A DNA stretch of 64,000 bases, taken from contig NZ_CP119108.1 of assembly GCF_029094505.1 (NCBI RefSeq), positions 248,001-312,000 on the forward strand. Direction: 5' to 3'. The translations under genes and the position numbers were made by a program. Shown here piece after piece: positions 1 through 64,000 of the stretch. The notes under the pieces are model-generated. The model had not been told where the DNA came from. It saw only the letters and a program-made list of their open reading frames with translations, and did not search any database. Each line of letters opens with the position of its first letter. Position 1 is the stretch's first letter. The DNA comes from Microbacterium horticulturae (GTDB taxonomy: Bacteria > Actinomycetota > Actinomycetes > Actinomycetales > Microbacteriaceae).

Positions 1-898
1 CCAGCGGCATGCCCTCGAGCTGGTGGAGTGACATGCGCGGGCCGGCGATGTCGGTGAGGGGGCTGGAGAGCACGAGTTCTGCGGCGGTGCCCTCAAGCTG
101 CCAGCTGAGCTGCTTGAGGTACTCGGGGTCATCGGGTGTGCTCGCGACGATCACGGTGTCGGCGCCGATCTGTTGCGCGGTGCGCGCGACAGTGTTGTAC
201 GAGCCCAGGGCCGGGATGGCGCGGCCGCCGACGACGACCGTGCGTGCGCCGTCATCGTCGAGAGTCACCCCGACCACGTGATATCCCGCCACATCGTGCG
301 TCTGCACCGATTCGGTGACGTGCTCGACGTCGCGACGACGTCCGACGACGAGTGCACGGGGAAGAAAGGCGCCTAGCTGCCGCTGGCGCACCAGCCAATG
401 CCGCCACGCCCAGCGCCCGACCAGCAACGCGGGGATCCCCACCGGCAGCCCCACAAGCAGCTGCGTGCGCAGCCCCTGCGATTGCAGGAGGAGGAAGCCG
501 ATCGCCAGCACACCAAATGCCATGCCGGTCGCATGAACGACCCGCCGGTACTCGGTCGTGCCGTGACCGATCGTCTGCTCTGCGCGGGTCTGGAAGAGCA
601 CGAGCATGAGCAACCAGATGACGCACGTGATGACGTGGACCCGCAAGTACTGCCACGACGCGTCACGCGGATCGATGCCAGCGACGCCGGCGAGCTGGAC
701 CAGCGCGCCGATGCTCGTCACCATCAGCACAATGGCGATGTCGGTGAGCAGCACGCGCGCGCGGTAACGGCGCAACCAGCTCTGCCGGTGCTCGAGCGCA
801 GGTGCACTGCGTGGAGTGACTGTGTGTCGCGGCAGGACGACGCTCAAGTGCGGCGCAGCGATAGGCGGCGCCGTGGCGCGGTCGATGACCGCTGTCAT
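1..898 (-). CDS. polyprenyl glycosylphosphotransferase, N-terminal part (cut by window edge)
   Basis: The reverse strand reads openly from an ATG at 898 to the left edge, about 299 codons, so the catalytic C-terminus is outside the window. Four hydrophobic segments are visible at about residues 42-67, 80-95, 118-131 and 138-162. A nucleotide-binding-like region follows, starting near ALVVGRRRDVEHV. This layout (four helices, then a CoA-binding-3-like domain, then a bacterial sugar transferase domain) is the WbaP/CpsE-type enzyme that loads the first sugar phosphate onto undecaprenyl phosphate at the inner membrane. The neighbouring glycosyltransferases and DUF4012 protein fit an exopolysaccharide or capsule locus. 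The family assignment rests on the N-terminal half only. Confidence 0.8.
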   Translation of the reverse strand, partial: MTAVIDRATAPPIAAPHLSVVLPRHTVTPRSAPALEHRQSWLRRYRARVLLTDIAIVLMVTSIGALVQLAGVAGIDPRDASWQYLRVHVITCVIWLLMLVLFQTRAEQTIGHGTTEYRRVVHATGMAFGVLAIGFLLLQSQGLRTQLLVGLPVGIPALLVGRWAWRHWLVRQRQLGAFLPRALVVGRRRDVEHVTESVQTHDVAGYHVVGVTLDDDGARTVVVGGRAIPALGSYNTVARTAQQIGADTVIVASTPDDPEYLKQLSWQLEGTAAELVLSSPLTDIAGPRMSLHQLEGMPL

Positions 899-959
899 CT
901 GTGAGACAGATGACGTGATCGTGCCGAACTGCGGCGCCCCAGCGCCGACAGCCTCTCCC

Positions 960-1066
960 AAAGAGGCATGCAACATAGCCGTTCCCCAGTGTTCCCCAGA
1001 AGCGACGCAAGCGCCGCACACTTTCCTTCACAGACCCGCACTGCCACTCCCCAGCGGTGGTGCGGT
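960..1066 (-). promoter_or_regulatory. structured leader with three CTGGGGA motifs
   Basis: Read on the minus strand, the 5' region of the polyprenyl glycosylphosphotransferase gene contains CTGGGGA three times (plus-strand TCCCCAG at 983-989, 993-999 and 1048-1054). The third lies in the loop of a hairpin with arms 1036-1040/1061-1065 and 1044-1047/1057-1060. A further hairpin, GCCTCT/AGAGGC with a TTGGG loop, follows toward the gene. The same 7-mer is the loop of repeated hairpins at 6284-6669. Its complement forms the loops of the putative sRNA at 38834-38985. Function is inferred, not shown. Confidence 0.4.
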
Positions 1067-1166
1067 TTGGATGTCTCTGAAGGTTTGCGCTTACTCTATC
1101 TCGCTCCCGTGATAAGGGGAAGACCGGATGGCGCGTGTGACGTCATCGAGTAGCGGTGAGCAGCTG

Positions 1167-2375
1167 TCAGCGCAGTGCTCGGCGCCAGGCGTCCTGTACC
1201 GTCCGGGCGGTGTTGGCGATGTCGAATCGCTCCCGTGACATCGCCCGGGCGCGTGCGGCTGTATCGCCCGCTTCGCCGGGATGGTCCGCGATGTAGCGCA
1301 TCGCGAGGGCGAGAGCCGCGGCATCCCCCGGTCTCACCAGCAGCCCGAACGGCGTCTGAGTCACGCCATCGGCGACAGGAGCGGCCACGCCGTCGGGATC
1401 CACGATCTCAGGTACGCCGCCCGCCGCGGTGGCGATGACGGGGATGCCGGCGAGCATGCCTTCCACCACGACCTGGCCGAACGGCTCGGGTACGGGCGAC
1501 GCGTGTACGAGCGCGGTCAGCGTCTGCAGCGCCTCGGCCGGATCGTCGACCCATCCGGCGAAGGTCACCGCGTCGGCGACTCCGAGTACGGCCGGCAGCG
1601 CGCGCACCTCTTCGGCGAACGCGTGGTCGTTGAACATCGCGTCGCCGAGCACGACGAAGCGGGCCTCGGGGGCGTTCTCCGCGATGATCGCCGCCGCCTG
1701 GATGAACTCGCGCTGCCCCTTCGTCGGGGCGATCCTGCCGAGCAGACCGAACGTCGGTGTCTTCGGCGGCCGTGGAGGAAGGGGGGTGGATGCCGGTGCT
1801 GCCGGATACGCGACGACCACCCGGTCGTCGGGCAGGGCGGGCAGCGTGCGCCGCGTCGCCACCGAGTTCGCGACGACGACCCGGGGCCCCATCCGTGCGA
1901 GGATGCGCAGCGCACTCACCAGGGGCGCCGGCAGGTAGTCGGCCGCGATGCGGTCGTGCAGGTGCCACACCCAGCGGCGTCCGGCCAGGGGAGCCGCAAA
2001 TGCCGTGATGACCGCGGCCTTGAGCGTGTTGGCCACGACGAGGTCGGCGCCGGATCCACGGATCGCCCGTGCCACCCGTGGCACCAGGAGCATCGTGCGG
2101 CCTGCATTGCCGGCAAGCTGCAGGAGCGAAGAGGCCGCCTTGTCACGCCCCGCCTCGGTGAGCGCGCGCGAAGCAGGGAGCACGGCTGTGGGGATGGATG
2201 CCGCGCCCAACCGCTCGACGAGCGGGCCGTCGGCGAGCACGAGCACGCGGAGATCGTACTCGTCGCGGTCGATCTCTTCGAGCAGACGGGCCAGCGCGAC
2301 TTCGCCGCCCGCGAGTCCGGCCGTGTGGTCGACGGCCAGGACACGGACGGGGGTGTTGTCGGGCCGTCGGCGCAT
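1167..2375 (-). CDS. GT4 family glycosyltransferase
   Basis: A 402-residue protein from the ATG at 2375. I preferred this to the upstream GTG at 2423, which would overlap the divergent gene. It has the two-Rossmann GT-B layout: an N-terminal acceptor domain with a glycine-rich GGEVALARL stretch, FGLLGRIAPTKGQ at the linker, and the donor-binding E-x7-E signature EPFGQVVVEG near residue 290 followed by AGGVPEIVDPDG. Such enzymes transfer sugars from nucleotide donors at the cytoplasmic membrane. It is divergent from the GT4-GT2 fusion and lies upstream of the polyprenyl glycosylphosphotransferase on the same strand, so a role in the same polysaccharide is likely. Donor and acceptor cannot be told. 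Confidence 0.85.
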   Translation of the reverse strand: MRRRPDNTPVRVLAVDHTAGLAGGEVALARLLEEIDRDEYDLRVLVLADGPLVERLGAASIPTAVLPASRALTEAGRDKAASSLLQLAGNAGRTMLLVPRVARAIRGSGADLVVANTLKAAVITAFAAPLAGRRWVWHLHDRIAADYLPAPLVSALRILARMGPRVVVANSVATRRTLPALPDDRVVVAYPAAPASTPLPPRPPKTPTFGLLGRIAPTKGQREFIQAAAIIAENAPEARFVVLGDAMFNDHAFAEEVRALPAVLGVADAVTFAGWVDDPAEALQTLTALVHASPVPEPFGQVVVEGMLAGIPVIATAAGGVPEIVDPDGVAAPVADGVTQTPFGLLVRPGDAAALALAMRYIADHPGEAGDTAARARAMSRERFDIANTARTVQDAWRRALR

Positions 2376-2421
2376 GGGTCTATTGTGGTGCCTGTCGTTG
2401 TGGGGACGAGAACGGGGAACC

Positions 2422-4380
2422 ATGCGCGTGCTTCGGATCGCCCATCACGCCGTCGTATCGGCGTGGCGAGAACGTGAGCGTCGGCTGATAAATCAGGGTG
2501 TGGACGTCACCCTGATCTCGGCCGCGGTCTGGAATGAGGGCGGCCGGGATGTCGCGCTCGAGGCCGAAGAAGACGGATTCGTGCGTGCTGCACGCACGGT
2601 GGGGCGGCACCCCAGCGTTTTCGTCTGCGACCCGCGCCCGATCTGGCGCGCCATCGGGGAGAAGCCCGACCTCATCGACCTGCACGAAGAGCCCAACGCG
2701 ATGATCACCGCCGAGACGCTCCTCATCCGGTGGCTGCGACGCTGCCGCGCGCCGTACGTGCTCTACTCAGCCCAGAACATCGCCAAGCGGTACCCCATAC
2801 CGTTCCGCTGGATCGAGCGGGTCTCGCTGCGCGGGGCTGCGGCGGTCTACGTGTGCAACAACGAAGCGGGCCGCATTCTGCACGAGAAGGGCCTGCGGGC
2901 GCCTGCCGTGCTGATTCCGCTCGGCGTCGACACCGCCGTGTTCGCACCCGCTGAACGGGCGGCGCCGCACACCGAACCGGTCGTCGGCTATATCGGTCGG
3001 CTCCAGGCCCACAAAGGTGTCGACGTGCTGCTGAGGGCCGCGGCATCCCGCCCCCACTGGCAGCTGCGCATCACCGGTGACGGTCCGCAACGGGCAGAGC
3101 TGGAGGCGCTGGCGCGCACCCTCGGCATCGCCGACCGCGTGCGCTTTCTCGGCTTCACGACCGATGAAGACCTCGCCTCGCGCTATCGCGAACTCGATGT
3201 TCTCGCGGTGCCTTCGCTGCCCACGACAAGCTGGCTCGAGCAGTTCTGCCGTGTCGCCGTCGAGGCGATGGCGTCGGGCGTTCCGGTCGTCGCCAGCGAC
3301 ACGGGAGCGATCCCCGATGTGGTGGGCGACTCGGGCATTCTGGTGCCCCCGGGGGATGCCGCCGCGCTCGTGCGCGCGATCGATGAAACTCTGAGCCCGG
3401 AACGCTGGACGCAGTTGCGCGAGCGGGGGCTCGCCCGTGCCCCGCAGTTCGCGTGGGATGCCGTTGCCGCCGCGCAGCGCGAGATGTACGCCGAGGTGCT
3501 CGGCGAGACGGGAAATGCGTACGCACCCGATGTTCTCGTCGTCGCATACGGTTCGCCGGACGGGCTCGATGAGAGCCTGGCGGCGCTGAGTGGCCGGCTG
3601 CCGATCACGGTCGTCGACAACTCCTCGCTGCCGGAGACTCAAGATGTCGCCAACCGGCATGGCGCGCGCTACATCGACGCCGGCGGCAACCGTGGGTTCG
3701 CGGGTGGGGTGAATATCGGTCTGCGCGCGCTCGCCGACGCAGGCCAGGGTGACCGCGATGTGCTGCTGCTCAATCCCGATGCCCGCATTGACGCCGACGC
3801 CGTCGCGGTGATGCAACGTGCGTTGCACGTGCATCCGCGGGTCGCAGCCGTCGGCGCCACCCAGACCGAGCCGGATTCGGGCGCCCGCGTGCGCGTCTGG
3901 TGGCCGTTTCCGAGCCCGTGGGGGGCGTGGCTGGAGGCGGTTGGCCTAGGACCGCTGAACCGGGCGAAGGGCTTCGCGATCGGGTCGGCGCTGCTGCTGA
4001 ATGCGCGAGCGATCGCCGAGCTGGGTGGACTTGACGAGCGCTTCTTCCTCTATGCGGAGGAGACCGATTGGCAGTACCGCGCGCGCCGACACGGCTGGAG
4101 CATCCGAGTCGCCGAAGTCAGTGCCACGCACGAGGGCGCCGGCACCGGCGGCGACCCGTCGATACGCGAGGGGCACTTCTACGCGAGCGGCGAGCTGTAT
4201 ATCCGCAAGCACTACGGAACGCTCGGTTGGCAGGTGTTCCGAGCGGCAGGCGTGTGCAACGCCGCGGTGCGATCGCTCCTGCTGCGGGGCGCGCGCGGGG
4301 CGGCCGCGCGGCGGCGGCTGAGGCTGTTCGTGGCGGGGCCGGTCGCGGCGCGGTCAGCCGCAGACGACCTTCCCCGTTGA
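2422..4380 (+). CDS. bifunctional GT4-GT2 glycosyltransferase fusion
   Basis: 652 residues from the ATG at 2422, which has a GGGGA Shine-Dalgarno sequence. The open frame extends 158 codons further upstream, but that part overlaps the divergent gene and has no family features. Residues 1-360 form a GT4 enzyme with GYIGRLQAHKGVDVLL and the E-x7-E motif EQFCRVAVE near residue 272. Residues about 368-620 form a separate GT2 domain of the rhamnosyltransferase type, with VVDNSS, GNRGFAGGVNIG, the metal-binding LLLNPDARID near residue 450 and FFLYAEETDWQYRAR. One chain therefore probably adds two successive sugars to the lipid-linked repeat unit. The 3' end overlaps the convergent DUF4012 gene by 27 bp. 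Confidence 0.85.
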   Translation: MRVLRIAHHAVVSAWRERERRLINQGVDVTLISAAVWNEGGRDVALEAEEDGFVRAARTVGRHPSVFVCDPRPIWRAIGEKPDLIDLHEEPNAMITAETLLIRWLRRCRAPYVLYSAQNIAKRYPIPFRWIERVSLRGAAAVYVCNNEAGRILHEKGLRAPAVLIPLGVDTAVFAPAERAAPHTEPVVGYIGRLQAHKGVDVLLRAAASRPHWQLRITGDGPQRAELEALARTLGIADRVRFLGFTTDEDLASRYRELDVLAVPSLPTTSWLEQFCRVAVEAMASGVPVVASDTGAIPDVVGDSGILVPPGDAAALVRAIDETLSPERWTQLRERGLARAPQFAWDAVAAAQREMYAEVLGETGNAYAPDVLVVAYGSPDGLDESLAALSGRLPITVVDNSSLPETQDVANRHGARYIDAGGNRGFAGGVNIGLRALADAGQGDRDVLLLNPDARIDADAVAVMQRALHVHPRVAAVGATQTEPDSGARVRVWWPFPSPWGAWLEAVGLGPLNRAKGFAIGSALLLNARAIAELGGLDERFFLYAEETDWQYRARRHGWSIRVAEVSATHEGAGTGGDPSIREGHFYASGELYIRKHYGTLGWQVFRAAGVCNAAVRSLLLRGARGAAARRRLRLFVAGPVAARSAADDLPR

Positions 4381-6120
4381 CACAGTGGGTGCCGTCATCA
4401 TCGGCGTGTGCAACAGCACCGGCGAGACGGCGCCGGTGTGTGCGGCGGTGAACCGGAACGTGACGGTCTTGTGCTCGCCGGGCTTGAGCACCACCGTCGT
4501 CGCGCTCGTCGGGAAGCCGAAGTCCTCGACGTTGACCGACCTGGTGTCTTTGCCCTGCAGCTGCACGCCCGCGAAGAACGTACCGCGAGGTGCTGCGACG
4601 GAAACGATCGTGCTGATGTCGCCGGCCGGCGTGCCGCTCAGACCCCATCCTGTCATCGGGCCGGGCAGCGACGTGCCGGCGTCGGCGGGCGCGGCGCTCT
4701 CCAGCCGTACGGTGATGAGTACGTCGCGGTGGTCGTCGGGGCGACACTCCGCACTGCCGATCGTCATCGAGGTACGCAGGAAGCTGTCCATTTTGCTGCC
4801 GGTGGCGTCGTTGAAGTACACCGCGTAGGCGTCGCGGCCAGCGGCCACGTGCCGTGAAGTCGAGCCGCCCAAGGCGCTGACACTCAACACCTTCTGCTCA
4901 TCGGCGCGAGCGCTGAACGCCGAGATGCGACCGTCGGTCAGCGGCTGCTGAAGCGCCTTCGCCAGCGCGACCGGATCGGCGCTGCCATCGGTCAAGCGCG
5001 TGAACACCGCGGTGGCCGCGGCCTCGAAGAAGGGATCCTGCTGGTCTTCGTCGAGGTTCAGGTAGGCGTTGACGAGAAGCTCCTGCACCGCGTTGTCGGC
5101 GTTCAGCGTCGTGCCGGAGACCGTCACCGGTCCGGTTGCCTGCAGCAGGGACGCGAGGACGACGGGATCGATCGACAGCACGACATCGGGCGTCTCGCCG
5201 GTGTGCAGCTTCCACCACGCGGTGGCGAGATCGGCCGTGACGGCGAAGTCGGCCGGCATCGTCGTGTTCTGCACGTGGGTGGCGATGACGTCGCCGTACA
5301 GCTTCGAGGTCGAGGCGGGAACGTCAGCCACCGGCTTCTTCGGCTCGGGGAACACGGCATCGCTCGCGACCTTCTTCAGCGTGATGTGCCCGTCGTCGGC
5401 GGTCAGCTCGACGAAGGACCCGCTGATGCCGCCCGCCGTGCGCAGCTCGGCGTTGTTCTGCACGATCATGAGGATGTGTCGCGTTGCGTCGGCACCGAGC
5501 AGGCCGGGCGCGATGTGCGCGACCGGTGCGATGCCGTGGACGATCGGCGCCACCTGGCCGGTGATCTTCTGCAGCTGCCGGGCGCCGTCGCCGACGGCGG
5601 GCAACGTCGCATCGAGGTCGAGGGCGGCGAACTCGCGCTGACCGGCCTGCAACGCGGCATCCACTCCCTGCAATGTCGTCGCGACGCTCTGCAGTGTGGG
5701 TACCGCGATGCCGCCCTTGCCGTCGCCGAGATGCGGAAGGTCCTTCATCAGCGGCAGCGCCAGATCGTTCACGAGCACGTTCAGCTGCGACGACGAAACC
5801 CGGGCGGCGGCGAGGTTGGGACCGAGTACCGGAACGACCTCGGTCGCACGCCAGATCGGGTCGGAGGTCAGAGCGTCGGCACGTTCGACGTGCGGCGCCA
5901 CGTCTTCGGCAACCACCGCGAGCTTGTCGAGGTCGCCGTCACTGACGGCTTGCCGCATTTCGTCGATGTGAGCGGTGACCTCGTCGATCTCGCCCTTGGC
6001 CATGATCGCGCGCACGCCGACCCAGGCGAGAGCGGCGAGCATCACGACGACGGCCGCGATCAAGCCCAGAACGAGCCAACGTGCGCGCACAGTGCGGACC
6101 ACCGGCATCCCCAATCCCAC
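4354..6120 (-). CDS. DUF4012 domain-containing membrane protein
   Basis: 588 residues with one N-terminal membrane helix (about residues 13-36, WLVLGLIAAVVVMLAALAWV) and a large extracytoplasmic part. The central stretch ILMIVQNNAELRTAGGISGS is the hallmark of DUF4012 proteins, which sit in actinobacterial exopolysaccharide and teichoic-type clusters and resemble LytR-CpsA-Psr proteins in placement. Two starts are possible four codons apart (ATG at 6120 or 6108). The molecular activity is unknown. It may help ligate or export the polymer made by the adjacent glycosyltransferases. The gene is transcribed away from the structured non-coding region at 6121-7137. Confidence 0.85.
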   Translation of the reverse strand: MGLGMPVVRTVRARWLVLGLIAAVVVMLAALAWVGVRAIMAKGEIDEVTAHIDEMRQAVSDGDLDKLAVVAEDVAPHVERADALTSDPIWRATEVVPVLGPNLAAARVSSSQLNVLVNDLALPLMKDLPHLGDGKGGIAVPTLQSVATTLQGVDAALQAGQREFAALDLDATLPAVGDGARQLQKITGQVAPIVHGIAPVAHIAPGLLGADATRHILMIVQNNAELRTAGGISGSFVELTADDGHITLKKVASDAVFPEPKKPVADVPASTSKLYGDVIATHVQNTTMPADFAVTADLATAWWKLHTGETPDVVLSIDPVVLASLLQATGPVTVSGTTLNADNAVQELLVNAYLNLDEDQQDPFFEAAATAVFTRLTDGSADPVALAKALQQPLTDGRISAFSARADEQKVLSVSALGGSTSRHVAAGRDAYAVYFNDATGSKMDSFLRTSMTIGSAECRPDDHRDVLITVRLESAAPADAGTSLPGPMTGWGLSGTPAGDISTIVSVAAPRGTFFAGVQLQGKDTRSVNVEDFGFPTSATTVVLKPGEHKTVTFRFTAAHTGAVSPVLLHTPMMTAPTVSTGKVVCG

Positions 6121-6239
6121 TCCCGGCGCGACCCCACTCGCTCTGCAGAAGTGCGTTCGAAGTCTATCGACGCCGTCCGTGGGAGGCCACTGTGCAGAGT
6201 CGGCCCCGCAGCTTGGCTGAAGGTTTGCTCAGGATATGG

Positions 6240-6263
6240 TTTGTCCCCCAAATGGGGGACAAA
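6240..6263. promoter_or_regulatory. palindromic operator-like site TGTCCCCC-N4-GGGGGACA
   Basis: Perfect 10-bp arms TTTGTCCCCC and GGGGGACAAA separated by AAAT. A second copy with the same core lies at 38781-38802. In both places the palindrome precedes a non-coding region rich in CTGGGGA or its complement. It lies between the start of the DUF4012 gene and the hairpin array, so it could serve either direction. I do not recognise the binding protein. Confidence 0.5.
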
Positions 6264-6271
6264 TGGGAGGC

Positions 6272-6450
6272 TAGAGTGATATCAACAGTGACTGGGGATC
6301 TGTTACCGAAGGCGCCCATCACGGAATCGACTGGGGAGTTCGTTCCGGGGCGCCTTCAAACATCGAGCTGCGACGGCATGTCCGTGCGGTCGTGAAGGCG
6401 TGGGTGCCGCGGACACTGGTTCGCACAGAGAGCGCGGCACCCACTCGTCG
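6272..6450 (+). ncRNA. putative structured RNA, unit A of a CTGGGGA hairpin array
   Basis: No convincing reading frame is present. Successive hairpins can be drawn: AACAG/CTGTT (6284-6304, loop containing CTGGGGA); a ten-position stem 6323-6332/6337-6346 with loop GGGG; GCCTTCA/TGAAGGC (6352-6358/6393-6399); and a perfect 12-bp stem GTGGGTGCCGCG/CGCGGCACCCAC (6400-6411/6433-6444). A weak -10-like TAGAGT lies at 6272-6277 downstream of the palindrome. The last hairpin recurs in unit B, which suggests a duplicated RNA gene. Boundaries are approximate. Confidence 0.45.
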
Positions 6451-6459
6451 CGAGGGGCT

Positions 6460-6515
6460 CGCACGCGGCGCTGTCTGGGGAACAGCGCGCAACTCGAGCT
6501 GGGGACTCGAGGCGG
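6460..6515 (+). ncRNA. two further CTGGGGA-loop hairpins between units A and B
   Basis: Two neat stem-loops with the same seven-base loop CTGGGGA: GCGCTGT/ACAGCGC at 6468-6474/6482-6488, and CTCGAG/CTCGAG at 6493-6498/6506-6511. Different stems holding an identical loop are what selection on an exposed RNA motif would leave. They could be the tail of unit A's transcript or the leader of unit B. Confidence 0.45.
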
Positions 6516-6580
6516 GAGGAAACTTGCGACTACCTACAGGGTAGTTCTATCGGGTTTGTTCTCGTAACGCCCGGGGGATG

Positions 6581-6770
6581 TATAAATCCTCCTTCTCCGC
6601 TATGGTGAACGTGCACACATACTGGGGAGTGCAGAGAAGGTTTCGCGACAAAGAGCAACTGGGGAGTTGGGTTGTCGCACCTTCACCGATCGACCCGTGG
6701 TGACGCAAAGTCGTGGGTGCCGCGGACGCTTGATCGATCAGCCGACGCGGCGCCCACGGGCGTCGCCATC
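6581..6770 (+). ncRNA. putative structured RNA, unit B of the CTGGGGA hairpin array
   Basis: A -10-like TATAAA lies at 6581-6586, with TTGTTC at 6556-6561 as a weak -35 (spacing 19). Predicted structure: an outer stem CCTTCTC/GAGAAGG (6591-6597/6634-6640) enclosing TGCAC/GTGCA with CTGGGGA in the loop; GCGACAA/TTGTCGC (6645-6651/6672-6678) enclosing CAACT-GGGG-AGTTG; then GTGGGTGCCGCG pairing with CGCGGCGCCCAC near 6743-6757, which repeats the last hairpin of unit A. No protein-coding frame is convincing. Confidence 0.45.
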
Positions 6771-6806
6771 ATCGTGTGCGACGCGTCGTCCTCCCGTACG
6801 CGTCGT

Positions 6807-6881
6807 GGCGCCTGACCGAGCTCTCGGTCGGGCGCCGGCGCGGTCAGGGACCCGGCCCGGCGATCGCCGCGGGCCGGGCCC
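6807..6881 (+). terminator. two strong GC hairpins closing the non-coding region
   Basis: The first hairpin has arms of about 13-14 bp at 6807-6820 and 6823-6836. The second (6851-6862/6870-6881) pairs CCCGGCCCGGCG with a GC-rich complement and is followed by cctcccccc. Neither has a U-run, but tandem GC hairpins are a common terminator form in this group. They lie between the hairpin array and the DUF2690 gene. The remainder to 7137 shows only CCGGAA/TTCCGG-type short repeats and the next gene's leader. Confidence 0.5.
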
Positions 6882-7137
6882 CTCCCCCCGATGAGGAACG
6901 ACTCGCTTCGCCCCAGCCGAAGACGAGCGCTCCCGCATCACATCGAAGCAGGGGGTTCCGACCTCCGGGGTCCGGAAACGTCCGAACCGGAAAGGCCGGA
7001 AAACCCGTACCAGCTGTCACGCAGCGTGACTCACGGCCGGGGTGTCGAGGCGCTGTGATACGAATTGACCGCGCTCGAGGATGAGTGCGCTCTCATGTTC
7101 TTCCGGCAGGTTCTCTCCCGATAGGAGCCCAGCATCG

Positions 7138-8124
7138 ATGACAGCCGACCCCGACCCGAGCGCCGACTCCGTCGCCCTGTTCGCCGCGGACCTGCGTGCG
7201 TTGAGATTGGATGCCGAAAGCCCCACCCTCGCTCGCCTGCAGAACGACGCGGGCATATCGAAGAGCGTGCTGTCGGAGGCCTTCGCCGGGCGGCATCTGC
7301 CGTCGGTGCGCACGGTCGATCGGCTCGTGCGTGCGCTCGGTGGCGACGCGGCCGCGTGGGTGCGGCGGCGTGATCGGCTGGCTGGCTCTGCTTCGGTGAG
7401 TTCGGATACTGCGGGTCCGGCTGCTGTGGGCTCGGCTTCTGCTGGCTCTGCTTCGGCGAGTTCGGCTTCGGCCGGCTCTGCTTCGGCCGCCGCCGGTTCG
7501 GCTTCGGTGGAGGGTGCCGTGTCTGCGGCATCCACTTCTCCCTCCGGAGAGGGGCCGGATGCGGCATCCACACCCGCATCCGGCACCATGCGCCGGCGCA
7601 CGGCCGGTCTGCTAATGGCGGCTGCGTTCGCGATCGGCATTCTGGTGGCGAGCGGGGTCAGCTGGTTCGTCAGCACCGCGGCGGTGTCGCAGGCGCGCGC
7701 CGACGGCGCCGCGGCCGCACGGCACGAGCTGACCGATTCGCCCGTGACGCCCCGCGCGCAGATCAACGTGCACAACGGTGTGGACCCCGCGATGACGCCG
7801 TGCGTGAACGATGCGGAGGTCGCGACCTCGTCGTCGCGCGCCCACAACACGCTGATCGAGATCATCTGGTCGAACAAGTGTTACGCCGGCTGGGCGCGCA
7901 TCACCCGCTACGACGAAAAGTTCTCGGGCAATTCGATGACGGTCGCGATCTATCCCGAGACGTCCGCACAGGGCCCGGACCGGCAGACGGCGACCGAGCC
8001 GAATGTGCAGAGCGCTTACACGACGCTGGTCGTGCGGCCGACGCCGCAGACGCGGCTGTGCGCGGTCGGCGTGATCACGCTCGACGGCGAGAGCATCGAC
8101 CTGGGCGAGCCGCTCTGCATCTGA
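7138..8124 (+). CDS. XRE-type HTH protein with membrane anchor and extracytoplasmic DUF2690 domain
   Basis: 328 residues. The ATG at 7138 has AGGAG ten bases upstream and removes 19 unlikely codons of the open frame. An XRE-like helix-turn-helix occupies about residues 10-75 (SKSVLSEAFAGRHLPSVRTVDRLVRALGGD). A Ser/Ala/Gly-rich low-complexity linker (about 80-150) encoded by near-repetitive DNA follows, then a membrane helix (about 155-178). A C-terminal domain of about 125 residues with two cysteines fits DUF2690. The order matches a one-protein sensor in which an outside domain is tied to a cytoplasmic DNA-binding domain. The signal and target are unknown. It lies downstream of the structured RNA region. 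Confidence 0.75.
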   Translation: MTADPDPSADSVALFAADLRALRLDAESPTLARLQNDAGISKSVLSEAFAGRHLPSVRTVDRLVRALGGDAAAWVRRRDRLAGSASVSSDTAGPAAVGSASAGSASASSASAGSASAAAGSASVEGAVSAASTSPSGEGPDAASTPASGTMRRRTAGLLMAAAFAIGILVASGVSWFVSTAAVSQARADGAAAARHELTDSPVTPRAQINVHNGVDPAMTPCVNDAEVATSSSRAHNTLIEIIWSNKCYAGWARITRYDEKFSGNSMTVAIYPETSAQGPDRQTATEPNVQSAYTTLVVRPTPQTRLCAVGVITLDGESIDLGEPLCI

Positions 8125-8130
8125 GGGCAG

Positions 8131-8652
8131 TCATGGGCGCTCGACGTCGCGCAGAATCATCGCGACGAGTTTGTCGGTCGTGACGTCGGCGGTCACGCGC
8201 GTCTCGGCCAGGCGCGGCAGCGGCTGCCATCCGTCATACCAGTCGCGCAGCTTGTCGTCGCCGAACTCGGCGCTCAGCGGCCGCGTCGCATGCCGACGGA
8301 TCGTCTCGTCGAGCGGGAGGTCGAACGCATAGATGCGTGTGGTGCCGGCGTGATCGTTCGCGAGCTGTTCGAGAGCGTCGGCGTAGTCGCGCAGGTTGAA
8401 GATGCCATCGAGGATGACGTCGTACCCGCGATCGAGCGCCTGCCGCGCGGTCGCGATGATGAGCGCCGCAGCGTCGGCCGCGCGTTTGAGCCGCTCATCA
8501 CTGTGCAACAGTTCGCGGCGGAAGTAGTCCTGATGAATCAGCGCCGTCTTCGGGCCGAGCAGTGGCCGCAGCGCGAGCGCCGCGGTCGTCTTGCCGGACG
8601 CCGACGGCCCGCGCAGGACGACGAGACGAGTGGATGCTGCGCCGGTGGGCAT
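8131..8652 (-). CDS. P-loop kinase, zeta-toxin/AAA-33-like
   Basis: 173 residues from the ATG at 8652 (MPTGAASTRLVVLRGPSASG). Upstream codons to 8736 are low-quality and skipped. Walker A GPSASGKT lies at residues 15-22, followed by HQDYFRRELL and LDGIFNLRDY, which resemble zeta-toxin or chloramphenicol phosphotransferase-like kinases. No antitoxin gene adjoins it, so a small-molecule kinase is more likely than a toxin. Its 3' end is 6 bp from the end of the convergent DUF2690 gene. Confidence 0.75.
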   Translation of the reverse strand: MPTGAASTRLVVLRGPSASGKTTAALALRPLLGPKTALIHQDYFRRELLHSDERLKRAADAAALIIATARQALDRGYDVILDGIFNLRDYADALEQLANDHAGTTRIYAFDLPLDETIRRHATRPLSAEFGDDKLRDWYDGWQPLPRLAETRVTADVTTDKLVAMILRDVERP

Positions 8653-8800
8653 CTGCCCATCTTGGCGCGTGGCGGGTGGGTGCGTGGGAGTGTTGCGGAG
8701 TCGTCCGCGGGGCGCGCGCTTCGGCGGACCCGGCATGCGCGGGTCTGAGTGCTTCGGCGGCCCGAAGTGCGCGGCTAGAGGCTAGGCCTCGCCTCGGCGC

Positions 8801-8858
8801 TTCGGTCGTCACGTATTACCGTGTTTCGAGAGCGAAACGGTCATTCGTGACGACCGAA
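8801..8858. repeat. 58-bp palindromic intergenic element, solitary copy
   Basis: The outer arms TTCGGTCGTCACG and CGTGACGACCGAA pair perfectly over 13 bp, and the pairing continues imperfectly inward through TTACCGTG and GAAACGGTC. Length and ends match the paired copies at 14058, 15614, 24572, 24644, 28368, 28440, 29796, 29869, 32973 and 33045. No second copy is seen 14 bp away, so this is the only singleton in the window. Confidence 0.85.
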
Positions 8859-8965
8859 CGGGATGCGGCATCCATCGTCGTCGAGATCACCATGACTGCA
8901 CAATCATTGGTTTGAAACACTAGTCATGCACGAGAGGCGTGTGGCCGTGCAAGGTGGTTTGACCG

Positions 8966-9010
8966 GAAAAAAAGAAGAAACCCCCGGGCGTAGAAGCCAC
9001 CCAAGGGTTC
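8966..9010 (-). terminator. rho-independent terminator of the tRNA cluster
   Basis: On the minus strand, AACCCTTGGG pairs with CCCGGGGGTT (plus-strand arms 8979-8988 and 9000-9009) across an 11-base loop. A U-rich tract follows, complementary to the A-rich run at 8967-8980. It directly follows tRNA-Phe. Confidence 0.9.
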
Positions 9011-9013
9011 CAG

Positions 9014-9086
9014 TGGCTCCGACGGGCGTCGATCCCGTGACCTCACGATTTTCAGTCGTGCGCTCTACCAACTGAGCTACAGAGCC
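9014..9086 (-). tRNA. tRNA-Phe (anticodon GAA)
   Basis: 73 nt cloverleaf with acceptor GGCTCTG/CGGAGCC, anticodon loop CTGAAAA giving GAA, and a GTTCG-type T arm variant GGATCGA. CCA is not encoded. It is the last of three tRNA genes read Glu-Asp-Phe on the minus strand, a common actinobacterial arrangement. Confidence 0.97.
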
Positions 9087-9146
9087 GTGCGGCATTCCTG
9101 CCGCATCTAAACGAAAGGCCCTTCGAAAAGGGCCCGTCGCTCGGAG

Positions 9147-9220
9147 CGACCCTGACGGGACTTGAACCCGCGACCTCCGCCGTGACAGGGCGGCACGCTA
9201 ACCAGCTGCGCTACAGGGCC
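9147..9220 (-). tRNA. tRNA-Asp (anticodon GTC)
   Basis: 74 nt cloverleaf with acceptor GGCCCTG/CAGGGTC, anticodon loop CTGTCAC giving GTC, and T loop TTCAAGT. The 60-bp gap to tRNA-Phe holds a small hairpin (GGCCCTT/AAGGGCC, about 9115-9135), probably a processing or attenuation structure. Confidence 0.97.
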
Positions 9221-9246
9221 ATGCTTGTGAAATTGTATCGGAAGAG

Positions 9247-9319
9247 TGACCCCAACGGGATTCGAACCCGTGCTACCGCCGTGAAAGGGCGGCGTCCTAG
9301 GCCGCTAAACGATGGGGCC
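9247..9319 (-). tRNA. tRNA-Glu (anticodon TTC)
   Basis: 73 nt cloverleaf with acceptor GGCCCCA/TGGGGTC, anticodon loop CTTTCAC giving TTC, and T loop TTCGAAT. It is first in the Glu-Asp-Phe transcript. CCA is not encoded. Confidence 0.97.
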
Positions 9320-9876
9320 GGATGAACCCTCGCCCTCGCAGGCTTGGTCTCACGCTTGCCGACGCTCAAGCATAAGAGATTCCCGCCAGAATCGCCAATC
9401 CGACCGGGGAGTTCACGTGTCCCGGGCGTGTCCGGCCCCGCGCGCCCGCGCGTGCGCACGTTCGACACGCGGTTTCTGCAGGCGCAGATAGCGACTGCTG
9501 AACAGAAAGGGAGGGTGGATGCCGCGGCGCCGCGCTCGCCGGCGCGCCCGAGGCGATGTGTGGCCAACGCTTCGGCCGGGGCTGTTCAGAACTCATCCAT
9601 TCGGGCGCTTCGCGCCGCGCACGGGCCGCATAGCGCCGGGTTGCGCCCGGATCGGCTGACCTCTGAACGCGGGGCCGCGGCATCCACCCCACCGAACGGA
9701 ATCAAACGCCGCGCGCCGCGCCTCCTTCTCTATAGGACGAAGCGCGCGCATGATGAGGTGATCCGCGGTCGGCGATACCACCCGATCCTGTGAATGCTGT
9801 TGCAAATGTGAAAACTGTTGCTACCGTGGAAACAACTGTGCCGTAGCCCGACGCGTGCACGGGGGAGGGAAGCCGG
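9320..9876. other. intergenic region between tRNA cluster and M23 peptidase gene
   Basis: No reading frame here looks coding. Two copies of the GGATGCCGC word are present (about 9517 and 9677, the second inverted). Near 9790-9835 there are two CTGTTGC direct repeats 16 bp apart and a TTGCAA...TACCGT pair that could be the promoter of the downstream peptidase gene. Nothing else is recognised. Confidence 0.5.
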
Positions 9877-11280
9877 GTGATCGACGACCGATCGACAGAC
9901 CCTGAAGAGTGCGATTGTGCACCCTCGGAGCGCGAGCGTCGGGTGCTGTGGCCCGATCTGAAGACCGTGACGCGGCGCAGTGCGCTGGCGATCGGCATCC
10001 TCGGCGTCGCTGCGGCCGGCGTGGTTGCCGCACCGCGCATCCCCGCGGCGTTCGCCGCCGACTACCCGTCGTGGGACGACGTGCAGCGTGCCAAGAGGAG
10101 CGAGTCGGCGAAGTCGGCCGAGGTCAGCAAGATCGAGACCCTCATCGCCAATCTGAAGGCGGCGGCCGCGGCCGCGCAGCAGAAGGCAGAGCTTGCCGGC
10201 GACGCCTACTTCCAAGCGCAGCAGGACTTCCTCGACGCAGCCCGCCGCGCTGACGACCTGCAGGATCAGGCCGACAAGCAGGCCAAGAAGGCCGACGAAG
10301 CCGCCGACAAGGCCGGCCAGGTCGCCGCCCAGCTCTACCGCAACGGCGGCGACAATGCCTCGCTCGAGCTCTTCCTCTCCGGCTCGGCGAAGGGGGCCGA
10401 CGACCTGCTCGCGCGCCTGGGCACGATGGACAAGCTGCTCGACGCCAATCAAACGGTGTATGCCGAGGCGGTCGCCGCGCGCGACTCGGCGCAGAGCCTC
10501 AGCGATCAGGCCAAGTCGCAGCGCGAAGAGCGCGACCGGCTGCAGAAGATCGCCGAGCAGAAGATGATCGAAGCGCAGAATGCCGCGCAGGCAGCGCAGG
10601 CTGCGGTCGAGACGCAGGACGCCCACCTCGAAGACCTCGAGGCGCAGCTGGCGGCGCTCCACGACAAGACCAGCAAGACCGTCACCGACTACAAGAAGGG
10701 CGTCGAAGCCCGCCGCAAGGCCGAAGAGGCCCGCAAGAAGCGCGAGGCCGAGGCCCGGCGCAGGGCCGCGGCTGCGGCCGCCGCGGCAGCCGCCAAGAAC
10801 CACTCCTCAGGCGGGGGCTCGTCGTCCGGCGGCGGTGGTGGCGGCGGCGGGGGAGGCGGCGGCTCCGGATGGGTCCGCCCCAACCACGGCTGGCAGAGCT
10901 CGGGCTACGGGCGCCGATCGGTGCAGTGCACGAGCGGATACTGCTCGAGCAGCTTCCACGAGGGCGTCGACCTGGCCGACAGCTGCAGCAGCAACATCTA
11001 CGCCGCGCACTCGGGCACGGTCGTCTACGCCGGGTACAACGGCGGCTACGGCTACTACGTGAAGATCAATCACGGCGGCGGCATCGCGACCGGCTACGGG
11101 CACATCCGCCAGGGCGGCATCTTCGTCGGCTACGGCCAGCACGTGAGCGCCGGCCAGGTCATCGCCAGCGAGGGCAACACCGGCAACTCGTTCGGCTGCC
11201 ACCTCCACTTCGAGGTGTACGTCAACGGCCGCACCGTGAACCCCGCGCCGTTCATGGCTGCGCGCGGAATCTCGGTCTGA
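9877..11280 (+). CDS. secreted M23 family metallopeptidase with coiled-coil domain
   Basis: 467 residues from a GTG start. A twin-arginine-like signal (RR at 33-34, then ALAIGILGVAAAGVVAAP) ends near AFA-A at residue 60. Residues about 70-300 are Ala/Glu/Lys/Gln-rich coiled coil, followed by Ala and Gly runs. The M23 endopeptidase domain fills about 355-462, with HEGVDLAD supplying the first metal ligands and HLHFEV the last. Such proteins cleave peptidoglycan cross-bridges or activate amidases at division, like NlpD/EnvC/RipA partners. The first 30 residues before the RR pair are unusually acidic and cysteine-bearing, so a later start is possible. Confidence 0.9.
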   Translation: MIDDRSTDPEECDCAPSERERRVLWPDLKTVTRRSALAIGILGVAAAGVVAAPRIPAAFAADYPSWDDVQRAKRSESAKSAEVSKIETLIANLKAAAAAAQQKAELAGDAYFQAQQDFLDAARRADDLQDQADKQAKKADEAADKAGQVAAQLYRNGGDNASLELFLSGSAKGADDLLARLGTMDKLLDANQTVYAEAVAARDSAQSLSDQAKSQREERDRLQKIAEQKMIEAQNAAQAAQAAVETQDAHLEDLEAQLAALHDKTSKTVTDYKKGVEARRKAEEARKKREAEARRRAAAAAAAAAAKNHSSGGGSSSGGGGGGGGGGGGSGWVRPNHGWQSSGYGRRSVQCTSGYCSSSFHEGVDLADSCSSNIYAAHSGTVVYAGYNGGYGYYVKINHGGGIATGYGHIRQGGIFVGYGQHVSAGQVIASEGNTGNSFGCHLHFEVYVNGRTVNPAPFMAARGISV

Positions 11281-11292
11281 CTTCTCCTGCAA

Positions 11293-11332
11293 CGAAGGGG
11301 GGGTGGATGCCGCGGCATCCACCCCCCCTTCG
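11293..11332. terminator. bidirectional terminator, perfect 40-bp palindrome
   Basis: A perfect inverted repeat centred at 11312/11313. Outer arms CGAAGGGGGGG and CCCCCCCTTCG surround the two face-to-face copies of the GGATGCCG word. It lies between the convergent M23 peptidase and ppa genes and can terminate both. The GGATGCCGC word forms the hairpin top. Confidence 0.85.
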
Positions 11333-11339
11333 TGTGCTG

Positions 11340-11825
11340 TCAGTGGCTCTCGAAGCGCGCAGCGGCCTCTTCGACGAGGCGCTCGGCCTCGGCGGCGCTC
11401 GCCCACTCGTCGACCTTGACCCACTTGCCCTCTTCGAGGTCCTTGTAGTGCTCGAAGAAGTGCGAGATCTCCTTCTTCGTGTGCTCGGGGATATCGGCGA
11501 CGTCCTGGATGTGGGCCCAGCGCGGGTCCTTCGCCAGAACCGCGACGACCTTGTCGTCTCCGCCGGCCTCATCGGTCATGTGCAAGACGCCGACCGGGCG
11601 CACGCTCACGTGCACTCCGGGGAACAGCGTCTGGTCGAGGAGGACGAGCACGTCGAGCGGGTCGCCGTCTTCGCCCAGCGTCTTGTCGAAGAAGCCGTAA
11701 TCGGCCGGATAGCCGAACGACGTGAACAGGATTCGGTCGAGGTAGACGTTGCCGGTCTCGTGGTCGACTTCGTACTTCACGCGGCTGCCGCGCGGGATCT
11801 CGATGACGGCGTCGTACGCGCCCAT
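11340..11825 (-). CDS. ppa: inorganic pyrophosphatase
   Basis: 161 residues, the usual size for a soluble family I enzyme. It hydrolyses pyrophosphate to phosphate and so drives biosynthesis forward. The signature DPLDVLVLLD carries the metal-binding aspartates (near residues 53-62), and YGFFDKTLGEDGDPLD and PRWAHIQDVADIP are typical. It is monocistronic, with its 3' end at the shared palindromic terminator. Confidence 0.97.
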   Translation of the reverse strand: MGAYDAVIEIPRGSRVKYEVDHETGNVYLDRILFTSFGYPADYGFFDKTLGEDGDPLDVLVLLDQTLFPGVHVSVRPVGVLHMTDEAGGDDKVVAVLAKDPRWAHIQDVADIPEHTKKEISHFFEHYKDLEEGKWVKVDEWASAAEAERLVEEAAARFESH

Positions 11826-12027
11826 GCTTGTGCTCCTTCGATGACGGGAATTCCGCGGACAAGCCTAGTCGTGCCACGGGCCCGGTCGTTGAGCGGGCGC
11901 AGCGAGCCGAAGCGACGCGGCTCATGCGTACCGTCAACAGGGGGAACGGTGCCTCGCGACTTCCGGGAGGCGCCGGAAGTCCGATTCACCATGTAGACGG
12001 TACGCGCCGCAGCGCTACGGTGAGACG

Positions 12028-13017
12028 ATGGAGCACCGCCCGAGCCTCGACCCCGCCACAGCGCAAACGCGCTCGGCCGTGCGGCAGGCGCTGGCCGAGA
12101 TCCGCCCGGGGGCGGTGGTCGTCGCCCTGTCGGGCGGCGCCGACTCGCTCGCCCTGGCCGCCGCGACCGCGTTCGAGGCGCCGAAGCGCGGCATGACCCT
12201 GATCAGCGCGACCATCGACCACGCTCTGCAGGCGGGATCCGCCGAGGTCGCCGAGACCGCGGCGCGCCAGGCGGAGGAGCTCGGCTTCGACGCCCGCATC
12301 GAGCGCGTCGAGGTCGGCGCGGACGGCGGGCCCGAGGCGGCGGCCCGCACGGCGCGCTACACGGCGCTCGCGCGCGTGGCCGGCGAGGTCGATGCCGCAG
12401 CGGTGCTGGTCGCGCACACCCTCGACGATCAGGCCGAGACCGTGCTGCTGGGGCTGGCCCGAGGATCGGGCGCCGGCAGCCTGCAGGGGATGGCTGCGGC
12501 ATCCACTCTCCAGGGGATTCTGCTGCTGCGTCCCTTTCTCGCGCTGGGACGCGTGACCACCCGCGCAGCCTGTGCGGCTCAGGGGCTCGAGCCGTGGGAC
12601 GACCCGCAGAACACCGACCCCTCTTATGCGCGCGTGCGCGTGCGCGAGCGCGTGCTGCCCGTGCTCGAGGCCGAGCTCGGGCCCGGCATCGCCGAGGCGC
12701 TGGCTCGCACGGCCGAGCAGGCGCGGGAGGATGCCGCAGCCTTCGCCGCGATGGTCGACGAGACGATCGAAGACATCGTGGAACCCGCCGAGGCCGGTAT
12801 CTCGGTCTCGGTGCCGGCGCTCGCCGCGAACCCGGCGGCGCTGCGGCACCGGATCATCCGGCACGTGGTGGCCAGCGAATTCGGACAGAGCCTGACCCGC
12901 GCGCAGACGCTCGAGGTCGCGCGGCTCGTCACCGACTGGGCGGGGCAGGGGCCTCTTGATCTGCCGGGATGCACGGCACGGCGGGTGGGAGCGCGGATCG
13001 TCTTCACGGCGCGCTGA
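12028..13017 (+). CDS. tilS: tRNA(Ile)-lysidine synthetase
   Basis: 329 residues, the short form usual in Actinobacteria. The PP-loop ATP-pyrophosphatase motif SGGADS is at residues 35-40 and the second signature HTLDDQAETVLLGLARGSG is near 130. It converts C34 of the AUA-reading tRNA-Ile to lysidine. It is followed by hpt after 21 bp, the conserved tilS-hpt-ftsH order. Here the IS element separates hpt from ftsH. Confidence 0.95.
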   Translation: MEHRPSLDPATAQTRSAVRQALAEIRPGAVVVALSGGADSLALAAATAFEAPKRGMTLISATIDHALQAGSAEVAETAARQAEELGFDARIERVEVGADGGPEAAARTARYTALARVAGEVDAAAVLVAHTLDDQAETVLLGLARGSGAGSLQGMAAASTLQGILLLRPFLALGRVTTRAACAAQGLEPWDDPQNTDPSYARVRVRERVLPVLEAELGPGIAEALARTAEQAREDAAAFAAMVDETIEDIVEPAEAGISVSVPALAANPAALRHRIIRHVVASEFGQSLTRAQTLEVARLVTDWAGQGPLDLPGCTARRVGARIVFTAR

Positions 13018-13038
13018 GGCGACCCGTACACTCGACGT

Positions 13039-13590
13039 ATGCGTGCGACGGACATCTCCGACCAGATCACGACCACCCTCGTCACCGAAGAGCAGATCCA
13101 GGAGAAGCTGCGCGAGATCGCAGCCCAGGTTGCCGCGGACTACGAGGGCAAAGACCTGCTGCTCGTGGGCGTTCTGAAGGGGGCCGTCATGGTGATGGCC
13201 GACTTCGCGCGGGCGCTGCCGTACGTCGTGCCGATGGACTGGATGGCCGTCTCCTCCTACGGCAGCGGCACGAAGTCGAGCGGCGTCGTGCAGATCCGCA
13301 AGGATCTCGACACCGACCTGCACGACCGGCACGTGCTCATCGTTGAAGACATCATCGACTCCGGACTGACGCTGAGCTGGCTGCTCGAGAACTTCGCGTC
13401 GCGCGGAGCCGCCTCGGTCGAGGTCTTCGCTCTGCTGCGCAAGCCCGATGCCGCGAAGGTGCAGGTCGACTGCAAATACATCGGCTTCGACATCCCGAAC
13501 GAATTCGTCATCGGCTACGGGCTGGACTACGACGAGCGCTACCGCAACGTGCGCGACGTCGCCGTGCTCGCGCCGCACGTCTATAGCTGA
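13039..13590 (+). CDS. hpt: hypoxanthine phosphoribosyltransferase
   Basis: 183 residues. The PRPP-binding loop HVLIVEDIIDSGLTLSWLL lies near residues 95-113, and the N-terminal LLLVGVLKGAVMVMADFARAL is typical. It salvages hypoxanthine and guanine to IMP and GMP. It is probably cotranscribed with tilS, and the next gene starts 1 bp after its stop. Confidence 0.97.
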   Translation: MRATDISDQITTTLVTEEQIQEKLREIAAQVAADYEGKDLLLVGVLKGAVMVMADFARALPYVVPMDWMAVSSYGSGTKSSGVVQIRKDLDTDLHDRHVLIVEDIIDSGLTLSWLLENFASRGAASVEVFALLRKPDAAKVQVDCKYIGFDIPNEFVIGYGLDYDERYRNVRDVAVLAPHVYS

Positions 13591-13591
13591 G

Positions 13592-13954
13592 ATGGCCGGC
13601 GTGCCTAGGCCGGTGGGTGTGCCGGCCGAGCCGCCGCACGCCTGCCGCGAACTGCGTGCGTTCCTGGACGATCCGCGGTTGCCGGTCGGCTACGACCCGC
13701 AGTTCCGCGAGTACTGGATGCCGGTGGTCGTGGCGCCGGGCCAGGCCGCGGTGCGGCAGCTCTTCGTGTTCTGTCCGTGGTGCGGAGCGAAACTGCCCGT
13801 GCCGCTGAGCGAGCAGTGGTGGGACGAGCTCGCCGACGTCGTGCCCGAGAACATCCCGCCGCACGACCCGCAGGACTGGGTGCCCGCGCCCTACCGCTCC
13901 GACGCGTGGTGGCGCGGGCGCTTCGACGACGATGGCCGGCTGATCGTGGAATGA
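13592..13954 (+). CDS. small conserved protein with CPWCGAKLP zinc-ribbon-like motif
   Basis: 120 residues from the ATG at 13592, 1 bp after the hpt stop, so probably translated with it. The middle carries FVFCPWCGAKLPVPL, a CxxC knuckle seen in small proteins of unknown function. The C-terminus is rich in Trp, Asp and Pro. No second CxxC is present, so a full zinc ribbon would need a dimer or partner. The function is unknown. Confidence 0.7.
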   Translation: MAGVPRPVGVPAEPPHACRELRAFLDDPRLPVGYDPQFREYWMPVVVAPGQAAVRQLFVFCPWCGAKLPVPLSEQWWDELADVVPENIPPHDPQDWVPAPYRSDAWWRGRFDDDGRLIVE

Positions 13955-14057
13955 TGCGGGGCGGGATGCCACGGGGCGACGCCTCGCGGTCGCGCGCCGC
14001 GGCATCCACTCATCTCGTTCAGTCTCGGCGGCTCATCGCGCGCGCCGACGCGTCGTG

Positions 14058-14115
14058 TTCAGTCGTCACAGATGACGACTTTTCGCGCGAGGATCGGTAA
14101 TCCGCGACGACCGAA
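14058..14115. repeat. 58-bp palindromic element, left member of the IS-split pair
   Basis: Ends TTCAGTCGTCACAG and CGCGACGACCGAA, with a TTTTCGCGCGAGGATC core. It is followed immediately by the 14-bp TSD and the IS element. Before the insertion it formed a pair with the copy now at 15614-15671, with a 14-bp spacer. Confidence 0.9.
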
Positions 14116-14129
14116 TCTCGGGCGGGGAT
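14116..14129. repeat. left target-site duplication of the IS481-family element
   Basis: TCTCGGGCGGGGAT, identical to 15600-15613. It abuts the 58-bp element on the left and the IS terminus TGTTATG on the right. Confidence 0.9.
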
Positions 14130-15599
14130 TGTTATGTCGCAGGACATTGGTGACAGTTCTGTATCAGGACATCGGTGACATTTCGGGGGGTTTGGTGGTG
14201 ACACTTCTCCTGGAATTGGTGGGTGAGTAGCAATCAGCCTGTCGATGCCCGTGTCCGTCTCGCGATCGCCCAGTGGCCAGTGGACGCCCCGCGTGGGTCG
14301 GTGACCTCGTTCTGTGCTGAGCACGGTCTTTCCCGGAAGACGTTCTACGCGATCCGTGCCCGTGCCCGGGCGGAGGGACAAGCCGCGGCGCTGGAGCCGC
14401 GGTCGCGGCGGCCGCGGTCCTCCCCGACCGCGTTTGGGGAGGACGTGAAGCAGCAGGCGCTGGGCGTGCGTGCCGCGCTGGAGGCATCGGGGCTGGACCA
14501 TGGTCCGATCAGCGTGCACGACAAGATGACCGCGCTGGGCATGCACGCACCGTCCACGGCGTCGCTGGCGCGGATCTTCCGGGAGAAGGGTGCTGCCCGG
14601 CACGAGCCGAAGAAGAAGCCCCGTTCTGCGTACCGCCGGTTTGTTTATCCGGCACCGAACGCGTGCTGGCAGCTGGATGCGACCGAGTACGTGCTCACCG
14701 GTGGCCGTACGTGCGTGATCTTCCAGCTTCAGGACGACCATTCCCGGGTCGCGGTCGCGTCCCACGTCGCCCCCGGAGAGACCAGCGAGGGCGCGTTGGC
14801 CGTGTTCAAGAAGGGCGTGGCCGCTCGCGGGGTGCCGCAGCGGCTCCTCACCGACAACGGGGTAGCGCTGAACCCGACCCGACGCGGTTGGGAAGGTCAG
14901 CTGGTGAGCTTCGCCACGTCCCTCGGGGTGGAAGCGATCACCGGGAAGCCGTACAAGCCGACCACGCAAGGCAAGAACGAACGGTTCCATCAGACCCTGT
15001 TCCGCTGGCTGGACAAGCAGCCCATCGTCGAGTCGATTCAACAGCTCCAGGAGCAGGTCGACCGGTTCGACGTGATCTACAACACCGAACGCCCCCATCA
15101 AGGACTGCCGGGACGGGTGACCCCGCAGCACGCATGGGATGCCACCCCTCTCGCCGAGCCACCCCGACCCAAGCCCGCGCCCGTCGAACCGGTCGTGCCC
15201 GTCGCCCGCGCCAAGCCTGACGGCCTAGCCGGGCACCCACCACACCGTCCCAGGGCCGGCGTCATCCGGACGGGGGAGCACGGTCACAGCAACGTGATCG
15301 TCCCCGCCAACGGCGCCGTGCGCGTGCGGATGATCCTGTTCAACATCAGCAGCCGCAGGGCAGGACAGAGGATCCACGCCATCTGGGACCCGCTCGGCGT
15401 CGTCTTCGCCGACCGCCACGGCGAAGTCATCGCCGAGCACCCCTGGCCACCCCACGGCACCCGCTACGTGAGCAGCGGCGCCCGCCGCGGACGTCCCCTC
15501 ACCCAACCCACACAACACGAACCGTCACCGATGTCCTGATACATGAAGCGTCACCGATCTCCTGATACAGAACCGTCACCGATGTCCTGAGACATCACA
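14130..15599 (+). mobile_element. complete IS481-family insertion sequence (1470 bp)
   Basis: Termini are TGTTATGTCGCAGGAC at the left and, inverted, TGTGATGTCTCAGGAC at the right, giving the TGT...ACA ends expected for IS481. Perfect 14-bp target duplications flank it. Subterminal copies of CAGGACATCGGTGAC lie at 14140-14154 and 14165-14179 on the left. On the right, inverted, they lie at 15524-15538, 15550-15564 (one change) and 15575-15589, spaced 25-26 bp, and probably bind the transposase. The single transposase frame is intact, so the element may still be active. It splits the conserved hpt-ftsH neighbourhood. Confidence 0.93.
14223..15539 (+). CDS. IS481-family transposase (DDE integrase fold)
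   Basis: 438 residues from a GTG at 14223. An N-terminal helix-turn-helix (VTSFCAEHGLSRKTFYAIRARARAEG) precedes an rve integrase core. The likely catalytic triad is D152 (QLDATEY), D211 (LLTDNGVAL) and E253 (GKNERFHQT), with YNTERPHQGLPGRVTP as the typical C-terminal end of the core. A Pro-rich linker and an extra domain of about 110 residues follow. The last codons (EPSPMS) lie inside the innermost right-end CAGGACATCGGTGAC repeat, so the protein's tail and a transposase binding site share sequence. No frameshift is seen. Confidence 0.93.
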   Translation: MSSNQPVDARVRLAIAQWPVDAPRGSVTSFCAEHGLSRKTFYAIRARARAEGQAAALEPRSRRPRSSPTAFGEDVKQQALGVRAALEASGLDHGPISVHDKMTALGMHAPSTASLARIFREKGAARHEPKKKPRSAYRRFVYPAPNACWQLDATEYVLTGGRTCVIFQLQDDHSRVAVASHVAPGETSEGALAVFKKGVAARGVPQRLLTDNGVALNPTRRGWEGQLVSFATSLGVEAITGKPYKPTTQGKNERFHQTLFRWLDKQPIVESIQQLQEQVDRFDVIYNTERPHQGLPGRVTPQHAWDATPLAEPPRPKPAPVEPVVPVARAKPDGLAGHPPHRPRAGVIRTGEHGHSNVIVPANGAVRVRMILFNISSRRAGQRIHAIWDPLGVVFADRHGEVIAEHPWPPHGTRYVSSGARRGRPLTQPTQHEPSPMS

Positions 15600-15613
15600 T
15601 CTCGGGCGGGGAT
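15600..15613. repeat. right target-site duplication of the IS481-family element
   Basis: TCTCGGGCGGGGAT, identical to 14116-14129. It lies exactly between the IS end (ACA) and the first base of the next 58-bp palindrome. Confidence 0.9.
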
Positions 15614-15671
15614 TTCAGTCGTCACGGATGACCACTTTCGGCGGGGAGAACGGTAATCCGTGACGACTGAA
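15614..15671. repeat. 58-bp palindromic element, right member of the IS-split pair
   Basis: Ends TTCAGTCGTCACGGATGACC and GGTAATCCGTGACGACTGAA pair over about 20 bp with two or three mismatches around a GC-rich loop. It is the partner of 14058-14115 before the IS insertion. Confidence 0.9.
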
Positions 15672-15854
15672 CGGAGTGGGGGGATGCCGCGGCCCGACGC
15701 CACCCGCTGATGCCAACGGCCGCAGGCCCGCCGCGCCCGGCCCTGTACGCCGTGGGCGAATGCACAGACCCCGCAAAGCCGTGCGCGATACCCTGAAACG
15801 ATAGTCCGCGAGAGGCGGACAGCGACGAAAGGGCTCGGAGGCCGTCTCCGCACC

Positions 15855-17852
<1,998 letters not shown>

Positions 17853-17862
17853 GGTCTCGCCC

Positions 17863-18453
17863 ATGGCCGTGGACCGTGAGCGCGTCCGCACGCTTGTGCG
17901 GGAACTCCTCGTCGCGATCGGCGAGGAGCCCGAGCGGCCCGGACTCCGGCAGACGCCGCAGCGGGTGGCCGACGCATACGCCGACTTCTTCTCGGGAGTG
18001 GGGGAGGATGCCGCAGCCCCCCTCGCCCGCACGATCTCGGTCTCGCACGGGCCGGCGCCCGACACCGTGCCCAGCGGCGCGGTGATGCTGCGCGACATCC
18101 GCTTCCGGTCCATGTGCGAGCATCACCTGCTGCCGTTCGCCGGCCGTGCGCACATCGCGTATCTTCCCGGCGAGCAGGTCGTCGGCTTGGGCGCGCTGCC
18201 CAAGGTCGTCGACGTCCTCGCCGCGCGCCCGCAGGTGCAGGAGCGCCTGGGCGAGCAGATCGCGGACACCATCGCCGGGGCCCTCGACTGCCGCGGGGTG
18301 CTCGTCGTGCTCGACGCCGTGCACCAGTGCGTGACGATGCGCGGCGGCAAACAGACCGATGCGTCGACGGTCACGATCGCCGCGCGCGGCGAGTACACCG
18401 AGCCCGTCGCCCGGGCAGAGATCATCGCTCTCATCGGCAGGGAGGGCGCATGA
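17863..18453 (+). CDS. folE: GTP cyclohydrolase I
   Basis: 196 residues from the ATG at 17863. The zinc and active-site motif CEHHLLPF lies near residue 86, with GLGALPKVVDVLAARPQVQERLGEQIAD and HQCVTMRG also present. It opens GTP to 7,8-dihydroneopterin triphosphate, the first folate step. Its stop overlaps the folP start (ATGA), which marks a tightly coupled operon folE-folP-folB-folK. Confidence 0.97.
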   Translation: MAVDRERVRTLVRELLVAIGEEPERPGLRQTPQRVADAYADFFSGVGEDAAAPLARTISVSHGPAPDTVPSGAVMLRDIRFRSMCEHHLLPFAGRAHIAYLPGEQVVGLGALPKVVDVLAARPQVQERLGEQIADTIAGALDCRGVLVVLDAVHQCVTMRGGKQTDASTVTIAARGEYTEPVARAEIIALIGREGA

Positions 18454-19253
18454 CCGTCATCATGGGCGCCGTGAACGTCACGCCAGACTCGTTCAGCGAC
18501 GGCGGACGTTATCTGCACACTGACGCCGCCATCGAACACGGGATGCAGCTGCGCGCCGACGGTGCCGACATCCTCGACATCGGCGGAGAGTCCACGCGCC
18601 CCGGTGCCGCACGCATCGACCCGTCTGAAGAGCAGCGGCGGGTGCTGCCGGTGATCCGCGAGCTGGCCGCCGCGGGTGCCGTGATCAGCGTCGACACCAT
18701 GCACGCCGCCACGGCCGCCGCGTCGGTCGAAGCCGGGGCATCCATCATCAACGACGTCGCCGGAGGACTCGCCGACCCCGACATGCTGCGGGTCGCCGCC
18801 GAGCTCGAGGTCGACATCATCATCAGCCACTGGCGCGGGCACTCGGACGACATGTACGCGCAGGCGGTCTACGACGACGTGGCGCGGGATGTCGCGAGCG
18901 AGCTCGTCGACCGGATCGACGCGGCCGCGGCCGCAGGCATTCCGCCGGCGCGGATCATTCTTGACCCGGGCATCGGCTTCGCCAAACGCGGCGTGCAGAA
19001 CTGGGAGATGCTGCGGGGCCTGAACACGCTGGTCGGACTCGGTCCGCGCGTGCTCATCGGCACGAGCCGCAAGCGGTTCCTCGCCGACCTGCTCGAAGAA
19101 GGCGACGCGGGTGAAGCCACCGAGCAGCGCCGCGACCTGGCCACCGCGGTGGCCAGCGTGCTCGGCGCGCAGGCCGGGGTCTGGGGCGTACGCGTGCACG
19201 ACGTGGCGGCGACCCGCGACGCGCTGCGGGTCTGGGAGGCCTGGAGCAACTGA
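18450..19253 (+). CDS. folP: dihydropteroate synthase
   Basis: 267 residues from the ATG overlapping the folE stop. Motifs GAVNVTPDSFSDGGRY, DIGGESTRPGA, NDVAGG, DPGIGFAKR and GTSRKRFL define the TIM-barrel enzyme that joins p-aminobenzoate to the pterin pyrophosphate. This is the sulfonamide target. It overlaps folB by one base. Confidence 0.97.
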   Translation: MTVIMGAVNVTPDSFSDGGRYLHTDAAIEHGMQLRADGADILDIGGESTRPGAARIDPSEEQRRVLPVIRELAAAGAVISVDTMHAATAAASVEAGASIINDVAGGLADPDMLRVAAELEVDIIISHWRGHSDDMYAQAVYDDVARDVASELVDRIDAAAAAGIPPARIILDPGIGFAKRGVQNWEMLRGLNTLVGLGPRVLIGTSRKRFLADLLEEGDAGEATEQRRDLATAVASVLGAQAGVWGVRVHDVAATRDALRVWEAWSN

Positions 19254-19624
19254 TGACCGACGAACTCGACGAGATCACCCTGCACGGGCTGCGCGCGTTC
19301 GGGTATCACGGGGTCTTTCCGCACGAACGACGTGAGGGACAGATCTTCGTGGTCGACGTCACACTGCGCACCGACACGCGGGCGGCTGCGGCATCCGACG
19401 ACCTGTCCGACACGGTGCACTACGGCGAGGTCGCCGAAGCGGTCACCTCGCTCGTGACCGGCGAACCGGTCGACCTCATCGAGACGCTCGCCGGGCGCAT
19501 CGCCGACGCGCTGCTGCGCTTTGCCGGCGTGCAGGAGGTCTCGGTCACCGTGCACAAGCCCGATGCGCCGATCACCGTGCCGTTCGACGATGTGACCCTG
19601 ACCATCACCCGGAGGCGCGCATGA
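19253..19624 (+). CDS. folB: dihydroneopterin aldolase
   Basis: 123 residues, normal length. DEITLHGLRAFGYHGVFPHERREGQ holds the substrate-binding residues, DLIETLAGRIADALL carries the catalytic-region Glu, and VTVHKPDAPI is the typical end. It cleaves dihydroneopterin to 6-hydroxymethyl-dihydropterin and glycolaldehyde. Its ATGA overlap with folK implies translational coupling. Confidence 0.95.
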   Translation: MTDELDEITLHGLRAFGYHGVFPHERREGQIFVVDVTLRTDTRAAAASDDLSDTVHYGEVAEAVTSLVTGEPVDLIETLAGRIADALLRFAGVQEVSVTVHKPDAPITVPFDDVTLTITRRRA

Positions 19625-20133
19625 ACCGCCGGCTCGCGCAGGGATTCACGCCGCGCCCGATCGGAACGCCGGTCGTGATAGCGCTGGGCGCGAACCTCGG
19701 CGACCGCGAGGCGACGCTGCAGGCCGCCGTCGACGAGCTGCGCGCGCTGCCGCTGACCGACGAGGTGCGGGTGGCAGATGCGATCACGTCGATCGCGGTC
19801 AAGCCGGAGGGAGTGGATGCCGCGGCCCCCCGCTACCTCAACACTGTGGCCACGCTCACCACCCGGCTCGCGCCACATGTGTTGCTGGGCGCCCTGCACG
19901 ACATCGAGAACCGGCACGGACGCGTGCGCACCGAGCGCTGGGGCGACCGCACGCTCGACCTCGACATCATCGCCTACGGCGACGTGCAAAGCTCCGACCC
20001 CGACCTGACCCTGCCGCACCCGCGGGCGGCCGAGCGCACTTTCGTGCTCGACCCGTGGCTCGCGCTCGACCCCGACGCGCAGCTGCCGGGCGCAGGGCCG
20101 GTGTCGGTGCTGCGCGAGAGGCTGGATGCATGA
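19621..20133 (+). CDS. folK: 2-amino-4-hydroxy-6-hydroxymethyldihydropteridine pyrophosphokinase
   Basis: 170 residues. ALGANLGDREATL starts the fold, NRHGRVRTERWGDRTLDLDIIAYGD is the diagnostic pyrophosphokinase signature and LPHPRAAERTFVLDPW follows it. It pyrophosphorylates the pterin for FolP. Its stop overlaps the start of the DUF3180 gene. Confidence 0.95.
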   Translation: MNRRLAQGFTPRPIGTPVVIALGANLGDREATLQAAVDELRALPLTDEVRVADAITSIAVKPEGVDAAAPRYLNTVATLTTRLAPHVLLGALHDIENRHGRVRTERWGDRTLDLDIIAYGDVQSSDPDLTLPHPRAAERTFVLDPWLALDPDAQLPGAGPVSVLRERLDA

Positions 20134-20657
20134 AGCGCACCGGAGCGGCATCCCTCATCGTCGCCGCCGTCCTCGGCGGGGGCGCCGGCTACCTGTTCGA
20201 TCAGCTGCTGACGTCGGCGGGGCGTCCGACGTTCACGCCGCAGATCTCGCTGCCCATTCTGCTCGTGGCGCTGGGCGTGATCGTCGTGCTGCTGGCGCTG
20301 CCGATCCGCCGAGCGACGCAGGGCAAGGCCGACGCGCCGGTGAACCCGTTCCATGCCGTGCGAATAGCGATGCTGGCCAAGGCCTCGAGCCTGGTCGGCG
20401 CCGTGTTCACCGGGGTGTCGCTGGGACTTCTTCTCTTTCTTCTGACCCGCCCGGCTGAGCCCTCGGTAGGCTCGTTGGGCGCGCTGATCGGCACGGCGGT
20501 CGGCGCGGTGCTGCTGCTGGTGGGCGGCCTGATCGCCGAACACCTGTGCACGATCCGGAAGGACGACGATGACAAGCATCCCGGAGCCGGGAGCGGGGCC
20601 GGAGGAGTCGACGACTCCGACACCGGCGACACCGACGGGCACTACGCCGCCCACTGA
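20130..20657 (+). CDS. DUF3180 membrane protein
   Basis: 175 residues with four hydrophobic segments (about 7-30, 43-60, 85-107 and 118-140) and a polar Asp-rich tail. This gene directly follows folK in many Actinobacteria, and its role is unknown. It overlaps the folK stop by ATGA. Its last 29 codons overlap the next gene's start at 20569. Confidence 0.85.
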   Translation: MKRTGAASLIVAAVLGGGAGYLFDQLLTSAGRPTFTPQISLPILLVALGVIVVLLALPIRRATQGKADAPVNPFHAVRIAMLAKASSLVGAVFTGVSLGLLLFLLTRPAEPSVGSLGALIGTAVGAVLLLVGGLIAEHLCTIRKDDDDKHPGAGSGAGGVDDSDTGDTDGHYAAH

Positions 20658-21219
20658 GACGCCGGGGGCCGAAGCCGAGGCAGCAGCGCCCGTGCTCGAC
20701 GACAAGACGTTCGACCGTGTGCTCGAGCCGCGCAGCGAGAATCGGCTGCCGCTGGGTGACGGCACGTGGCATCAGCTGGCGCGTGCGTACGTGTGGGTGC
20801 GGCTGATCTCGCTGACGGCACTGTTCGTCGTCGTGCTGGCTGCGGCAGCGGTGATCACGTCGTTCAGCGGTGAGGTCTGGCTGTGGGTCCCGGCCGGCGT
20901 GGTCGCGATCGGAGCGGCCTGGACGGCGGCGATCACGCCGCGGCAGGCGCGCTCGTTCGGCTACCAGCTGCGGGCCGACGACCTCGTGTTCCGTCGCGGA
21001 ATCCTGTGGCAGCGGATGGTCGCGGTGCCCTACGGGCGCATGCAGCTCGTCGACATCACGCATGGGCCGCTCGACCGGGCGTTCGGCATCGCACAGCTGA
21101 AGCTCGTCACGGCTGCGGCATCCACCGGCGTGTCCATTCCCGGACTCACCCAGGGCGCGGCCGAGAGCCTGCGTGACACCCTCATCGCCGTCGCCGAGAC
21201 CCGCAGGACGGGACTATGA
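20569..21219 (+). CDS. bacterial PH domain (bPH2, YdbS-like) membrane protein
   Basis: 216 residues. A Pro/Glu/Thr-rich N-terminus of about 45 residues precedes two membrane helices (about 78-100 and 104-122) and one bPH2/DUF304 domain beginning near SFGYQLRADDLVFRRGILWQR. Its pairing with the larger multi-PH protein next door matches the ydbS-ydbT layout. It overlaps the DUF3180 frame by 89 bp, so a later start is possible, but no better ATG lies before the first helix. Likely an envelope protein of unknown activity. Confidence 0.85.
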   Translation: MTSIPEPGAGPEESTTPTPATPTGTTPPTETPGAEAEAAAPVLDDKTFDRVLEPRSENRLPLGDGTWHQLARAYVWVRLISLTALFVVVLAAAAVITSFSGEVWLWVPAGVVAIGAAWTAAITPRQARSFGYQLRADDLVFRRGILWQRMVAVPYGRMQLVDITHGPLDRAFGIAQLKLVTAAASTGVSIPGLTQGAAESLRDTLIAVAETRRTGL

Positions 21220-23129
21220 CCGATCCCGCCGGCGCACCGCTGCCGGGCCCGCTCCCTTCGGGTCCGAGCGCCCCGCCCGGGTCGCTGCCGGGGGCGCGCT
21301 CGCCGCTGTCGGATGGGCAGTGGCACCGGATGCACCCGCTCACGCCGCTGTTCCGCGGCGGGCTCGTGCTGGTGATCGTCGCGGGCCTGGTGATCTCGAA
21401 CCTGCGCGAGCGGATCATCGACTTCTTCCTGCGGTCGGCGGTGCCGGAAGGACCCGAATTCAACGACACCGGTGACCCGGTCGACTTCGTGCTCAGGCAC
21501 GGGCTCGTGCCTCTCGCACTGCTGGCCGTGCTCGTCATCGTGATCGTGCTCGTCGGCCTGTTCTACCTCGCCTGGCGGTTCCACTCGTTCCGCATCACCG
21601 GCGACGATGTCGAGGTGCGGCAGGGCGTTCTGTTCCGCAGCCACCGTCGCTCGCCGATCGACCGCGTGCAGGCGGTCAACCTCACCCGGCCGATGCTCGC
21701 ACGGCTGTGCGGCATGGCCAAGCTCGAGGTCGTCGGTGCCGGCACCGACGCCAACGTCAAGCTCGAGTACCTTTCGACCTCGAACGCGGAGGCCGTGCGC
21801 GCCGACATCCTGCGGCTCGCATCCGGGCGGCGCCTGGCCGAACAGCAAGCGCGCGAGGGCGTGCACGGCTCACGGACGCAGGCCGCGGCATCCATCGTCA
21901 CTGACGCCCTCACCGGACTCGTTCTGGGCGCCGAAGAACCTGTCGCCGAGCAGGCGTCGGTCGTGCACATTCCGGTCGTGCGGCTGATTCTCTCGCGCGT
22001 GTTCAGCGGCCGGCTGATAGCTCTCGTGGTGCTCGTGATCGCCGCGATCGTCGGGTCGGTCGTGGGAACGCCCTGGATCCTCTTCACGATCGTGCCGATC
22101 TTCCTCGGGTTCGGTGCGGTGTTCGTACGGTCGCTGACCAAGTCGCTGCGCTACGCGATCGCTCCCACGCCCGACGGCGTGCGCATCACGTACGGGCTGT
22201 TCACGACCGTGACCGAGACGCTGCCACCCGGGCGCATCCACGCGATCGAGGTGCGCCAGCCGCTGATATGGCGGCCGGCGGGGTGGTGGTCGATCACCGT
22301 GAACCGGATGACCGGCAAGCGCGCCGACCAGAACGGCAACGACCAGTTCGCCGAGGTGCTGCCGGTCGGCGACCGGCGCGACGTCGAGCGCGTGCTGCGG
22401 CTGCTCATGCCCGGCATGCCCGAGGCCGAATGGCCGCTCGTGTTCGAGCACGGCATCCTCGGGCCTCAGCCCGGCGACCCGTACACGAATACGCCGCGGC
22501 GCGCGCGGATTCTGCGGCTGTTCTCGTGGCGGCGCAATGGCTTCGAGCTGACACCGGCGGCGCTGTTCCTGCGCCGCGGGGTGATCTGGCGGACGCTCGG
22601 GATCTTTCCGCTCGCGCGACTGCAGAGCGTCGGCATGCACCAGGGGCCGCTCTCGCGCTCGCTGGGCGTGGCGTCGGTGCATGCGCACACTATCGCGGGC
22701 CGCGTCTCGGGCGAGCTCGGGGGCGTGGATCGGGATGCCGCGGTGCGCCTGTTCGCGGATGCCGAGGCCGCCGCGGTCGTGGCCGGCACGAGCGACCGCA
22801 GCCACCGCTGGGGCGTCGAGGTCGTCGATGTGGCGGAGGCCGGCGTCGTTGCGGCGGGGTCCGACGTTGCGGGTGGGCCCGCTGCCGCGCGGGGGCCCGC
22901 ATTGCCCACCGAGGTCGTACCGGATTTCGCGAGGTCGTACCTGAATCCGCGAGGTCGTACCGGATTTCGCGAGGTCGTCCCGGATGAGGCCGGAACCGGG
23001 ATGGATGCTGCGGCTGGGGTGGACGCCGGAGCGGTTGGCGAGGGCGACGAGCCTGGGGCTGCAGCATCCCGCCCCGACGATGAGCCCGGGGCTGCGGCAT
23101 CCCGCCCCGGCGACCCGGAGGAATCATGA
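21216..23129 (+). CDS. multi-domain bacterial PH (bPH2, YdbT-like) membrane protein
   Basis: 637 residues with paired membrane helices near 45-70 and 90-115 and again near 265-310, and three bPH2-type modules (around FRITGDDVEVRQGVLFRSHRR, YAIAPTPDGVRITYGLFTTV and FELTPAALFLRRGVIWRTLG). The C-terminal 100 residues are low-complexity. They include a 20-bp tandem repeat (22911-22990) read through in shifting frames, and DEPGAAASRP duplicated. Its start overlaps the preceding gene by ATGA and its stop overlaps the next gene. Function unknown. Confidence 0.85.
   Translation: MTDPAGAPLPGPLPSGPSAPPGSLPGARSPLSDGQWHRMHPLTPLFRGGLVLVIVAGLVISNLRERIIDFFLRSAVPEGPEFNDTGDPVDFVLRHGLVPLALLAVLVIVIVLVGLFYLAWRFHSFRITGDDVEVRQGVLFRSHRRSPIDRVQAVNLTRPMLARLCGMAKLEVVGAGTDANVKLEYLSTSNAEAVRADILRLASGRRLAEQQAREGVHGSRTQAAASIVTDALTGLVLGAEEPVAEQASVVHIPVVRLILSRVFSGRLIALVVLVIAAIVGSVVGTPWILFTIVPIFLGFGAVFVRSLTKSLRYAIAPTPDGVRITYGLFTTVTETLPPGRIHAIEVRQPLIWRPAGWWSITVNRMTGKRADQNGNDQFAEVLPVGDRRDVERVLRLLMPGMPEAEWPLVFEHGILGPQPGDPYTNTPRRARILRLFSWRRNGFELTPAALFLRRGVIWRTLGIFPLARLQSVGMHQGPLSRSLGVASVHAHTIAGRVSGELGGVDRDAAVRLFADAEAAAVVAGTSDRSHRWGVEVVDVAEAGVVAAGSDVAGGPAAARGPALPTEVVPDFARSYLNPRGRTGFREVVPDEAGTGMDAAAGVDAGAVGEGDEPGAAASRPDDEPGAAASRPGDPEES
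22911..22990 (+). repeat. four tandem 20-bp repeats inside the PH-domain gene
   Basis: Units at 22911, 22931, 22951 and 22971 all begin GAGGTCGT; units 1 and 3 are identical. Because 20 is not a multiple of three, each unit is translated in a different frame, giving EVVPDFA, RSYLNPR, GRTGFRE and VVPDEAG. Confidence 0.95.
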
Positions 23130-23836
23130 GCCGTGACGGGCGCCTCGGCGTCGGCATCATCGGCGCCGGGCGTGTCGGCCCCGTGATCGGCGCTGCGCTC
23201 GCCGGTTCCGGGCACGCGGTGGTCGGCATCACGCACGGGTCGGACGACGACCGCGTCGAGTCGGTGCTGCCCGGTGCGCCGTTCCTCGACGCGCCCGAGG
23301 TCGTGCGTCGCGCCGAGCTCGTGGTGCTGGCCGTGCCGCACGATGAGCTGCCGGGGCTCGTGGCGGGGCTGGCAGAGGTGGGCGCGTGGCAGATGGGGCA
23401 GCTCGTGGTGCACACCGACCCGGGGTACGGGCTTGAGGTGCTGGCGCCGGCCGCGGGGAGCGGGGCGATTCCGCTGGCGATCCATCCCGCGATCACTTTC
23501 ACCGGCACCTCGATGGATCTGCGCCGCCTCACCGACGCGTACGCGGCCGTCACGGCCCCCGCGGCAGTGCTGCCGATCGCCCAGGCATTGGCCGTCGAGC
23601 TCGGTTGCGAGCCGGTCGTGGTCGACGACGCCGATCGCGCTGCCTACGCCGAGGGCATCGCCACCGCGACCGAGTTCTCGCGCTCGATCGTGCGGCAGGC
23701 TTCCGGACTGCTGGCCTCGGCCGGTGTGGAGAACCCCCGGGCGTTCCTCTCGGTGATCGTGCATTCGACCGTCGACGACGCGCTAGCCGACCCGGGCGAG
23801 CCCGAGTTGGGCGCGCCCGAGCAGCCCGACCTCTGA
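23126..23836 (+). CDS. Rossmann-fold/DUF2520 oxidoreductase-like protein
   Basis: 236 residues. An N-terminal NAD(P)-binding motif GIIGAGRVGPVIGAAL and ELVVLAVPHDELPGLV lead to a C-terminal helical domain with IHPAITFTGTSMDL and VDDADRAAYAEGIATATEF, as in the Rossmann-like/DUF2520 family related to ketopantoate-reductase-like enzymes. In many Actinobacteria this gene sits before panC. Here panC is about 39 kb away, next to a second DUF2520 gene (63249-63998). It overlaps the preceding stop. Confidence 0.85.
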   Translation: MSRDGRLGVGIIGAGRVGPVIGAALAGSGHAVVGITHGSDDDRVESVLPGAPFLDAPEVVRRAELVVLAVPHDELPGLVAGLAEVGAWQMGQLVVHTDPGYGLEVLAPAAGSGAIPLAIHPAITFTGTSMDLRRLTDAYAAVTAPAAVLPIAQALAVELGCEPVVVDDADRAAYAEGIATATEFSRSIVRQASGLLASAGVENPRAFLSVIVHSTVDDALADPGEPELGAPEQPDL

Positions 23837-23954
23837 GCGGCCGGCGTCGCGGGGCCGGGGCTGTCGGCCGGCGGGTTGCGGCTATCGGTCGGCGATTCGG
23901 CGCCGTCACCGCGGCGGGTCCGCGGCGCGCGGCATCCCACCGCCGATTCCGACA

Positions 23955-23999
23955 GTCAGCTTCTGCAGAGCCCAGACACGAGCGCCTGCAGAAGCTGAC
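23955..23999. repeat. intergenic hairpin with perfect 14-bp arms
   Basis: GTCAGCTTCTGCAG (23955-23968) and CTGCAGAAGCTGAC (23986-23999) pair perfectly across a 17-base loop. No U-tract follows. It may terminate the fol-PH-DUF2520 operon or be a different small repeat family. Confidence 0.75.
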
Positions 24000-24080
24000 G
24001 AACGAACCTCGCGGCGTGCCGAGTGGATGCCGCGGGCCGGCCGGCCGCTACGGTGTGGAGGGATCCACGAGGAGGCGTCG

Positions 24081-24524
24081 ATGGCCTGGGGCAAGACCGA
24101 AGAGCAGAAGGAAGCCGAGCGACAGCAGCGCGAGGCCGAGCAGCGGCAGGCGGCAGCCGAACAGGCAGCGGCCGAGGAGCAGCGTCGCCGGGCGGCATAT
24201 CTGGCCAGTCCGCTCGGGCGCGCCGAGGCGGCGTATGCGAACGGCGACGGGTTCTTCCAGTTCACGGATGTGACCGCGGCGCTGAACGGGCAGCCGTCGG
24301 GCTTCGGATCATCCGGCAACTCGATCCGACACGGGGACGGCGGCGTCAGCCAGCTCGCCGCGATCGAAGCTGTCGGCTGGCACCTCGAGCACGTCGACCA
24401 TGTCTTCGTCGAGACCGGTGCAACCTCGACGAACCGCGTGCTGGCGACCGGGCAAGGCACGGTCACCGAGGGCGCGATCCACGCGTTCTACCTTTTCCGC
24501 CGAGTCGCGCACGCGCGCGCGTAG
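24081..24524 (+). CDS. conserved hypothetical protein with Glu/Gln-rich N-terminus
   Basis: 147 residues from the ATG at 24081, with a GAGGAGG Shine-Dalgarno sequence. The first 45 residues are a charged coiled-coil (TEEQKEAERQQREAEQRQAA). The remainder, from YLASPLGRAEAAYANGDGFFQ to the end, has a compact alpha/beta look with VGWHLEHVDHVFVETG and HAFYLFRR. No membrane segment or signal. The C-terminal part resembles actinobacterial proteins of unknown function. Confidence 0.75.
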   Translation: MAWGKTEEQKEAERQQREAEQRQAAAEQAAAEEQRRRAAYLASPLGRAEAAYANGDGFFQFTDVTAALNGQPSGFGSSGNSIRHGDGGVSQLAAIEAVGWHLEHVDHVFVETGATSTNRVLATGQGTVTEGAIHAFYLFRRVAHARA

Positions 24525-24571
24525 CGCGACTCAGGCGTCGGAGCGGGAGCGCCGGCCCGCGGCATCCATTC

Positions 24572-24629
24572 TTCCGTCGTCACGTGTGACCGCGATGCTG
24601 CGAGAAAGTGGTCGTTCTCGACGACAGAG
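24572..24629. repeat. 58-bp palindromic element (pair 2, left, degenerate)
   Basis: Begins TTCCGTCGTCACGTGTGACC and ends GTGGTCGTTCTCGACGACAGAG. The arms still pair but with more mismatches than other copies. A 14-bp spacer separates it from 24644-24701. Confidence 0.75.
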
Positions 24630-24643
24630 TTCGCGGCCCGATG

Positions 24644-24701
24644 CTGAGTCGTCACAGATGACCGCTCTGACGCGTGAAGACCGTCATCTGTGACGGCCGA
24701 A
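24644..24701. repeat. 58-bp palindromic element (pair 2, right)
   Basis: CTGAGTCGTCACAGATGACC pairs with a right arm ending CGTCATCTGTGACGGCCGAA. The core is GCTCTGACGCGTGAAGA. Confidence 0.85.
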
Positions 24702-24885
24702 CGTGCGCGTTGTTGGCGAGGGCACCGCGCCGGTGCGCCGTGCGGGCGCGCCGGTCCGCGGCATCCACCCCGCGGCATCCAGCCCGCGGTATCCACCCGC
24801 GCTACCACCCCCCGGCATCCGCCGCTCAGGGGCCCAACCCGCGCGCCGATAGACTGGACGGCGACTTTCCGAGGAGCCCGCCGTC

Positions 24886-26409
24886 ATGACCGACACCCCT
24901 GCCACCACGCCTGCCACAGACACCGATGAAGACGATGTCATCGAGCAGAAGGCGGTCCGTCTTGCCAAGCGCGAGCGGCTGATCGCGGAGCGGGTGGATG
25001 CCGCGGGCGGCGCGTATCCGGTGACGGTTCCGGTCACCGACACCATCGGCGCACTCCGCGAGCGTTTCGGCGACCTCGAGGCCGGTGCCGAGACCGGCGT
25101 GACCGCCGCCGTCGCGGGGCGCATCGTGTTCAGCCGCAACACCGGCAAGCTGTGCTTCGCGTCGCTGCAGGCGGGTGACGGCAGCCGTATCCAGGCGATG
25201 GTGTCGCTCGCCTCGGTGGGCGACGAGTCTCTGCAGCGCTGGAAGGAACTCGTCGACCTCGGCGACCACGTGTACGTGCGCGGCGAGGTGATCTCGAGCC
25301 GCCGCGGCGAGCTGTCGATCATGGTCGATGACTGGGCCATCGCATCCAAGGCGCTGCTGCCGCTGCCGAACCTGTACACCGAGCTCTCTGAAGAGAGCCG
25401 CGTGCGCTCGCGGTTCCTCGACCTGATCGTGCGCGATCAGGCGCGCCAGACGGTGCGCGCCCGCGCGAAGGTCAACGCGAGCCTGCGCCAAACGTTCACC
25501 GACCATGACTTCATCGAGGTCGAGACGCCGATGCTGCAGATCCAGCACGGCGGGGCCGCGGCCCGCCCGTTCGTCACGCACTCGAACGCGTTCGACGCCG
25601 AGCTGTACCTGCGCATAGCCCCCGAGCTGTACCTGAAGCGGGCGGCGGTTGGTGGCATCGATCGCGTGTTCGAGATCAACCGCAACTTCCGCAATGAGGG
25701 TGCCGACTCGACGCACAGCCCTGAGTTCGCGATGCTCGAGGCGTACCAGGCGTACAGCGACTACAACGGCATCGCCGACCTCACGCAGGAGCTCGTGCAG
25801 AACGCCGCGATCGCGGTCGCTGGGTCCACCACGGTCACCTGGGCCGACGGCACCGAGTACGACCTCGGCGGCCAGTGGGACCGCATCTCGATGTACGGCT
25901 CGCTCTCCGAGGCGGCCGGAGTGGAGGTCACCCCGCAGACCACGCTCGCCGAGCTCGAGGCACTCGCGGCGGCGAATGGGGTCGACGAGCCGCCGCATCC
26001 CACGCACGGCAAGTGGGTCGAAGAACTCTGGGAGCACTTCGTCAAGCCGGGCCTGACCCGCCCCACGTTCGTGATGGACTTCCCCGTCGACACGAGCCCG
26101 CTCGTGCGAGACCACCGCTCCATCGCGGGCGTCGTCGAGAAGTGGGACCTCTACGTGCGCGGCTTCGAACTGGCCACCGGCTACTCCGAGCTGGTCGACC
26201 CGGTGATCCAGCGCGAGCGCTTCGTCGCACAGGCGAAGCTCGCCGCCGCCGGTGACGACGAAGCCATGCGCATCGACGAGGAGTTCCTGCGCGCCATGGA
26301 ACACGGCATGCCCCCGATGGGCGGCATGGGCATGGGCATCGACCGCCTGCTCATGGCGATCACCGGCCTGGGCATCCGCGAGACGATCCTCTTCCCGCTC
26401 GTGAAGTGA
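24886..26409 (+). CDS. lysS: lysyl-tRNA synthetase (class II)
   Basis: 507 residues with GAGGAG upstream of the ATG. An OB-fold anticodon domain (VAGRIVFSRNTGKLCFASLQ, about 75-180) precedes the class II core with FIEVETPMLQIQHGGAAARPF, motif 2 VFEINRNFRNEGADSTHSPEF and motif 3 GMGMGIDRLLMAITG near the end. It charges tRNA-Lys in the cytoplasm. In motif 1 the usual PMM/PIL context is replaced by GGAAARPF, which is the standard LysRS sequence. Confidence 0.97.
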   Translation: MTDTPATTPATDTDEDDVIEQKAVRLAKRERLIAERVDAAGGAYPVTVPVTDTIGALRERFGDLEAGAETGVTAAVAGRIVFSRNTGKLCFASLQAGDGSRIQAMVSLASVGDESLQRWKELVDLGDHVYVRGEVISSRRGELSIMVDDWAIASKALLPLPNLYTELSEESRVRSRFLDLIVRDQARQTVRARAKVNASLRQTFTDHDFIEVETPMLQIQHGGAAARPFVTHSNAFDAELYLRIAPELYLKRAAVGGIDRVFEINRNFRNEGADSTHSPEFAMLEAYQAYSDYNGIADLTQELVQNAAIAVAGSTTVTWADGTEYDLGGQWDRISMYGSLSEAAGVEVTPQTTLAELEALAAANGVDEPPHPTHGKWVEELWEHFVKPGLTRPTFVMDFPVDTSPLVRDHRSIAGVVEKWDLYVRGFELATGYSELVDPVIQRERFVAQAKLAAAGDDEAMRIDEEFLRAMEHGMPPMGGMGMGIDRLLMAITGLGIRETILFPLVK

Positions 26410-26474
26410 CGGTGGTGGATGCCGCGCCCCGCGGCGCCCCGCCCGTTCATTGAGACCGCGGGTACGATGGGTGC

Positions 26475-26663
26475 ATGGACAACTTCTGGGTCGCCGCGGT
26501 GTGGTCGCTCATCCCGACCATCGTCGTGCTCGGGTTGCTCATCTACATGCTGCGCGGCATCATCCACATGGATCGCAACGAGCGCCGCACCTACAGCAAG
26601 GTCGAGGCCGAAGAGCGGGCCAAGCGCGGACTCCCGCCGAAACCGCCGGCCGTCACCCGCTGA
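26475..26663 (+). CDS. small single-pass membrane protein downstream of lysS
   Basis: 62 residues. One membrane helix spans about 6-26 (AAVWSLIPTIVVLGLLIYML), followed by a basic/acidic cytoplasmic tail DRNERRTYSKVEAEERAKRG and a Pro-rich end. Such short proteins commonly follow lysS in Microbacteriaceae. The role is unknown. A hairpin terminator follows. Confidence 0.75.
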   Translation: MDNFWVAAVWSLIPTIVVLGLLIYMLRGIIHMDRNERRTYSKVEAEERAKRGLPPKPPAVTR

Positions 26664-26671
26664 CTTCACGA

Positions 26672-26775
26672 GAGCGAGCGGCTCTTCGTCCCGCTCGCTC
26701 AGGGGCCTGAGCGCACGTCGCGCGCCGCGGCATCCCGATCCCCGCGCCCGCCATCTCTGACGGCGGGCGCTTTGC
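26672..26775 (+). terminator. two hairpins downstream of the lysS-small membrane protein genes
   Basis: GAGCGAGCGG and CCGCTCGCTC pair at about 26672-26699, and GCGCCCGCC with GGCGGGCGC at about 26745-26770, followed by TTT. Both precede the cls promoter region. Confidence 0.6.
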
Positions 26776-26813
26776 GGATACTCTGAGTCCACAGGGAGTG
26801 TGGGGGAGGTCGG

Positions 26814-28271
26814 ATGGCGCAGATCGTCGAGTGGTGGCCGATCGTCGTCCTCGTCTTCGACATCATCATCCGCGTCGCGGCGATCATCATCGTTCCGCGC
26901 AACCGCCGCCCTACTGCGGCGATGGCCTGGCTTCTGGCCATCTATTTCATCCCCGTCGCGGGCGTGTTGCTGTTCCTGCTCATCGGCACGCCGCACCTGC
27001 CGCGCAAGCGGCGGCGCAAGCAGGACGACATCAACGAGTTCATCCGCGACGCCAGCGCTCAGCTCGACCTAGGATCGCTGCGTCCGGGCGCGCCGGAGTG
27101 GTTCACGTCTCTGGTGACGATGAACCACCAGCTGGGTGCCATGCCGCTGGCCGGCGACAACGAAGCGCACCTCATCTCCGACTACCAAGGCAGCATTGAT
27201 GCGATGGCCCAGGCCATCCGCGGGGCGCAGAAGTACGTGCACGTCGAGTTCTACATCCTGCAGACGGACGCCTCGACCGACGGATTCTTCGCGGCGCTCG
27301 AAGACGCGTGTGCCCGCGGCATCCCGGTCCGTGTCCTCTTGGACCACTGGGCCAACTGGCGCAAGCCGTTCTATCGGAAGACGCTGAAGCGGCTGGACGC
27401 CATGGGTGCGCGATGGAAGCTCATGCTGCCGGTGCAGCCGCTGAAGGGAAAGTATCAGCGCCCCGACCTGCGCAACCACCGCAAGCTGCTCGTCGTCGAC
27501 GGCGACGTGGCGTTCATGGGTTCGCAGAACGTCACCGATTCGACGTACAACTTGCGCAAGAACGTCAAGCGCGGATTGCACTGGGTCGATCTGATGGTGA
27601 AACTTCACGGACCCATCGTCGGGTCGGTGAACGCGGTGTTCCTGTCGGACTGGTACAGCGAGACCGACGAGGCGCTGCAGACCGAAGACGAGATGTTCGC
27701 GATCGGCGAGAGCGGTGGCGACCTCGACTGCCAGATCGTGCCGAGCGGGCCGGGATTCCGGTTCGAGAACAACCTGCGGCTGTTCCTCGGGCTGATGTAC
27801 TCGGCACAGCGCAAGCTCATCATCGTGAGCCCCTACTTCGTGCCCGACGAGGCGCTGCTGCTCGCGGTGACCACGGCGTGCCATCGCGGGCTGCAGGTCG
27901 AGCTGTTCGTGTCGGAGATCGGCGACCAGGCGCTCGTCTACCACGCGCAGCGCAGTTACTACGAGGCGCTGTTGCGGGCGGGCGTGCGCATCTGGCTGTA
28001 TAGGGCGCCGTACATCCTGCACTCGAAGTCGATGACGATCGACGACGAGGTCGCGATCATCGGCTCGAGCAACATGGACATGCGCTCGTTCGGTCTGAAC
28101 CTGGAGATCTCGATGCTCGTGCGCGGCGAAGAGTTCGTCGCGGAGATGCGCGAGGTCGAGCAGCAGTACCGCGAGCTGTCGCGCGAGATCACGCTCGAGG
28201 AGTGGCGCAAGCAGCCGCTGCGCTCGACCGTGCTCGACAACATCGCGCGGTTGACCTCGGCGCTGCAGTAG
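26814..28271 (+). CDS. cls: cardiolipin synthase (phospholipase D family)
   Basis: 485 residues. Two N-terminal membrane helices (about 6-24 and 36-57) are followed by two phospholipase D modules with HxK(x4)D motifs: HRKLLVVDGDVAFMGSQN near residue 222 and HSKSMTIDDEVAIIGSSN near 402. It condenses phosphatidylglycerol (or CDP-diacylglycerol) into cardiolipin at the membrane. GGGGAGG lies 5 bp before the ATG. It is monocistronic. Confidence 0.95.
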   Translation: MAQIVEWWPIVVLVFDIIIRVAAIIIVPRNRRPTAAMAWLLAIYFIPVAGVLLFLLIGTPHLPRKRRRKQDDINEFIRDASAQLDLGSLRPGAPEWFTSLVTMNHQLGAMPLAGDNEAHLISDYQGSIDAMAQAIRGAQKYVHVEFYILQTDASTDGFFAALEDACARGIPVRVLLDHWANWRKPFYRKTLKRLDAMGARWKLMLPVQPLKGKYQRPDLRNHRKLLVVDGDVAFMGSQNVTDSTYNLRKNVKRGLHWVDLMVKLHGPIVGSVNAVFLSDWYSETDEALQTEDEMFAIGESGGDLDCQIVPSGPGFRFENNLRLFLGLMYSAQRKLIIVSPYFVPDEALLLAVTTACHRGLQVELFVSEIGDQALVYHAQRSYYEALLRAGVRIWLYRAPYILHSKSMTIDDEVAIIGSSNMDMRSFGLNLEISMLVRGEEFVAEMREVEQQYRELSREITLEEWRKQPLRSTVLDNIARLTSALQ

Positions 28272-28367
28272 GGGTCGCGGCTCGCTTGTCGTTTTGCGGG
28301 GGTGCGCGGGACCGCGGCATCCCGCGGCTTTGCGGGGTGCGCCGGCCCGCGGCATCCACCCCTCTCA

Positions 28368-28425
28368 TTCAGTCGTCACGGATTACCGTCTTCACGTCCC
28401 AGAACGGTCATCTGTGACGACCGAA
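28368..28425. repeat. 58-bp palindromic element (pair 3, left)
   Basis: TTCAGTCGTCACGGATTACC pairs with a right arm AACGGTCATCTGTGACGACCGAA. The core is GTCTTCACGTCCCAG. A 14-bp spacer follows. Confidence 0.9.
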
Positions 28426-28439
28426 CGGCGCGCGGCGAT

Positions 28440-28497
28440 TTCGGTCGTTACAGATGACCATTTCAGCGCTCGAAAGCGGTCATCTGTGACGACTGAA
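28440..28497. repeat. 58-bp palindromic element (pair 3, right)
   Basis: TTCGGTCGTTACAGATGACC and GGTCATCTGTGACGACTGAA pair over 20 bp with a single mismatch plus wobble positions. This is the most perfect hairpin of the set. Confidence 0.9.
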
Positions 28498-28564
28498 GAC
28501 TCGCGTCGCGCGCGCAAAGGGCAACGGGACGATGGATGCCGCGGCACGGCGCGTGCGCGAGCGT

Positions 28565-29568
28565 TCAGCGCGACCGGCGGACGATCGCGTCGCGCACGCG
28601 GGCGACGAGCAGGTCGGGATGCTGAAAGAGCAGCGTGCGCGAGACGCGGATGACGAGCCAGCCGGCAGCCTCCAGGCGCGCATACCGCTCGATGTCGCTC
28701 TCCCACTGCTGATCGGTGTTGTGGTGCGCGCCCTCGTACTCGATGGCGATCTTCCACTGCGGGTAGGCCTGGTCGACGCGTGCGACGAATCGCTCCGCGT
28801 GGTCGAGAACATCATGGTCGAGAACGGGTTCGGGCAGCCCGCCGTCGATGAGGGTCAAGCGGGTCCAGGTCTCGGGGCGTGACGCTGAACCCGTGCGCAC
28901 ACGAGGGAGTGCGTCCCGCAGATGGTGGATGCCGCGGCGGCGGCCGGCGTCCACGGCAGACGTCAGCTGCTTCAGCGTCGCAAGTGGCGGCGCGACTGGT
29001 TCGTTCGGTCGGCTGAACGGTGGTCGATGACCCGCACGAAGTAGTCCGCTGCCGCGACGAGGTCGTAGGGGTGCGGCAGGACCGTCGCGAGCATCGCCCA
29101 CGTCGAGGATGGCGATGTCACCCGCAGCCCTGAGACAGGGTGCGCCACCGTGTGCACGAGCGGACGGCGAAGGGCGTGACCCGTGATGCCGCTGTGGCGT
29201 GGTGCCCGGTGCGGCCAGATCACGCCGACGTCGAGATGAGCATCGGTGCTTGTCAGTAACGGCTTCGGGAGTGGAGCATCCCACAGAACCGCGGCGGTGA
29301 CGCCGGCGAAGAAGGCGTCGTCGGGCATTACGGCGGCGAACTGCATCGCGCGCTGGTGGATGCGTTTCTCCGCCGCGCTGCGTGGATACGCGCGCCGGGC
29401 ATCGGCCTCCTCGTCGACGATGAGCGACGCGCCGATGACGCTGCGCGCGGCGTAGAACGGGCGCTCGAGGTCGCGGCGGCGCAGGCGCGAGGGGCTCACT
29501 CCGGCGCTGCGAGCGGCGACGACATCGAACGCGGCGCCGAGAGTCGGCGGCAGGTCGTCCGATGGCAT
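28565..29568 (-). pseudogene. frameshifted DUF559 / AbiEi-like protein gene
   Basis: Two frames make one protein. From the ATG at 29568 the first frame runs MPSDDLPPTLGAAFDVVAAR to about residue 180 and then ends in out-of-frame RRHLRR. The -1/+1 frame continues with PVAPPLATLKQL, RTGSASRPETWTRLTLIDGG and a DUF559-type nuclease-like end, KIAIEYEGAHHNTDQQWESD to RDAIVRRSR at 28565. The switch lies near 29000-29015. Related actinobacterial proteins have an AbiEi-like N-terminus and a very-short-patch-repair/restriction-endonuclease-like C-terminus. A one-base indel (or sequencing error) is the simplest reading. Confidence 0.8.
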
Positions 29569-29795
29569 GCAGACACTGTGGCATGGATGCCGCGACCGCC
29601 GTTTCGGTTATCCACAGGCTCGTGCTTGTCGCGGTGTCGGGCCCGCGCTTCGTTGCTGTCTGCGAGCGCGCCGGGTCGCGGCATCCACCCCGCTCTCGGT
29701 CGTTTCGGGTGCGGCTTCCACCCGCTCTCGTCGTTTCGGTCGTGGAATGCACCCGCTCTCGGCATCCACCCCTCGCGGCATGCACCCGCTCGCGA

Positions 29796-29853
29796 TTCGG
29801 TCGTCGCGGATTACCGTTTTCGGCGCGTGAAGTCGTCATCTGTGACGACTGAA
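29796..29853. repeat. 58-bp palindromic element (pair 4, left)
   Basis: Identical over all 58 bp to the copy at 29869-29926, so this pair is a recent duplication or has been homogenised. Arms TTCGGTCGTCGCGGATTACC and TCATCTGTGACGACTGAA. Confidence 0.95.
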
Positions 29854-29868
29854 AACTCGATGCATTCG

Positions 29869-29926
29869 TTCGGTCGTCGCGGATTACCGTTTTCGGCGCG
29901 TGAAGTCGTCATCTGTGACGACTGAA
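29869..29926. repeat. 58-bp palindromic element (pair 4, right)
   Basis: Exact copy of 29796-29853, with a 15-bp spacer between them (14 in all other pairs). Confidence 0.95.
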
Positions 29927-30001
29927 CGAGGGTACGGGTTCGGGAGCCGCCGCGTGAGGCTCGCGCAACGCGCGGCCCGCTGAAGCCCGGCCCGCCGAAC
30001 C

Positions 30002-30481
30002 TCAACCGGCAGAGCGCCCGCGCCCGGTCGTGATGACGGGGCCCATGCCGCCCTCTTCGGGCGGCTTGGTCGTCACCGCCGGCCGTGACGCGTCGCCGAA
30101 TGCCGACACGAGGATGTCGCGCACGCTGTCGAAGCGGCGCGCGAACACGAGCAGGTCGTCGAGGCGCATCGGCTCGTCGCCATGCTGCAGCCGCGAGATG
30201 CGGTCGAGCGTGACCTCGGGCGAGGTGGTGTGAAGCGTCGGCAGCAGCGTCGCGAGGTTCGTGCGCAGCATGAGCACTTCCTCACGCATCGCGTTCGCGA
30301 CCCAGTGCTGCAGGTTCGCGGCGATGAACCGTGCGTCTGTGGGGTCGACCCCCGCGGCGGCGCGCATGGGCTTGCCCCAGCGCCCGAACATCTCAGGGCG
30401 ATCGACGAGGTCGCGCGGGCGCGCGTCGTCGCCGGCATCTTCGGTCGCATCGCGCCGCGGATTGAACACGAACTCGGTCAC
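30002..30481 (-). CDS. hypothetical protein
   Basis: 159 residues starting MTEFVFNPRRDATEDAGDDA. The middle is mostly helical and amphipathic (DARFIAANLQHWVANAMREEVLMLRTNLATLLP; RLDDLLVFARRFDSVRDILVSAF). The tail is disordered and Gly/Pro-rich. No membrane segment, signal or catalytic motif is seen. It reads on the same strand as the operon at 30525-32840 but 43 bp after its last stop, so it may be a separate unit. Confidence 0.65.
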   Translation of the reverse strand: MTEFVFNPRRDATEDAGDDARPRDLVDRPEMFGRWGKPMRAAAGVDPTDARFIAANLQHWVANAMREEVLMLRTNLATLLPTLHTTSPEVTLDRISRLQHGDEPMRLDDLLVFARRFDSVRDILVSAFGDASRPAVTTKPPEEGGMGPVITTGRGRSAG

Positions 30482-30524
30482 TCTTCGATGCTAAGTGGCC
30501 CGGGACGGGACGGGATGCCGCGGC

Positions 30525-30755
30525 TCAGTCCGCCCGCACGAGCAACTCGCCGACCTCACAGTCGAGCGCGCGGCAGATCGCCGAGAGCGTCGAGTAGCGG
30601 ATCGCCCGTGCGCGGTCGTTCTTGAGCACCGACAGGTTCACGATCGAGACGCCGACCAGCTCGCTGAGGCGGGTCAGGGTCATGCCGCGTTCGGCGAGCA
30701 GCTCGTCGAGCCGGCAATGGATGCCGGTGAGCTCGTCCTCGTCGGCGGGAGTCAC
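30525..30755 (-). CDS. XRE-family (YozG-type) transcriptional regulator
   Basis: 76 residues, nearly all helix-turn-helix: RLDELLAERGMTLTRLSELVGVSIVNLSVLKNDRARAIRYSTLSAICRALDCEVGELL. YozG-type regulators are typically paired with DUF2975 membrane proteins. It is last in a four-gene overlapping operon (its start overlaps the stop of the gene at 30752). It probably binds the TTATCG inverted repeats before the operon. Confidence 0.85.
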   Translation of the reverse strand: MTPADEDELTGIHCRLDELLAERGMTLTRLSELVGVSIVNLSVLKNDRARAIRYSTLSAICRALDCEVGELLVRAD

Positions 30756-31492
30756 ACGAGCCCCTCCGTGTCACGCTGCAGGGTGGCACCATACTGGAAC
30801 GCCGCGGCCACGAGGGCCAACCCGAGCGCCCAGAAGACGGGCGAACTGTCGAGGCTCAGCGCGCTCCCGATGCTTTCGCAGAGGCCCTCCGAGGTGCATC
30901 CGCTGGTGGTGCCGTCTGGACCGAGGAAGTCGATCAGACGACTCTGCACGATCGCGTCGAACACCTGGGTGCCTATGCCGCCGATGAGCACCGCGATCGC
31001 GCTGATGCCGATCGCGATCGGGAGGCGTCGCCCGAAAGGTCGCCGGCGCAGCACGCGGAGTGCCAGCCAGACGATCGTGATCGCTACGGCGAGGGCGGCC
31101 ACCCAGGGCAGCGCGTCCTGAAGCCAGAGGGCCCAGCGGGTTGCGGCATCCACCCCCTTCACCTGGAGCCAGAGCGTGGAGTAGCCGCCGTCGACGATCG
31201 CGGGCGTGTCGCGCACGAAGTCGGGCGCCTCCGTGCTGCTCAGAGCAACGTCGGTGAAGAACCGCGTCGGCGAGGTGAACGCCTGGATGCCGACGCTGAC
31301 GATCGCCGTCGCGCTGTATGCGGCGAGCAGCAGCGAGGCCGCGCCGGCTGCTGCGGCGACCACGGCTGTTGCACGCCGTGCGGCACGGCTGGTGCGATTC
31401 CCGGCGAAGACGGCGAGGGCGACGATGACGATGACGACCAGCGACGGGGCGCCGAGCCAGGTTGCGAGGAACGCCCAGTCGACGTAGCCCAT
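30752..31492 (-). CDS. DUF2975-like membrane protein, paralogue 3
   Basis: 246 residues from the ATG overlapping the upstream stop. Membrane segments at about 7-28, 40-66, 125-150, 160-185 and 220-240. The C-terminus LQRDTEGLV is shared with the two preceding genes, as is the layout of a large extracytoplasmic loop after helix 2. Role unknown. Probably a membrane partner of the XRE regulator. Confidence 0.75.
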   Translation of the reverse strand: MGYVDWAFLATWLGAPSLVVIVIVALAVFAGNRTSRAARRATAVVAAAAGAASLLLAAYSATAIVSVGIQAFTSPTRFFTDVALSSTEAPDFVRDTPAIVDGGYSTLWLQVKGVDAATRWALWLQDALPWVAALAVAITIVWLALRVLRRRPFGRRLPIAIGISAIAVLIGGIGTQVFDAIVQSRLIDFLGPDGTTSGCTSEGLCESIGSALSLDSSPVFWALGLALVAAAFQYGATLQRDTEGLV

Positions 31493-32100
31493 CACACCAG
31501 CCCCTCGGTGTCGCGCTGAAGCGCGAGCCCGCGGCGGTACGCGATGCCGATCAGCCCGCACGCACAGCCGACGGCCCACATCGGGGCGTATCCCCAGAAG
31601 CCGACCGAGGGGGCGACATCCGCATCTTGAAGGCCGAGGGCAGCAAGCACGCCATTGCCGCCGAGGGTGTCGCCGACGAGCATGAGCACGCCGCCGGCGA
31701 CGAGTGCGCCGCCGATGACATCCCAGGCGCGCGCGGTGCGGCGAGTGAAGAGCGTGCCGCGCATTGCGCTGCGCGCCAGGAACATGACGCATCCGATAAC
31801 GACGAGCGCCGTCAGGATCGAAGCGACCAGCGACACGATGATCATGACGATCGACACAGCATTGACGTGCTCGGCGAAGACCGTGCCTTCGCCGACGATC
31901 GCGGAGACGTCGCCCGTCGCCGAACCGACCGTCGCGTTGACCGGCATCTCGTCGATCTGGATGTGCCAGGCGATGCCCAGCGGCGCGCGGAACGTGGAGT
32001 AGGCGCGATCGGCTCCCCACCACACGGTGGCGACCGCGGCGATGACGCCGATCGCCAGAACGGTGGCCGAATCGCTTCTCTCGCGCGTGGTCGTGGTCAT
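31492..32100 (-). CDS. DUF2975-like membrane protein, paralogue 2
   Basis: 202 residues from the ATG at 32100, overlapping the previous gene by ATGA. Four membrane segments (about 12-30, 85-108, 125-145 and 165-190). It ends LALQRDTEGLV. It is shorter than its two siblings, mainly in the extracytoplasmic loop. Confidence 0.75.
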   Translation of the reverse strand: MTTTTRERSDSATVLAIGVIAAVATVWWGADRAYSTFRAPLGIAWHIQIDEMPVNATVGSATGDVSAIVGEGTVFAEHVNAVSIVMIIVSLVASILTALVVIGCVMFLARSAMRGTLFTRRTARAWDVIGGALVAGGVLMLVGDTLGGNGVLAALGLQDADVAPSVGFWGYAPMWAVGCACGLIGIAYRRGLALQRDTEGLV

Positions 32101-32840
32101 CACACGAGCCTCTCCGTGTCGCGCTGCAGCACAGCGCCGTACTTGAGCACCGCGGCCAGCGCGGCGAAGCCGAGCCCGGCGCCGATCGGCCAGAACGGGA
32201 TCATCACTGACATCGTCGGCTGCGGCAGAAGCGCGTCGATATCTTGTTGCGGATCGGTCCACGATGCCGCGGTCATCGACAGCAGTTCGTGCGAGACGAT
32301 GCTGCCGCCGATCTGGCTGAGCACGTCGGCCGTGACTCCGCCGACGAGCACCATGACCGCGGTGACAAGCGCGGCGCGCACGACCATGCGCGCGAACGGC
32401 ACGCCGCGCAGCAGCTGGAAGCACGTGATGGCAATGAGCGCAGCCACCGCGGCGGGCACGAGGTAGCCGATGCCCTGCCCGAGCGCCCAGAACACGCGCG
32501 CGGCGGTGCTCGCCCCGGTGACCCAGACGTCGGCCGAGGTGAAGCCGCCGCTCTCCAGGTGCGCCGACGTCGTGACAGTGACGCCGTCGGGCAGCGGCGG
32601 CCAATACTCGTTCACCGGGATCGTGAAGTGCACCGAGTCCGAGGCCAGCACCGTGATGACCGTGCCGATGGCCAACAGCAGCGAGACCGCTGCGACGATC
32701 GCTGCGCCCGACAGGGTGATGCCGACAGTGGTGTCGATGCCGCGCCGCCGCCAGCCGCGCAGCGCCAGCGCGACGACCAGCACGATGATCGCCACGACGG
32801 CGAGCAGCACCAGCAGGTGCACCCACGAGAATGAGCCCAC
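32100..32840 (-). CDS. DUF2975-like membrane protein, paralogue 1
   Basis: 246 residues from a GTG at 32840 with AGGAG just upstream. Membrane segments at about 6-28, 40-65, 115-140, 150-175 and 210-235, with the tail VLQRDTERLV. First gene of the operon. The shared C-terminal nonapeptide and equal topology show that the three genes arose by tandem duplication although the rest has diverged widely. Confidence 0.75.
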   Translation of the reverse strand: MGSFSWVHLLVLLAVVAIIVLVVALALRGWRRRGIDTTVGITLSGAAIVAAVSLLLAIGTVITVLASDSVHFTIPVNEYWPPLPDGVTVTTSAHLESGGFTSADVWVTGASTAARVFWALGQGIGYLVPAAVAALIAITCFQLLRGVPFARMVVRAALVTAVMVLVGGVTADVLSQIGGSIVSHELLSMTAASWTDPQQDIDALLPQPTMSVMIPFWPIGAGLGFAALAAVLKYGAVLQRDTERLV

Positions 32841-32849
32841 GACGTCTCC

Positions 32850-32882
32850 TTATCGATAGTCGTTGTTATCGAAGAACGATAA
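32850..32882 (-). promoter_or_regulatory. operator with TATCGATA and TTATCG-N5-CGATAA
   Basis: Just upstream of the first DUF2975-like gene: TATCGATA (32851-32858) and a perfect inverted repeat TTATCG/CGATAA (32866-32871/32877-32882). The AT content stands out from the surroundings. The likely ligand is the XRE protein encoded at the end of the operon (autoregulation). Confidence 0.6.
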
Positions 32883-32972
32883 GGGCGGTGGATGCTGCGC
32901 GTCAAGGGGTCTGCGCGGCTCGCGGCTTCCCGTGCCGTCGTTTCTGCGCGGCTCGCGGCATCCACTGTGTAC

Positions 32973-33030
32973 TTCAGTCGTCGCGGATTACCGATTTCCC
33001 GGCACAGAACGGTCATCTGCGACGACCGAA
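32973..33030. repeat. 58-bp palindromic element (pair 5, left)
   Basis: TTCAGTCGTCGCGGATTACC pairs with AACGGTCATCTGCGACGACCGAA. The core is GATTTCCCGGCACAG. Confidence 0.9.
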
Positions 33031-33044
33031 GTCTGAGTCGCAAT

Positions 33045-33102
33045 TTCAGTCGTCGCAGATTACGGCTGTGGCGCGCAGAAATAGTCATCCGTGACGACTG
33101 AA
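33045..33102. repeat. 58-bp palindromic element (pair 5, right)
   Basis: TTCAGTCGTCGCAGATTACG and a right arm ATAGTCATCCGTGACGACTGAA. The 14-bp spacer 33031-33044 separates it from its partner. The rest of the gap up to clpC holds one GGATGCCGC word and the clpC leader with GGAGGAG. Confidence 0.9.
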
Positions 33103-33268
33103 CGAAACGCGGGCGGAGGAGCGGAGCGGGAGGCGGGATGCCGCGGCCCAGCGTGCTCGCCGCACACCGTCACACCGCTATGCCCCCAGCGAACAGCGCG
33201 ACGTGGCCCGCGAGCTCTCGTTACGCTCGAAGCAAGGCGCCAGAAGTGTGCGTCCGGAGGAGTCAGAG

Positions 33269-35791
<2,523 letters not shown>

Positions 35792-35807
35792 GTCAGCCGC
35801 CGGATCG

Positions 35808-35840
35808 AGCGGCCCCGTTTCTCGGAACGGGGCCGCTTTC
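35808..35840 (+). terminator. rho-independent terminator of clpC
   Basis: AGCGGCCCCGTT (35808-35819) pairs perfectly with AACGGGGCCGCT (35826-35837) around a six-base loop and is followed by TTTC. Confidence 0.9.
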
Positions 35841-36012
35841 GATTGACTGGTGATCGCTGCGGGGCTGCGTGCGTGCGCGGCGACGCTGTGCGCGCGTGTC
35901 TGCGGGGTGCTGTGCCGTGCGTGCACGCATGCCTCCCATCGGCGCACCGCAGGGCTCCGGGCACCCGTGAGCGCTTAGGCTTGACGGGCAGGCGTGTATT
36001 CGAAGGAGACCC

Positions 36013-37389
36013 ATGGCCATCGCGACGATCAACCCCACCACCGGACAGGTCGAGAAGACTTTCGAGGCGCACGATGACGCAGAGGTCGATCGGCGCATCG
36101 CCGAGGCGCAGGCCGCGTTCGAGGCGCTGAAGGACACGACCTTCGCGCAGCGCGCGGAGTGGATGAACAAGGCAGCGCAACTGCTCGAAGACGACGCCGA
36201 CGAGCTCGGTCGTCTCATCACGATCGAGATGGGCAGGCCCATCGCCGCCGCCCGCGCCGAGGTGCTCAAGTGCGCGAAGGGCTTGCGCTTCTACGCCGAG
36301 AACGCCGAGGAGTTCCTCGCCCCCGAGCAGCTTGCCGACCCCGCCAAGGTCAACGCGTCGGCTGCGGGTACGCGGTACGCCCCGATCGGCATCGTGCTGG
36401 CCGTGATGCCGTGGAACTACCCTCTGTGGCAGGTGCTGCGCTTCGCCGGTCCCGCGCTCATGGCCGGCAACGTCGGGCTGCTCAAGCACGCGTCGAACGT
36501 GCCGCAGGCCGCTCTTTACCTCGATACCCTGTTCGATCGCGCCGGGTTCCCGTCCGGTGCGTTCCGGACGCTGCTGATTCCGGCATCCCGCGTCGAATCC
36601 GTGCTGCGGGACCCGCGCATCAAGGCGACCACCCTGACCGGTTCGGAGCCCGCCGGCCGTTCCCTCGCTTCGATCGCCGGCTCCGAGGTCAAGCACGTCG
36701 TGCTCGAGCTCGGCGGCTCCGACCCGTTCGTCGTCATGCCCTCCGCAGATCTCGAGAAGGCCACGACCGTGGGCGTCACCGCCCGCAACCAGAACAACGG
36801 CCAGTCGTGCATCGCCGCCAAGCGGTTCATCGTCCACGCCGACGTCTACGACGAGTTCGTGCGCCTGTTCACCGAGAAGGTCGCGGCCCTGACCGTCGGT
36901 GACCCTCTCGACGAGTCGACCGATGTCGGCCCGGTCGCGACCGAATCGGGCCGCGACGAGCTCGAGTCGCAGGTGGCGGATGCCGTGGCCAAGGGGGCGA
37001 CCGTGCGCACCGGTGGCACCGTGCCCGACCGTGACGGCTGGTTCTTCGAGCCGACCGTGCTCGAGGGCATCACGCCCGAGATGCGGCTGTACCTCGAGGA
37101 GGCCTTCGGGCCCGTGGCATCCATCTACCGTGTGGCCAGCCGCGAGGAGGCCGCCGCCGTCGCCAACGGCACGACCTTCGGCCTGAGTTCGGCGGTGTGG
37201 ACCACCGATGCGGACGAACAGGAGTGGTTCATCAACCGGCTCGACGCCGGCGCCGTGTTCGTCAACGGCATGACAGCGTCGTTTCCTGAGTTGCCCTTCG
37301 GCGGCGTCAAGGACTCCGGCGTGGGTCGCGAACTGGCCGCCGCGGGCATCCGCGAGTTCTGCAACCTCAAGACGGTCTGGAAGGGCTGA
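36013..37389 (+). CDS. gabD: NAD(P)-dependent succinate-semialdehyde dehydrogenase-like aldehyde dehydrogenase
   Basis: 458 residues. The aldehyde dehydrogenase fold shows the general-base motif VLELGGSDPF near residue 232 and the catalytic cysteine in NNGQSCIAAKRF near 266. MPWNYPLWQV and ELPFGGVKDSGVGRE are typical of the succinate-semialdehyde subgroup. It oxidises succinate semialdehyde to succinate in GABA breakdown. No GABA aminotransferase adjoins it, so the substrate is assigned by family only. GAAGGAG precedes the ATG. Confidence 0.88.
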   Translation: MAIATINPTTGQVEKTFEAHDDAEVDRRIAEAQAAFEALKDTTFAQRAEWMNKAAQLLEDDADELGRLITIEMGRPIAAARAEVLKCAKGLRFYAENAEEFLAPEQLADPAKVNASAAGTRYAPIGIVLAVMPWNYPLWQVLRFAGPALMAGNVGLLKHASNVPQAALYLDTLFDRAGFPSGAFRTLLIPASRVESVLRDPRIKATTLTGSEPAGRSLASIAGSEVKHVVLELGGSDPFVVMPSADLEKATTVGVTARNQNNGQSCIAAKRFIVHADVYDEFVRLFTEKVAALTVGDPLDESTDVGPVATESGRDELESQVADAVAKGATVRTGGTVPDRDGWFFEPTVLEGITPEMRLYLEEAFGPVASIYRVASREEAAAVANGTTFGLSSAVWTTDADEQEWFINRLDAGAVFVNGMTASFPELPFGGVKDSGVGRELAAAGIREFCNLKTVWKG

Positions 37390-37440
37390 CGCGCGCGCAA
37401 TACCGCGGCGACGCGCCACCGGCGACGTAGGCTCTTCACC

Positions 37441-37941
37441 GTGAGCGACATCGTCATCCGGCCGGCCCGCACCTCCGACGTGCCGGGAATGTTCGGGCTG
37501 CTCGAACCGCTCGTGGCCCGGCGCATTCTGCTGGGCAAAGAGATGGTCTCGCTGTACGAGGCCGTGCAAGAGTTCGTCGTGGCCGAGTCGGCGGGCGAGG
37601 TGCTGGGATGCGGCGCCCTGCACGTCATCTGGAAGGACATCGGCGAGGTCCGCACGCTGCTCGTGCGCGAGGACCGGCTGCATGAAGGCATCGGCGGGCG
37701 CATCGTCGAGGTGCTCGAGGCGCGCGCCATCGAGCTCGGGCTCGAGCGCCTGTTCTGCCTCACCTTCGAGGTCTCGTTCTTCACCCGGCACGGATTCGCG
37801 CCGATCGGCGAGCACGTCGTCGACCCGGACGTGTACGCGCAGCTGCTGCGCAGCCCCGACGCCGGTGTCGCGGAGTTCCTCGATCTCGCGCATGTGAAGC
37901 CGAACACGCTCGGCAACACCCGCATGCTCAAGCACCTGTGA
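37441..37941 (+). CDS. amino-acid N-acetyltransferase (N-acetylglutamate synthase type)
   Basis: 166 residues from a GTG. It has the GNAT fold with the acetyl-CoA loop VREDRLHEGIGGRIVEVLE, an early KEMVSLYEAVQEFVV helix and FEVSFFTRHGFAPIGEHVV, as in stand-alone ArgA-like enzymes of Actinobacteria that make N-acetylglutamate for arginine synthesis. No arg genes are nearby. It starts 51 bp after gabD. Confidence 0.85.
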   Translation: MSDIVIRPARTSDVPGMFGLLEPLVARRILLGKEMVSLYEAVQEFVVAESAGEVLGCGALHVIWKDIGEVRTLLVREDRLHEGIGGRIVEVLEARAIELGLERLFCLTFEVSFFTRHGFAPIGEHVVDPDVYAQLLRSPDAGVAEFLDLAHVKPNTLGNTRMLKHL

Positions 37942-38003
37942 ATCCGGTGCATCGGCGGGCGCGTCGCCGGTAGCGGGGCCGCACGGCCGCTTAGCCTGGC
38001 GGG

Positions 38004-38756
38004 GTGAGCAGTTCGCCTGGCAGAGCACGTCGTCATTCGCCCGCGGTGTATCGGCGGCGACGTCTTGCGCTGCTGCTCGTGCTCATCATCATCGCGGCGG
38101 TGGTCTGGCTGCTGATCGCGCGGCCCTGGAGCAGCGGTGCGGCCGTTGAACCCGGTGATGCGCAAGGTCAGGACGCCCAGCCGATCCTGCCCGTGATCTC
38201 CACGTCGCCGGAGCCGAGCGATGGGGTCTCGGGAACACCGACCTCGACGCCGGATGACACGACGGCTGAAACCCCCGGAACCACCGATGCGGCGACGGAT
38301 GCGGCATCCCCGTCCGCCGCCAGGACGCCGAGCCCGGGCGTGACCGCCGCTGCGTGCACGCCCAACGACGTGACCGTGCAGGCCGTCACCGACAAGAAGA
38401 GCTATGCATCGGGGGAAGACCCCCAGCTGTCGATCGAACTCGTGAACGAGAGCGACGAGCCGTGCACGCTGAACGTCGGTACCAGCGCACAGGTGTTCAC
38501 GATCACGAGCGGCAGCGACACCTGGTGGCGCTCGACCGACTGCCAGAGCGAGCCGAGCGACATGCTCGTCGTGCTGAACGCGGGGCAGAAGGTGTCGAGC
38601 TCGCAGCCGATCACCTGGGACCGCACGAGGTCATCGGTGGCGACCTGCCAGGCGAAGAACCGTCCGCAGGCCGCCGGTGGTGGCGCGAGTTACCACTTGT
38701 CGGTCCAGATCGGCGGAATCGATTCGATCGACGACGCCATCTTCCAGCTGTATTAG
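38004..38756 (+). CDS. membrane-anchored extracytoplasmic protein of unknown function
   Basis: 250 residues from a GTG. A basic N-terminus and one membrane helix (about 20-40, LALLLVLIIIAAVVWLLIA) precede a Thr/Pro/Ser-rich linker to about residue 115. A beta-rich C-terminal domain follows, with three cysteines (CTPNDVTVQAV, EPCTLNVGT, TDCQSEPSD). The domain resembles DUF4232-like cell-surface modules. The N-terminus stays inside and the domain faces the wall. Confidence 0.7.
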   Translation: MSSSPGRARRHSPAVYRRRRLALLLVLIIIAAVVWLLIARPWSSGAAVEPGDAQGQDAQPILPVISTSPEPSDGVSGTPTSTPDDTTAETPGTTDAATDAASPSAARTPSPGVTAAACTPNDVTVQAVTDKKSYASGEDPQLSIELVNESDEPCTLNVGTSAQVFTITSGSDTWWRSTDCQSEPSDMLVVLNAGQKVSSSQPITWDRTRSSVATCQAKNRPQAAGGGASYHLSVQIGGIDSIDDAIFQLY

Positions 38757-38780
38757 CGATTTCTCACCGCACAGCGCCCC

Positions 38781-38802
38781 GTGTCCCCCAAAAGGGGGAC
38801 AC
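38781..38802. promoter_or_regulatory. palindromic operator-like site, second copy of TGTCCCCC-N4-GGGGGACA
   Basis: Arms GTGTCCCCC (38781-38789) and GGGGGACAC (38794-38802) around AAAA. It lies about 20-40 bp upstream of the -10 box of the putative sRNA, a plausible position for an activator or a repressor overlapping -35. The core matches 6240-6263. Confidence 0.55.
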
Positions 38803-38823
38803 CAAGCCGGTCGGAAGTTCCCT

Positions 38824-38829
38824 TAGACT
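38824..38829 (+). promoter_or_regulatory. -10 box (TAGACT) of the putative sRNA
   Basis: TAGACT fits TAnnnT and predicts a start near 38835. No good -35 is visible at the right spacing; the palindrome ends at about the expected -35 edge, as in activator-dependent promoters. Confidence 0.45.
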
Positions 38830-38833
38830 GTAG

Positions 38834-38985
38834 GTACACGTCGAGCGCAAATGCGCGGTGGAGCTGTCCCCAGCAGCGACAAGGTTCGTCCCCAGCGAGC
38901 CGTCACCGCGCGCACGGCGTCCCGGACCCTCTCGAGTCGTCCAGTCCCCAATGAGCGGCTCGAGGGGGTCCCTTTCTGTCTGCGT
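38834..38985 (+). ncRNA. putative small RNA with C-rich loops (6C-like design)
   Basis: The segment folds compactly. Stem GCGCGGTG/CACCGCGC (38853-38860/38904-38911) encloses two hairpins: GCTG-TCCC-CAGC (38863-38874) and a six-base-pair stem 38883-38888/38896-38901 with loop TCCCCAG. The terminator hairpin follows (13-bp arms 38924-38936/38959-38971, one wobble), with GTCCCCAA in its loop and CTTTCTGTCT after it. Three hairpins exposing TCCCCA recall the actinobacterial 6C RNA, whose C-rich loops pair with targets, though runs here are four Cs rather than six. No reading frame is convincing. Confidence 0.6.
38924..38981 (+). terminator. terminator of the putative sRNA
   Basis: GGACCCTCTCGAG pairs with CTCGAGGGGGTCC across a 22-base loop, followed by the pyrimidine tract CTTTCTGTCT. 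Confidence 0.75.
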
Positions 38986-39014
38986 GCACGGTCGCGCGCG
39001 ATTACGCTGGATCT

Positions 39015-39422
39015 GTGGCATCCGGTAAGAAGCGCGGCAAGAAGCCCGAGGTCGAGTTCCGCAACACTCAGCTCGCCGACGCTCTGCAGACGCAGGACAT
39101 GGCGGCCGTCGCGTTCGCGCTGCGGCACGGCCCGACCGTCGTGCCGCTGATGCGGCCCGGCGCTCGCGACGATCCGCGCGACACGGGTGAGGTCTGGACG
39201 TTCCGCGACCCGAAGACGGGGCAGGTGGCGTTGCTGCTGTTCAGCGATGCCTTGCACAAGCCCGAGGCGATGCCCAAGGCAGTCGGGCTGCACTCACCCG
39301 AGTGGCTGCGGGCGTTCCTCGAGGTGCACGGGGACGAGATCACGACGGTCTTCTTCGACATCGCCGGCCCGCATCCGATGCAGGCGTCGCCGGCGGACCT
39401 GATCGCGGCGCTCGACGCCTGA
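39015..39422 (+). CDS. conserved hypothetical protein
   Basis: 135 residues from a GTG. A lysine-rich start (MASGKKRGKKPEVEF) precedes a compact domain: LADALQTQDMAAVAFALRHGPTVVPLM, GEVWTFRDPKTGQVALLLFSDA, LEVHGDEITTVFFDIAGPHPMQAS. The pattern of an early helix pair and a central strand with LLLFSD resembles SseB-like proteins, but the likeness is weak. No membrane segment. It lies between the sRNA and convergent radA. Confidence 0.7.
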   Translation: MASGKKRGKKPEVEFRNTQLADALQTQDMAAVAFALRHGPTVVPLMRPGARDDPRDTGEVWTFRDPKTGQVALLLFSDALHKPEAMPKAVGLHSPEWLRAFLEVHGDEITTVFFDIAGPHPMQASPADLIAALDA

Positions 39423-39453
39423 CGCGCGGCGCTGCCGCGCGGGGCCGCGCGCC

Positions 39454-40815
39454 TCAGAACACCGGCACGCCGTCGTCGGCGGTGATCGTCGCCGTGCCCT
39501 TCACGAGGCTCAGCGCCTGCCTGATCGACGAGGCGCTCTCGTCGATCAACGTGCGATAGCCGAGCCGGTGCGCTTCGCCTCGCCGTTGCGCCGCCTGCGT
39601 GACCGGCCGGATCTCACCCGAGAGGCTCAGCTCACCGATCGCGGCGACATCATGCCGCACCGCGTGATCGCGCAGCGCCGTGGCACACGAGATTGCGATG
39701 GCGAGGTCGGCGCCGGGCTCGACGAGTCGCACGCCGCCGACCGTCGACACGTACACATCATGCTTGGACAGGTTGACCCCGGCCCGCTTCTCCAGCAGGG
39801 CCAGGATCATGGCTACACGCGAGGCATCCACCCCGCTCACCACCCGGCGAGGATTGGGTCCGGATGCCGGAACCGTCAGCGCCTGCACCTCCACGGGCAT
39901 TGCGCGCCGGCCCTCGAGCGCGATCGTGATGCACGTGCCGGCGACCGGCTTGCCGCTGCCGAGGAACAGCCGGCTCGGATCGGGGACCTCTTCGATGCCG
40001 GTGCCGGTCATGTCGAAGCATCCCACCTCGTCGGTCGGACCGAAGCGGTTCTTCAGCGTGCGCAGGAAGCGCAGCGAGGTCTGCCGGTCGCCCTCGAAGT
40101 GCGCGACGACGTCGACCAGATGCTCGAGGATGCGCGGACCGGCGATCGACCCGTCTTTCGTGACGTGCCCGACGATCACGACCGGCAAGGCGCGCTCCTT
40201 GGCGACGCGGATGAGGCTGGCCGCCACTTCGCGCACTTGACTGGGGTGCCCGGCCATGCCGTCGGACAGCGACGACGACACCGTCTGCACCGAGTCGACG
40301 ATGAGCAGCTCGGGCTCGACCTCGTCAACGTGGCCGAGGATCGTCGCGAGGTCTGTCTCGCTCGCGAGGAACAGCTCGTCGTGCAGGGCGCCGGTGCGTT
40401 CGGCGCGCAGCCGAATCTGGGCCGCCGACTCTTCTCCGCTCGCATAGAGCACGCGCTTGCCGGCACCGGCGGACTTGGCCGCCACCTCGAGCAGGAGCGT
40501 GGACTTGCCGACGCCGGGTTCGCCCGACAGAAGGATCGCCGCTCCCGGCACGACGCCGCCGCCGAGCACACGGTCGAACTCGGCCAGGCCGCTCGTGCGT
40601 CGAGGCGTCGAGGCGGTGTCGACCATCGTGATCGGCTGCGCGCTGCGCCGCGGTGCGGCGGCGGAGACCTTGCGCGCCGCGATGCCGGTCTGCTCGGCTG
40701 CTTCGACCACTGTGCCCCACTGCTGGCACTCTGCGCAGCGACCCACCCACTTGAGGGTCGTCCACCCGCACTCCGTGCAGCGATAGGGGGCGGCGGTGGG
40801 ACGCTTGGTGGCCAT
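39454..40815 (-). CDS. radA: DNA repair protein RadA
   Basis: 453 residues. An N-terminal zinc finger CTECGWTTLKWVGRCAEC (about 13-30) is followed by a RecA-like core with Walker A GEPGVGKST near 98, the RadA-specific KNRFG motif (LKNRFGPTDEVG, near 250) and a C-terminal Lon-like domain (GGVRLVEPGADLAIAISCATAL). It is a branch-migration helicase in recombination repair. It is monocistronic. Confidence 0.96.
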   Translation of the reverse strand: MATKRPTAAPYRCTECGWTTLKWVGRCAECQQWGTVVEAAEQTGIAARKVSAAAPRRSAQPITMVDTASTPRRTSGLAEFDRVLGGGVVPGAAILLSGEPGVGKSTLLLEVAAKSAGAGKRVLYASGEESAAQIRLRAERTGALHDELFLASETDLATILGHVDEVEPELLIVDSVQTVSSSLSDGMAGHPSQVREVAASLIRVAKERALPVVIVGHVTKDGSIAGPRILEHLVDVVAHFEGDRQTSLRFLRTLKNRFGPTDEVGCFDMTGTGIEEVPDPSRLFLGSGKPVAGTCITIALEGRRAMPVEVQALTVPASGPNPRRVVSGVDASRVAMILALLEKRAGVNLSKHDVYVSTVGGVRLVEPGADLAIAISCATALRDHAVRHDVAAIGELSLSGEIRPVTQAAQRRGEAHRLGYRTLIDESASSIRQALSLVKGTATITADDGVPVF

Positions 40816-40896
40816 GCCTCCAGGCTATGCCGGGCCTGCGACATCCACCCCGCCGCCCCACGCGTCGACCGGAGGCGTACGCGACCGATGTGACCG

Positions 40897-40963
40897 CGAG
40901 AGGACATCTGCCGGCTGAGGAGGTGGGGATTACCCGTTCTCTCGGCCGGCAGATGTTCTCTCG
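40897..40963. repeat. long intergenic hairpin with 19-bp arms
   Basis: The arm from 40897 to 40915 (core ACATCTGCCGGC) pairs with 40945-40963 (core GCCGGCAGATGT) with one mismatch around a 29-base loop containing GGGGATTACCCG. It lies between radA (divergent) and the end of ldh. It is similar in style to the 58-bp palindromes but unrelated in sequence. Confidence 0.8.
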
Positions 40964-41015
40964 GCGAAGGTGGCGCGGTGGCGACGCGAGAGGTAGCGGT
41001 GGTGCGTGCCGCGGC

Positions 41016-41966
41016 TCAGCGCAGCTCGACGGCGACCGAGCGCAGCGCGTCGGCCGAGCGGTGGAACAGCGCGAGCTCGTGCTCGTCGAACGTCGTCTCG
41101 CGGATCGGCACCGCGCCCGAGGCGCTCACGATCGACGGCACCGACAGCGCCACTCCGCTCACACCGTGGAAGTCGTCGAGCACGGGCGAGACCGGCATCA
41201 CGGCGTGCTCGTCACCGAGGATCGCTTCGACGATGCGCGCGCTCGACAGCCCGATCGCGTAGTTCGTCGCGCCCTTGCCCTGGATGACCTTGTACGCGGC
41301 ATCCCGTACGTCCACGGCGATCTCGTCGAGCTCTTCGACCGTCATCGGCGGGTGGCCCTCGGTCTGCCAATCGAGGATCGGCACCGTGCCGATCGTCGCG
41401 CGCGACCACAGCGGGAACTCGGTGTCGCCGTGCTCGCCGACGATGTACGCGTGCACGCTCGAAGTCGACACGCCCGCGCGCCGGCCGAGCAGCCAGCGCA
41501 GGCGCGAGGTGTCGAGCACCGTACCCGAGGCGAAGAGGCGCTCGGGCGGGAGCCCGGTCGCCTCTTGCGCGAGCACCGTGAGCACGTCGCACGGGTTCGT
41601 CACGATGACGTAGATGGCGTCGGGGGCGACCTCGAGCAGTTGCGGCATCATCGTCTTCATGATGTTCGCGTTGACGCCGGCCAGCTCGATGCGCGTCTGA
41701 CCGGGGTTCTGCTTGGCCCCCGCCGTGATCACCACGACGTGCGAGCCCTCGACGACCGAGATGTCACTGCCACCGATGATGTCGCTGGAACCGGTGAACT
41801 GCGTGCCGTGCGCGAGGTCGAGTACCTCGGCCTCGGCCCGCTCGGTCGCGATGTCGTACAACGCGACGTGTCGTGCCGACCCGCGGATCAGCGCGGCATA
41901 CGCCGTGCTCGACCCCACACTGCCTGCGCCGACGACGGTCAGTTTCGAGTTCTCGATGACGCTCAT
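41016..41966 (-). CDS. ldh: L-lactate dehydrogenase
   Basis: 316 residues from the ATG at 41966; the open frame's further 78 upstream codons are not family-like. It has NAD-binding GAGSVGSSTAYA at 13-24, VITAGAKQNPGQTR, substrate region NPCDVLT and the catalytic histidine in GEHGDTEFPLW near residue 178. It reduces pyruvate to L-lactate with NADH. It is divergent from the MetE-like gene, with 96 bp between. Confidence 0.95.
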   Translation of the reverse strand: MSVIENSKLTVVGAGSVGSSTAYAALIRGSARHVALYDIATERAEAEVLDLAHGTQFTGSSDIIGGSDISVVEGSHVVVITAGAKQNPGQTRIELAGVNANIMKTMMPQLLEVAPDAIYVIVTNPCDVLTVLAQEATGLPPERLFASGTVLDTSRLRWLLGRRAGVSTSSVHAYIVGEHGDTEFPLWSRATIGTVPILDWQTEGHPPMTVEELDEIAVDVRDAAYKVIQGKGATNYAIGLSSARIVEAILGDEHAVMPVSPVLDDFHGVSGVALSVPSIVSASGAVPIRETTFDEHELALFHRSADALRSVAVELR

Positions 41967-42062
41967 GGGCCCAGTCTGGCAGGGGGTGGATGCTGCGGGC
42001 CAGGGTCTTTCGAGCGAGTACCGTGGGGTGCGGCATCCACCCTTCGAAAGACAGGCACGATC

Positions 42063-43094
42063 ATGACTCAGCCGCAGGGCGCGCACCTCGTCGGAAGCGT
42101 GAACTTCGACGACGCCGAGACGACGATTCGCCGGGCGGCAGGCATTCTCGGCGATCGGCTGAAGCGTATTCCAGACGGGGAATGCGGGCCGCGGTTCCAC
42201 TGGATCATGTTCCAGCCCGACGTGCTCGGCCAGGCCGAGGGCGTCGAGCGCGTGGGGGACGAGCCGCGAATGTTGCGCATGCTCGACGCACGCCCGCTGC
42301 GGGTCACCGACGGCGTCGACCCGGCCTCCATCAAGTTCCCGCCTCTGGGATATGCGGCGGCCGCCGAAGAGTCGTATGCGGTGTTCCGCCGGCTGCGCGA
42401 CGAGGGCGTGGTACCCGAAGGCACACGTTTCCAGGTGTCGCTACCCACGCCGCTGGCGGTGGTCGGGGCGTTCTTCCCCGAGGATCAGCGCGCCGCTATC
42501 GAGCCGGTGTATCGGTCGGCGATGTACCGCGAGCTGGATGAGATCCTCGCGGCGATCCCGCACGAGGATCTTGCGATCCAGTGGGACAACGCCGTGGAGT
42601 TCGGCATGATCGAGGGCGTCAGCGCGAAGCCGTGGTGGGAAGGCGACGCCTGGGAGGGCCTCGCCGCGCGCTCGGCGGAACAGGCCGACCGGGTGCCCGC
42701 CGACGTGGAGGTCGGCTTCCATCTCTGCTACGGCGACGTCGCCGAGAAGCACTTCGTGGAGCCGAAGGATGCCGCGAACCTCGTCCGCTTCGCGAATATG
42801 CTCGTTGCGGCATCCACCCGTGGGATCGACTGGATCCATCTGCCGGTGCCGATCGAACGCGACGACGACGCCTACTTCGTTCCGCTCGACGGCCTGCAGA
42901 TCGGCGACGCCGAGCTGTACCTCGGGCTCGTGCACCGTGAGGACGGGGCAGAGGGCGCGCAACGCCGCATCGACGTCGCGCGCAAGCACGTGCCGGTGTT
43001 CGGCGTCGCCACCGAATGCGGCATCGGCCGCGCCCCGGAGGGCACGACCGATGACATTCTGCGCACGCACGCGGCGGTCGCCGCGGCGTGGTGA
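42063..43094 (+). CDS. MetE-like (cobalamin-independent methionine synthase-like) barrel protein
   Basis: 343 residues from the ATG at 42063. It has the features of the UROD/MetE-like barrel superfamily: an early GSVNFDDAETTIRRAAGILGDRLKRIPDGE, then FQVSLPTPLAVVGAFF, VGFHLCYGDVAEKHFVEPKDA and a late FGVATECGIGR. The HxC pairs of true methionine synthase are only partly present (the CYGD cysteine and the ECGIGR cysteine), so it is probably a related methyl-transfer or hydrolase enzyme of unknown substrate, not MetE. Confidence 0.7.
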   Translation: MTQPQGAHLVGSVNFDDAETTIRRAAGILGDRLKRIPDGECGPRFHWIMFQPDVLGQAEGVERVGDEPRMLRMLDARPLRVTDGVDPASIKFPPLGYAAAAEESYAVFRRLRDEGVVPEGTRFQVSLPTPLAVVGAFFPEDQRAAIEPVYRSAMYRELDEILAAIPHEDLAIQWDNAVEFGMIEGVSAKPWWEGDAWEGLAARSAEQADRVPADVEVGFHLCYGDVAEKHFVEPKDAANLVRFANMLVAASTRGIDWIHLPVPIERDDDAYFVPLDGLQIGDAELYLGLVHREDGAEGAQRRIDVARKHVPVFGVATECGIGRAPEGTTDDILRTHAAVAAAW

Positions 43095-43103
43095 GGCGCT
43101 AGC

Positions 43104-43904
43104 TCACTTCGGGTCGTTCCACGACCAGATGTCGTCGCCGCGCAAGGTGGCGTCGGCACCGCCGTCGTCGTAGATGACCTGGCCGGCCAGGTGTGTGTTC
43201 TCGACGCTCGTCAGCCAGATGAGCAGGTTCGCGATCGACTCGGGCGGCTGGTGGTAGTTCAGCGGCATCGGAACGTTGGCGTCGACCATCTTCGCGCCCT
43301 CGGGCGTCGAAAGGAGTTCGGCTGTCATCGGGGTGAGAACCGTGCCGGGGGCGACGGCGTTGAGCGGGATGCCGTTGCCGGCGTAGTCGTCAGAGATCGA
43401 GGCGCGACGCACCCAGCGGCTGAGCGCGCGCTTGCTCGACGGGTAGGCCAGGTAGCCGATCTGCGGGTCCTGGTCGGCGAGGTTCTGGGCGATCTCGCGG
43501 GCGGTGGACTCGTCGCCGGCGAGAGCCGCCTCGACCATCTCGGGGGAGTTCGGCTGAAGCGATGCCATCGACGATACGACAGCGACGCGCGGCGCGTCGG
43601 AGGTCTTCAGTGCCGGCAGCAAGCCGTCCAGCAGTTCGACCACGCCGAAGTAGTTGACGGAGATCGTCGCGGGAACAGGGGCCGAGATGCCGGCGCAGGC
43701 GATCACCGCGTCGATGGTGCCGTTGGCCAGCTTCGTGGCCCGGGCTGCGGCATCCACTCGCCCTTGAACGGTGGACAGGTCGGCCTCGACATCCGCATTG
43801 CGCAGGTCGATGCCGATCACCTTCTCGCCTCGGTCACGCAGAATCTGTGCGGTGGTGGCGCCGATTCCGGACGCGGATCCGGTGACGACGTAGGTGCGAG
43901 CCAT
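43104..43904 (-). CDS. short-chain dehydrogenase/reductase
   Basis: 266 residues. Cofactor motif VTGSASGIGATTAQIL at the N-terminus, GIDLRNADVEADLS (Asp after the second strand favours NAD), a Ser in VVSSMASLQPNS and the catalytic YxxxK as YPSSKRALS. The C-terminal AGQVIYDDGGADATLRG is usual for the group. RBS GGAGG precedes the ATG. It is read after the MarR gene, which probably regulates it. The organisation and motifs recall hydroxysteroid-dehydrogenase-like SDRs, but the substrate is unknown. Confidence 0.88.
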   Translation of the reverse strand: MARTYVVTGSASGIGATTAQILRDRGEKVIGIDLRNADVEADLSTVQGRVDAAARATKLANGTIDAVIACAGISAPVPATISVNYFGVVELLDGLLPALKTSDAPRVAVVSSMASLQPNSPEMVEAALAGDESTAREIAQNLADQDPQIGYLAYPSSKRALSRWVRRASISDDYAGNGIPLNAVAPGTVLTPMTAELLSTPEGAKMVDANVPMPLNYHQPPESIANLLIWLTSVENTHLAGQVIYDDGGADATLRGDDIWSWNDPK

Positions 43905-43907
43905 GGC

Positions 43908-44378
43908 TCATTCCTCCTTCTGTGAGGTATCGGGGATGTCGACGCCGACGCTCGTGACGAAACGTCGGGCGAGCTCGGCGAAGTGTTCGCGATCGTCGGG
44001 ACTCCAGTCGCCGATCGCTGTCTCGATGGCCGCGATTCCGCGCGAGACCAGGGCGCCGTAGGCGGCGCGCCCGGCCTCGGAGAGATCGATGAACGATGCG
44101 CGCCCGTCTTCGGGATCCGGGCGGCGCACGATGAGTCCCGTCGACTCGAGCCGGTGCAACTGCTTGCTCATCGTGGGTCGCGTGAGCCGCAGGCGGTCGG
44201 CGAGGGCGCTGGAACGGAGATTGCCCTGCATGCCGAGCGTGTAGACGATCGCGATGTCGCCCGAATCGATGTTGACGCCGGCAGCTTCCGCGTACTGTGA
44301 CTGCACGCGGGGGGACGACCATTGGGTCATCAGGTGCGTGAGGGCCGTCAGGATGGCGGTGGATGCCGGTGTCGACAT
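43908..44378 (-). CDS. MarR family transcriptional regulator
   Basis: 156 residues. Winged helix with LRSSALADRLRLTRPTMSKQLHRLESTGLIVRRPDPEDGRASFIDLSEAGRAAY, the standard MarR recognition helix and wing. It lies 3 bp from the downstream SDR gene on the same strand. A perfect inverted repeat directly upstream is its likely operator. Confidence 0.92.
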   Translation of the reverse strand: MSTPASTAILTALTHLMTQWSSPRVQSQYAEAAGVNIDSGDIAIVYTLGMQGNLRSSALADRLRLTRPTMSKQLHRLESTGLIVRRPDPEDGRASFIDLSEAGRAAYGALVSRGIAAIETAIGDWSPDDREHFAELARRFVTSVGVDIPDTSQKEE

Positions 44379-44397
44379 GATTTCAGTCTAGAAGAGG

Positions 44398-44416
44398 TAG
44401 TTGCCACAGGCAACTA
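44398..44416 (-). promoter_or_regulatory. MarR operator-like inverted repeat
   Basis: TAGTTGCC-ACA-GGCAACTA, a perfect 19-bp palindrome about 20 bp upstream of the marR start. Size and symmetry fit a MarR dimer, suggesting autoregulation of the marR-SDR operon. Confidence 0.7.
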
Positions 44417-44479
44417 GTTGTCGGCGGATGCACAGGTGCTGGTTCGCGACCGGTTGAAATCTCACGTACACTTGTCGGC

Positions 44480-44570
44480 GGTGACGTGTCCGAGCGGCCG
44501 AAGGTGCAACTCTCGAAAAGTTGTGTAGGGTAACCCCCTACCGTGGGTTCAAATCCCACCGTCACCGCCA
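44480..44570 (+). tRNA. tRNA-Ser (anticodon CGA)
   Basis: A class II tRNA of 88 nt plus encoded CCA (44568-44570): acceptor GGTGACG/CGTCACC, anticodon stem CAACT/AGTTG with loop CTCGAAA giving CGA, long variable arm TAGGG/CCCTA and T loop TTCAAAT. Its 3' end borders an accessory region. Confidence 0.97.
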
Positions 44571-44571
44571 T

Positions 44572-44606
44572 AGAAAACCCCTGGTGAAACAGGGGTTTTC
44601 TGCTTT
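44572..44606 (+). terminator. rho-independent terminator after tRNA-Ser
   Basis: GAAAACCCCTG and CAGGGGTTTTC pair around a six-base loop, followed by TGCTTTCT. Confidence 0.92.
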
Positions 44607-44938
44607 CTCCGAGGAGCTCGTGGTGCGTCCGCGGTGCGGATTCCCGGCGTTCAGTTGTCTCTGTGCCGCCGACATGTATGGATCCGGTGTTCAGTCACCG
44701 ACGCTCGTTCGCCGCGTGATTTCGGAATGTTGTGTTCGTTGGTGATGCCTGGCTTTCGATAGGTTCGGCCGAGCCCCCAGCCCAGGGACGCAGTCATCTC
44801 CAGTGATGGTCCTCTTCCGCGCGTACTGCTGCGGCGTGGATCTGCCGGCGCGTTGCGGGCGGGAGGCCATCGCCAACACGGTGACCAGCGGCGCGCTGGA
44901 CGCGACGTAAAGCCTGGTGCACGCGTAGGGGCCTTTGC
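44607..44938. other. non-coding gap between tRNA-Ser and the FAD monooxygenase gene
   Basis: About 330 bp with no convincing gene. A short minus-strand stretch near 44800-44880 translates in one frame to LPPATRRQIHAAAVRAEEDHHW-like sequence that may be a remnant. No second copy of the tRNA 3' end is seen here. Confidence 0.4.
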
Positions 44939-46060
44939 CTATTTCCTGACCGCCTGGAACATGGTCGCCACCCGCATGCTTGCGTTGCGGAACGCAATAC
45001 CGGGAGAGGTGGTGGGGACCAGCCAGTGCGAGTTGCGGCGGGCTCGGCGGTGGAAGGCACGTACCCGGGCACGATGGCGCCGTTCATACGCCGACAGAGC
45101 CGACGGGACATCAGAGGGGTGCTTGGCGATCGCGTCTGCAAGCGTCTTCGCCGCGACGATGGCGTTGCTCGAACCTTCGCCGAGAAGGCTGATGCAGTCG
45201 GCGGCATCCCCGAGCAGAGTGATGCGGCCCGCGGTCCAGGCCGGCATGGCGATCCGGGTGACGGCGTCGAAGTAGACGTCGTCTGTCGCCAGCCACTCGG
45301 CCACCGCCTGGTCGCTGACCCACCCCTGTCCCGTGTAAGCGTCTCGTACCAGGCGCTTGTGCGCCTCGGGATCATGCCGGTCGTAGACTCTGTCACTTCG
45401 AAAAATGAACGCAGCGAGAGGGCTGCCGGCGCCTGGGTGAATCGAAAGAGACACCCCGGGTCGGTTGAACAGCTGCAGAGCACGTGGGTCTCCTGAGGCG
45501 ATTCTCGTGTGCATCGTTCCGACGAACATGCCGAACGGCGATGCGAAGTCGCTCTCCGGCCCGAAGGCGATGCGACGCACTCCTGAGTGCAGGCCATCCG
45601 CACCGATCACCAGGTCGAACCGACCCGGCGCCCCCGTGTTGAATGTGGCATCGATGCCGTGACGGTCTTGTTCGAGCCCAGTGATGACGTCACCGACGAT
45701 CACCTCCGCTTCATCGCGAGCCGCAGCGAGCAGGGCGGCAGCGAGGTCGGCACGCGGAACCTCGACCTCCTGTTCGAGATCTGCTGTCTGTCGTGTGTCG
45801 ATGGTGACGCGGGCGCCTCCGCCAGAATCGACCACTTCGAGCCGGTCCACACGGGTCGCCGCAGCCCGCAGCCTCGGCCACACACCCATCTCGCGTACCA
45901 CGGCTGCCGCATCACCCCGCACATCGATCGGGTTCCCGCTGGAACGGACCGCATCCGCCTTCTCGACCACCGTCACATTCCAGCCCGAGCGAGCCAGCCA
46001 GTACGCCGCAGTCGCGCCAGCGATCCCCGATCCAGAGATCAGAGCACTCTTCTTCGTCAT
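44939..46060 (-). CDS. FAD-dependent monooxygenase (group A aromatic hydroxylase type)
   Basis: 373 residues from the ATG at 46060 (a GTG two codons earlier is the alternative). Dinucleotide-binding GSGIAGATAAYWLARSG near 10, the DG motif GADGLHSGVRR near 157 and the GD motif ITLLGDAADCISLLGEGSS near 290 define the family. Members hydroxylate aromatic compounds or inactivate antibiotics such as tetracyclines and rifamycins. It is divergent from a TetR regulator with an operator-bearing gap, the usual arrangement for an inducible detoxification gene. The substrate is unknown. Confidence 0.88.
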   Translation of the reverse strand: MTKKSALISGSGIAGATAAYWLARSGWNVTVVEKADAVRSSGNPIDVRGDAAAVVREMGVWPRLRAAATRVDRLEVVDSGGGARVTIDTRQTADLEQEVEVPRADLAAALLAAARDEAEVIVGDVITGLEQDRHGIDATFNTGAPGRFDLVIGADGLHSGVRRIAFGPESDFASPFGMFVGTMHTRIASGDPRALQLFNRPGVSLSIHPGAGSPLAAFIFRSDRVYDRHDPEAHKRLVRDAYTGQGWVSDQAVAEWLATDDVYFDAVTRIAMPAWTAGRITLLGDAADCISLLGEGSSNAIVAAKTLADAIAKHPSDVPSALSAYERRHRARVRAFHRRARRNSHWLVPTTSPGIAFRNASMRVATMFQAVRK

Positions 46061-46068
46061 CCCCACAG

Positions 46069-46116
46069 TATGCAGTCAATGTCGATTCGCTTCAACTGCG
46101 GATATGCAGTCACTGC
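46069..46116. promoter_or_regulatory. TetR operator-like repeats between the divergent genes
   Basis: TATGCAGTCAATG (46069-46081) and TATGCAGTCACTG (46103-46115) are direct repeats 34 bp apart. The second contains the perfect palindrome GCAGT-C-ACTGC (46106-46116). They lie between the FAD monooxygenase and tetR starts, where a TetR dimer could repress both. Confidence 0.55.
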
Positions 46117-46146
46117 GGATTGACAGCAAGTGTGTAAAATTTGCTC

Positions 46147-46755
46147 ATGGGCATGGACGAGCACGCGCGCCTTCCTCTGCGGGAGCGCAAGCGCCAGCGC
46201 ACGCGTGAACTGCTGATGGAGACCGGTCGACGCCTGTTCGAAGAGCGCGGCTACGACGAGACGACCGTCGCCGACATCGCTGCAGCCGCCGACATCGGCA
46301 CACGAACCTTCTTCGCATACTTCGAGACCAAAGAGCAGCTCTTGTTCTCTGACACCGACCCCCGAGTCACCTCAGCTCTGAGCGCCATCGACACGCGCAA
46401 GGCGGGTGAGTTGCCAACGGAAGTCCTGCTGCGCAGCCTGGCCAGCCCACAGATCGACGCTGAGGCGACCAACCCGAGCTCACAGCTACGACAGATGCTC
46501 ATGCCCCATGTCCCCGCGATCCAAGCACGAGCCCTCCGACTCCAACTCGAAGCGCAGCAGAAGATCACTGCGGCACTCCATGACGCATACCCGGAAGTCG
46601 ACGAGGCCGAACTTGCTGCCCTCGTCGGCGCCTTCATGGGCGCTGTCGCCGCCACATTCCAGTTCCTCGGCGACTCCACCACACCGTCCGCCCGAAAACG
46701 TCGCGTCATCGCCGCGGTCTCCAACGCCCTTACCTCCCACCGACCGGAACCCTAA
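46147..46755 (+). CDS. TetR family transcriptional regulator
   Basis: 202 residues from the ATG at 46147 (MGMDEHARLPLRERKRQRTR); a TTG two codons upstream and an ATG two codons in are alternatives. The TetR HTH is RERKRQRTRELLMETGRRLFEERGYDETTVADIAAAADIGTRTFFAYFETKEQL. The C-terminal ligand domain is all-helical. Base composition is somewhat lower in GC than the core genes. It probably controls the divergent FAD monooxygenase. Confidence 0.9.
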   Translation: MGMDEHARLPLRERKRQRTRELLMETGRRLFEERGYDETTVADIAAAADIGTRTFFAYFETKEQLLFSDTDPRVTSALSAIDTRKAGELPTEVLLRSLASPQIDAEATNPSSQLRQMLMPHVPAIQARALRLQLEAQQKITAALHDAYPEVDEAELAALVGAFMGAVAATFQFLGDSTTPSARKRRVIAAVSNALTSHRPEP

Positions 46756-46790
46756 GCGATGCCGCCGGTGCCGCGCGGCTGTACGCTGAG

Positions 46791-46909
46791 GCGATGCGGC
46801 AGTCCGCCGCATCGAGGTGACGTTGCACAAGCCGTGGTTCGCGCTCCATTTCGGCGTCAGGCCGACGGTCGTCATCGGCGGGCGTGGGCACCCCGCCCAA
46901 TGGGGCGTC
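46791..46909 (+). pseudogene. 5' fragment duplicated from the 99-residue gene at 49706-50005
   Basis: 119 bp that match 49716-49834 without gaps and with only a few substitutions, in the same orientation. It encodes AVRRIEVTLHKPWFALHFG and RPTVVIGGRGHPAQWGV, then breaks off into unrelated sequence. It lacks the gene's start context and its second half. It forms a direct repeat flanking the Fic module. Confidence 0.85.
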
Positions 46910-46940
46910 TCGAAACCTCACACGTGCGTTGAGAACCGCA

Positions 46941-46972
46941 TTACCAACACTTATTAAATTAAATGTTGGTAA
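46941..46972 (+). promoter_or_regulatory. AT-rich inverted repeat upstream of the Fic gene
   Basis: TTACCAACA (46941-46949) and TGTTGGTAA (46964-46972) are perfect 9-bp arms around an AT-only core apart from one C, ending 9 bp before the ATG. In this high-GC DNA it is conspicuous. It probably is the promoter-operator of the Fic gene. Confidence 0.65.
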
Positions 46973-46981
46973 GATGGTCCC

Positions 46982-48220
46982 ATGCCCACGCCTACCGAGG
47001 GTCTCGTTCCGATCGATGCGGTGACGTACGAGACGTTCGACTGGAAGCCGCGTGCGCCGGAGATGCACTCGCGGGCCGAGGTGGCGCGCCAGACCGGGCC
47101 GTACGATGCCGCGATCACGCCGCCCATCGCCGCGTGGTCGCCGGTCGTCTCGAGCGAAGACTCCGCCGACGTCGAGGATGCCACCCGCCGGCTGATTGAG
47201 TTCGACCAGCACGCGCAGAAGAAGCTGGGCACCGACAACCCTGCGCTCGGACCGACGACCGCGATCCTGCTTCGCACGGAGTCGGCGTCGTCGTCACAGA
47301 TCGAGCAGCTGACTACGTCGGCCAAGCAGCTCGCCCTCGCGGAGATCGACGAGGGCGACAAGCAGAACGCGCTCACCGTCCTCGGCAACGTGCGCGCTAT
47401 GGAAGCCGCCCTGGCTCTCGCCGACGACATCAGCGAGGACTCCATCCTCGCGATGCACAAGGCGCTGATGCTCCACCAAACCGGCTTCCCGCCCGAGGAA
47501 GCCGGCCGGTACCGCCAGGAGCAGGTCTGGATCGGTCGGGGTGAAGCCGGTCCTCGACTGGCCGACTTCGTCGCCCCGCATCACGACCGGATCTTCGGTG
47601 CGATCGAGGACCTCGTGAACTTCGTGAAGTGCCAGGATGTTCCCGTGCTCGTCCAGGTGGCCGTCGCCCACGCTCAGTTCGAGACGATCCACCCGTTCCC
47701 GGACGGCAACGGCCGGACCGGCCGAGCGCTCGCGCAGTCGATCCTCCGCAACAAGGGTCTCGTCGGCTCCACCGCCGTACCGATCTCGGCCGGCCTCCTC
47801 GTGGACGTCCACCGCTACTTCGACGCGCTCAGCTCCTTCAGAGAGGGCGACGCCGGCCCGATCATCCGCGACTTCGCCAACGCGAGCCGGATCGCGGCGA
47901 CCACGGGAACGCAGCTCGTCGACGACCTCGTAGAGCAGCTCGAAGAGTCGCGCGAGAAGATGGCCGGCATCCGTGCCGATGCCGCGGCGTGGAAGATCTT
48001 GCCCACTCTCGTCGGTCAGCCTGCGGTGAGCGTGAAGTACCTGAAGAGCGCGCTCGGTCTCGGCGAGATGGCCGCGCTGCGCGCGCTGGACGCGCTGACG
48101 GACCGGGACGTGCTCACCGAGACCACGGGGAAGAGCCGCGGCCGCGTCTGGCAGCACCGCGGCATCTTCGGGGCCCTCGACTCATACGCCTCGGTGATCC
48201 GGCGGATGTCAGTGCAATGA
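46982..48220 (+). CDS. Fic family protein (AMP-transferase fold)
   Basis: 412 residues. The Fic catalytic loop HPFPDGNGRTGR lies at about residues 237-248 and matches HPFx(D/E)GNGRxxR. An N-terminal Fic-N region contains an SxxxE-type inhibitory helix (SSSQIEQL, near 103-110), so activity may be self-inhibited by an internal Glu. The C-terminus is a winged-helix-like segment (VSVKYLKSALGLGEMAALRALDALTDRDVLTETTGKSRGR). Such proteins transfer AMP to Tyr, Ser or Thr of target proteins. No separate antitoxin gene is visible. Confidence 0.93.
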   Translation: MPTPTEGLVPIDAVTYETFDWKPRAPEMHSRAEVARQTGPYDAAITPPIAAWSPVVSSEDSADVEDATRRLIEFDQHAQKKLGTDNPALGPTTAILLRTESASSSQIEQLTTSAKQLALAEIDEGDKQNALTVLGNVRAMEAALALADDISEDSILAMHKALMLHQTGFPPEEAGRYRQEQVWIGRGEAGPRLADFVAPHHDRIFGAIEDLVNFVKCQDVPVLVQVAVAHAQFETIHPFPDGNGRTGRALAQSILRNKGLVGSTAVPISAGLLVDVHRYFDALSSFREGDAGPIIRDFANASRIAATTGTQLVDDLVEQLEESREKMAGIRADAAAWKILPTLVGQPAVSVKYLKSALGLGEMAALRALDALTDRDVLTETTGKSRGRVWQHRGIFGALDSYASVIRRMSVQ

Positions 48221-48231
48221 CCGGAATCGGG

Positions 48232-48264
48232 AGAACCCCATCGCTGTCGAGATGGCGGGGTTCT
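48232..48264 (+). terminator. hairpin terminator of the Fic gene
   Basis: AGAACCCC (48232-48239) pairs with GGGGTTCT (48257-48264), with further pairing ATC/GAT inside. No U-tract. A second inverted repeat, GAGCTCAGC/GCTGAGCTC, follows at about 48271-48322. Confidence 0.6.
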
Positions 48265-48374
48265 TCGGTGCGAGCTCAGCCGAACAGGCTGCAGTCGAGG
48301 TTGCTGCAGGTGCCGCTGAGCTCGAAGCAGCATTGGGGCAGGGGCCGCCGCGACGCTCCGCCGTCGCGACAGCC

Positions 48375-49046
48375 TTAAGTGCGGATGGTCTGTTGCAGAA
48401 CCTGGAAGGCGATGGCGACGACGAGCGCGTTGTAGAAGAAGCTCAGGATGCTGTGCAGCAGGACGACGCGCCGGACGCGAAGACTCAGCACCTGGGCGTC
48501 TGAGGTCGCGAAGGACGCACCGATGGTGAAGGAGAAGTAGAAATAGTCGATGAGAGTGGGTTTCCTCTTGCCGGGGAATGTAACCCCACCTCGCTGCCCG
48601 GCTTCGTCTACTGCCCAGTAGTTGTATGCGAAGCCCACTTGCAAGAGCGCCCAGGACAGCACCACACCTATCGAAGCGGCGACTGCGATAGGCAACGGGG
48701 TGCCGCCGTGCGCCTGTGTCACGAGTGCGACGACCGCGGAGTAGCCGCCGGTCACGCTGGCCGCCAGGGGGAGAAGCCACGACCAGCGTGCGACCTCTCG
48801 GATGACGGCGGGGGCTTCTTGATCTCGCTGTCCGTTCCACGCCACCACCAGCACACCGATGAGGTACGCCAGGGTGATCGATTCCCACAGCAGTAGGGTC
48901 CAGAGTTGGCCGAGGACGACATAAGCGACGCTCGTGAGGAGGATCGCGCTCTCGACGAGGGTCGTGACACCCCGCGACCACGTCATCCGCGGGGATCTTG
49001 CCGCTCGCCCTTGGCTCACCGTCGGCCTTTCGCTCCCCACCATCAT
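48375..49046 (-). CDS. DUF1345 membrane protein
   Basis: 223 residues from the ATG at 49046 (another ATG is one codon in). About six hydrophobic segments, with the signature FAYNYWAVDEAGQRGGVTFPGKRKPTLIDYFYFSFTIGASFATSDAQVLS typical of DUF1345/COG4291. This resembles the pore-loop stretch of two-helix potassium channels (YFYFSFTIGASFATSD), but the function is unproven. It is divergent from the phosphoesterase gene. Confidence 0.85.
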   Translation of the reverse strand: MMVGSERPTVSQGRAARSPRMTWSRGVTTLVESAILLTSVAYVVLGQLWTLLLWESITLAYLIGVLVVAWNGQRDQEAPAVIREVARWSWLLPLAASVTGGYSAVVALVTQAHGGTPLPIAVAASIGVVLSWALLQVGFAYNYWAVDEAGQRGGVTFPGKRKPTLIDYFYFSFTIGASFATSDAQVLSLRVRRVVLLHSILSFFYNALVVAIAFQVLQQTIRT

Positions 49047-49112
49047 GACCGACGGCTGTCGAGATCCCCAGCACTGTGCACGACGCAGACCACCGGGCGC
49101 TACGGTCGTTTC

Positions 49113-49625
49113 ATGACGACGCGGCTCGTGCTTCTTGCCGACACGCACATCCCCAAGCGTGCGCGGGTGCTGCCGCCCGCCGTGCTGCGGGCGGCCGATG
49201 AAGCGGATGTCATCATCCACGCCGGAGATTGGGTGGCGGCATCCGTCCTCGACGAACTCTGCGCCCACGGCGACGTGCTCGGCGTGTGGGGCAACAACGA
49301 CGGACCAGAACTCCGCCGCCGGCTGCCCGAGATCGCGCGCCGGCGCATCGAAGAGGTCGACGTGGCGGTCGTGCACGTGACAGGTGACGCGAAGACGCGC
49401 GAGCGTCGCATGGACGAGCAGTTCGGCGATGTCGACCTGCTCGTGTTCGGGCACAGCCACATCCCGTGGGACACGACGACACCCGGTGGGCTGCGTCTGC
49501 TCAACCCGGGTTCGCCCACCGACCGGCGCCGGCAGCCGCAGCACACGTTCATGACGGCTGTGATCGACGGCTCCGACATCCGCGACGTGACGCTCGTCGC
49601 GCTGCCTCAAAGACCGTCGGTTTGA
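49113..49625 (+). CDS. YfcE/MJ0936-type metallophosphoesterase
   Basis: 170 residues. Metal-binding motifs are in order: LADTHIPKR (DxH), IHAGDW (GD), VWGNND (GNND), VVHVTGD (H; the usual GH is VH-TGD) and FGHSHIPWD (GHSH), then LLNPGSPTDRRRQP. It fits small manganese phosphodiesterases acting on nucleotides or nucleic-acid ends. Confidence 0.92.
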   Translation: MTTRLVLLADTHIPKRARVLPPAVLRAADEADVIIHAGDWVAASVLDELCAHGDVLGVWGNNDGPELRRRLPEIARRRIEEVDVAVVHVTGDAKTRERRMDEQFGDVDLLVFGHSHIPWDTTTPGGLRLLNPGSPTDRRRQPQHTFMTAVIDGSDIRDVTLVALPQRPSV

Positions 49626-49705
49626 CCTCGTCCACGAGGCGGGTCACGCTGGACGGACAGAACGACAGGAGCACCCATGTCACGTGCCGGCCGACCGGAG
49701 TCTGA

Positions 49706-50005
49706 GTGAGCAGCGGCGATGCGGCAGTCCGCCGCATTGAGGTGACGTTGCACAAGCCGTGGTTCGCACTCTATTTCGGTGTCCGGCCGACGGTCGTCAT
49801 CGGCGGGCGTGGGCACCCTGCGCAGTGGGGCGTCGGCACTTGGCAGATTCCATCAGACCAGTCCGCGACCATCGGCGTCTTCCTCTTCAACCGCCTGTGG
49901 CGTTTCGGTCAGTCGGAGTTCGCGATCGAGCCGGGCGGCCCGTCGGCGCTGGTCTATCGGGCGCCGGCTCTTCCGTTCACGCGCGGACGGATTCGCCCTC
50001 GCTGA
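49706..50005 (+). CDS. conserved hypothetical protein (99 residues)
   Basis: MSSGDAAVRRIEVTLHKPWF begins a mostly beta protein with conserved-looking FALYFGVRPTVVIGGRGHPAQWGVGTW and IGVFLFNRLWRFG. No membrane helix or signal. Its 5' 119 bp occur again at 46791-46909. The repeated segment and the intact second half show that this is the parental copy. Confidence 0.75.
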   Translation: MSSGDAAVRRIEVTLHKPWFALYFGVRPTVVIGGRGHPAQWGVGTWQIPSDQSATIGVFLFNRLWRFGQSEFAIEPGGPSALVYRAPALPFTRGRIRPR

Positions 50006-50081
50006 AGCACGCGTGGCTGAGTCCTCCGGGCGGGTGGCGAAACGCCGTCGGCTGTATCAATGGATGCCGCGTCCGCACCAC

Positions 50082-50930
50082 TCAGCGGGCGTTCTTCTCC
50101 AGCGCAGCCTGGGCTGCCGCGAGAGCCTGCTCCGCGGCATCCACCTTTTCGTCCGCCGCCGAGCGGCGCTCCTCCAGCTGGCCCATTCGGCTGTGCAGGT
50201 CCGCCGCCTCATCGCGCACACGGCGCAGCTCGGCATCCAGTTCCTTCTGACGACTGTCGAGCTCGTCGTAGCGGGCGAGAGCCTCACTGAGGTCTCGCTC
50301 CGTGCTCTTCTGTTCGCGCTGCGCGCGCGACAGCGCCTGCTCGGCATCGTGCACGGCGCGCTCTGCCTTGTGCCGCTCGCGCCGTGCCTTGAGTTCGTCG
50401 GTCGGCACAGCCGCGGCGTGTGCGGGCTCGACCTCGCCGCCACCGAGCGCGGCGGCGAGGTCGAGCGAGCCGGACGGCTCGAGCTCGCGGACCAGTCGCC
50501 CCGAGGCGACGGCGGTCGCGGCATCCCGATCGAAGAACGCCGCGCTGATCGTCTGTTGCACCGCCTCGAGCGTCGACGCCGTGACGCGACCGCCGCGCGC
50601 GGTGGCGAGCGCGGCGGCATCCTGCGCGAGGCGATCGGTCAGTGCGCGCCGCTGCTTGCTCAGCTGAGTGAGCGCCGCCGCGTCGAGGTCGGTCTGCGCT
50701 TCGCGAAGCTCTTCGGCGAGTTCCAGTGCCTGCGCGAGCGCCTGCGCGCGCTCGCGGGCGAACACGTTCACCACCCACGCGGCGACCGAGGGCTTGCGCA
50801 GGGCGCGGATCTGCTGCGCAAGGTCGGGGTCGGCAGCATCCTTCGCCCGGGCGTTTCGGGTGGCGATGAAGTCGTCGGGCGAACCGGCATAGAGCTTGGC
50901 GGCGATCTCCGCCAGCGTCTGCTCGGTCAT
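50082..50930 (-). CDS. coiled-coil protein of unknown function
   Basis: 282 residues from the ATG at 50930. Residues 1-150 are helical, with KLYAGSPDDFIATRNARAKDA and KPSVAAWVVNVFARER, a pattern seen in actinobacterial proteins without known role. Residues 175-282 form a long Ala/Glu/Arg coiled coil (KAERAVHDAEQALSRAQREQ). No membrane segment. It may be cotranscribed with the acyltransferase, 41 bp upstream on the same strand. Confidence 0.75.
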   Translation of the reverse strand: MTEQTLAEIAAKLYAGSPDDFIATRNARAKDAADPDLAQQIRALRKPSVAAWVVNVFARERAQALAQALELAEELREAQTDLDAAALTQLSKQRRALTDRLAQDAAALATARGGRVTASTLEAVQQTISAAFFDRDAATAVASGRLVRELEPSGSLDLAAALGGGEVEPAHAAAVPTDELKARRERHKAERAVHDAEQALSRAQREQKSTERDLSEALARYDELDSRQKELDAELRRVRDEAADLHSRMGQLEERRSAADEKVDAAEQALAAAQAALEKNAR

Positions 50931-50971
50931 GGCCGGTCCGTTCTCCCCGCTCGGTGGTGCTCCCGAGCTGC

Positions 50972-51682
50972 TCAGTCTCGCGACGTCGCGTTCACGCTGC
51001 CGGAGCGCTCCTGGCCGCTCAGACGTGCGATGGCGGCCATCATGCGCTCGGTGATCTCGCGGCGAGCCTTTCCATCGGGCACGTCGGCAAGATCGGACAG
51101 GTCGAGCGGCTCGCCGAAGCGCACCTCCAGGCGCGGTCGACCCGGCAGCAGGTGGCCGAGCGGCTTGGCGGTACTTGTGCCGATCAGTCCGACCGGCACA
51201 ACGGCGGCGCCCGTGCTGCGGGCCATCCACGCCGCGCCGCCATGCCCCTCGTGCAGGTGGCCGTCGCGTGAGCGGGTGCCCTCCGGGAACACCGCGAACA
51301 CGCTGCCAGCGCGAAGGATGCTGCTGCCGGCGTCGAGCGCGGCGCGTGCGTCGCGTCCGGTCGCACGGTGCACCGGCACGCCGCCGACCGACGTGAAGAA
51401 CCAGCGCTTGACGCGGCCGAGGACTCCGGGCCCGGTGAAGTACGACGACTTGGTGAGGAACTGCACCGGGCGGGTGGCGGAGGTCGGGATGATGAGAGTG
51501 TCGAGCGACGCGAGGTGGTTGCTCACCAGAAGCACCGGCCCGCGGGCGGGCACGTTGTCTCGGCCGACGATGCGCGGCCGGTACAGCAGCCAGAACAGCG
51601 GTCGCAGGATGACCCGCCCGATGAAATAGACGGCGCCCGGACGCGGCGCGGGGGCGGGGCTCGGCGGTGCAGGCGTTGTCAC
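50972..51682 (-). CDS. plsC: 1-acyl-sn-glycerol-3-phosphate acyltransferase family protein
   Basis: 236 residues. The HX4D catalytic motif appears as NHLASLD near residue 56, and the glycerol-phosphate-binding motif as FPEGTRSRDG near 145. A hydrophobic N-terminal stretch (YFIGRVILRPLFWLLY) anchors it at the membrane. It acylates lysophosphatidate in phospholipid synthesis. Actinobacteria often have several such genes, so the exact acceptor is uncertain. Confidence 0.9.
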   Translation of the reverse strand: MTTPAPPSPAPAPRPGAVYFIGRVILRPLFWLLYRPRIVGRDNVPARGPVLLVSNHLASLDTLIIPTSATRPVQFLTKSSYFTGPGVLGRVKRWFFTSVGGVPVHRATGRDARAALDAGSSILRAGSVFAVFPEGTRSRDGHLHEGHGGAAWMARSTGAAVVPVGLIGTSTAKPLGHLLPGRPRLEVRFGEPLDLSDLADVPDGKARREITERMMAAIARLSGQERSGSVNATSRD

Positions 51683-51828
51683 GTCGCCACCCTATCCGCC
51701 GTGGCAGTGTTCGGCTCGTTCTGTGCAACGCAACCACCTGGCGCCCGCCGCCCCGAGAACGTATCGTGACCCCCAGACGGCGGGATCCGAGTCACGCGCT
51801 TGCCAACGACCCGCCAGGCGAGGGGGCC

Positions 51829-54189
51829 ATGATGGTCGGAACCGATCGGATCAATGACATCTGGGGTGCGCGCACCCCGTTCGCGGCGGGTGAGGTGTGG
51901 CCGCAGAGACAGGACGAGCACCTCATCGACGGCATCGGCCACGACGATGTGGAGAAGTGGGTGCGCGGCGCGTGCCTGCTGTGCAGCAACGGCTGCGGCG
52001 TCGAGGTCGCGGTCGCCGGCGGTCGGATGGTGGGCATCCGCGGACGCGCCGAAGACCGCGTGAACCACGGCCGGCTCGGCCCGAAGGGGCTCTACGGTTG
52101 GCAGGGCGAGCAGCACGACCGGCTCACGGCGCCGCTGATCCGGCGCGACGGCGAGCTCGTCGAGACCGACTGGGAGACCGCGATGTCGGCGATCGTCGAC
52201 CGCTCGCGCACCCTGCTCGAGACCAAGGGTCCGCTCTCGCACGGGTTCTACACCTCGGGTCAACTGATGATCGAGGAGTACTACACGCTCGCCGTCATCG
52301 GCAAGGCCGGCATCGGCACGCCGCACATGGACGGCAACACCCGCTTGTGCACCGCGACGGCGTCGGCGGCGTTCCAGGAGTCGTTCGGCAGCGACGGGCA
52401 ACCCGGCTCGTACACCGACATCGACCTCTGCGACACTATCTTCCTCTTCGGGCACAACGTCGCCGAGACGCAGACCGTGCTCTGGAGTCGCATGCTCGAC
52501 CGTCTCGACGGTCCCAACCCCCCGCGGCTCGTGTGCGTCGACCCGCGGCGCACCAAGGTCGCCGAGCGCGCCACGGTGCACCTGCCCATCCGCAACGGCA
52601 CGAACCTCGCCCTCATGAACGCCCTCGTCCACGAGATCATCGCCGCCGGTGCCGTCGACCGCACCTACGTCGACGCGCACACGATCGGCTTCGACGAGCT
52701 CGAGAAGATGACGAAGGATGCCACGGCCGAATGGGCTGCGGAGATCTGCGGGGTCGCGGCATCCGATATAAAGAAGGCCGCCGAGATCTTCGCGACCAGC
52801 GAGCGCGTGGTCTCGACCTGCTCGATGGGTTTCTACCAGTCGCACCAGGCGACGGCGGCGTCGTGCCAAGTGAACAACATGCACCTGCTGCGGGGAATGG
52901 TGGGGCGGCCAGGCGCCGGCATCCTTCAGATGAACGGCCAACCGTCGGCCGAGAACAACCGCGAGGCCGGATGCGGGGCGGCGTTGCCCGGCTTCCGCAA
53001 CTGGTCGAATCCGGCCCACGTCGACGAGCTCGCAACGCTGTGGAACGTCGACCCGCTCGTCATTCCGCACTGGAAGCCGCCGACCGACGCGATGACGTTG
53101 TTCCGGTATGCCGAGGAAGGGTCGATCGGTTTCCTGTGGATCGCCGGCACGAATCCGGCGGTCTCGATGCCCGATCTGGCGCGGATTCGGGCGACGCTTG
53201 CGGGGGACCAGTGCTTCGTCGTGGTCTCAGACGGCTACCTCACCGAAACCGCGGCGCTCGCCGACGTCGTCCTGCCGACCGCGCTGTGGGCCGAGAAGAC
53301 CGGCAGCTACACCAACGTCGACCGCACCGTGCACCTGCAAGAGAAGGCCGTCGACCCGCCCGGGCAGGCGCGCAGCGATCTCGACATCTGGATCGACTAC
53401 GCGCGACGGCTCGATCTGCACGACAAGGACGGCCACCCGCTGCCGGCCTGGAACACGCCCGAGGCCGCGTTCGCCGGCTGGCAGGAGTGCAGCGCAGGCC
53501 GCCTGTGCGACTACACGGGCCTCTCCTATGGTCAGCTGCACGAGGTCGGCGGCATCCAGTGGCCGGTCACCGCGCAGGCGCCCGACGGCACCGAACGCCT
53601 CTACGGCGACGGACGCTTCGCGACGCACGCCGACTTCTGCGAGACCTACGGGCACGATCTGACGACCGGCACTCCGGTCACGCGCACGCAGTACCTCGCC
53701 GACCACCCCGACGGCCGTGCGGTGCTCAAGACCGCGCCGTATCAAGAGGCTTTCGAGACCCCCGACGACGAGTACCCGCTGCGGCTGACCACCGGGCGCA
53801 CCGTCTACCACTTCCACACCCGCACGAAGACCAAGCGCGCGGCGCCTCTGCAAGAGGCCGCGCCGTCGATGTGGGTGGAAGTGTCGCAAGTGGATGCCGC
53901 GGCCCGCGGCATCCACGAGGGCGATATCGTTCGCGTCACGTCGCGTCGTGGCTCCATCGAGGCACCGGCGCGGGTGTCGCATGTGCGCGACGGTGTCGTG
54001 TTCGCGCCGTGGCACTACGGCGGCGATGCGCTCACGGCGGCGAACGAGCTCACGCTGACCGCGTGGGATCCCGTCTCGAAGCAGCCCGAGTTCAAGGTCG
54101 CGGCGATCCGGCTGCAGAAGGTGCGCGACGGCGATGGGCCCGCACCGGCACCGCTGCTGACGGCGTCGGCACCGGTGGAGGAGGTGTGA
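51829..54189 (+). CDS. molybdopterin oxidoreductase lacking the fourth Fe-S cysteine
   Basis: 786 residues from the ATG at 51829. An N-terminal Fe-S region has C49-x2-C52-x3-C56, but the position of the usual fourth cysteine (NxGRLCxKG) is G84 in NHGRLGPKGLYG. The Mo-bis-MGD catalytic core follows (TRLCTATASAAFQES with a candidate Mo-ligand cysteine, IFLFGHNVAETQTV, FLWIAGTNPAVSMPD), then the MopB C-terminal beta-barrel (LRLTTGRTVYHFHTRTKTKR). It resembles assimilatory nitrate reductase/formate dehydrogenase-like enzymes. The electron acceptor and substrate are unknown. The next gene starts 1 bp after its stop. Confidence 0.85.
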   Translation: MMVGTDRINDIWGARTPFAAGEVWPQRQDEHLIDGIGHDDVEKWVRGACLLCSNGCGVEVAVAGGRMVGIRGRAEDRVNHGRLGPKGLYGWQGEQHDRLTAPLIRRDGELVETDWETAMSAIVDRSRTLLETKGPLSHGFYTSGQLMIEEYYTLAVIGKAGIGTPHMDGNTRLCTATASAAFQESFGSDGQPGSYTDIDLCDTIFLFGHNVAETQTVLWSRMLDRLDGPNPPRLVCVDPRRTKVAERATVHLPIRNGTNLALMNALVHEIIAAGAVDRTYVDAHTIGFDELEKMTKDATAEWAAEICGVAASDIKKAAEIFATSERVVSTCSMGFYQSHQATAASCQVNNMHLLRGMVGRPGAGILQMNGQPSAENNREAGCGAALPGFRNWSNPAHVDELATLWNVDPLVIPHWKPPTDAMTLFRYAEEGSIGFLWIAGTNPAVSMPDLARIRATLAGDQCFVVVSDGYLTETAALADVVLPTALWAEKTGSYTNVDRTVHLQEKAVDPPGQARSDLDIWIDYARRLDLHDKDGHPLPAWNTPEAAFAGWQECSAGRLCDYTGLSYGQLHEVGGIQWPVTAQAPDGTERLYGDGRFATHADFCETYGHDLTTGTPVTRTQYLADHPDGRAVLKTAPYQEAFETPDDEYPLRLTTGRTVYHFHTRTKTKRAAPLQEAAPSMWVEVSQVDAAARGIHEGDIVRVTSRRGSIEAPARVSHVRDGVVFAPWHYGGDALTAANELTLTAWDPVSKQPEFKVAAIRLQKVRDGDGPAPAPLLTASAPVEEV

Positions 54190-54190
54190 C

Positions 54191-54640
54191 ATGCAGCTGC
54201 CGCACTATCTCGCAGCCCTCGTGACCGCCGAGCGCAGGCTTGCCGACGGATACGACCAGGTGACGCGCGCGCACGCAGGCGTGGCTGACGTCGCATTGAC
54301 GTCTCGTTCGTTCGCCGAGGCGTCGCGGGCGAGGGCCGATGCGCTCGCCGCCGCGTGCGAAGACCGCTACCCCGGCGGCACGGACGAGGGTGCGCCGGCC
54401 TCGTTCGCGGCGGCGCAGCCCGGTCCGCTCGCTCTGCTGAGCGACCTCGCAGAGCTCGCGCGGCTGGCAGGGTTCGTGCATACCGCGTGGGAGGTCGTCG
54501 TGCAGGCGGCCTCGGGCCTGCGCGATCGCGATCTCCTGTCCGAAGCGCAGCAGAACGTCTCGGCGCTGGAGACTGAGGCGGCGTGGATCGACCACAAGAC
54601 GAAGAGCGAGGCCGCGCAGGCTGTGCTCGTCGCGGAGTGA
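54191..54640 (+). CDS. small helical protein coupled to the molybdopterin oxidoreductase
   Basis: 149 residues, nearly all alpha-helical (LAALVTAERRLADGYDQVTRAHA, SRSFAEASRARADALAAACEDRY, QAASGLRDRDLLSEAQQNV). It starts 1 bp after the oxidoreductase stop, so it is translated with it. It has no cofactor motif. It could be a dedicated maturation or docking partner, as TorD-like chaperones are, but shows no TorD signature. Confidence 0.7.
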   Translation: MQLPHYLAALVTAERRLADGYDQVTRAHAGVADVALTSRSFAEASRARADALAAACEDRYPGGTDEGAPASFAAAQPGPLALLSDLAELARLAGFVHTAWEVVVQAASGLRDRDLLSEAQQNVSALETEAAWIDHKTKSEAAQAVLVAE

Positions 54641-54684
54641 GGGCGTCGCCGGCCGCAGACGGAGTACGCGTAGGCTCGATCGCG

Positions 54685-55224
54685 ATGGCTACCGGAGCGA
54701 CGATGCACACCTTCGAGGTGCAACTGGCCGACGTCGATCGCGGCGTGTATGAGGAGCTGACGCTGCGCCTGGCGCGGCATCCCTCCGAGACCGACGCCTA
54801 TATGATCACGCGGCTTCTCGCGTACTGCCTCGAGTATGAAGAGGGCATCGCGTTCAGCGAGGGCATCTCGGCGACCGACGAGCCGGCCGTGCTGGTGCGT
54901 GACCTGACCGGTCGGGTCACGGCGTGGATCGAAGTGGGAGCACCGGATGCCCCCCGCCTGCACTTCGGCAGTAAGCTCGCCGACCGCACCGCCGTGTACA
55001 CACATCGCGACCCCGCGAAGGTCATCGCGCAGTGGGCGGGCAAGACCATCCACGAGGCCGACGCGATCACGGTGCACAGCTTCGATCCGGGGTTCATCGA
55101 CGCGGCGGCGGGGCTCGTCGAGCGGCGCAATGAGATGACGCTGTCGGTCACCGAGCGGCAGGTCTACCTCGAGCTGAACGGCACGCATCTGTCGTCGCCG
55201 ATCCACGACCACGCGATCCGCTGA
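54685..55224 (+). CDS. YaeQ family protein
   Basis: 179 residues from the ATG at 54685. HTFEVQLADVDRGVYEELTLRLARHPSETDAYMITRLLAYCLEYEEGIAFS, followed by WIEVGAPDAPRLHFGSK, is the YaeQ signature, a PD-(D/E)xK-nuclease-like fold. The gene overlaps an alternative frame of the upstream gene only if a much earlier start is used. Its biochemical role is unknown. Confidence 0.92.
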   Translation: MATGATMHTFEVQLADVDRGVYEELTLRLARHPSETDAYMITRLLAYCLEYEEGIAFSEGISATDEPAVLVRDLTGRVTAWIEVGAPDAPRLHFGSKLADRTAVYTHRDPAKVIAQWAGKTIHEADAITVHSFDPGFIDAAAGLVERRNEMTLSVTERQVYLELNGTHLSSPIHDHAIR

Positions 55225-55260
55225 GCGCTGGCCGCGGACCGGCGCTCGTCCAGAATGCGT

Positions 55261-56079
55261 TCACCCTGCCCCGAACAGCGCACCCGGGCCGGTGAGCGTG
55301 CCGGCGCTGGCCGACGCGACGAGCACCGCGGCCAGCGCCGCGAGCACGCCGCCTGCGAAGAGCGCGTCCCGGGCCGTGAGCGCGACCGGTCGCCAGATCG
55401 TGCGTGGTGAAAGGCCCAGCCCGCGCTGCTCGAGCGCCCGCGCGAGACGCTCGCCACGACGCAAGGAACCGATGAGAAGGGCGGATGCCGCGGCGAGGTG
55501 CCCGGCGGCGCCGAGCCGCGGCATCCCGTTCCGTCCGATCGGTGCGCGCACCAGGTGCGCCGCGCGGATCGTCTGCCACTCGGCGCCCATCGTCTGCAGC
55601 ATGCGGTAGCCGGCGAGCAGGGCGCTGGCGACGCGGATGTCGAGACGCAGATGCTGGTGTGCGCTCGTCATGAGCGCCACAGGGTCGGTCGACACGATGA
55701 AGGCGATCGACAGGACGCCGGTCGCCAGCGTGCGCAGGGCCAACGCCAGTCCAACGTCGAGGCCCTCCTGCGTGACCCGGAGGAGACCCGCCTGCCAGAG
55801 CACCGTCCCCGGCCGCGTGAGCATGTTCGCGACGAACAGTCCCAACGCGAACGCGATGAACGGCACGTGCCCGAGCGCGAGCGTGCGCGGCGGGACGGCC
55901 CGCGCCGCCAGGACGGCCGCGACGGCCACCACGTAGAGCGCGGCGAGCGTGGGCACATCGAACACGAACAGCAGCACGAGCGAGACGGCGAACAGCAGCG
56001 CGAGCTTCACACTCGGATTGCGCTGCGCAAGCGGGCCGACCAGGTGCCGCCGGAGGTCGGTCGGAGAGCCGGCGCTCAT
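55261..56079 (-). CDS. ykoC: ECF transporter transmembrane T component (YkoC)
   Basis: 272 residues with about six membrane segments and the CbiQ/EcfT coupling motif region (LAGYRMLQTMGAEWQTIRAAHLVRAP, then GSLRRGERLARALEQRGL), where the Ala-Arg-Gly-type helices contact the ATPase. It overlaps the ATPase gene by ATGA. With the ATPase, YkoE and YkoF it forms the thiamine-precursor ECF system under a TPP riboswitch. Confidence 0.92.
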   Translation of the reverse strand: MSAGSPTDLRRHLVGPLAQRNPSVKLALLFAVSLVLLFVFDVPTLAALYVVAVAAVLAARAVPPRTLALGHVPFIAFALGLFVANMLTRPGTVLWQAGLLRVTQEGLDVGLALALRTLATGVLSIAFIVSTDPVALMTSAHQHLRLDIRVASALLAGYRMLQTMGAEWQTIRAAHLVRAPIGRNGMPRLGAAGHLAAASALLIGSLRRGERLARALEQRGLGLSPRTIWRPVALTARDALFAGGVLAALAAVLVASASAGTLTGPGALFGAG

Positions 56080-57776
56080 CGTGAGGGCGCTCTGTCGTAG
56101 GCGTCGAGCGCGGCGTGCAGCTCGGCGGTCGATCGGCAGCGCGTCAGCAGATGCTCGACCAGCCGCGGAACGCGCACGCCGGCGCGGCGCAGCAGAGCGC
56201 CTTCGCGCAGCACGTCGGCGAGGTCACCGTCACGAATGACCCGGCCCTCGTCGATCACTATCGCGCGGTCGGCGACCGCGGCCAGCGAGCGGAGGTCGTG
56301 GGATGCCGCGAGCACGGCGCGTCCGTCGTCGGCGGCGACCCGCAGCTGACGTGCGGCCCGCAGCGCGTCTCGACGGTCGAGCCCGAACGTGGGCTCGTCC
56401 GCGATGAGGATCGGGCGGTCGTGGGCGAGCATCGCCGCGAGGCTCAGGCGCCGCTTCTCACCGCCCGAGAGACGGTACGGGCTGCTGCCCCGCACATGCG
56501 TGAGACGATGCGCGTCCAGCGCCTGCTCGACGCGTGCGGCGATGCCGGCGTCCCCACGCCGATGCCTCCCGCGTCGCGGCGCCGACGCAGCGAGCCCGTG
56601 CGCGACCTCGTCGGCCACCGTGCGCCCGACGAACTGATGCTCGGGATTCTGAAAGACCATGCCGGCGCCCCGCCGGACGCCGTAGCCGGTCACCGCGCCG
56701 CCGAGGCACTGTTGCAGCCCTGCCAACGTGCGCAGCAGCGTCGACTTGCCGGCGCCGTTGCGGCCCAGCAGCACGACGACCTCGCCCGCGCGCAGCTCGA
56801 GCGACACGTCATCGAGCACCGGCTCGGAGGCGCCCACGCTCAGGCGGTGTGCCTCCAAGACGACGGCGCCGCGTTCGGGCGGCATACCCGGCGCTGCCTG
56901 CGAAAGGGAATCGACGAAGGCCCGATTCGCCGCGGCGTCGAGCGCGCCCGGCACTCCCGTGACCGCATGCAGTTCGGCATCGAGCGGCAGCCAGCAGCCC
57001 GCGTCGCGCAGCCGTGCCGCATGCTCAGCCAGGACCGCAGCGGTGTCGCCGCTCGCCGCGACTCGCCCTCGGTCGTCAAGGACGACGGCGCGCTCGGGCA
57101 TCGCCCCGGCATCGGCCAGATCGTCGAGACGATGCTCGACGAGCACCGTCGTCGCTTCGGTCGCAGCGACAGCGGCATCGATGGCCGCACGCACCGCGAT
57201 GACCCCATCGGCGTCGAGCATCGAGGTCGGCTCGTCGAGCAGCAGCACGCCGGGCTCGGACGCGAGAACGGCCGCGAGAGCCACGCGCTGACGCTGCCCT
57301 CCGGAGAGGGAGTGGATGCCGCGGCCGCGCAGGTCTGCGGCATCCACCACTTCCAGCGCAGCCGTGATCCGGGCGTCCATCTCGTCGCGCGGTACGCCGT
57401 GGTTCTCGAGCCCGAACGCGACCTCGGCGTCCACGTCGACCATGCACAGCTGCGCGTCGGGGTCCTGCGCGAGCGCGCCGACGGTGCGCGCCAGCTCGAC
57501 GACGGTCTTTGACTCGGTGTCGACCCCGCCGACCGTCGCGCGACCGTGCATCGTGGCCGTGACCGAGTGCGGCACGACCCCCGAGAGCACGTCGAGCAGC
57601 GTCGACTTGCCCGACCCCGACGGCCCGAACACTATGGTGCGGCTGCCCGCAGGGAACTCCGCGGTCACCTCGTCGAGGACGGCGCGCGTGCCGAAGCGGA
57701 TGGATGCGGCATCCACCCGCACGTCCGTCGTCTGGCGTGTGACCGGCCGATCGTGATCACTCAGCGCGCGCGGCAC
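56076..57776 (-). CDS. ykoD: fused double ATPase of an ECF transporter (YkoD)
   Basis: 566 residues with two complete ABC ATPase domains. Domain 1 has Walker A GPSGSGKST near 54 and signature LSGGQRQRVALA. Domain 2 has GRNGAGKST near 350 and LSGGEKRRLSLAAML. The fusion replaces the two separate EcfA subunits. It powers uptake of thiamine or its precursor. It overlaps ykoE by 20 bp and ykoC by 4 bp. Confidence 0.95.
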   Translation of the reverse strand: MPRALSDHDRPVTRQTTDVRVDAASIRFGTRAVLDEVTAEFPAGSRTIVFGPSGSGKSTLLDVLSGVVPHSVTATMHGRATVGGVDTESKTVVELARTVGALAQDPDAQLCMVDVDAEVAFGLENHGVPRDEMDARITAALEVVDAADLRGRGIHSLSGGQRQRVALAAVLASEPGVLLLDEPTSMLDADGVIAVRAAIDAAVAATEATTVLVEHRLDDLADAGAMPERAVVLDDRGRVAASGDTAAVLAEHAARLRDAGCWLPLDAELHAVTGVPGALDAAANRAFVDSLSQAAPGMPPERGAVVLEAHRLSVGASEPVLDDVSLELRAGEVVVLLGRNGAGKSTLLRTLAGLQQCLGGAVTGYGVRRGAGMVFQNPEHQFVGRTVADEVAHGLAASAPRRGRHRRGDAGIAARVEQALDAHRLTHVRGSSPYRLSGGEKRRLSLAAMLAHDRPILIADEPTFGLDRRDALRAARQLRVAADDGRAVLAASHDLRSLAAVADRAIVIDEGRVIRDGDLADVLREGALLRRAGVRVPRLVEHLLTRCRSTAELHAALDAYDRAPSR

Positions 57777-58410
57777 GGTCGCGACCGATCGCGAAGTTGT
57801 CGACCACGCCGGTGCGTGCGACCGCCGAGACGATCGGCTTGGCCAGCAGGCCGCCGAGCACGATACCCGAGAGCACCTGGACGACGAGGCGGATCCAGAA
57901 CAGATCGGTGCCGTACCACCCCGAGCGGAAGGCCGAGAAGAAGAACACGAAGCCGGCGCCCAGTGCGCCGGAGAGCGCGTACTGCAGCCATCCGTAGCGC
58001 CGGTAGCGCGTCAGCGCGAACGGGAGTTCGCTGCCGATGCCCTGAATGCCCGCCGCGACGAACAGCAACGGACCGACCGCCGACCCGAGGAAGACGACCT
58101 CGATCACCGACGCGAGGATCTCGGCGGCCACGCCCGCGAAGGGGCGCCGCACGATCGCCACCGCGATCGGCGACACCAGGAGCCATCCACCCAGAAGCAC
58201 GTGCTGGGTGAGGTCCCCGAGCGGACCGGCGAGCACCGACAGCCACGCCCAGGCCTGCACGAGCGCCCAGTAGAGGAAGCCTGCGACCACGCCGAGCACG
58301 ACGATGAGCATGATGTCGCGCAGGCTCCAGCCGCGGTGACTGCGCGTGGGTCGGGGACGCGCCGTGCCGTTCTCGAAGGCGCTCGCCGTGGCGCTCTCGG
58401 GGGCGCTCAT
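57757..58410 (-). CDS. ykoE: ECF transporter substrate-binding S component (YkoE)
   Basis: 217 residues with about six membrane segments. SLRDIMLIVVLGVVAGFLYWALVQAW and the late RYRRYGWLQYALSGALGAGFVFFFSAFRSGWYGTDLFW match YkoE, thought to bind hydroxymethylpyrimidine or thiamine. It starts 4 bp inside the end of ykoF and lies in the TPP-riboswitch operon. Confidence 0.92.
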   Translation of the reverse strand: MSAPESATASAFENGTARPRPTRSHRGWSLRDIMLIVVLGVVAGFLYWALVQAWAWLSVLAGPLGDLTQHVLLGGWLLVSPIAVAIVRRPFAGVAAEILASVIEVVFLGSAVGPLLFVAAGIQGIGSELPFALTRYRRYGWLQYALSGALGAGFVFFFSAFRSGWYGTDLFWIRLVVQVLSGIVLGGLLAKPIVSAVARTGVVDNFAIGRDRAARAE

Positions 58411-59048
58411 GCCGCAGCTCCGCTCGGGCTGTTCACCGAGATGGTGACGTGGGTCGTCACGTGCGGCACCGTGCGGCCCACGCGCACCCAGCCGCCGGCC
58501 ACGGTCTCGAGGATCGTCGCGACATCGCCGTGCAGGCGCGTCACGTAGTGGTCGCTGCGCACGTACGTGCCGTTCGCTCGCGCGTCGTCGATGGCGGCGT
58601 AGATATCGCGCATGTGGTCGGCGGCTCCGCTGTCATCGAGCGGATACAGCGCCCACTGCGCCGAGCCCACGACGCCGGTCGGCGGGACGTCGGGGAGGGG
58701 CGACACGAGCCCGCCGCCGGCCGGGAGCGCGCAGCGCACCTCGCCGGGGCATCCCCTCGAGAACATCACCGTGGCGCTCACGTGACGCCCGCCGCGCGCA
58801 GCCGCGGCGATCAGGCGCGCGAAATATGTGGCCAGGGCCGTCTCGTCGCCGGTCGCCCACGTGCTGACGTCGTCAGTGACGACATCGAGCTGCGCCGCGT
58901 CGGCCGAGGCTTCGGCGAGGGCGGTGAGGATGACGTCGACATAGTCATCGCTCATCACCGCGAGGGTGATGCGGCCGCCGACACCGAACTGCTGGGGCGT
59001 CGGTGTGTCTTGGGCCTCTTGCTGATTATCTTGCGTGACCGAATGCAC
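58407..59048 (-). CDS. ykoF: thiamine-binding protein YkoF
   Basis: 213 residues from a GTG at 59048 with GGAGAAAGG upstream. The open frame upstream of this lies inside the riboswitch and is not coding. FGVGGRITLAVMSDDYVDVILTALAEA and a second half with VSATVMFSRGCPGEVRCA show the two-repeat YkoF fold, which binds the pyrimidine part of thiamine in the cytoplasm. It is first gene of the ykoFEDC operon. Confidence 0.93.
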   Translation of the reverse strand: MHSVTQDNQQEAQDTPTPQQFGVGGRITLAVMSDDYVDVILTALAEASADAAQLDVVTDDVSTWATGDETALATYFARLIAAAARGGRHVSATVMFSRGCPGEVRCALPAGGGLVSPLPDVPPTGVVGSAQWALYPLDDSGAADHMRDIYAAIDDARANGTYVRSDHYVTRLHGDVATILETVAGGWVRVGRTVPHVTTHVTISVNSPSGAAA

Positions 59049-59121
59049 GTTGTGTGCCCTTTCTCCTCGGAGGTAGGCACGGGTGTGTGCGCGACGCGGT
59101 GCCGTGCACACGTCGAGAAAG

Positions 59122-59209
59122 CTGCCTCCCTGCGCCGGCATGATCCGGATCAGGTTCGACGGTCGAAGGTTGAAGACCTTCCTCTCAGCCCGGCTCACCG
59201 GACTCCCGT
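59122..59209 (-). promoter_or_regulatory. TPP riboswitch (THI element)
   Basis: On the minus strand the conserved blocks appear in order: CGGGAGTCCGG, GGGCTGAGAGG (pyrimidine-sensor core), CGAACCTGATCCGGATCATG (pyrophosphate-sensor core) and GCGCAGGGAGGC. It lies 73 nt upstream of the ykoF start. Bound thiamine pyrophosphate would switch the ykoFEDC operon off, either by terminating or by hiding the GGAGAAAGG sequence. Confidence 0.96.
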
Positions 59210-59327
59210 GTACGCAGGCAGTGTAGCGCGGTCCGCGGTGTCGACGGAGCGTCCGAGCGTGATCCCCAGATGTGACGTTTCCGCGCGTGCGCGGTTACGC
59301 TGGCCCGATGCCCCGCGAGAGACGACC

Positions 59328-60071
59328 GTGAGCCTGCTGCTCACCGCGATCGCGGTCTGCATCATCGCAGCCCTCGCCGCCGCGGCGCAGGCAGTGTCGG
59401 GCTTTGGTTTTGCAATGCTCAGCGTGCCGCTGATGATCCCCGTGCTGGGCGCACCTTCATCGGTCGTCGTCGCGACCGTGCTCGGACTCGTCTTGACCAT
59501 CGGCAGCACGATCGCCGAACGCCGCGCGGTGGAATGGCGCCCCGTCTTTGCGTTGTCGGGCGCCGCGCTGGTCGGCATTCCGATCGGCCTCGCGGTCTTG
59601 CAGTTTCTCGACCCACACTGGCTCTCGCTGGTCATCGGCGTCGTCGTGATCGGCGCGACCGTTCTGCTGGCCCGCCGCACGCCGCTGCAGCTGGAGAGCA
59701 GAAGGGGCATCGTCGCCGCCGGCGTGCTCAGCGGTGCGATGCTCAGCTCGACAGGCATGAACGGTCCGCCGGTCGTCGCGGTATTCCAGACGCGTGGGCT
59801 GCGCCCCGTGGCGTTCCGCGCGTCGCTGCAGGCGGCCTTCGCCATCCAAGACCTGCTGGCGATCATCGGCTTCGTGTTCGTCGCGCGACTCACGCCCCAA
59901 GTCGGCCTCCTCGCGCTGATCGCCGTGCCGGCCCTGGTGCTCGGCTGGTGGCTCGGCGACCGCCTCTTCCACCGCATCGGTCAGGGTGCCTTCCGCTGGA
60001 TCGTGCTCGGGATGCTGCTGCTGAGCGGTCTGCTGGCGATCATCCAAGCCGCGGTGCAGCTCTCCGGCTGA
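59328..60071 (+). CDS. TauE/SafE family sulfite or sulfonate exporter-like membrane protein
   Basis: 247 residues from a GTG at 59328. Seven or eight hydrophobic segments with the family repeats AAQAVSGFGFAMLSVPLM, and LSGAMLSSTGMNGPPVVAVFQTRGL in the second half. Family members move sulfite, sulfoacetate or other small anions across the membrane. It is divergent from the thiamine operon and has no sulfur gene nearby. Confidence 0.88.
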   Translation: MSLLLTAIAVCIIAALAAAAQAVSGFGFAMLSVPLMIPVLGAPSSVVVATVLGLVLTIGSTIAERRAVEWRPVFALSGAALVGIPIGLAVLQFLDPHWLSLVIGVVVIGATVLLARRTPLQLESRRGIVAAGVLSGAMLSSTGMNGPPVVAVFQTRGLRPVAFRASLQAAFAIQDLLAIIGFVFVARLTPQVGLLALIAVPALVLGWWLGDRLFHRIGQGAFRWIVLGMLLLSGLLAIIQAAVQLSG

Positions 60072-60148
60072 TCACGCACCGTGGCTGATCATGCACTCCG
60101 GCTGATCAGACACTGTGCTGCGGCATCCCCCCGCCGTACGCTCGACAC

Positions 60149-60532
60149 ATGAACCGGATCCGCCGGGCGTGGCTGTGGCTGCTGAAGAACACCCTCAACA
60201 AGGGCACGAGCGCCCTCGCGCGCACGGGGCACGGCCCGTTCAGCCTCGTGCGGCACGTCGGCCGCAAGAGCGGAACCGTCTACGAGACGCCCATCATCGT
60301 CGCCGCGGTGCCCGAGGGCTTCGTCGCCGAACTGACCTACGGCGAGCAGGTCAACTGGTACCGCAATGTGGTGGCCGCCGGCGGATGCGAACTCGTCGTG
60401 CGCGGCATCCCGCACCGCATCGTCGCCATCGAACCGTACCCGACGGATGCCGGCCGAAAGGCGTTCGGCCCTCCAGCCACCGCGCTGCTCACGCTGCTGC
60501 GCCGGAACGAGTTTCGACTGCTGCGCACCTGA
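60149..60532 (+). CDS. DDN/Rv1558-like nitroreductase-family (deazaflavin-dependent) protein
   Basis: 127 residues. RHVGRKSGTVYETPIIVAAVPEGFVAELTYGEQVNWYRNVVAAGG is the core of the F420H2-binding split-barrel family that includes mycobacterial Ddn. Length and the WYRN motif fit. The physiological substrate is unknown. Confidence 0.85.
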   Translation: MNRIRRAWLWLLKNTLNKGTSALARTGHGPFSLVRHVGRKSGTVYETPIIVAAVPEGFVAELTYGEQVNWYRNVVAAGGCELVVRGIPHRIVAIEPYPTDAGRKAFGPPATALLTLLRRNEFRLLRT

Positions 60533-60534
60533 GG

Positions 60535-60924
60535 TCAGTCGAAGGCGCCCGAGCGCGTCGAGACGATCTGCTTGCCCAACGGCATGAGTGACACCGCCAC
60601 GAGCTTGAAGTCGGCGATGCCCATAGGAATACCGATGATGGTCACGCACAGCGCCAGGCCCGAGACGATGTGTCCGATCGCCAACCACCACCCGGCCACG
60701 ACGACCCAGACGACATTGCCCAGGAACGAGAAGACGCCCGGCTGCCGCTTGTCGACGATCTGCCGTCCGAACGGCCACAGCGAGTAGCGGGCGATGCGGA
60801 ACGACGCGATCGCCCACGGGATCGTGAAGATCGGGATGCACAGCACGATGCCCGCGGCCATGTATCCGATGAACAGCCAGAATCCGGCGAAGACCACCCA
60901 GATGATGTTGAGGATCGTGCGCAT
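60535..60924 (-). CDS. YccF family membrane protein
   Basis: 129 residues from the ATG at 60924. It has two YccF repeats: NIIWVVFAGFWLFIGYMAAGIVLCIPIFTIPWAIASFRIARYSLWPFGRQIV and NVVWVVVAGWWLAIGHIVSGLALCVTIIGIPMGIADFKLVAVSLMPLGKQIV, each with a hydrophobic pair. An inner-membrane protein of unknown role. Its end is 2 bp from the convergent Ddn-like gene's stop. Confidence 0.93.
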   Translation of the reverse strand: MRTILNIIWVVFAGFWLFIGYMAAGIVLCIPIFTIPWAIASFRIARYSLWPFGRQIVDKRQPGVFSFLGNVVWVVVAGWWLAIGHIVSGLALCVTIIGIPMGIADFKLVAVSLMPLGKQIVSTRSGAFD

Positions 60925-61136
60925 CTCCACATCATGGCAGGCCGTGACCGGGCAACGGCTGGGTCGCCGCGGGGGCCGTGCTGGCGGCGATCCCGGTGCT
61001 GGTGCTTTTCTTCGCGCTGCGGCGCTGTGGGCGCTTCCCGCGGCCCGCGCGCGGCTCGGATCGCCGAACGTGACGGCCGAACAGGGGCGGTGCTGAGGCT
61101 CGGGGGAAGGGTGGCCGAGAGGCGGGATGCCGCGGC

Positions 61137-62012
61137 TCAGCGCAGGTCGTCGAGCGCGGCGTGCAGCTTCTCGGCCTCGCCTGCCGCCATCGCGTAGCCG
61201 TGCTCGGGCGCGGGGTAGGCGCCCGACCGTACCTCGCCCGCGTAGGCCCGGATGCCGTCGATCGTCGCGGCGCCGACCTCGGCGAAGCGCTTGACGAAGC
61301 GCGCCTGATGTCCGTCGTGGATGCCCAGCAGGTCGTGGAACACGAGCACCTGACCATCGACGGCCGGGCCCGCGCCGATGCCGATCACGGGTACGTCCAG
61401 CAGGGGCACTATCGCCGCTGTGGCCTCGCTCGGGATCGCTTCGAACACGAGCGCGAAGCATCCCGCAGCCTGCAGCGCCAGCGCGTCGGCCGCCACCTGC
61501 TGAGCGGCCTCGGCGGTGCGGCCCTGGGCACGGTAGCCACCGAGTACACCGACGGTCTGCGGCGTGAGCCCGACGTGCCCCATCACGGGGATGCCCGCGG
61601 CCACGATCGCCCGCGCCCGCTCGACGGTCGTGCCACCGCGCTCGATCTTGACGGCGTCGACCCCGGCCTCCTTCACGAAGCGCTGCGCGGTGCGCACGGC
61701 CTGCTCGTCGCTCGCCTCGTACGAGCCGAACGGCAGGTCGCCCACGAGGAGCGGGCCGACCAGTCCGCGGCGCACGGCCGCAGTGAGCATGAGCAGCTCG
61801 TCGACCGTCACCGACACCGTGCTGTCGTAGCCGAGCACGGTCATGGCGGCCGAATCCCCGACGAGCACGGCATCCACCCCCGCCGCCTCGGCGGCGCGAG
61901 CGCCGGGATGGTCGTACGCGGTCACCATGACGATGGGCTCGCCCGCGGCCTTCTTGGCGGCGAGCGTCGCGAACGTGGTCTTCGGGGCGCGCTCGCCGGG
62001 ATGCGTGCTCAT
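61137..62012 (-). CDS. panB: 3-methyl-2-oxobutanoate hydroxymethyltransferase
   Basis: 291 residues. [61 protein letters not shown] and [20 protein letters not shown] are the canonical PanB blocks. It makes ketopantoate from 2-oxoisovalerate. Its start overlaps the panD stop. The GGATGCCGC word follows the stop codon directly. Confidence 0.97.
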
Positions 62013-62404
62013 GCCAGGGCCTCCGCTGCGACGAGGACGCCGGGCTCGGCGTCCACGGTGATGATGCGATTGTGCTCGTCGACGTGCACCACGCGCGGCT
62101 CGTAGGCGTCGAGCTCGCCATCGTCGACATCTGCGTACGAGATGACGATCACGGTGTCGCCGGTGTGCACGAGTCGGGCGGCCGCGCCGTTGAGCTGCAG
62201 GTCACCGGACCCGCGGACGCCTGCGATCGTGTAGGTCACCAGGCGTGACCCGTTGTCGACGTCCACGACGTGCACCTGTTCGTTCGGGCGGATGTCGGCG
62301 GCCTCGAGCAGCTCGGGGTCGACGGTGATCGATCCGACGTAGTGCAGGTCGCTGCCGGTCACCCTGGCGCGGTGGATCTTGGACTTGAGCATGGTGCGTC
62401 GCAT
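62009..62404 (-). CDS. panD: aspartate 1-decarboxylase precursor
   Basis: 131 residues from the ATG at 62404, overlapping the panC stop. The self-cleavage site that makes the pyruvoyl cofactor is G24-S25 in [10 protein letters not shown], at the same place as in E. coli. [14 protein letters not shown] and GDTVIVISY are typical. It supplies beta-alanine for PanC. Confidence 0.97.
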
Positions 62405-63252
62405 CAGGAGGCCTCCAGCAGCCGGTTGTCGATGAGGCGGGCAGCACCGACTCGGGCCGCCACCGCCAGCAGTGCGGTCGGTGCGACGGCGTCGACGAGG
62501 GCGAGGTCGTCGGCGGAGCGCAGCTCGAGGTACTCGGGTTCGATGCCGGCGCTCTCGAGCACGGCGCGTGCCGCCTTGAGCAGCTCGTGCGCACCGGTCT
62601 GACCGGACGACACGGCGCTCTCGGCCGCATCGAGGGCACGGCTGAGCGCTGTCGCGCGCTCGCGGGACGCGGCATCCAGATACGCGTTCCTCGAGCTCAT
62701 CGCGAGACCGTCCGCCTCGCGCACGATCGGGCATGCGACCACGTTCACGTCGAGGTTCAGGTCGCGTACCACCCGGCGTACCACGAGCACCTGCTGGGCG
62801 TCCTTCTGCCCGAAGTACGCGGCGTCGGGCCGGACGATGCCGAACAGCTTCGTGACCACGGTCGCCACGCCGTCGAAGTGCCCGGGTCGGGTTGCGCCGC
62901 AGAGCACATCGGTGATCCCCGCCACATGGATCGAGGTCGCGTAACCGTCGGGGTACACCTCGCCGACCGGGGGAGTGAACAGCACGTCGGCCCCGGCCTG
63001 TGCGGCGAGCCGCGCATCGCGGTGCTCATCGCGTGGGTAGGCCGCGAGGTCTTCGCTCGGGCCGAACTGTGTCGGGTTCACGAACAGCGACACCACGACC
63101 AGGTCGTGCGCGTCGCGCGCCGCGCGCATGAGCGACAGATGCCCCTCGTGAAAGGCACCCATCGTCGGCACGAGGCCGACGGTGCCGCCGCGCTCGCGCG
63201 TCGCGTGCACGACCGCGCGCACCTCGGCGACTGTTCGCAGCGTCTGCATCAT
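62404..63252 (-). CDS. panC: pantothenate synthetase
   Basis: 282 residues. [19 protein letters not shown] holds the HIGH-type ATP site, [43 protein letters not shown] and MSSRNAYL are conserved. It joins pantoate and beta-alanine. Its start overlaps the stop of the DUF2520 gene, and panC, panD and panB form one operon. Confidence 0.97.
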
Positions 63253-63998
63253 CGGCTCCGTTCCGCGGCGAGGGCGCGGGTGTGGTCGGCGAGCACGTCG
63301 AAAAGCGGCACGAGTTCGGGCGCGAGCGCTGCGCGCTGTCGGGCGACGGTCTCATCGTCGCCGCGGGCGATGGGTCCGGTGAGGGCGGATGCCGCGCCGC
63401 GCGCCGCCCAGTTCTCGACCGTGCGCCGCACGAGCGGCGCCAGTAGGGCTCGCGCGTCGCCATCGTCGATGTCGGGCCCCGCCTCGCGCAGCAGACGCTC
63501 TGCGAGGCCTTCGAGGGTCACGACGAAGTTCGCGGCGAACGCGGCGGCGGCGTGGTACCGCGCACGGTCGGCGTCGGCGATCTCGAACGCGTGCATGCCC
63601 AGCGCCGTCGCCAGCGAGCGCGCGATAGTGAGTGCCTCGGGCGAGCGCCCGCCGATCGCGGCGCCGATTCCGGCGAAGACCGAGGGGTCGTCGCCGCCGG
63701 CAAAGGTCTGCAACGGGTGGAGGCCGAAATCGACATCATCGAGCCCGGTCGCCCCGGAGGTGTGGCCGATGAGCGTGGCGTGACCCGACGCGGCGGCCGC
63801 GGCATCCCGAATCTCCCGATCGGGCACGCAGAGCAGCACCACATCGGCGTCGCCCACGGGCTCGTCGCGGCCGGTGGGCCCGAAGACGGTGTAGCCGGCG
63901 TGGGTCAGCGTGGGGGCGATGGCCGAGCCGAGTCGCCCGCGTCCGACCACCGACACCCGGGTGACGGCGGGTGCGGACGATGCAGCGGAAGGGGTCAT
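63249..63998 (-). CDS. Rossmann-fold/DUF2520 protein heading the pantothenate operon
   Basis: 249 residues from an ATG 3 bp from the window edge; its RBS is outside, so an earlier start cannot be excluded. It has VSVVGRGRLGSAIAPTL, VVLLCVPDREIRDAA, IGHTSGATGLDDVDFGLHPLQTF and AFAANFVVTLEGLAERLL, the DUF2520 pattern. It overlaps panC by ATGA. It is a distant paralogue of 23126-23836. The operon position suggests a role near ketopantoate reduction, the one pantothenate step otherwise missing here. Confidence 0.88.
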   Translation of the reverse strand: MTPSAASSAPAVTRVSVVGRGRLGSAIAPTLTHAGYTVFGPTGRDEPVGDADVVLLCVPDREIRDAAAAASGHATLIGHTSGATGLDDVDFGLHPLQTFAGGDDPSVFAGIGAAIGGRSPEALTIARSLATALGMHAFEIADADRARYHAAAAFAANFVVTLEGLAERLLREAGPDIDDGDARALLAPLVRRTVENWAARGAASALTGPIARGDDETVARQRAALAPELVPLFDVLADHTRALAAERSR

Positions 63999-64000
63999 GG

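Follow-up and report, generated by a model that had tools for sequence, protein, structure and literature searches.

Palindromes, an insertion sequence, and a nuclease gene in the window

The stretch of DNA analyzed here (64 kb from Microbacterium horticulturae, referred to as the window) contains 11 palindromes of 58 bp, 10 of which form five pairs. We located them by alignment and with a covariance model and assign them no strand; the coordinates given for all eleven in a preliminary description of this DNA were borne out by gap-free alignment. One unit, at 8801 to 8858, is single. The units at 14058 to 14115 and 15614 to 15671 form a pair split by an insertion sequence (IS). In the pair at 24572 to 24629 and 24644 to 24701, the left unit is the weakest and most degenerate copy (right end GACGACAGAG) and aligns without gaps, while the right unit begins CTGAG in place of TTCRG. 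Two further pairs lie on either side of a predicted nuclease gene, with units at 28368 to 28425 and 28440 to 28497 downstream and at 29796 to 29853 and 29869 to 29926 upstream, the last two being identical in sequence. The fifth pair (32973 to 33030 and 33045 to 33102) is located between a minus-strand ORF and a clpC-like gene. The spacers, 14 bp in the pairs starting at 24572, 28368, and 32973 and 15 bp in the one starting at 29796, are those first reported, as is the 14-bp spacer of the split pair, TCTCGGGCGGGGAT, found on either side of the IS.

The units sit among divergent, convergent, and codirectional ORFs, and their neighbors, which include clpC-like, ftsH-like, and tRNA genes, have no evident function in common. 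No Rfam family was found at the palindromes, the window yielding only tRNAs and a TPP riboswitch at gathering scores. The possibility that GGATGCCGC and GCGGCATCC extend the unit outward was considered and rejected, since these sequences are frequent all over the window.

The IS, on the plus strand at 14130 to 15599, is IS481-like and has the ends TGTTATGTC and GACATCACA. Its transposase ORF (about 14223 to 15539, plus strand) scored 198.1 bits with transpos_IS481, compared with a cutoff of 224. As read from the sequence, the 14-bp segments at 14116 to 14129 and 15600 to 15613 are the left and right copies of one spacer that was duplicated by the insertion. All four copies of this element in the genome sit between two palindromes, and the 14- to 15-bp target duplication stops at the palindrome edge. 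This parallels ISPpu9, for which PMC8450116 describes seven copies in REPs; the element here differs in being IS481-like and in the position of its target duplication.

The nuclease gene, at 28565 to 29568 on the minus strand, appears frame disrupted; M. protaetiae, M. fluvii, and M. luticocti have it with an open reading frame. The protein, of the MTES_1575/DUF559 type, is predicted to combine an AbiEi-like region with an EDxHD/Vsr-type nuclease domain that has the corresponding catalytic fold, a reading that relies on VIA-align; Foldseek gave no match for the protein model at an E value of 0.001, and PADLOC returned weak matches only. Residues of catalytic type (E241, E285, H291, and D300) are invariant in 93 homologues. 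Three Arthrobacter plasmid replicons carry homologues with 26 to 31% identity. Proteins of this family are currently named DUF559 or endonuclease domain-containing, and in PMC3710099 MTES_1575 is described as a novel REase of the Vsr type that is fused to HEPN; in the open-licence PMC literature we found no report linking AbiEi with DUF559. DUF559 proteins at large were rejected as the partner of the palindromes, as five of the six DUF559 places in the genome are 6 kb or more away from any palindrome and DUF559 loci lack two-sided palindromes at a strict threshold. The preliminary description had not named the nuclease gene.

Copies across the genome

The arm pattern GTCGTCRCNGATKACC, allowing up to two mismatches, occurs at 190 forward and 197 reverse sites in the genome, compared with 24 and 31 for the reversed pattern, which shows that the palindrome arms are present beyond chance. 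The covariance model built from the eleven window copies retrieved 54 full-length copies, each of 58 bp, at 29 places, together with a partial copy of 44 bp and a weak match of 23 bp (E value of 0.009); the search returned 111 rows, as most copies match on both strands. Since the model scored 150 of 5,376 first-pass candidates, weaker copies could have been missed and 54 is a lower bound. Seventeen unsplit pairs account for 34 of the units, with spacers of 14 bp (9 pairs), 15 bp (5 pairs), 13 bp (2 pairs), and 44 bp (1 pair); a further 8 units form four IS-split pairs, and 12 are single.

The genome is therefore not populated mostly by single copies, nor are lengths or spacers variable, and the idea of a paired unit holds for this genome. 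The compound REP/BIME-like architecture with near-fixed spacing proposed earlier is likewise supported and so, by inference, is the two-site protein that had been suggested along with it. The mobile unit of about 130 bp proposed in the same place was not demonstrated; the neighboring pairs at 893804 and 894697 have almost identical spacers, which suggests local copying of a pair. Reading the flanks of the 54 units by eye, we saw no constant target duplication at their edges. A published match to the palindrome was found neither in Rfam nor in the open-licence PMC literature.

Palindromes and nuclease genes in relatives

Among 295 genomes of the genus, 34 were repeat positive (E value of 1e-4, with stricter filters), many of them with few copies. 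The outer ends and the pairing are kept in relatives, while the inner arms are species specific. Units there are mostly 58 to 60 bp long, with one of 53 bp, and longer spacers (25, 32, 34 bp, and above) also occur. Repeat positions are common to different species, and within each species the inner arms at these shared chromosomal gaps have changed concertedly. The TTCRGTCG-class pattern, which matches at 39 forward and 34 reverse sites in the M. horticulturae genome, was found in 31 of 398 genomes of the family. Outside Microbacterium it was discarded, given one or two matches per genome and no palindromic appearance among those listed.

In M. horticulturae and five relatives, the repeats border the AbiEi-EDxHD gene, and other members of the nuclease family have different palindromes alongside, downstream as well as upstream and on one or both sides. 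At 18 of the 21 family loci with palindromes on both sides, the arms upstream of the gene match those downstream of it (reached in none of 20,000 permutations), and arms differ between genes. A second palindrome class is dispersed in eight of nine genomes.

Interpretation and comparison with known systems

Repeats that flank one kind of predicted nuclease point to a repeat-plus-enzyme system not described so far. We observed the number of copies, their fixed length and spacing, the matched palindromes on both sides of family genes, and the concerted change of inner arms; we consider it probable that a dedicated AbiEi-EDxHD nuclease has these dispersed, REP-like palindromes as its double target sites. 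Each 58- to 60-bp unit would be a double site whose two arms, of about 20 bp, are inverted relative to each other. One AbiEi-like region would recognize each arm in duplex form, and the set distance between arms would let two catalytic domains meet above a sequence-free center. Pairs spaced by 14 to 15 bp would then offer four nearly evenly spaced arms in alternating orientation with a period of about 72 to 75 bp. The repeats remain in fixed chromosomal gaps, and their inner arms change together within species. We infer that the protein binds the arms and that the nuclease cuts or nicks near the unit center; repair of the break or recombination at the repeats would presumably generate pairs and arrays, spread copies, and homogenize arms. 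A stronger version, in which a free-standing homing-type nuclease cuts the palindromes and thereby drives a self-propagating repeat family whose arms are copied and homogenized by repair, is possible but tentative; it would explain the tandem pairs, the arrays, and an inversion of the gene between flanking repeats, as well as species-wide concerted change at fixed gaps.

Several known systems share parts of this arrangement. REP/REPIN-RAYT elements, too, are inverted doublets dispersed between genes, in which the arms are conserved and the center varies (PMC3116915); they form ordered tandem clusters, have clusters beside a dedicated enzyme gene, and are species specific in sequence (PMC3116915, PMC3733652). 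Here, however, the partner is a predicted AbiEi-EDxHD nuclease and not a Y1 tyrosine transposase, the arms of about 20 bp appear to lack the REP stem-loop and GTAG tag, pairs are set at 14 to 15 bp, and the unit exceeds the 20 to 40 bp given for REPs in PMC3733652. The AbiEi family (S. agalactiae abiE and M. tuberculosis Rv2827c) may share the N-terminal fold, and the Rv2827c target consists of 23-bp inverted repeats in two tandem pairs, each spanning 59 bp; yet the operators of that family are described at promoters of toxin-antitoxin operons, whereas our repeats also lie downstream of the gene and are dispersed, and the protein here has a nuclease domain. The unit length resembles the published targets of both Rv2827c and I-Bth0305I, an intron-encoded, phage-borne EDxHD homing endonuclease. 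The nuclease described here is free standing and, compared with I-Bth0305I, Vsr, and DUF559 (ngo0050), is distinguished by many near-identical dispersed sites and the AbiEi-like region; moreover, the gene does not interrupt its presumed site, as that of a homing endonuclease does, but has whole palindromes on one or both sides.

It is conceivable, if unlikely, that the palindromes are operators only, with an AbiEi-like autoregulator, dispersed copies forming a regulon or serving titration, and a nuclease domain that does not act there. Such a role fits AbiEi and Rv2827c, which autoregulate through promoter inverted repeats, the latter with the same 23+13+23 layout, but accounts poorly for palindromes downstream of the gene, for 29 occupied places without evident shared function among the window neighbors, and for the invariant catalytic-type residues. 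We think it improbable that palindromes and nuclease genes merely pile up in the same plastic intergenic gaps without a functional link. In most similar pairs the gene is at orthologous places, some palindrome gaps contain lineage-specific inserts, and the gene is close by at only 5 of 29 best-match palindrome loci, all of which would agree with coincidence; still, arms match across one gene and differ between genes, and IS481 loci, which are equally plastic places, have palindromes at 4 of 25 and on two sides at none. Sites for chromosome organization or replication would be in keeping with the shared positions and with a palindrome-free stretch from 1.09 to 2.32 Mb (when 22 clusters were placed at random 20,000 times, a gap as large arose 65 times), but the patchy occurrence in the genus and the variation of inner arms by species render them very improbable.

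A function as hairpins, be it as bidirectional terminators, mRNA ends, or cruciforms, is highly unlikely. Four units and one pair, treated as single-stranded DNA, do fold better than shuffles (z of −2.4 to −7.7). Nevertheless, arm pairing in the 54 copies is about that expected of independent arms at most positions and lower at several, the exception being central position 29 (paired in 37 of 54 copies versus 23.1 expected), and in the 21 pairs each of the four possible hairpin combinations of arms gives fewer matches than shuffled arms do, whereas both direct-repeat combinations give more. This absence of covariation tells against RNA hairpins or stacked cruciforms, suggested in the preliminary description, as the selected form, and the varied orientation of neighboring ORFs misfits a terminator. 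There is likewise very little to recommend a MITE-like element that a DDE transposase would mobilize: the IS481-like element, the only linked IS found, is tied to the pairs in all its copies, but its ends are unlike those of the palindrome, so that it was dismissed as the mobilizer and appears to be a visitor of the pairs. Reading by eye revealed no constant duplication at unit edges, and none of the IS481 relatives of the genus is at these palindromes among the 29 loci listed. The logic of the repeats is that of REPINs, down to the arrays, yet true REP/REPIN elements mobilized by RAYT can be set aside almost entirely: the RAYT-type Y1_Tnp domain (PF01797) was absent, at Pfam sensitivity, from 294 of 295 genus genomes, and the single positive genome is not among the repeat-positive ones. 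The control search was positive in 5 of 14 named genomes, as expected.

We set the system apart from REP/RAYT because its defining transposase was searched for without being found in any repeat-positive genome and because the open-licence PMC literature yielded no description of a palindrome-nuclease system; defined by its working alone, as REP-like repeats plus an enzyme, the system would fall within the REP kind. REP repeats are known with one dedicated enzyme kind, the RAYT transposase. If the preferred reading of a dedicated nuclease is true, palindromes with an unrelated nuclease would represent a second, independent solution, proteins named only for a domain would gain a function, and the spread, pairing, and concerted change of palindromic repeats would become testable. 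The open gene of three species gives direct access to tests of binding and cutting.

Related DUF559/Vsr-type nucleases may also supply the partner that is missing for other orphan palindromic repeats, for example CGTC-REPs. The latter are described in PMC3733652 as palindromic, mostly inverted dimers with a preference for heterodimers, reportedly without a dedicated transposase, and as occurring in Proteobacteria and four other phyla, Actinobacteria not being among the groups named there. Their stems of 8 to 9 bp and loops of 4 to 5 nucleotides (PMC3733652) differ from the 58-bp unit. By eye, other palindrome classes, e.g., ACTTGCGCTG, have neither GTCGTC nor a short stem. The outer arm of the 58-bp unit, for its part, contains CGTC, and the arms contain GTCGTC, with a possible 4-bp stem if position 17 is G.

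Palindromes in the M. horticulturae genome and its relatives

The preliminary description had claimed eleven 58-bp copies in the window, and on rereading and alignment these are present where it placed them. From these copies we built a covariance model and searched the whole genome (a single contig of 3,645,982 bp, with the window at bases 248001-312000), scoring 150 of 5,376 candidates. This yielded at least 54 full-length copies, every one of 58 bp, besides a partial copy of 44 bp and a weak match of 23 bp. The palindrome observation holds and exceeds a local oddity. The 54 copies form 17 unsplit pairs, four pairs split by an IS481-like element and 12 singles, with spacers in the unsplit pairs of 14 bp (nine), 15 bp (five), 13 bp (two) and 44 bp (one). 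The same search found 1.24 Mb without a full-length palindrome at 1.09-2.32 Mb; when 22 clusters were placed at random 20,000 times, an equally large gap arose in 65 of the trials.

With stricter filters and at E 1e-4, 34 of 295 Microbacterium genomes, this one included, match the model. In five relatives searched in greater depth with the eleven-copy model, the outer ends TTCRGTCG(T/A)C are retained, units are mostly 58-60 bp long (one of 53), and many pairs are spaced by 14-16 bp, with spacers of 25, 32, 34 bp and more also occurring; M. protaetiae even carries seven units in an exact 74-bp period. The inner arms differ by species, being GATKACC here, ATATGGCCCC in M. protaetiae, ATATGGCGACC in M. 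fluvii, and variants of GTCGAC in M. luticocti and M. elymi.

We compared 12 M. protaetiae repeat loci, those among the matches listed, with about 7% of this genome, mostly stretches picked for holding palindromes. For six loci (seven gaps), both flanks align to a gap with palindromes in this genome as well, compared with about one of 12 expected from coverage alone; one array (L188) matches, by a single flank, a window region without a model match, and the other five loci lie outside the compared stretches or are reached at an edge only. The gap corresponding to an M. fluvii pair (L196) likewise has no model match here. At the seven shared gaps, agreement of the inner arms (positions 13-22) between species is 0.50, no higher than the 0.50 at unrelated gaps, whereas different gaps of one species reach 0.70 in this genome and 0.90 in M. 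protaetiae. As judged from these alignments, repeat positions are kept and the inner arms change in concert across the dispersed set.

Two further arrangements were seen in this genome. At 893804-894827 (L060:3805-4828), one ORF lies between two pairs with nearly alike spacers (GATCGGCGGCCTCA and GATCGGGCGGCCTCA), and at 2965830-2968323 (L067:3831-6324), a unit and a partial unit of 44 bp enclose two ORFs that by eye are TetR-like and monooxygenase-like; the matching gap in M. protaetiae contains a plain pair.

The IS481-like element and the reading of the arms

The IS481-like element (transpos_IS481, 198.1 bits, below the cut-off of 224) occurs at window positions 14130-15599 and at three further places in the genome, with an identical protein in all four copies. 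All four sit between two palindromes, the only setting in which the element is found in this genome. Target duplications, read from the sequence, are 14 bp in three copies with spacers of 13-14 bp, and equal the spacer, with or without one additional base. In the fourth copy (1087093), the distance on the left measures 25 bp, and a 14-15-bp duplication still ends at the right palindrome's edge. The palindrome pairs are thus a preferred target of this element, resembling ISPpu9, which prefers REPs (PMC8450116).

Elsewhere in this genome, the palindrome at 112426 is followed after 14 bp by a sequence resembling an IS481-type end (TGTGTATCTCAGGACATCGGTGACA, starting at 112498; L053:4499), beside which no transposase ORF was seen. 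Nearer relatives of the element adjoin repeated TGCCCACA motifs (L153, L157, L163 and L165), and more distant ones in the genus have 15-bp duplications in what by eye appear to be tRNA 3' ends (L169-L173, L175 and L176).

Across the 54 copies, the two arms show at most positions the Watson-Crick pairing expected of independent arms, and at several positions less, e.g., position 17 (16 copies versus 26.5 expected; Fisher p 0.003), with the central position 29 above expectation (37 versus 23.1). We also compared seven variable positions in 21 pairs (four IS-split) with shuffled combinations. For all four hairpin combinations, matches were fewer than after shuffling, with 12 to 129 of 4,000 shuffles giving as few; for both direct-repeat combinations they were more frequent, with 16 and 0 of 4,000 shuffles giving as many. 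The arms look as if duplex DNA is the form in which they are read, long perfect palindromes being avoided, and the pair resembles a product of tandem duplication or conversion. From the geometry, the constant length and free centre would fit two domains needing to meet at the centre.

A proposed partner nuclease gene bordered by palindromes

The same gene lies between neighbouring repeats in M. protaetiae, M. fluvii, M. luticocti and the window, and palindromes also border it in M. elymi and M. terrisoli. Its protein of about 340-350 amino acids, predicted to join an AbiEi-like region to a nuclease domain, weakly matches Pfam MTES_1575 and DUF559. In the window it lies between two pairs with a broken reading frame (28565-29568, minus strand), and in M. 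elymi it appears split. Five of these genomes share a neighbourhood in which the window genes g26814, g30002 or a clpC-like gene adjoin the partner gene. Compared with the window, loci L187, L194 and L198 show that the gene is flipped between species against neighbours that stay fixed. This genome and M. protaetiae differ in this way, as do M. luticocti and M. fluvii with clpC as the reference, which fits recombination between flanking palindromes.

The nuclease family occurs in 188 of the 295 genomes at E 1e-40, at least 154 of them outside the 34 repeat-positive ones, and at such loci other palindromes adjoin the family genes (e.g., GCTCCCCTGTCACGATG, GTTCACTTGCGCTG, TTCGTTCGTCGAAGATG and CGCTCCGCAGTCGC). 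Despite differing sequences, tandem copies at 73-74 bp recur at five loci (L272, L290, L293, L309 and L323); at L282, four copies are spaced by 99 bp.

Controls and standing of the proposed system

With the strict threshold, a palindrome lies no more than 400 bp away at 19 of 29 family loci (eight two-sided), compared with 4 of 25 IS481 loci, 4 of 200 random window places and 6 of 29 DUF559 loci (none two-sided), the last a conservative control because it contains at least four family members. The looser threshold gave 23 of 29 (11 two-sided), against 5 of 25, 12 of 200 and 11 of 29 (one two-sided), respectively. Where palindromes lie on both sides, their arms match at 18 of 21 loci; for mismatched combinations the share is 4% (permutations, 0 of 20,000). 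Arm similarity also correlates with protein identity (Mantel r 0.50, 0 of 5,000; 56 of 70 loci used), a figure that mixes descent and specificity, since most of the similar proteins are at orthologous loci. Conversely, a family gene lies within 1.5 kb of 5 of 29 best-hit palindrome loci, versus 0 of 29 IS loci and 1 of 30 chance loci. A second palindrome class has 1-21 exact copies in all nine genomes (reversed control, none), with a single copy, at the gene, in G136 and copies elsewhere too in the other eight. In other genera and families, 14 of 16 loci have a palindrome within 500 bp at the looser threshold, six with at least 18 of 20 matches; at two (L364 and L368), the arms on either side look alike by eye.

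The repeats work similarly to those of REP-RAYT systems, but RAYTs, the dedicated Y1 transposases that define these, are absent at Pfam sensitivity from 294 of the 295 genus genomes, so at this sensitivity the repeats are not members of that group. A new kind of palindrome-plus-nuclease system, with putative binding and cutting, is probably the best description, and the repeats may spread by break repair.

Within the window, the 9-mer GGATGCCGC/GCGGCATCC is strikingly common (e.g., at 9517, 11305, 24756 and 53892), inside and between ORFs and often close to palindromes, and a TPP riboswitch lies at 59110-59219 on the minus strand (Rfam RF00059, 58.2 bits).
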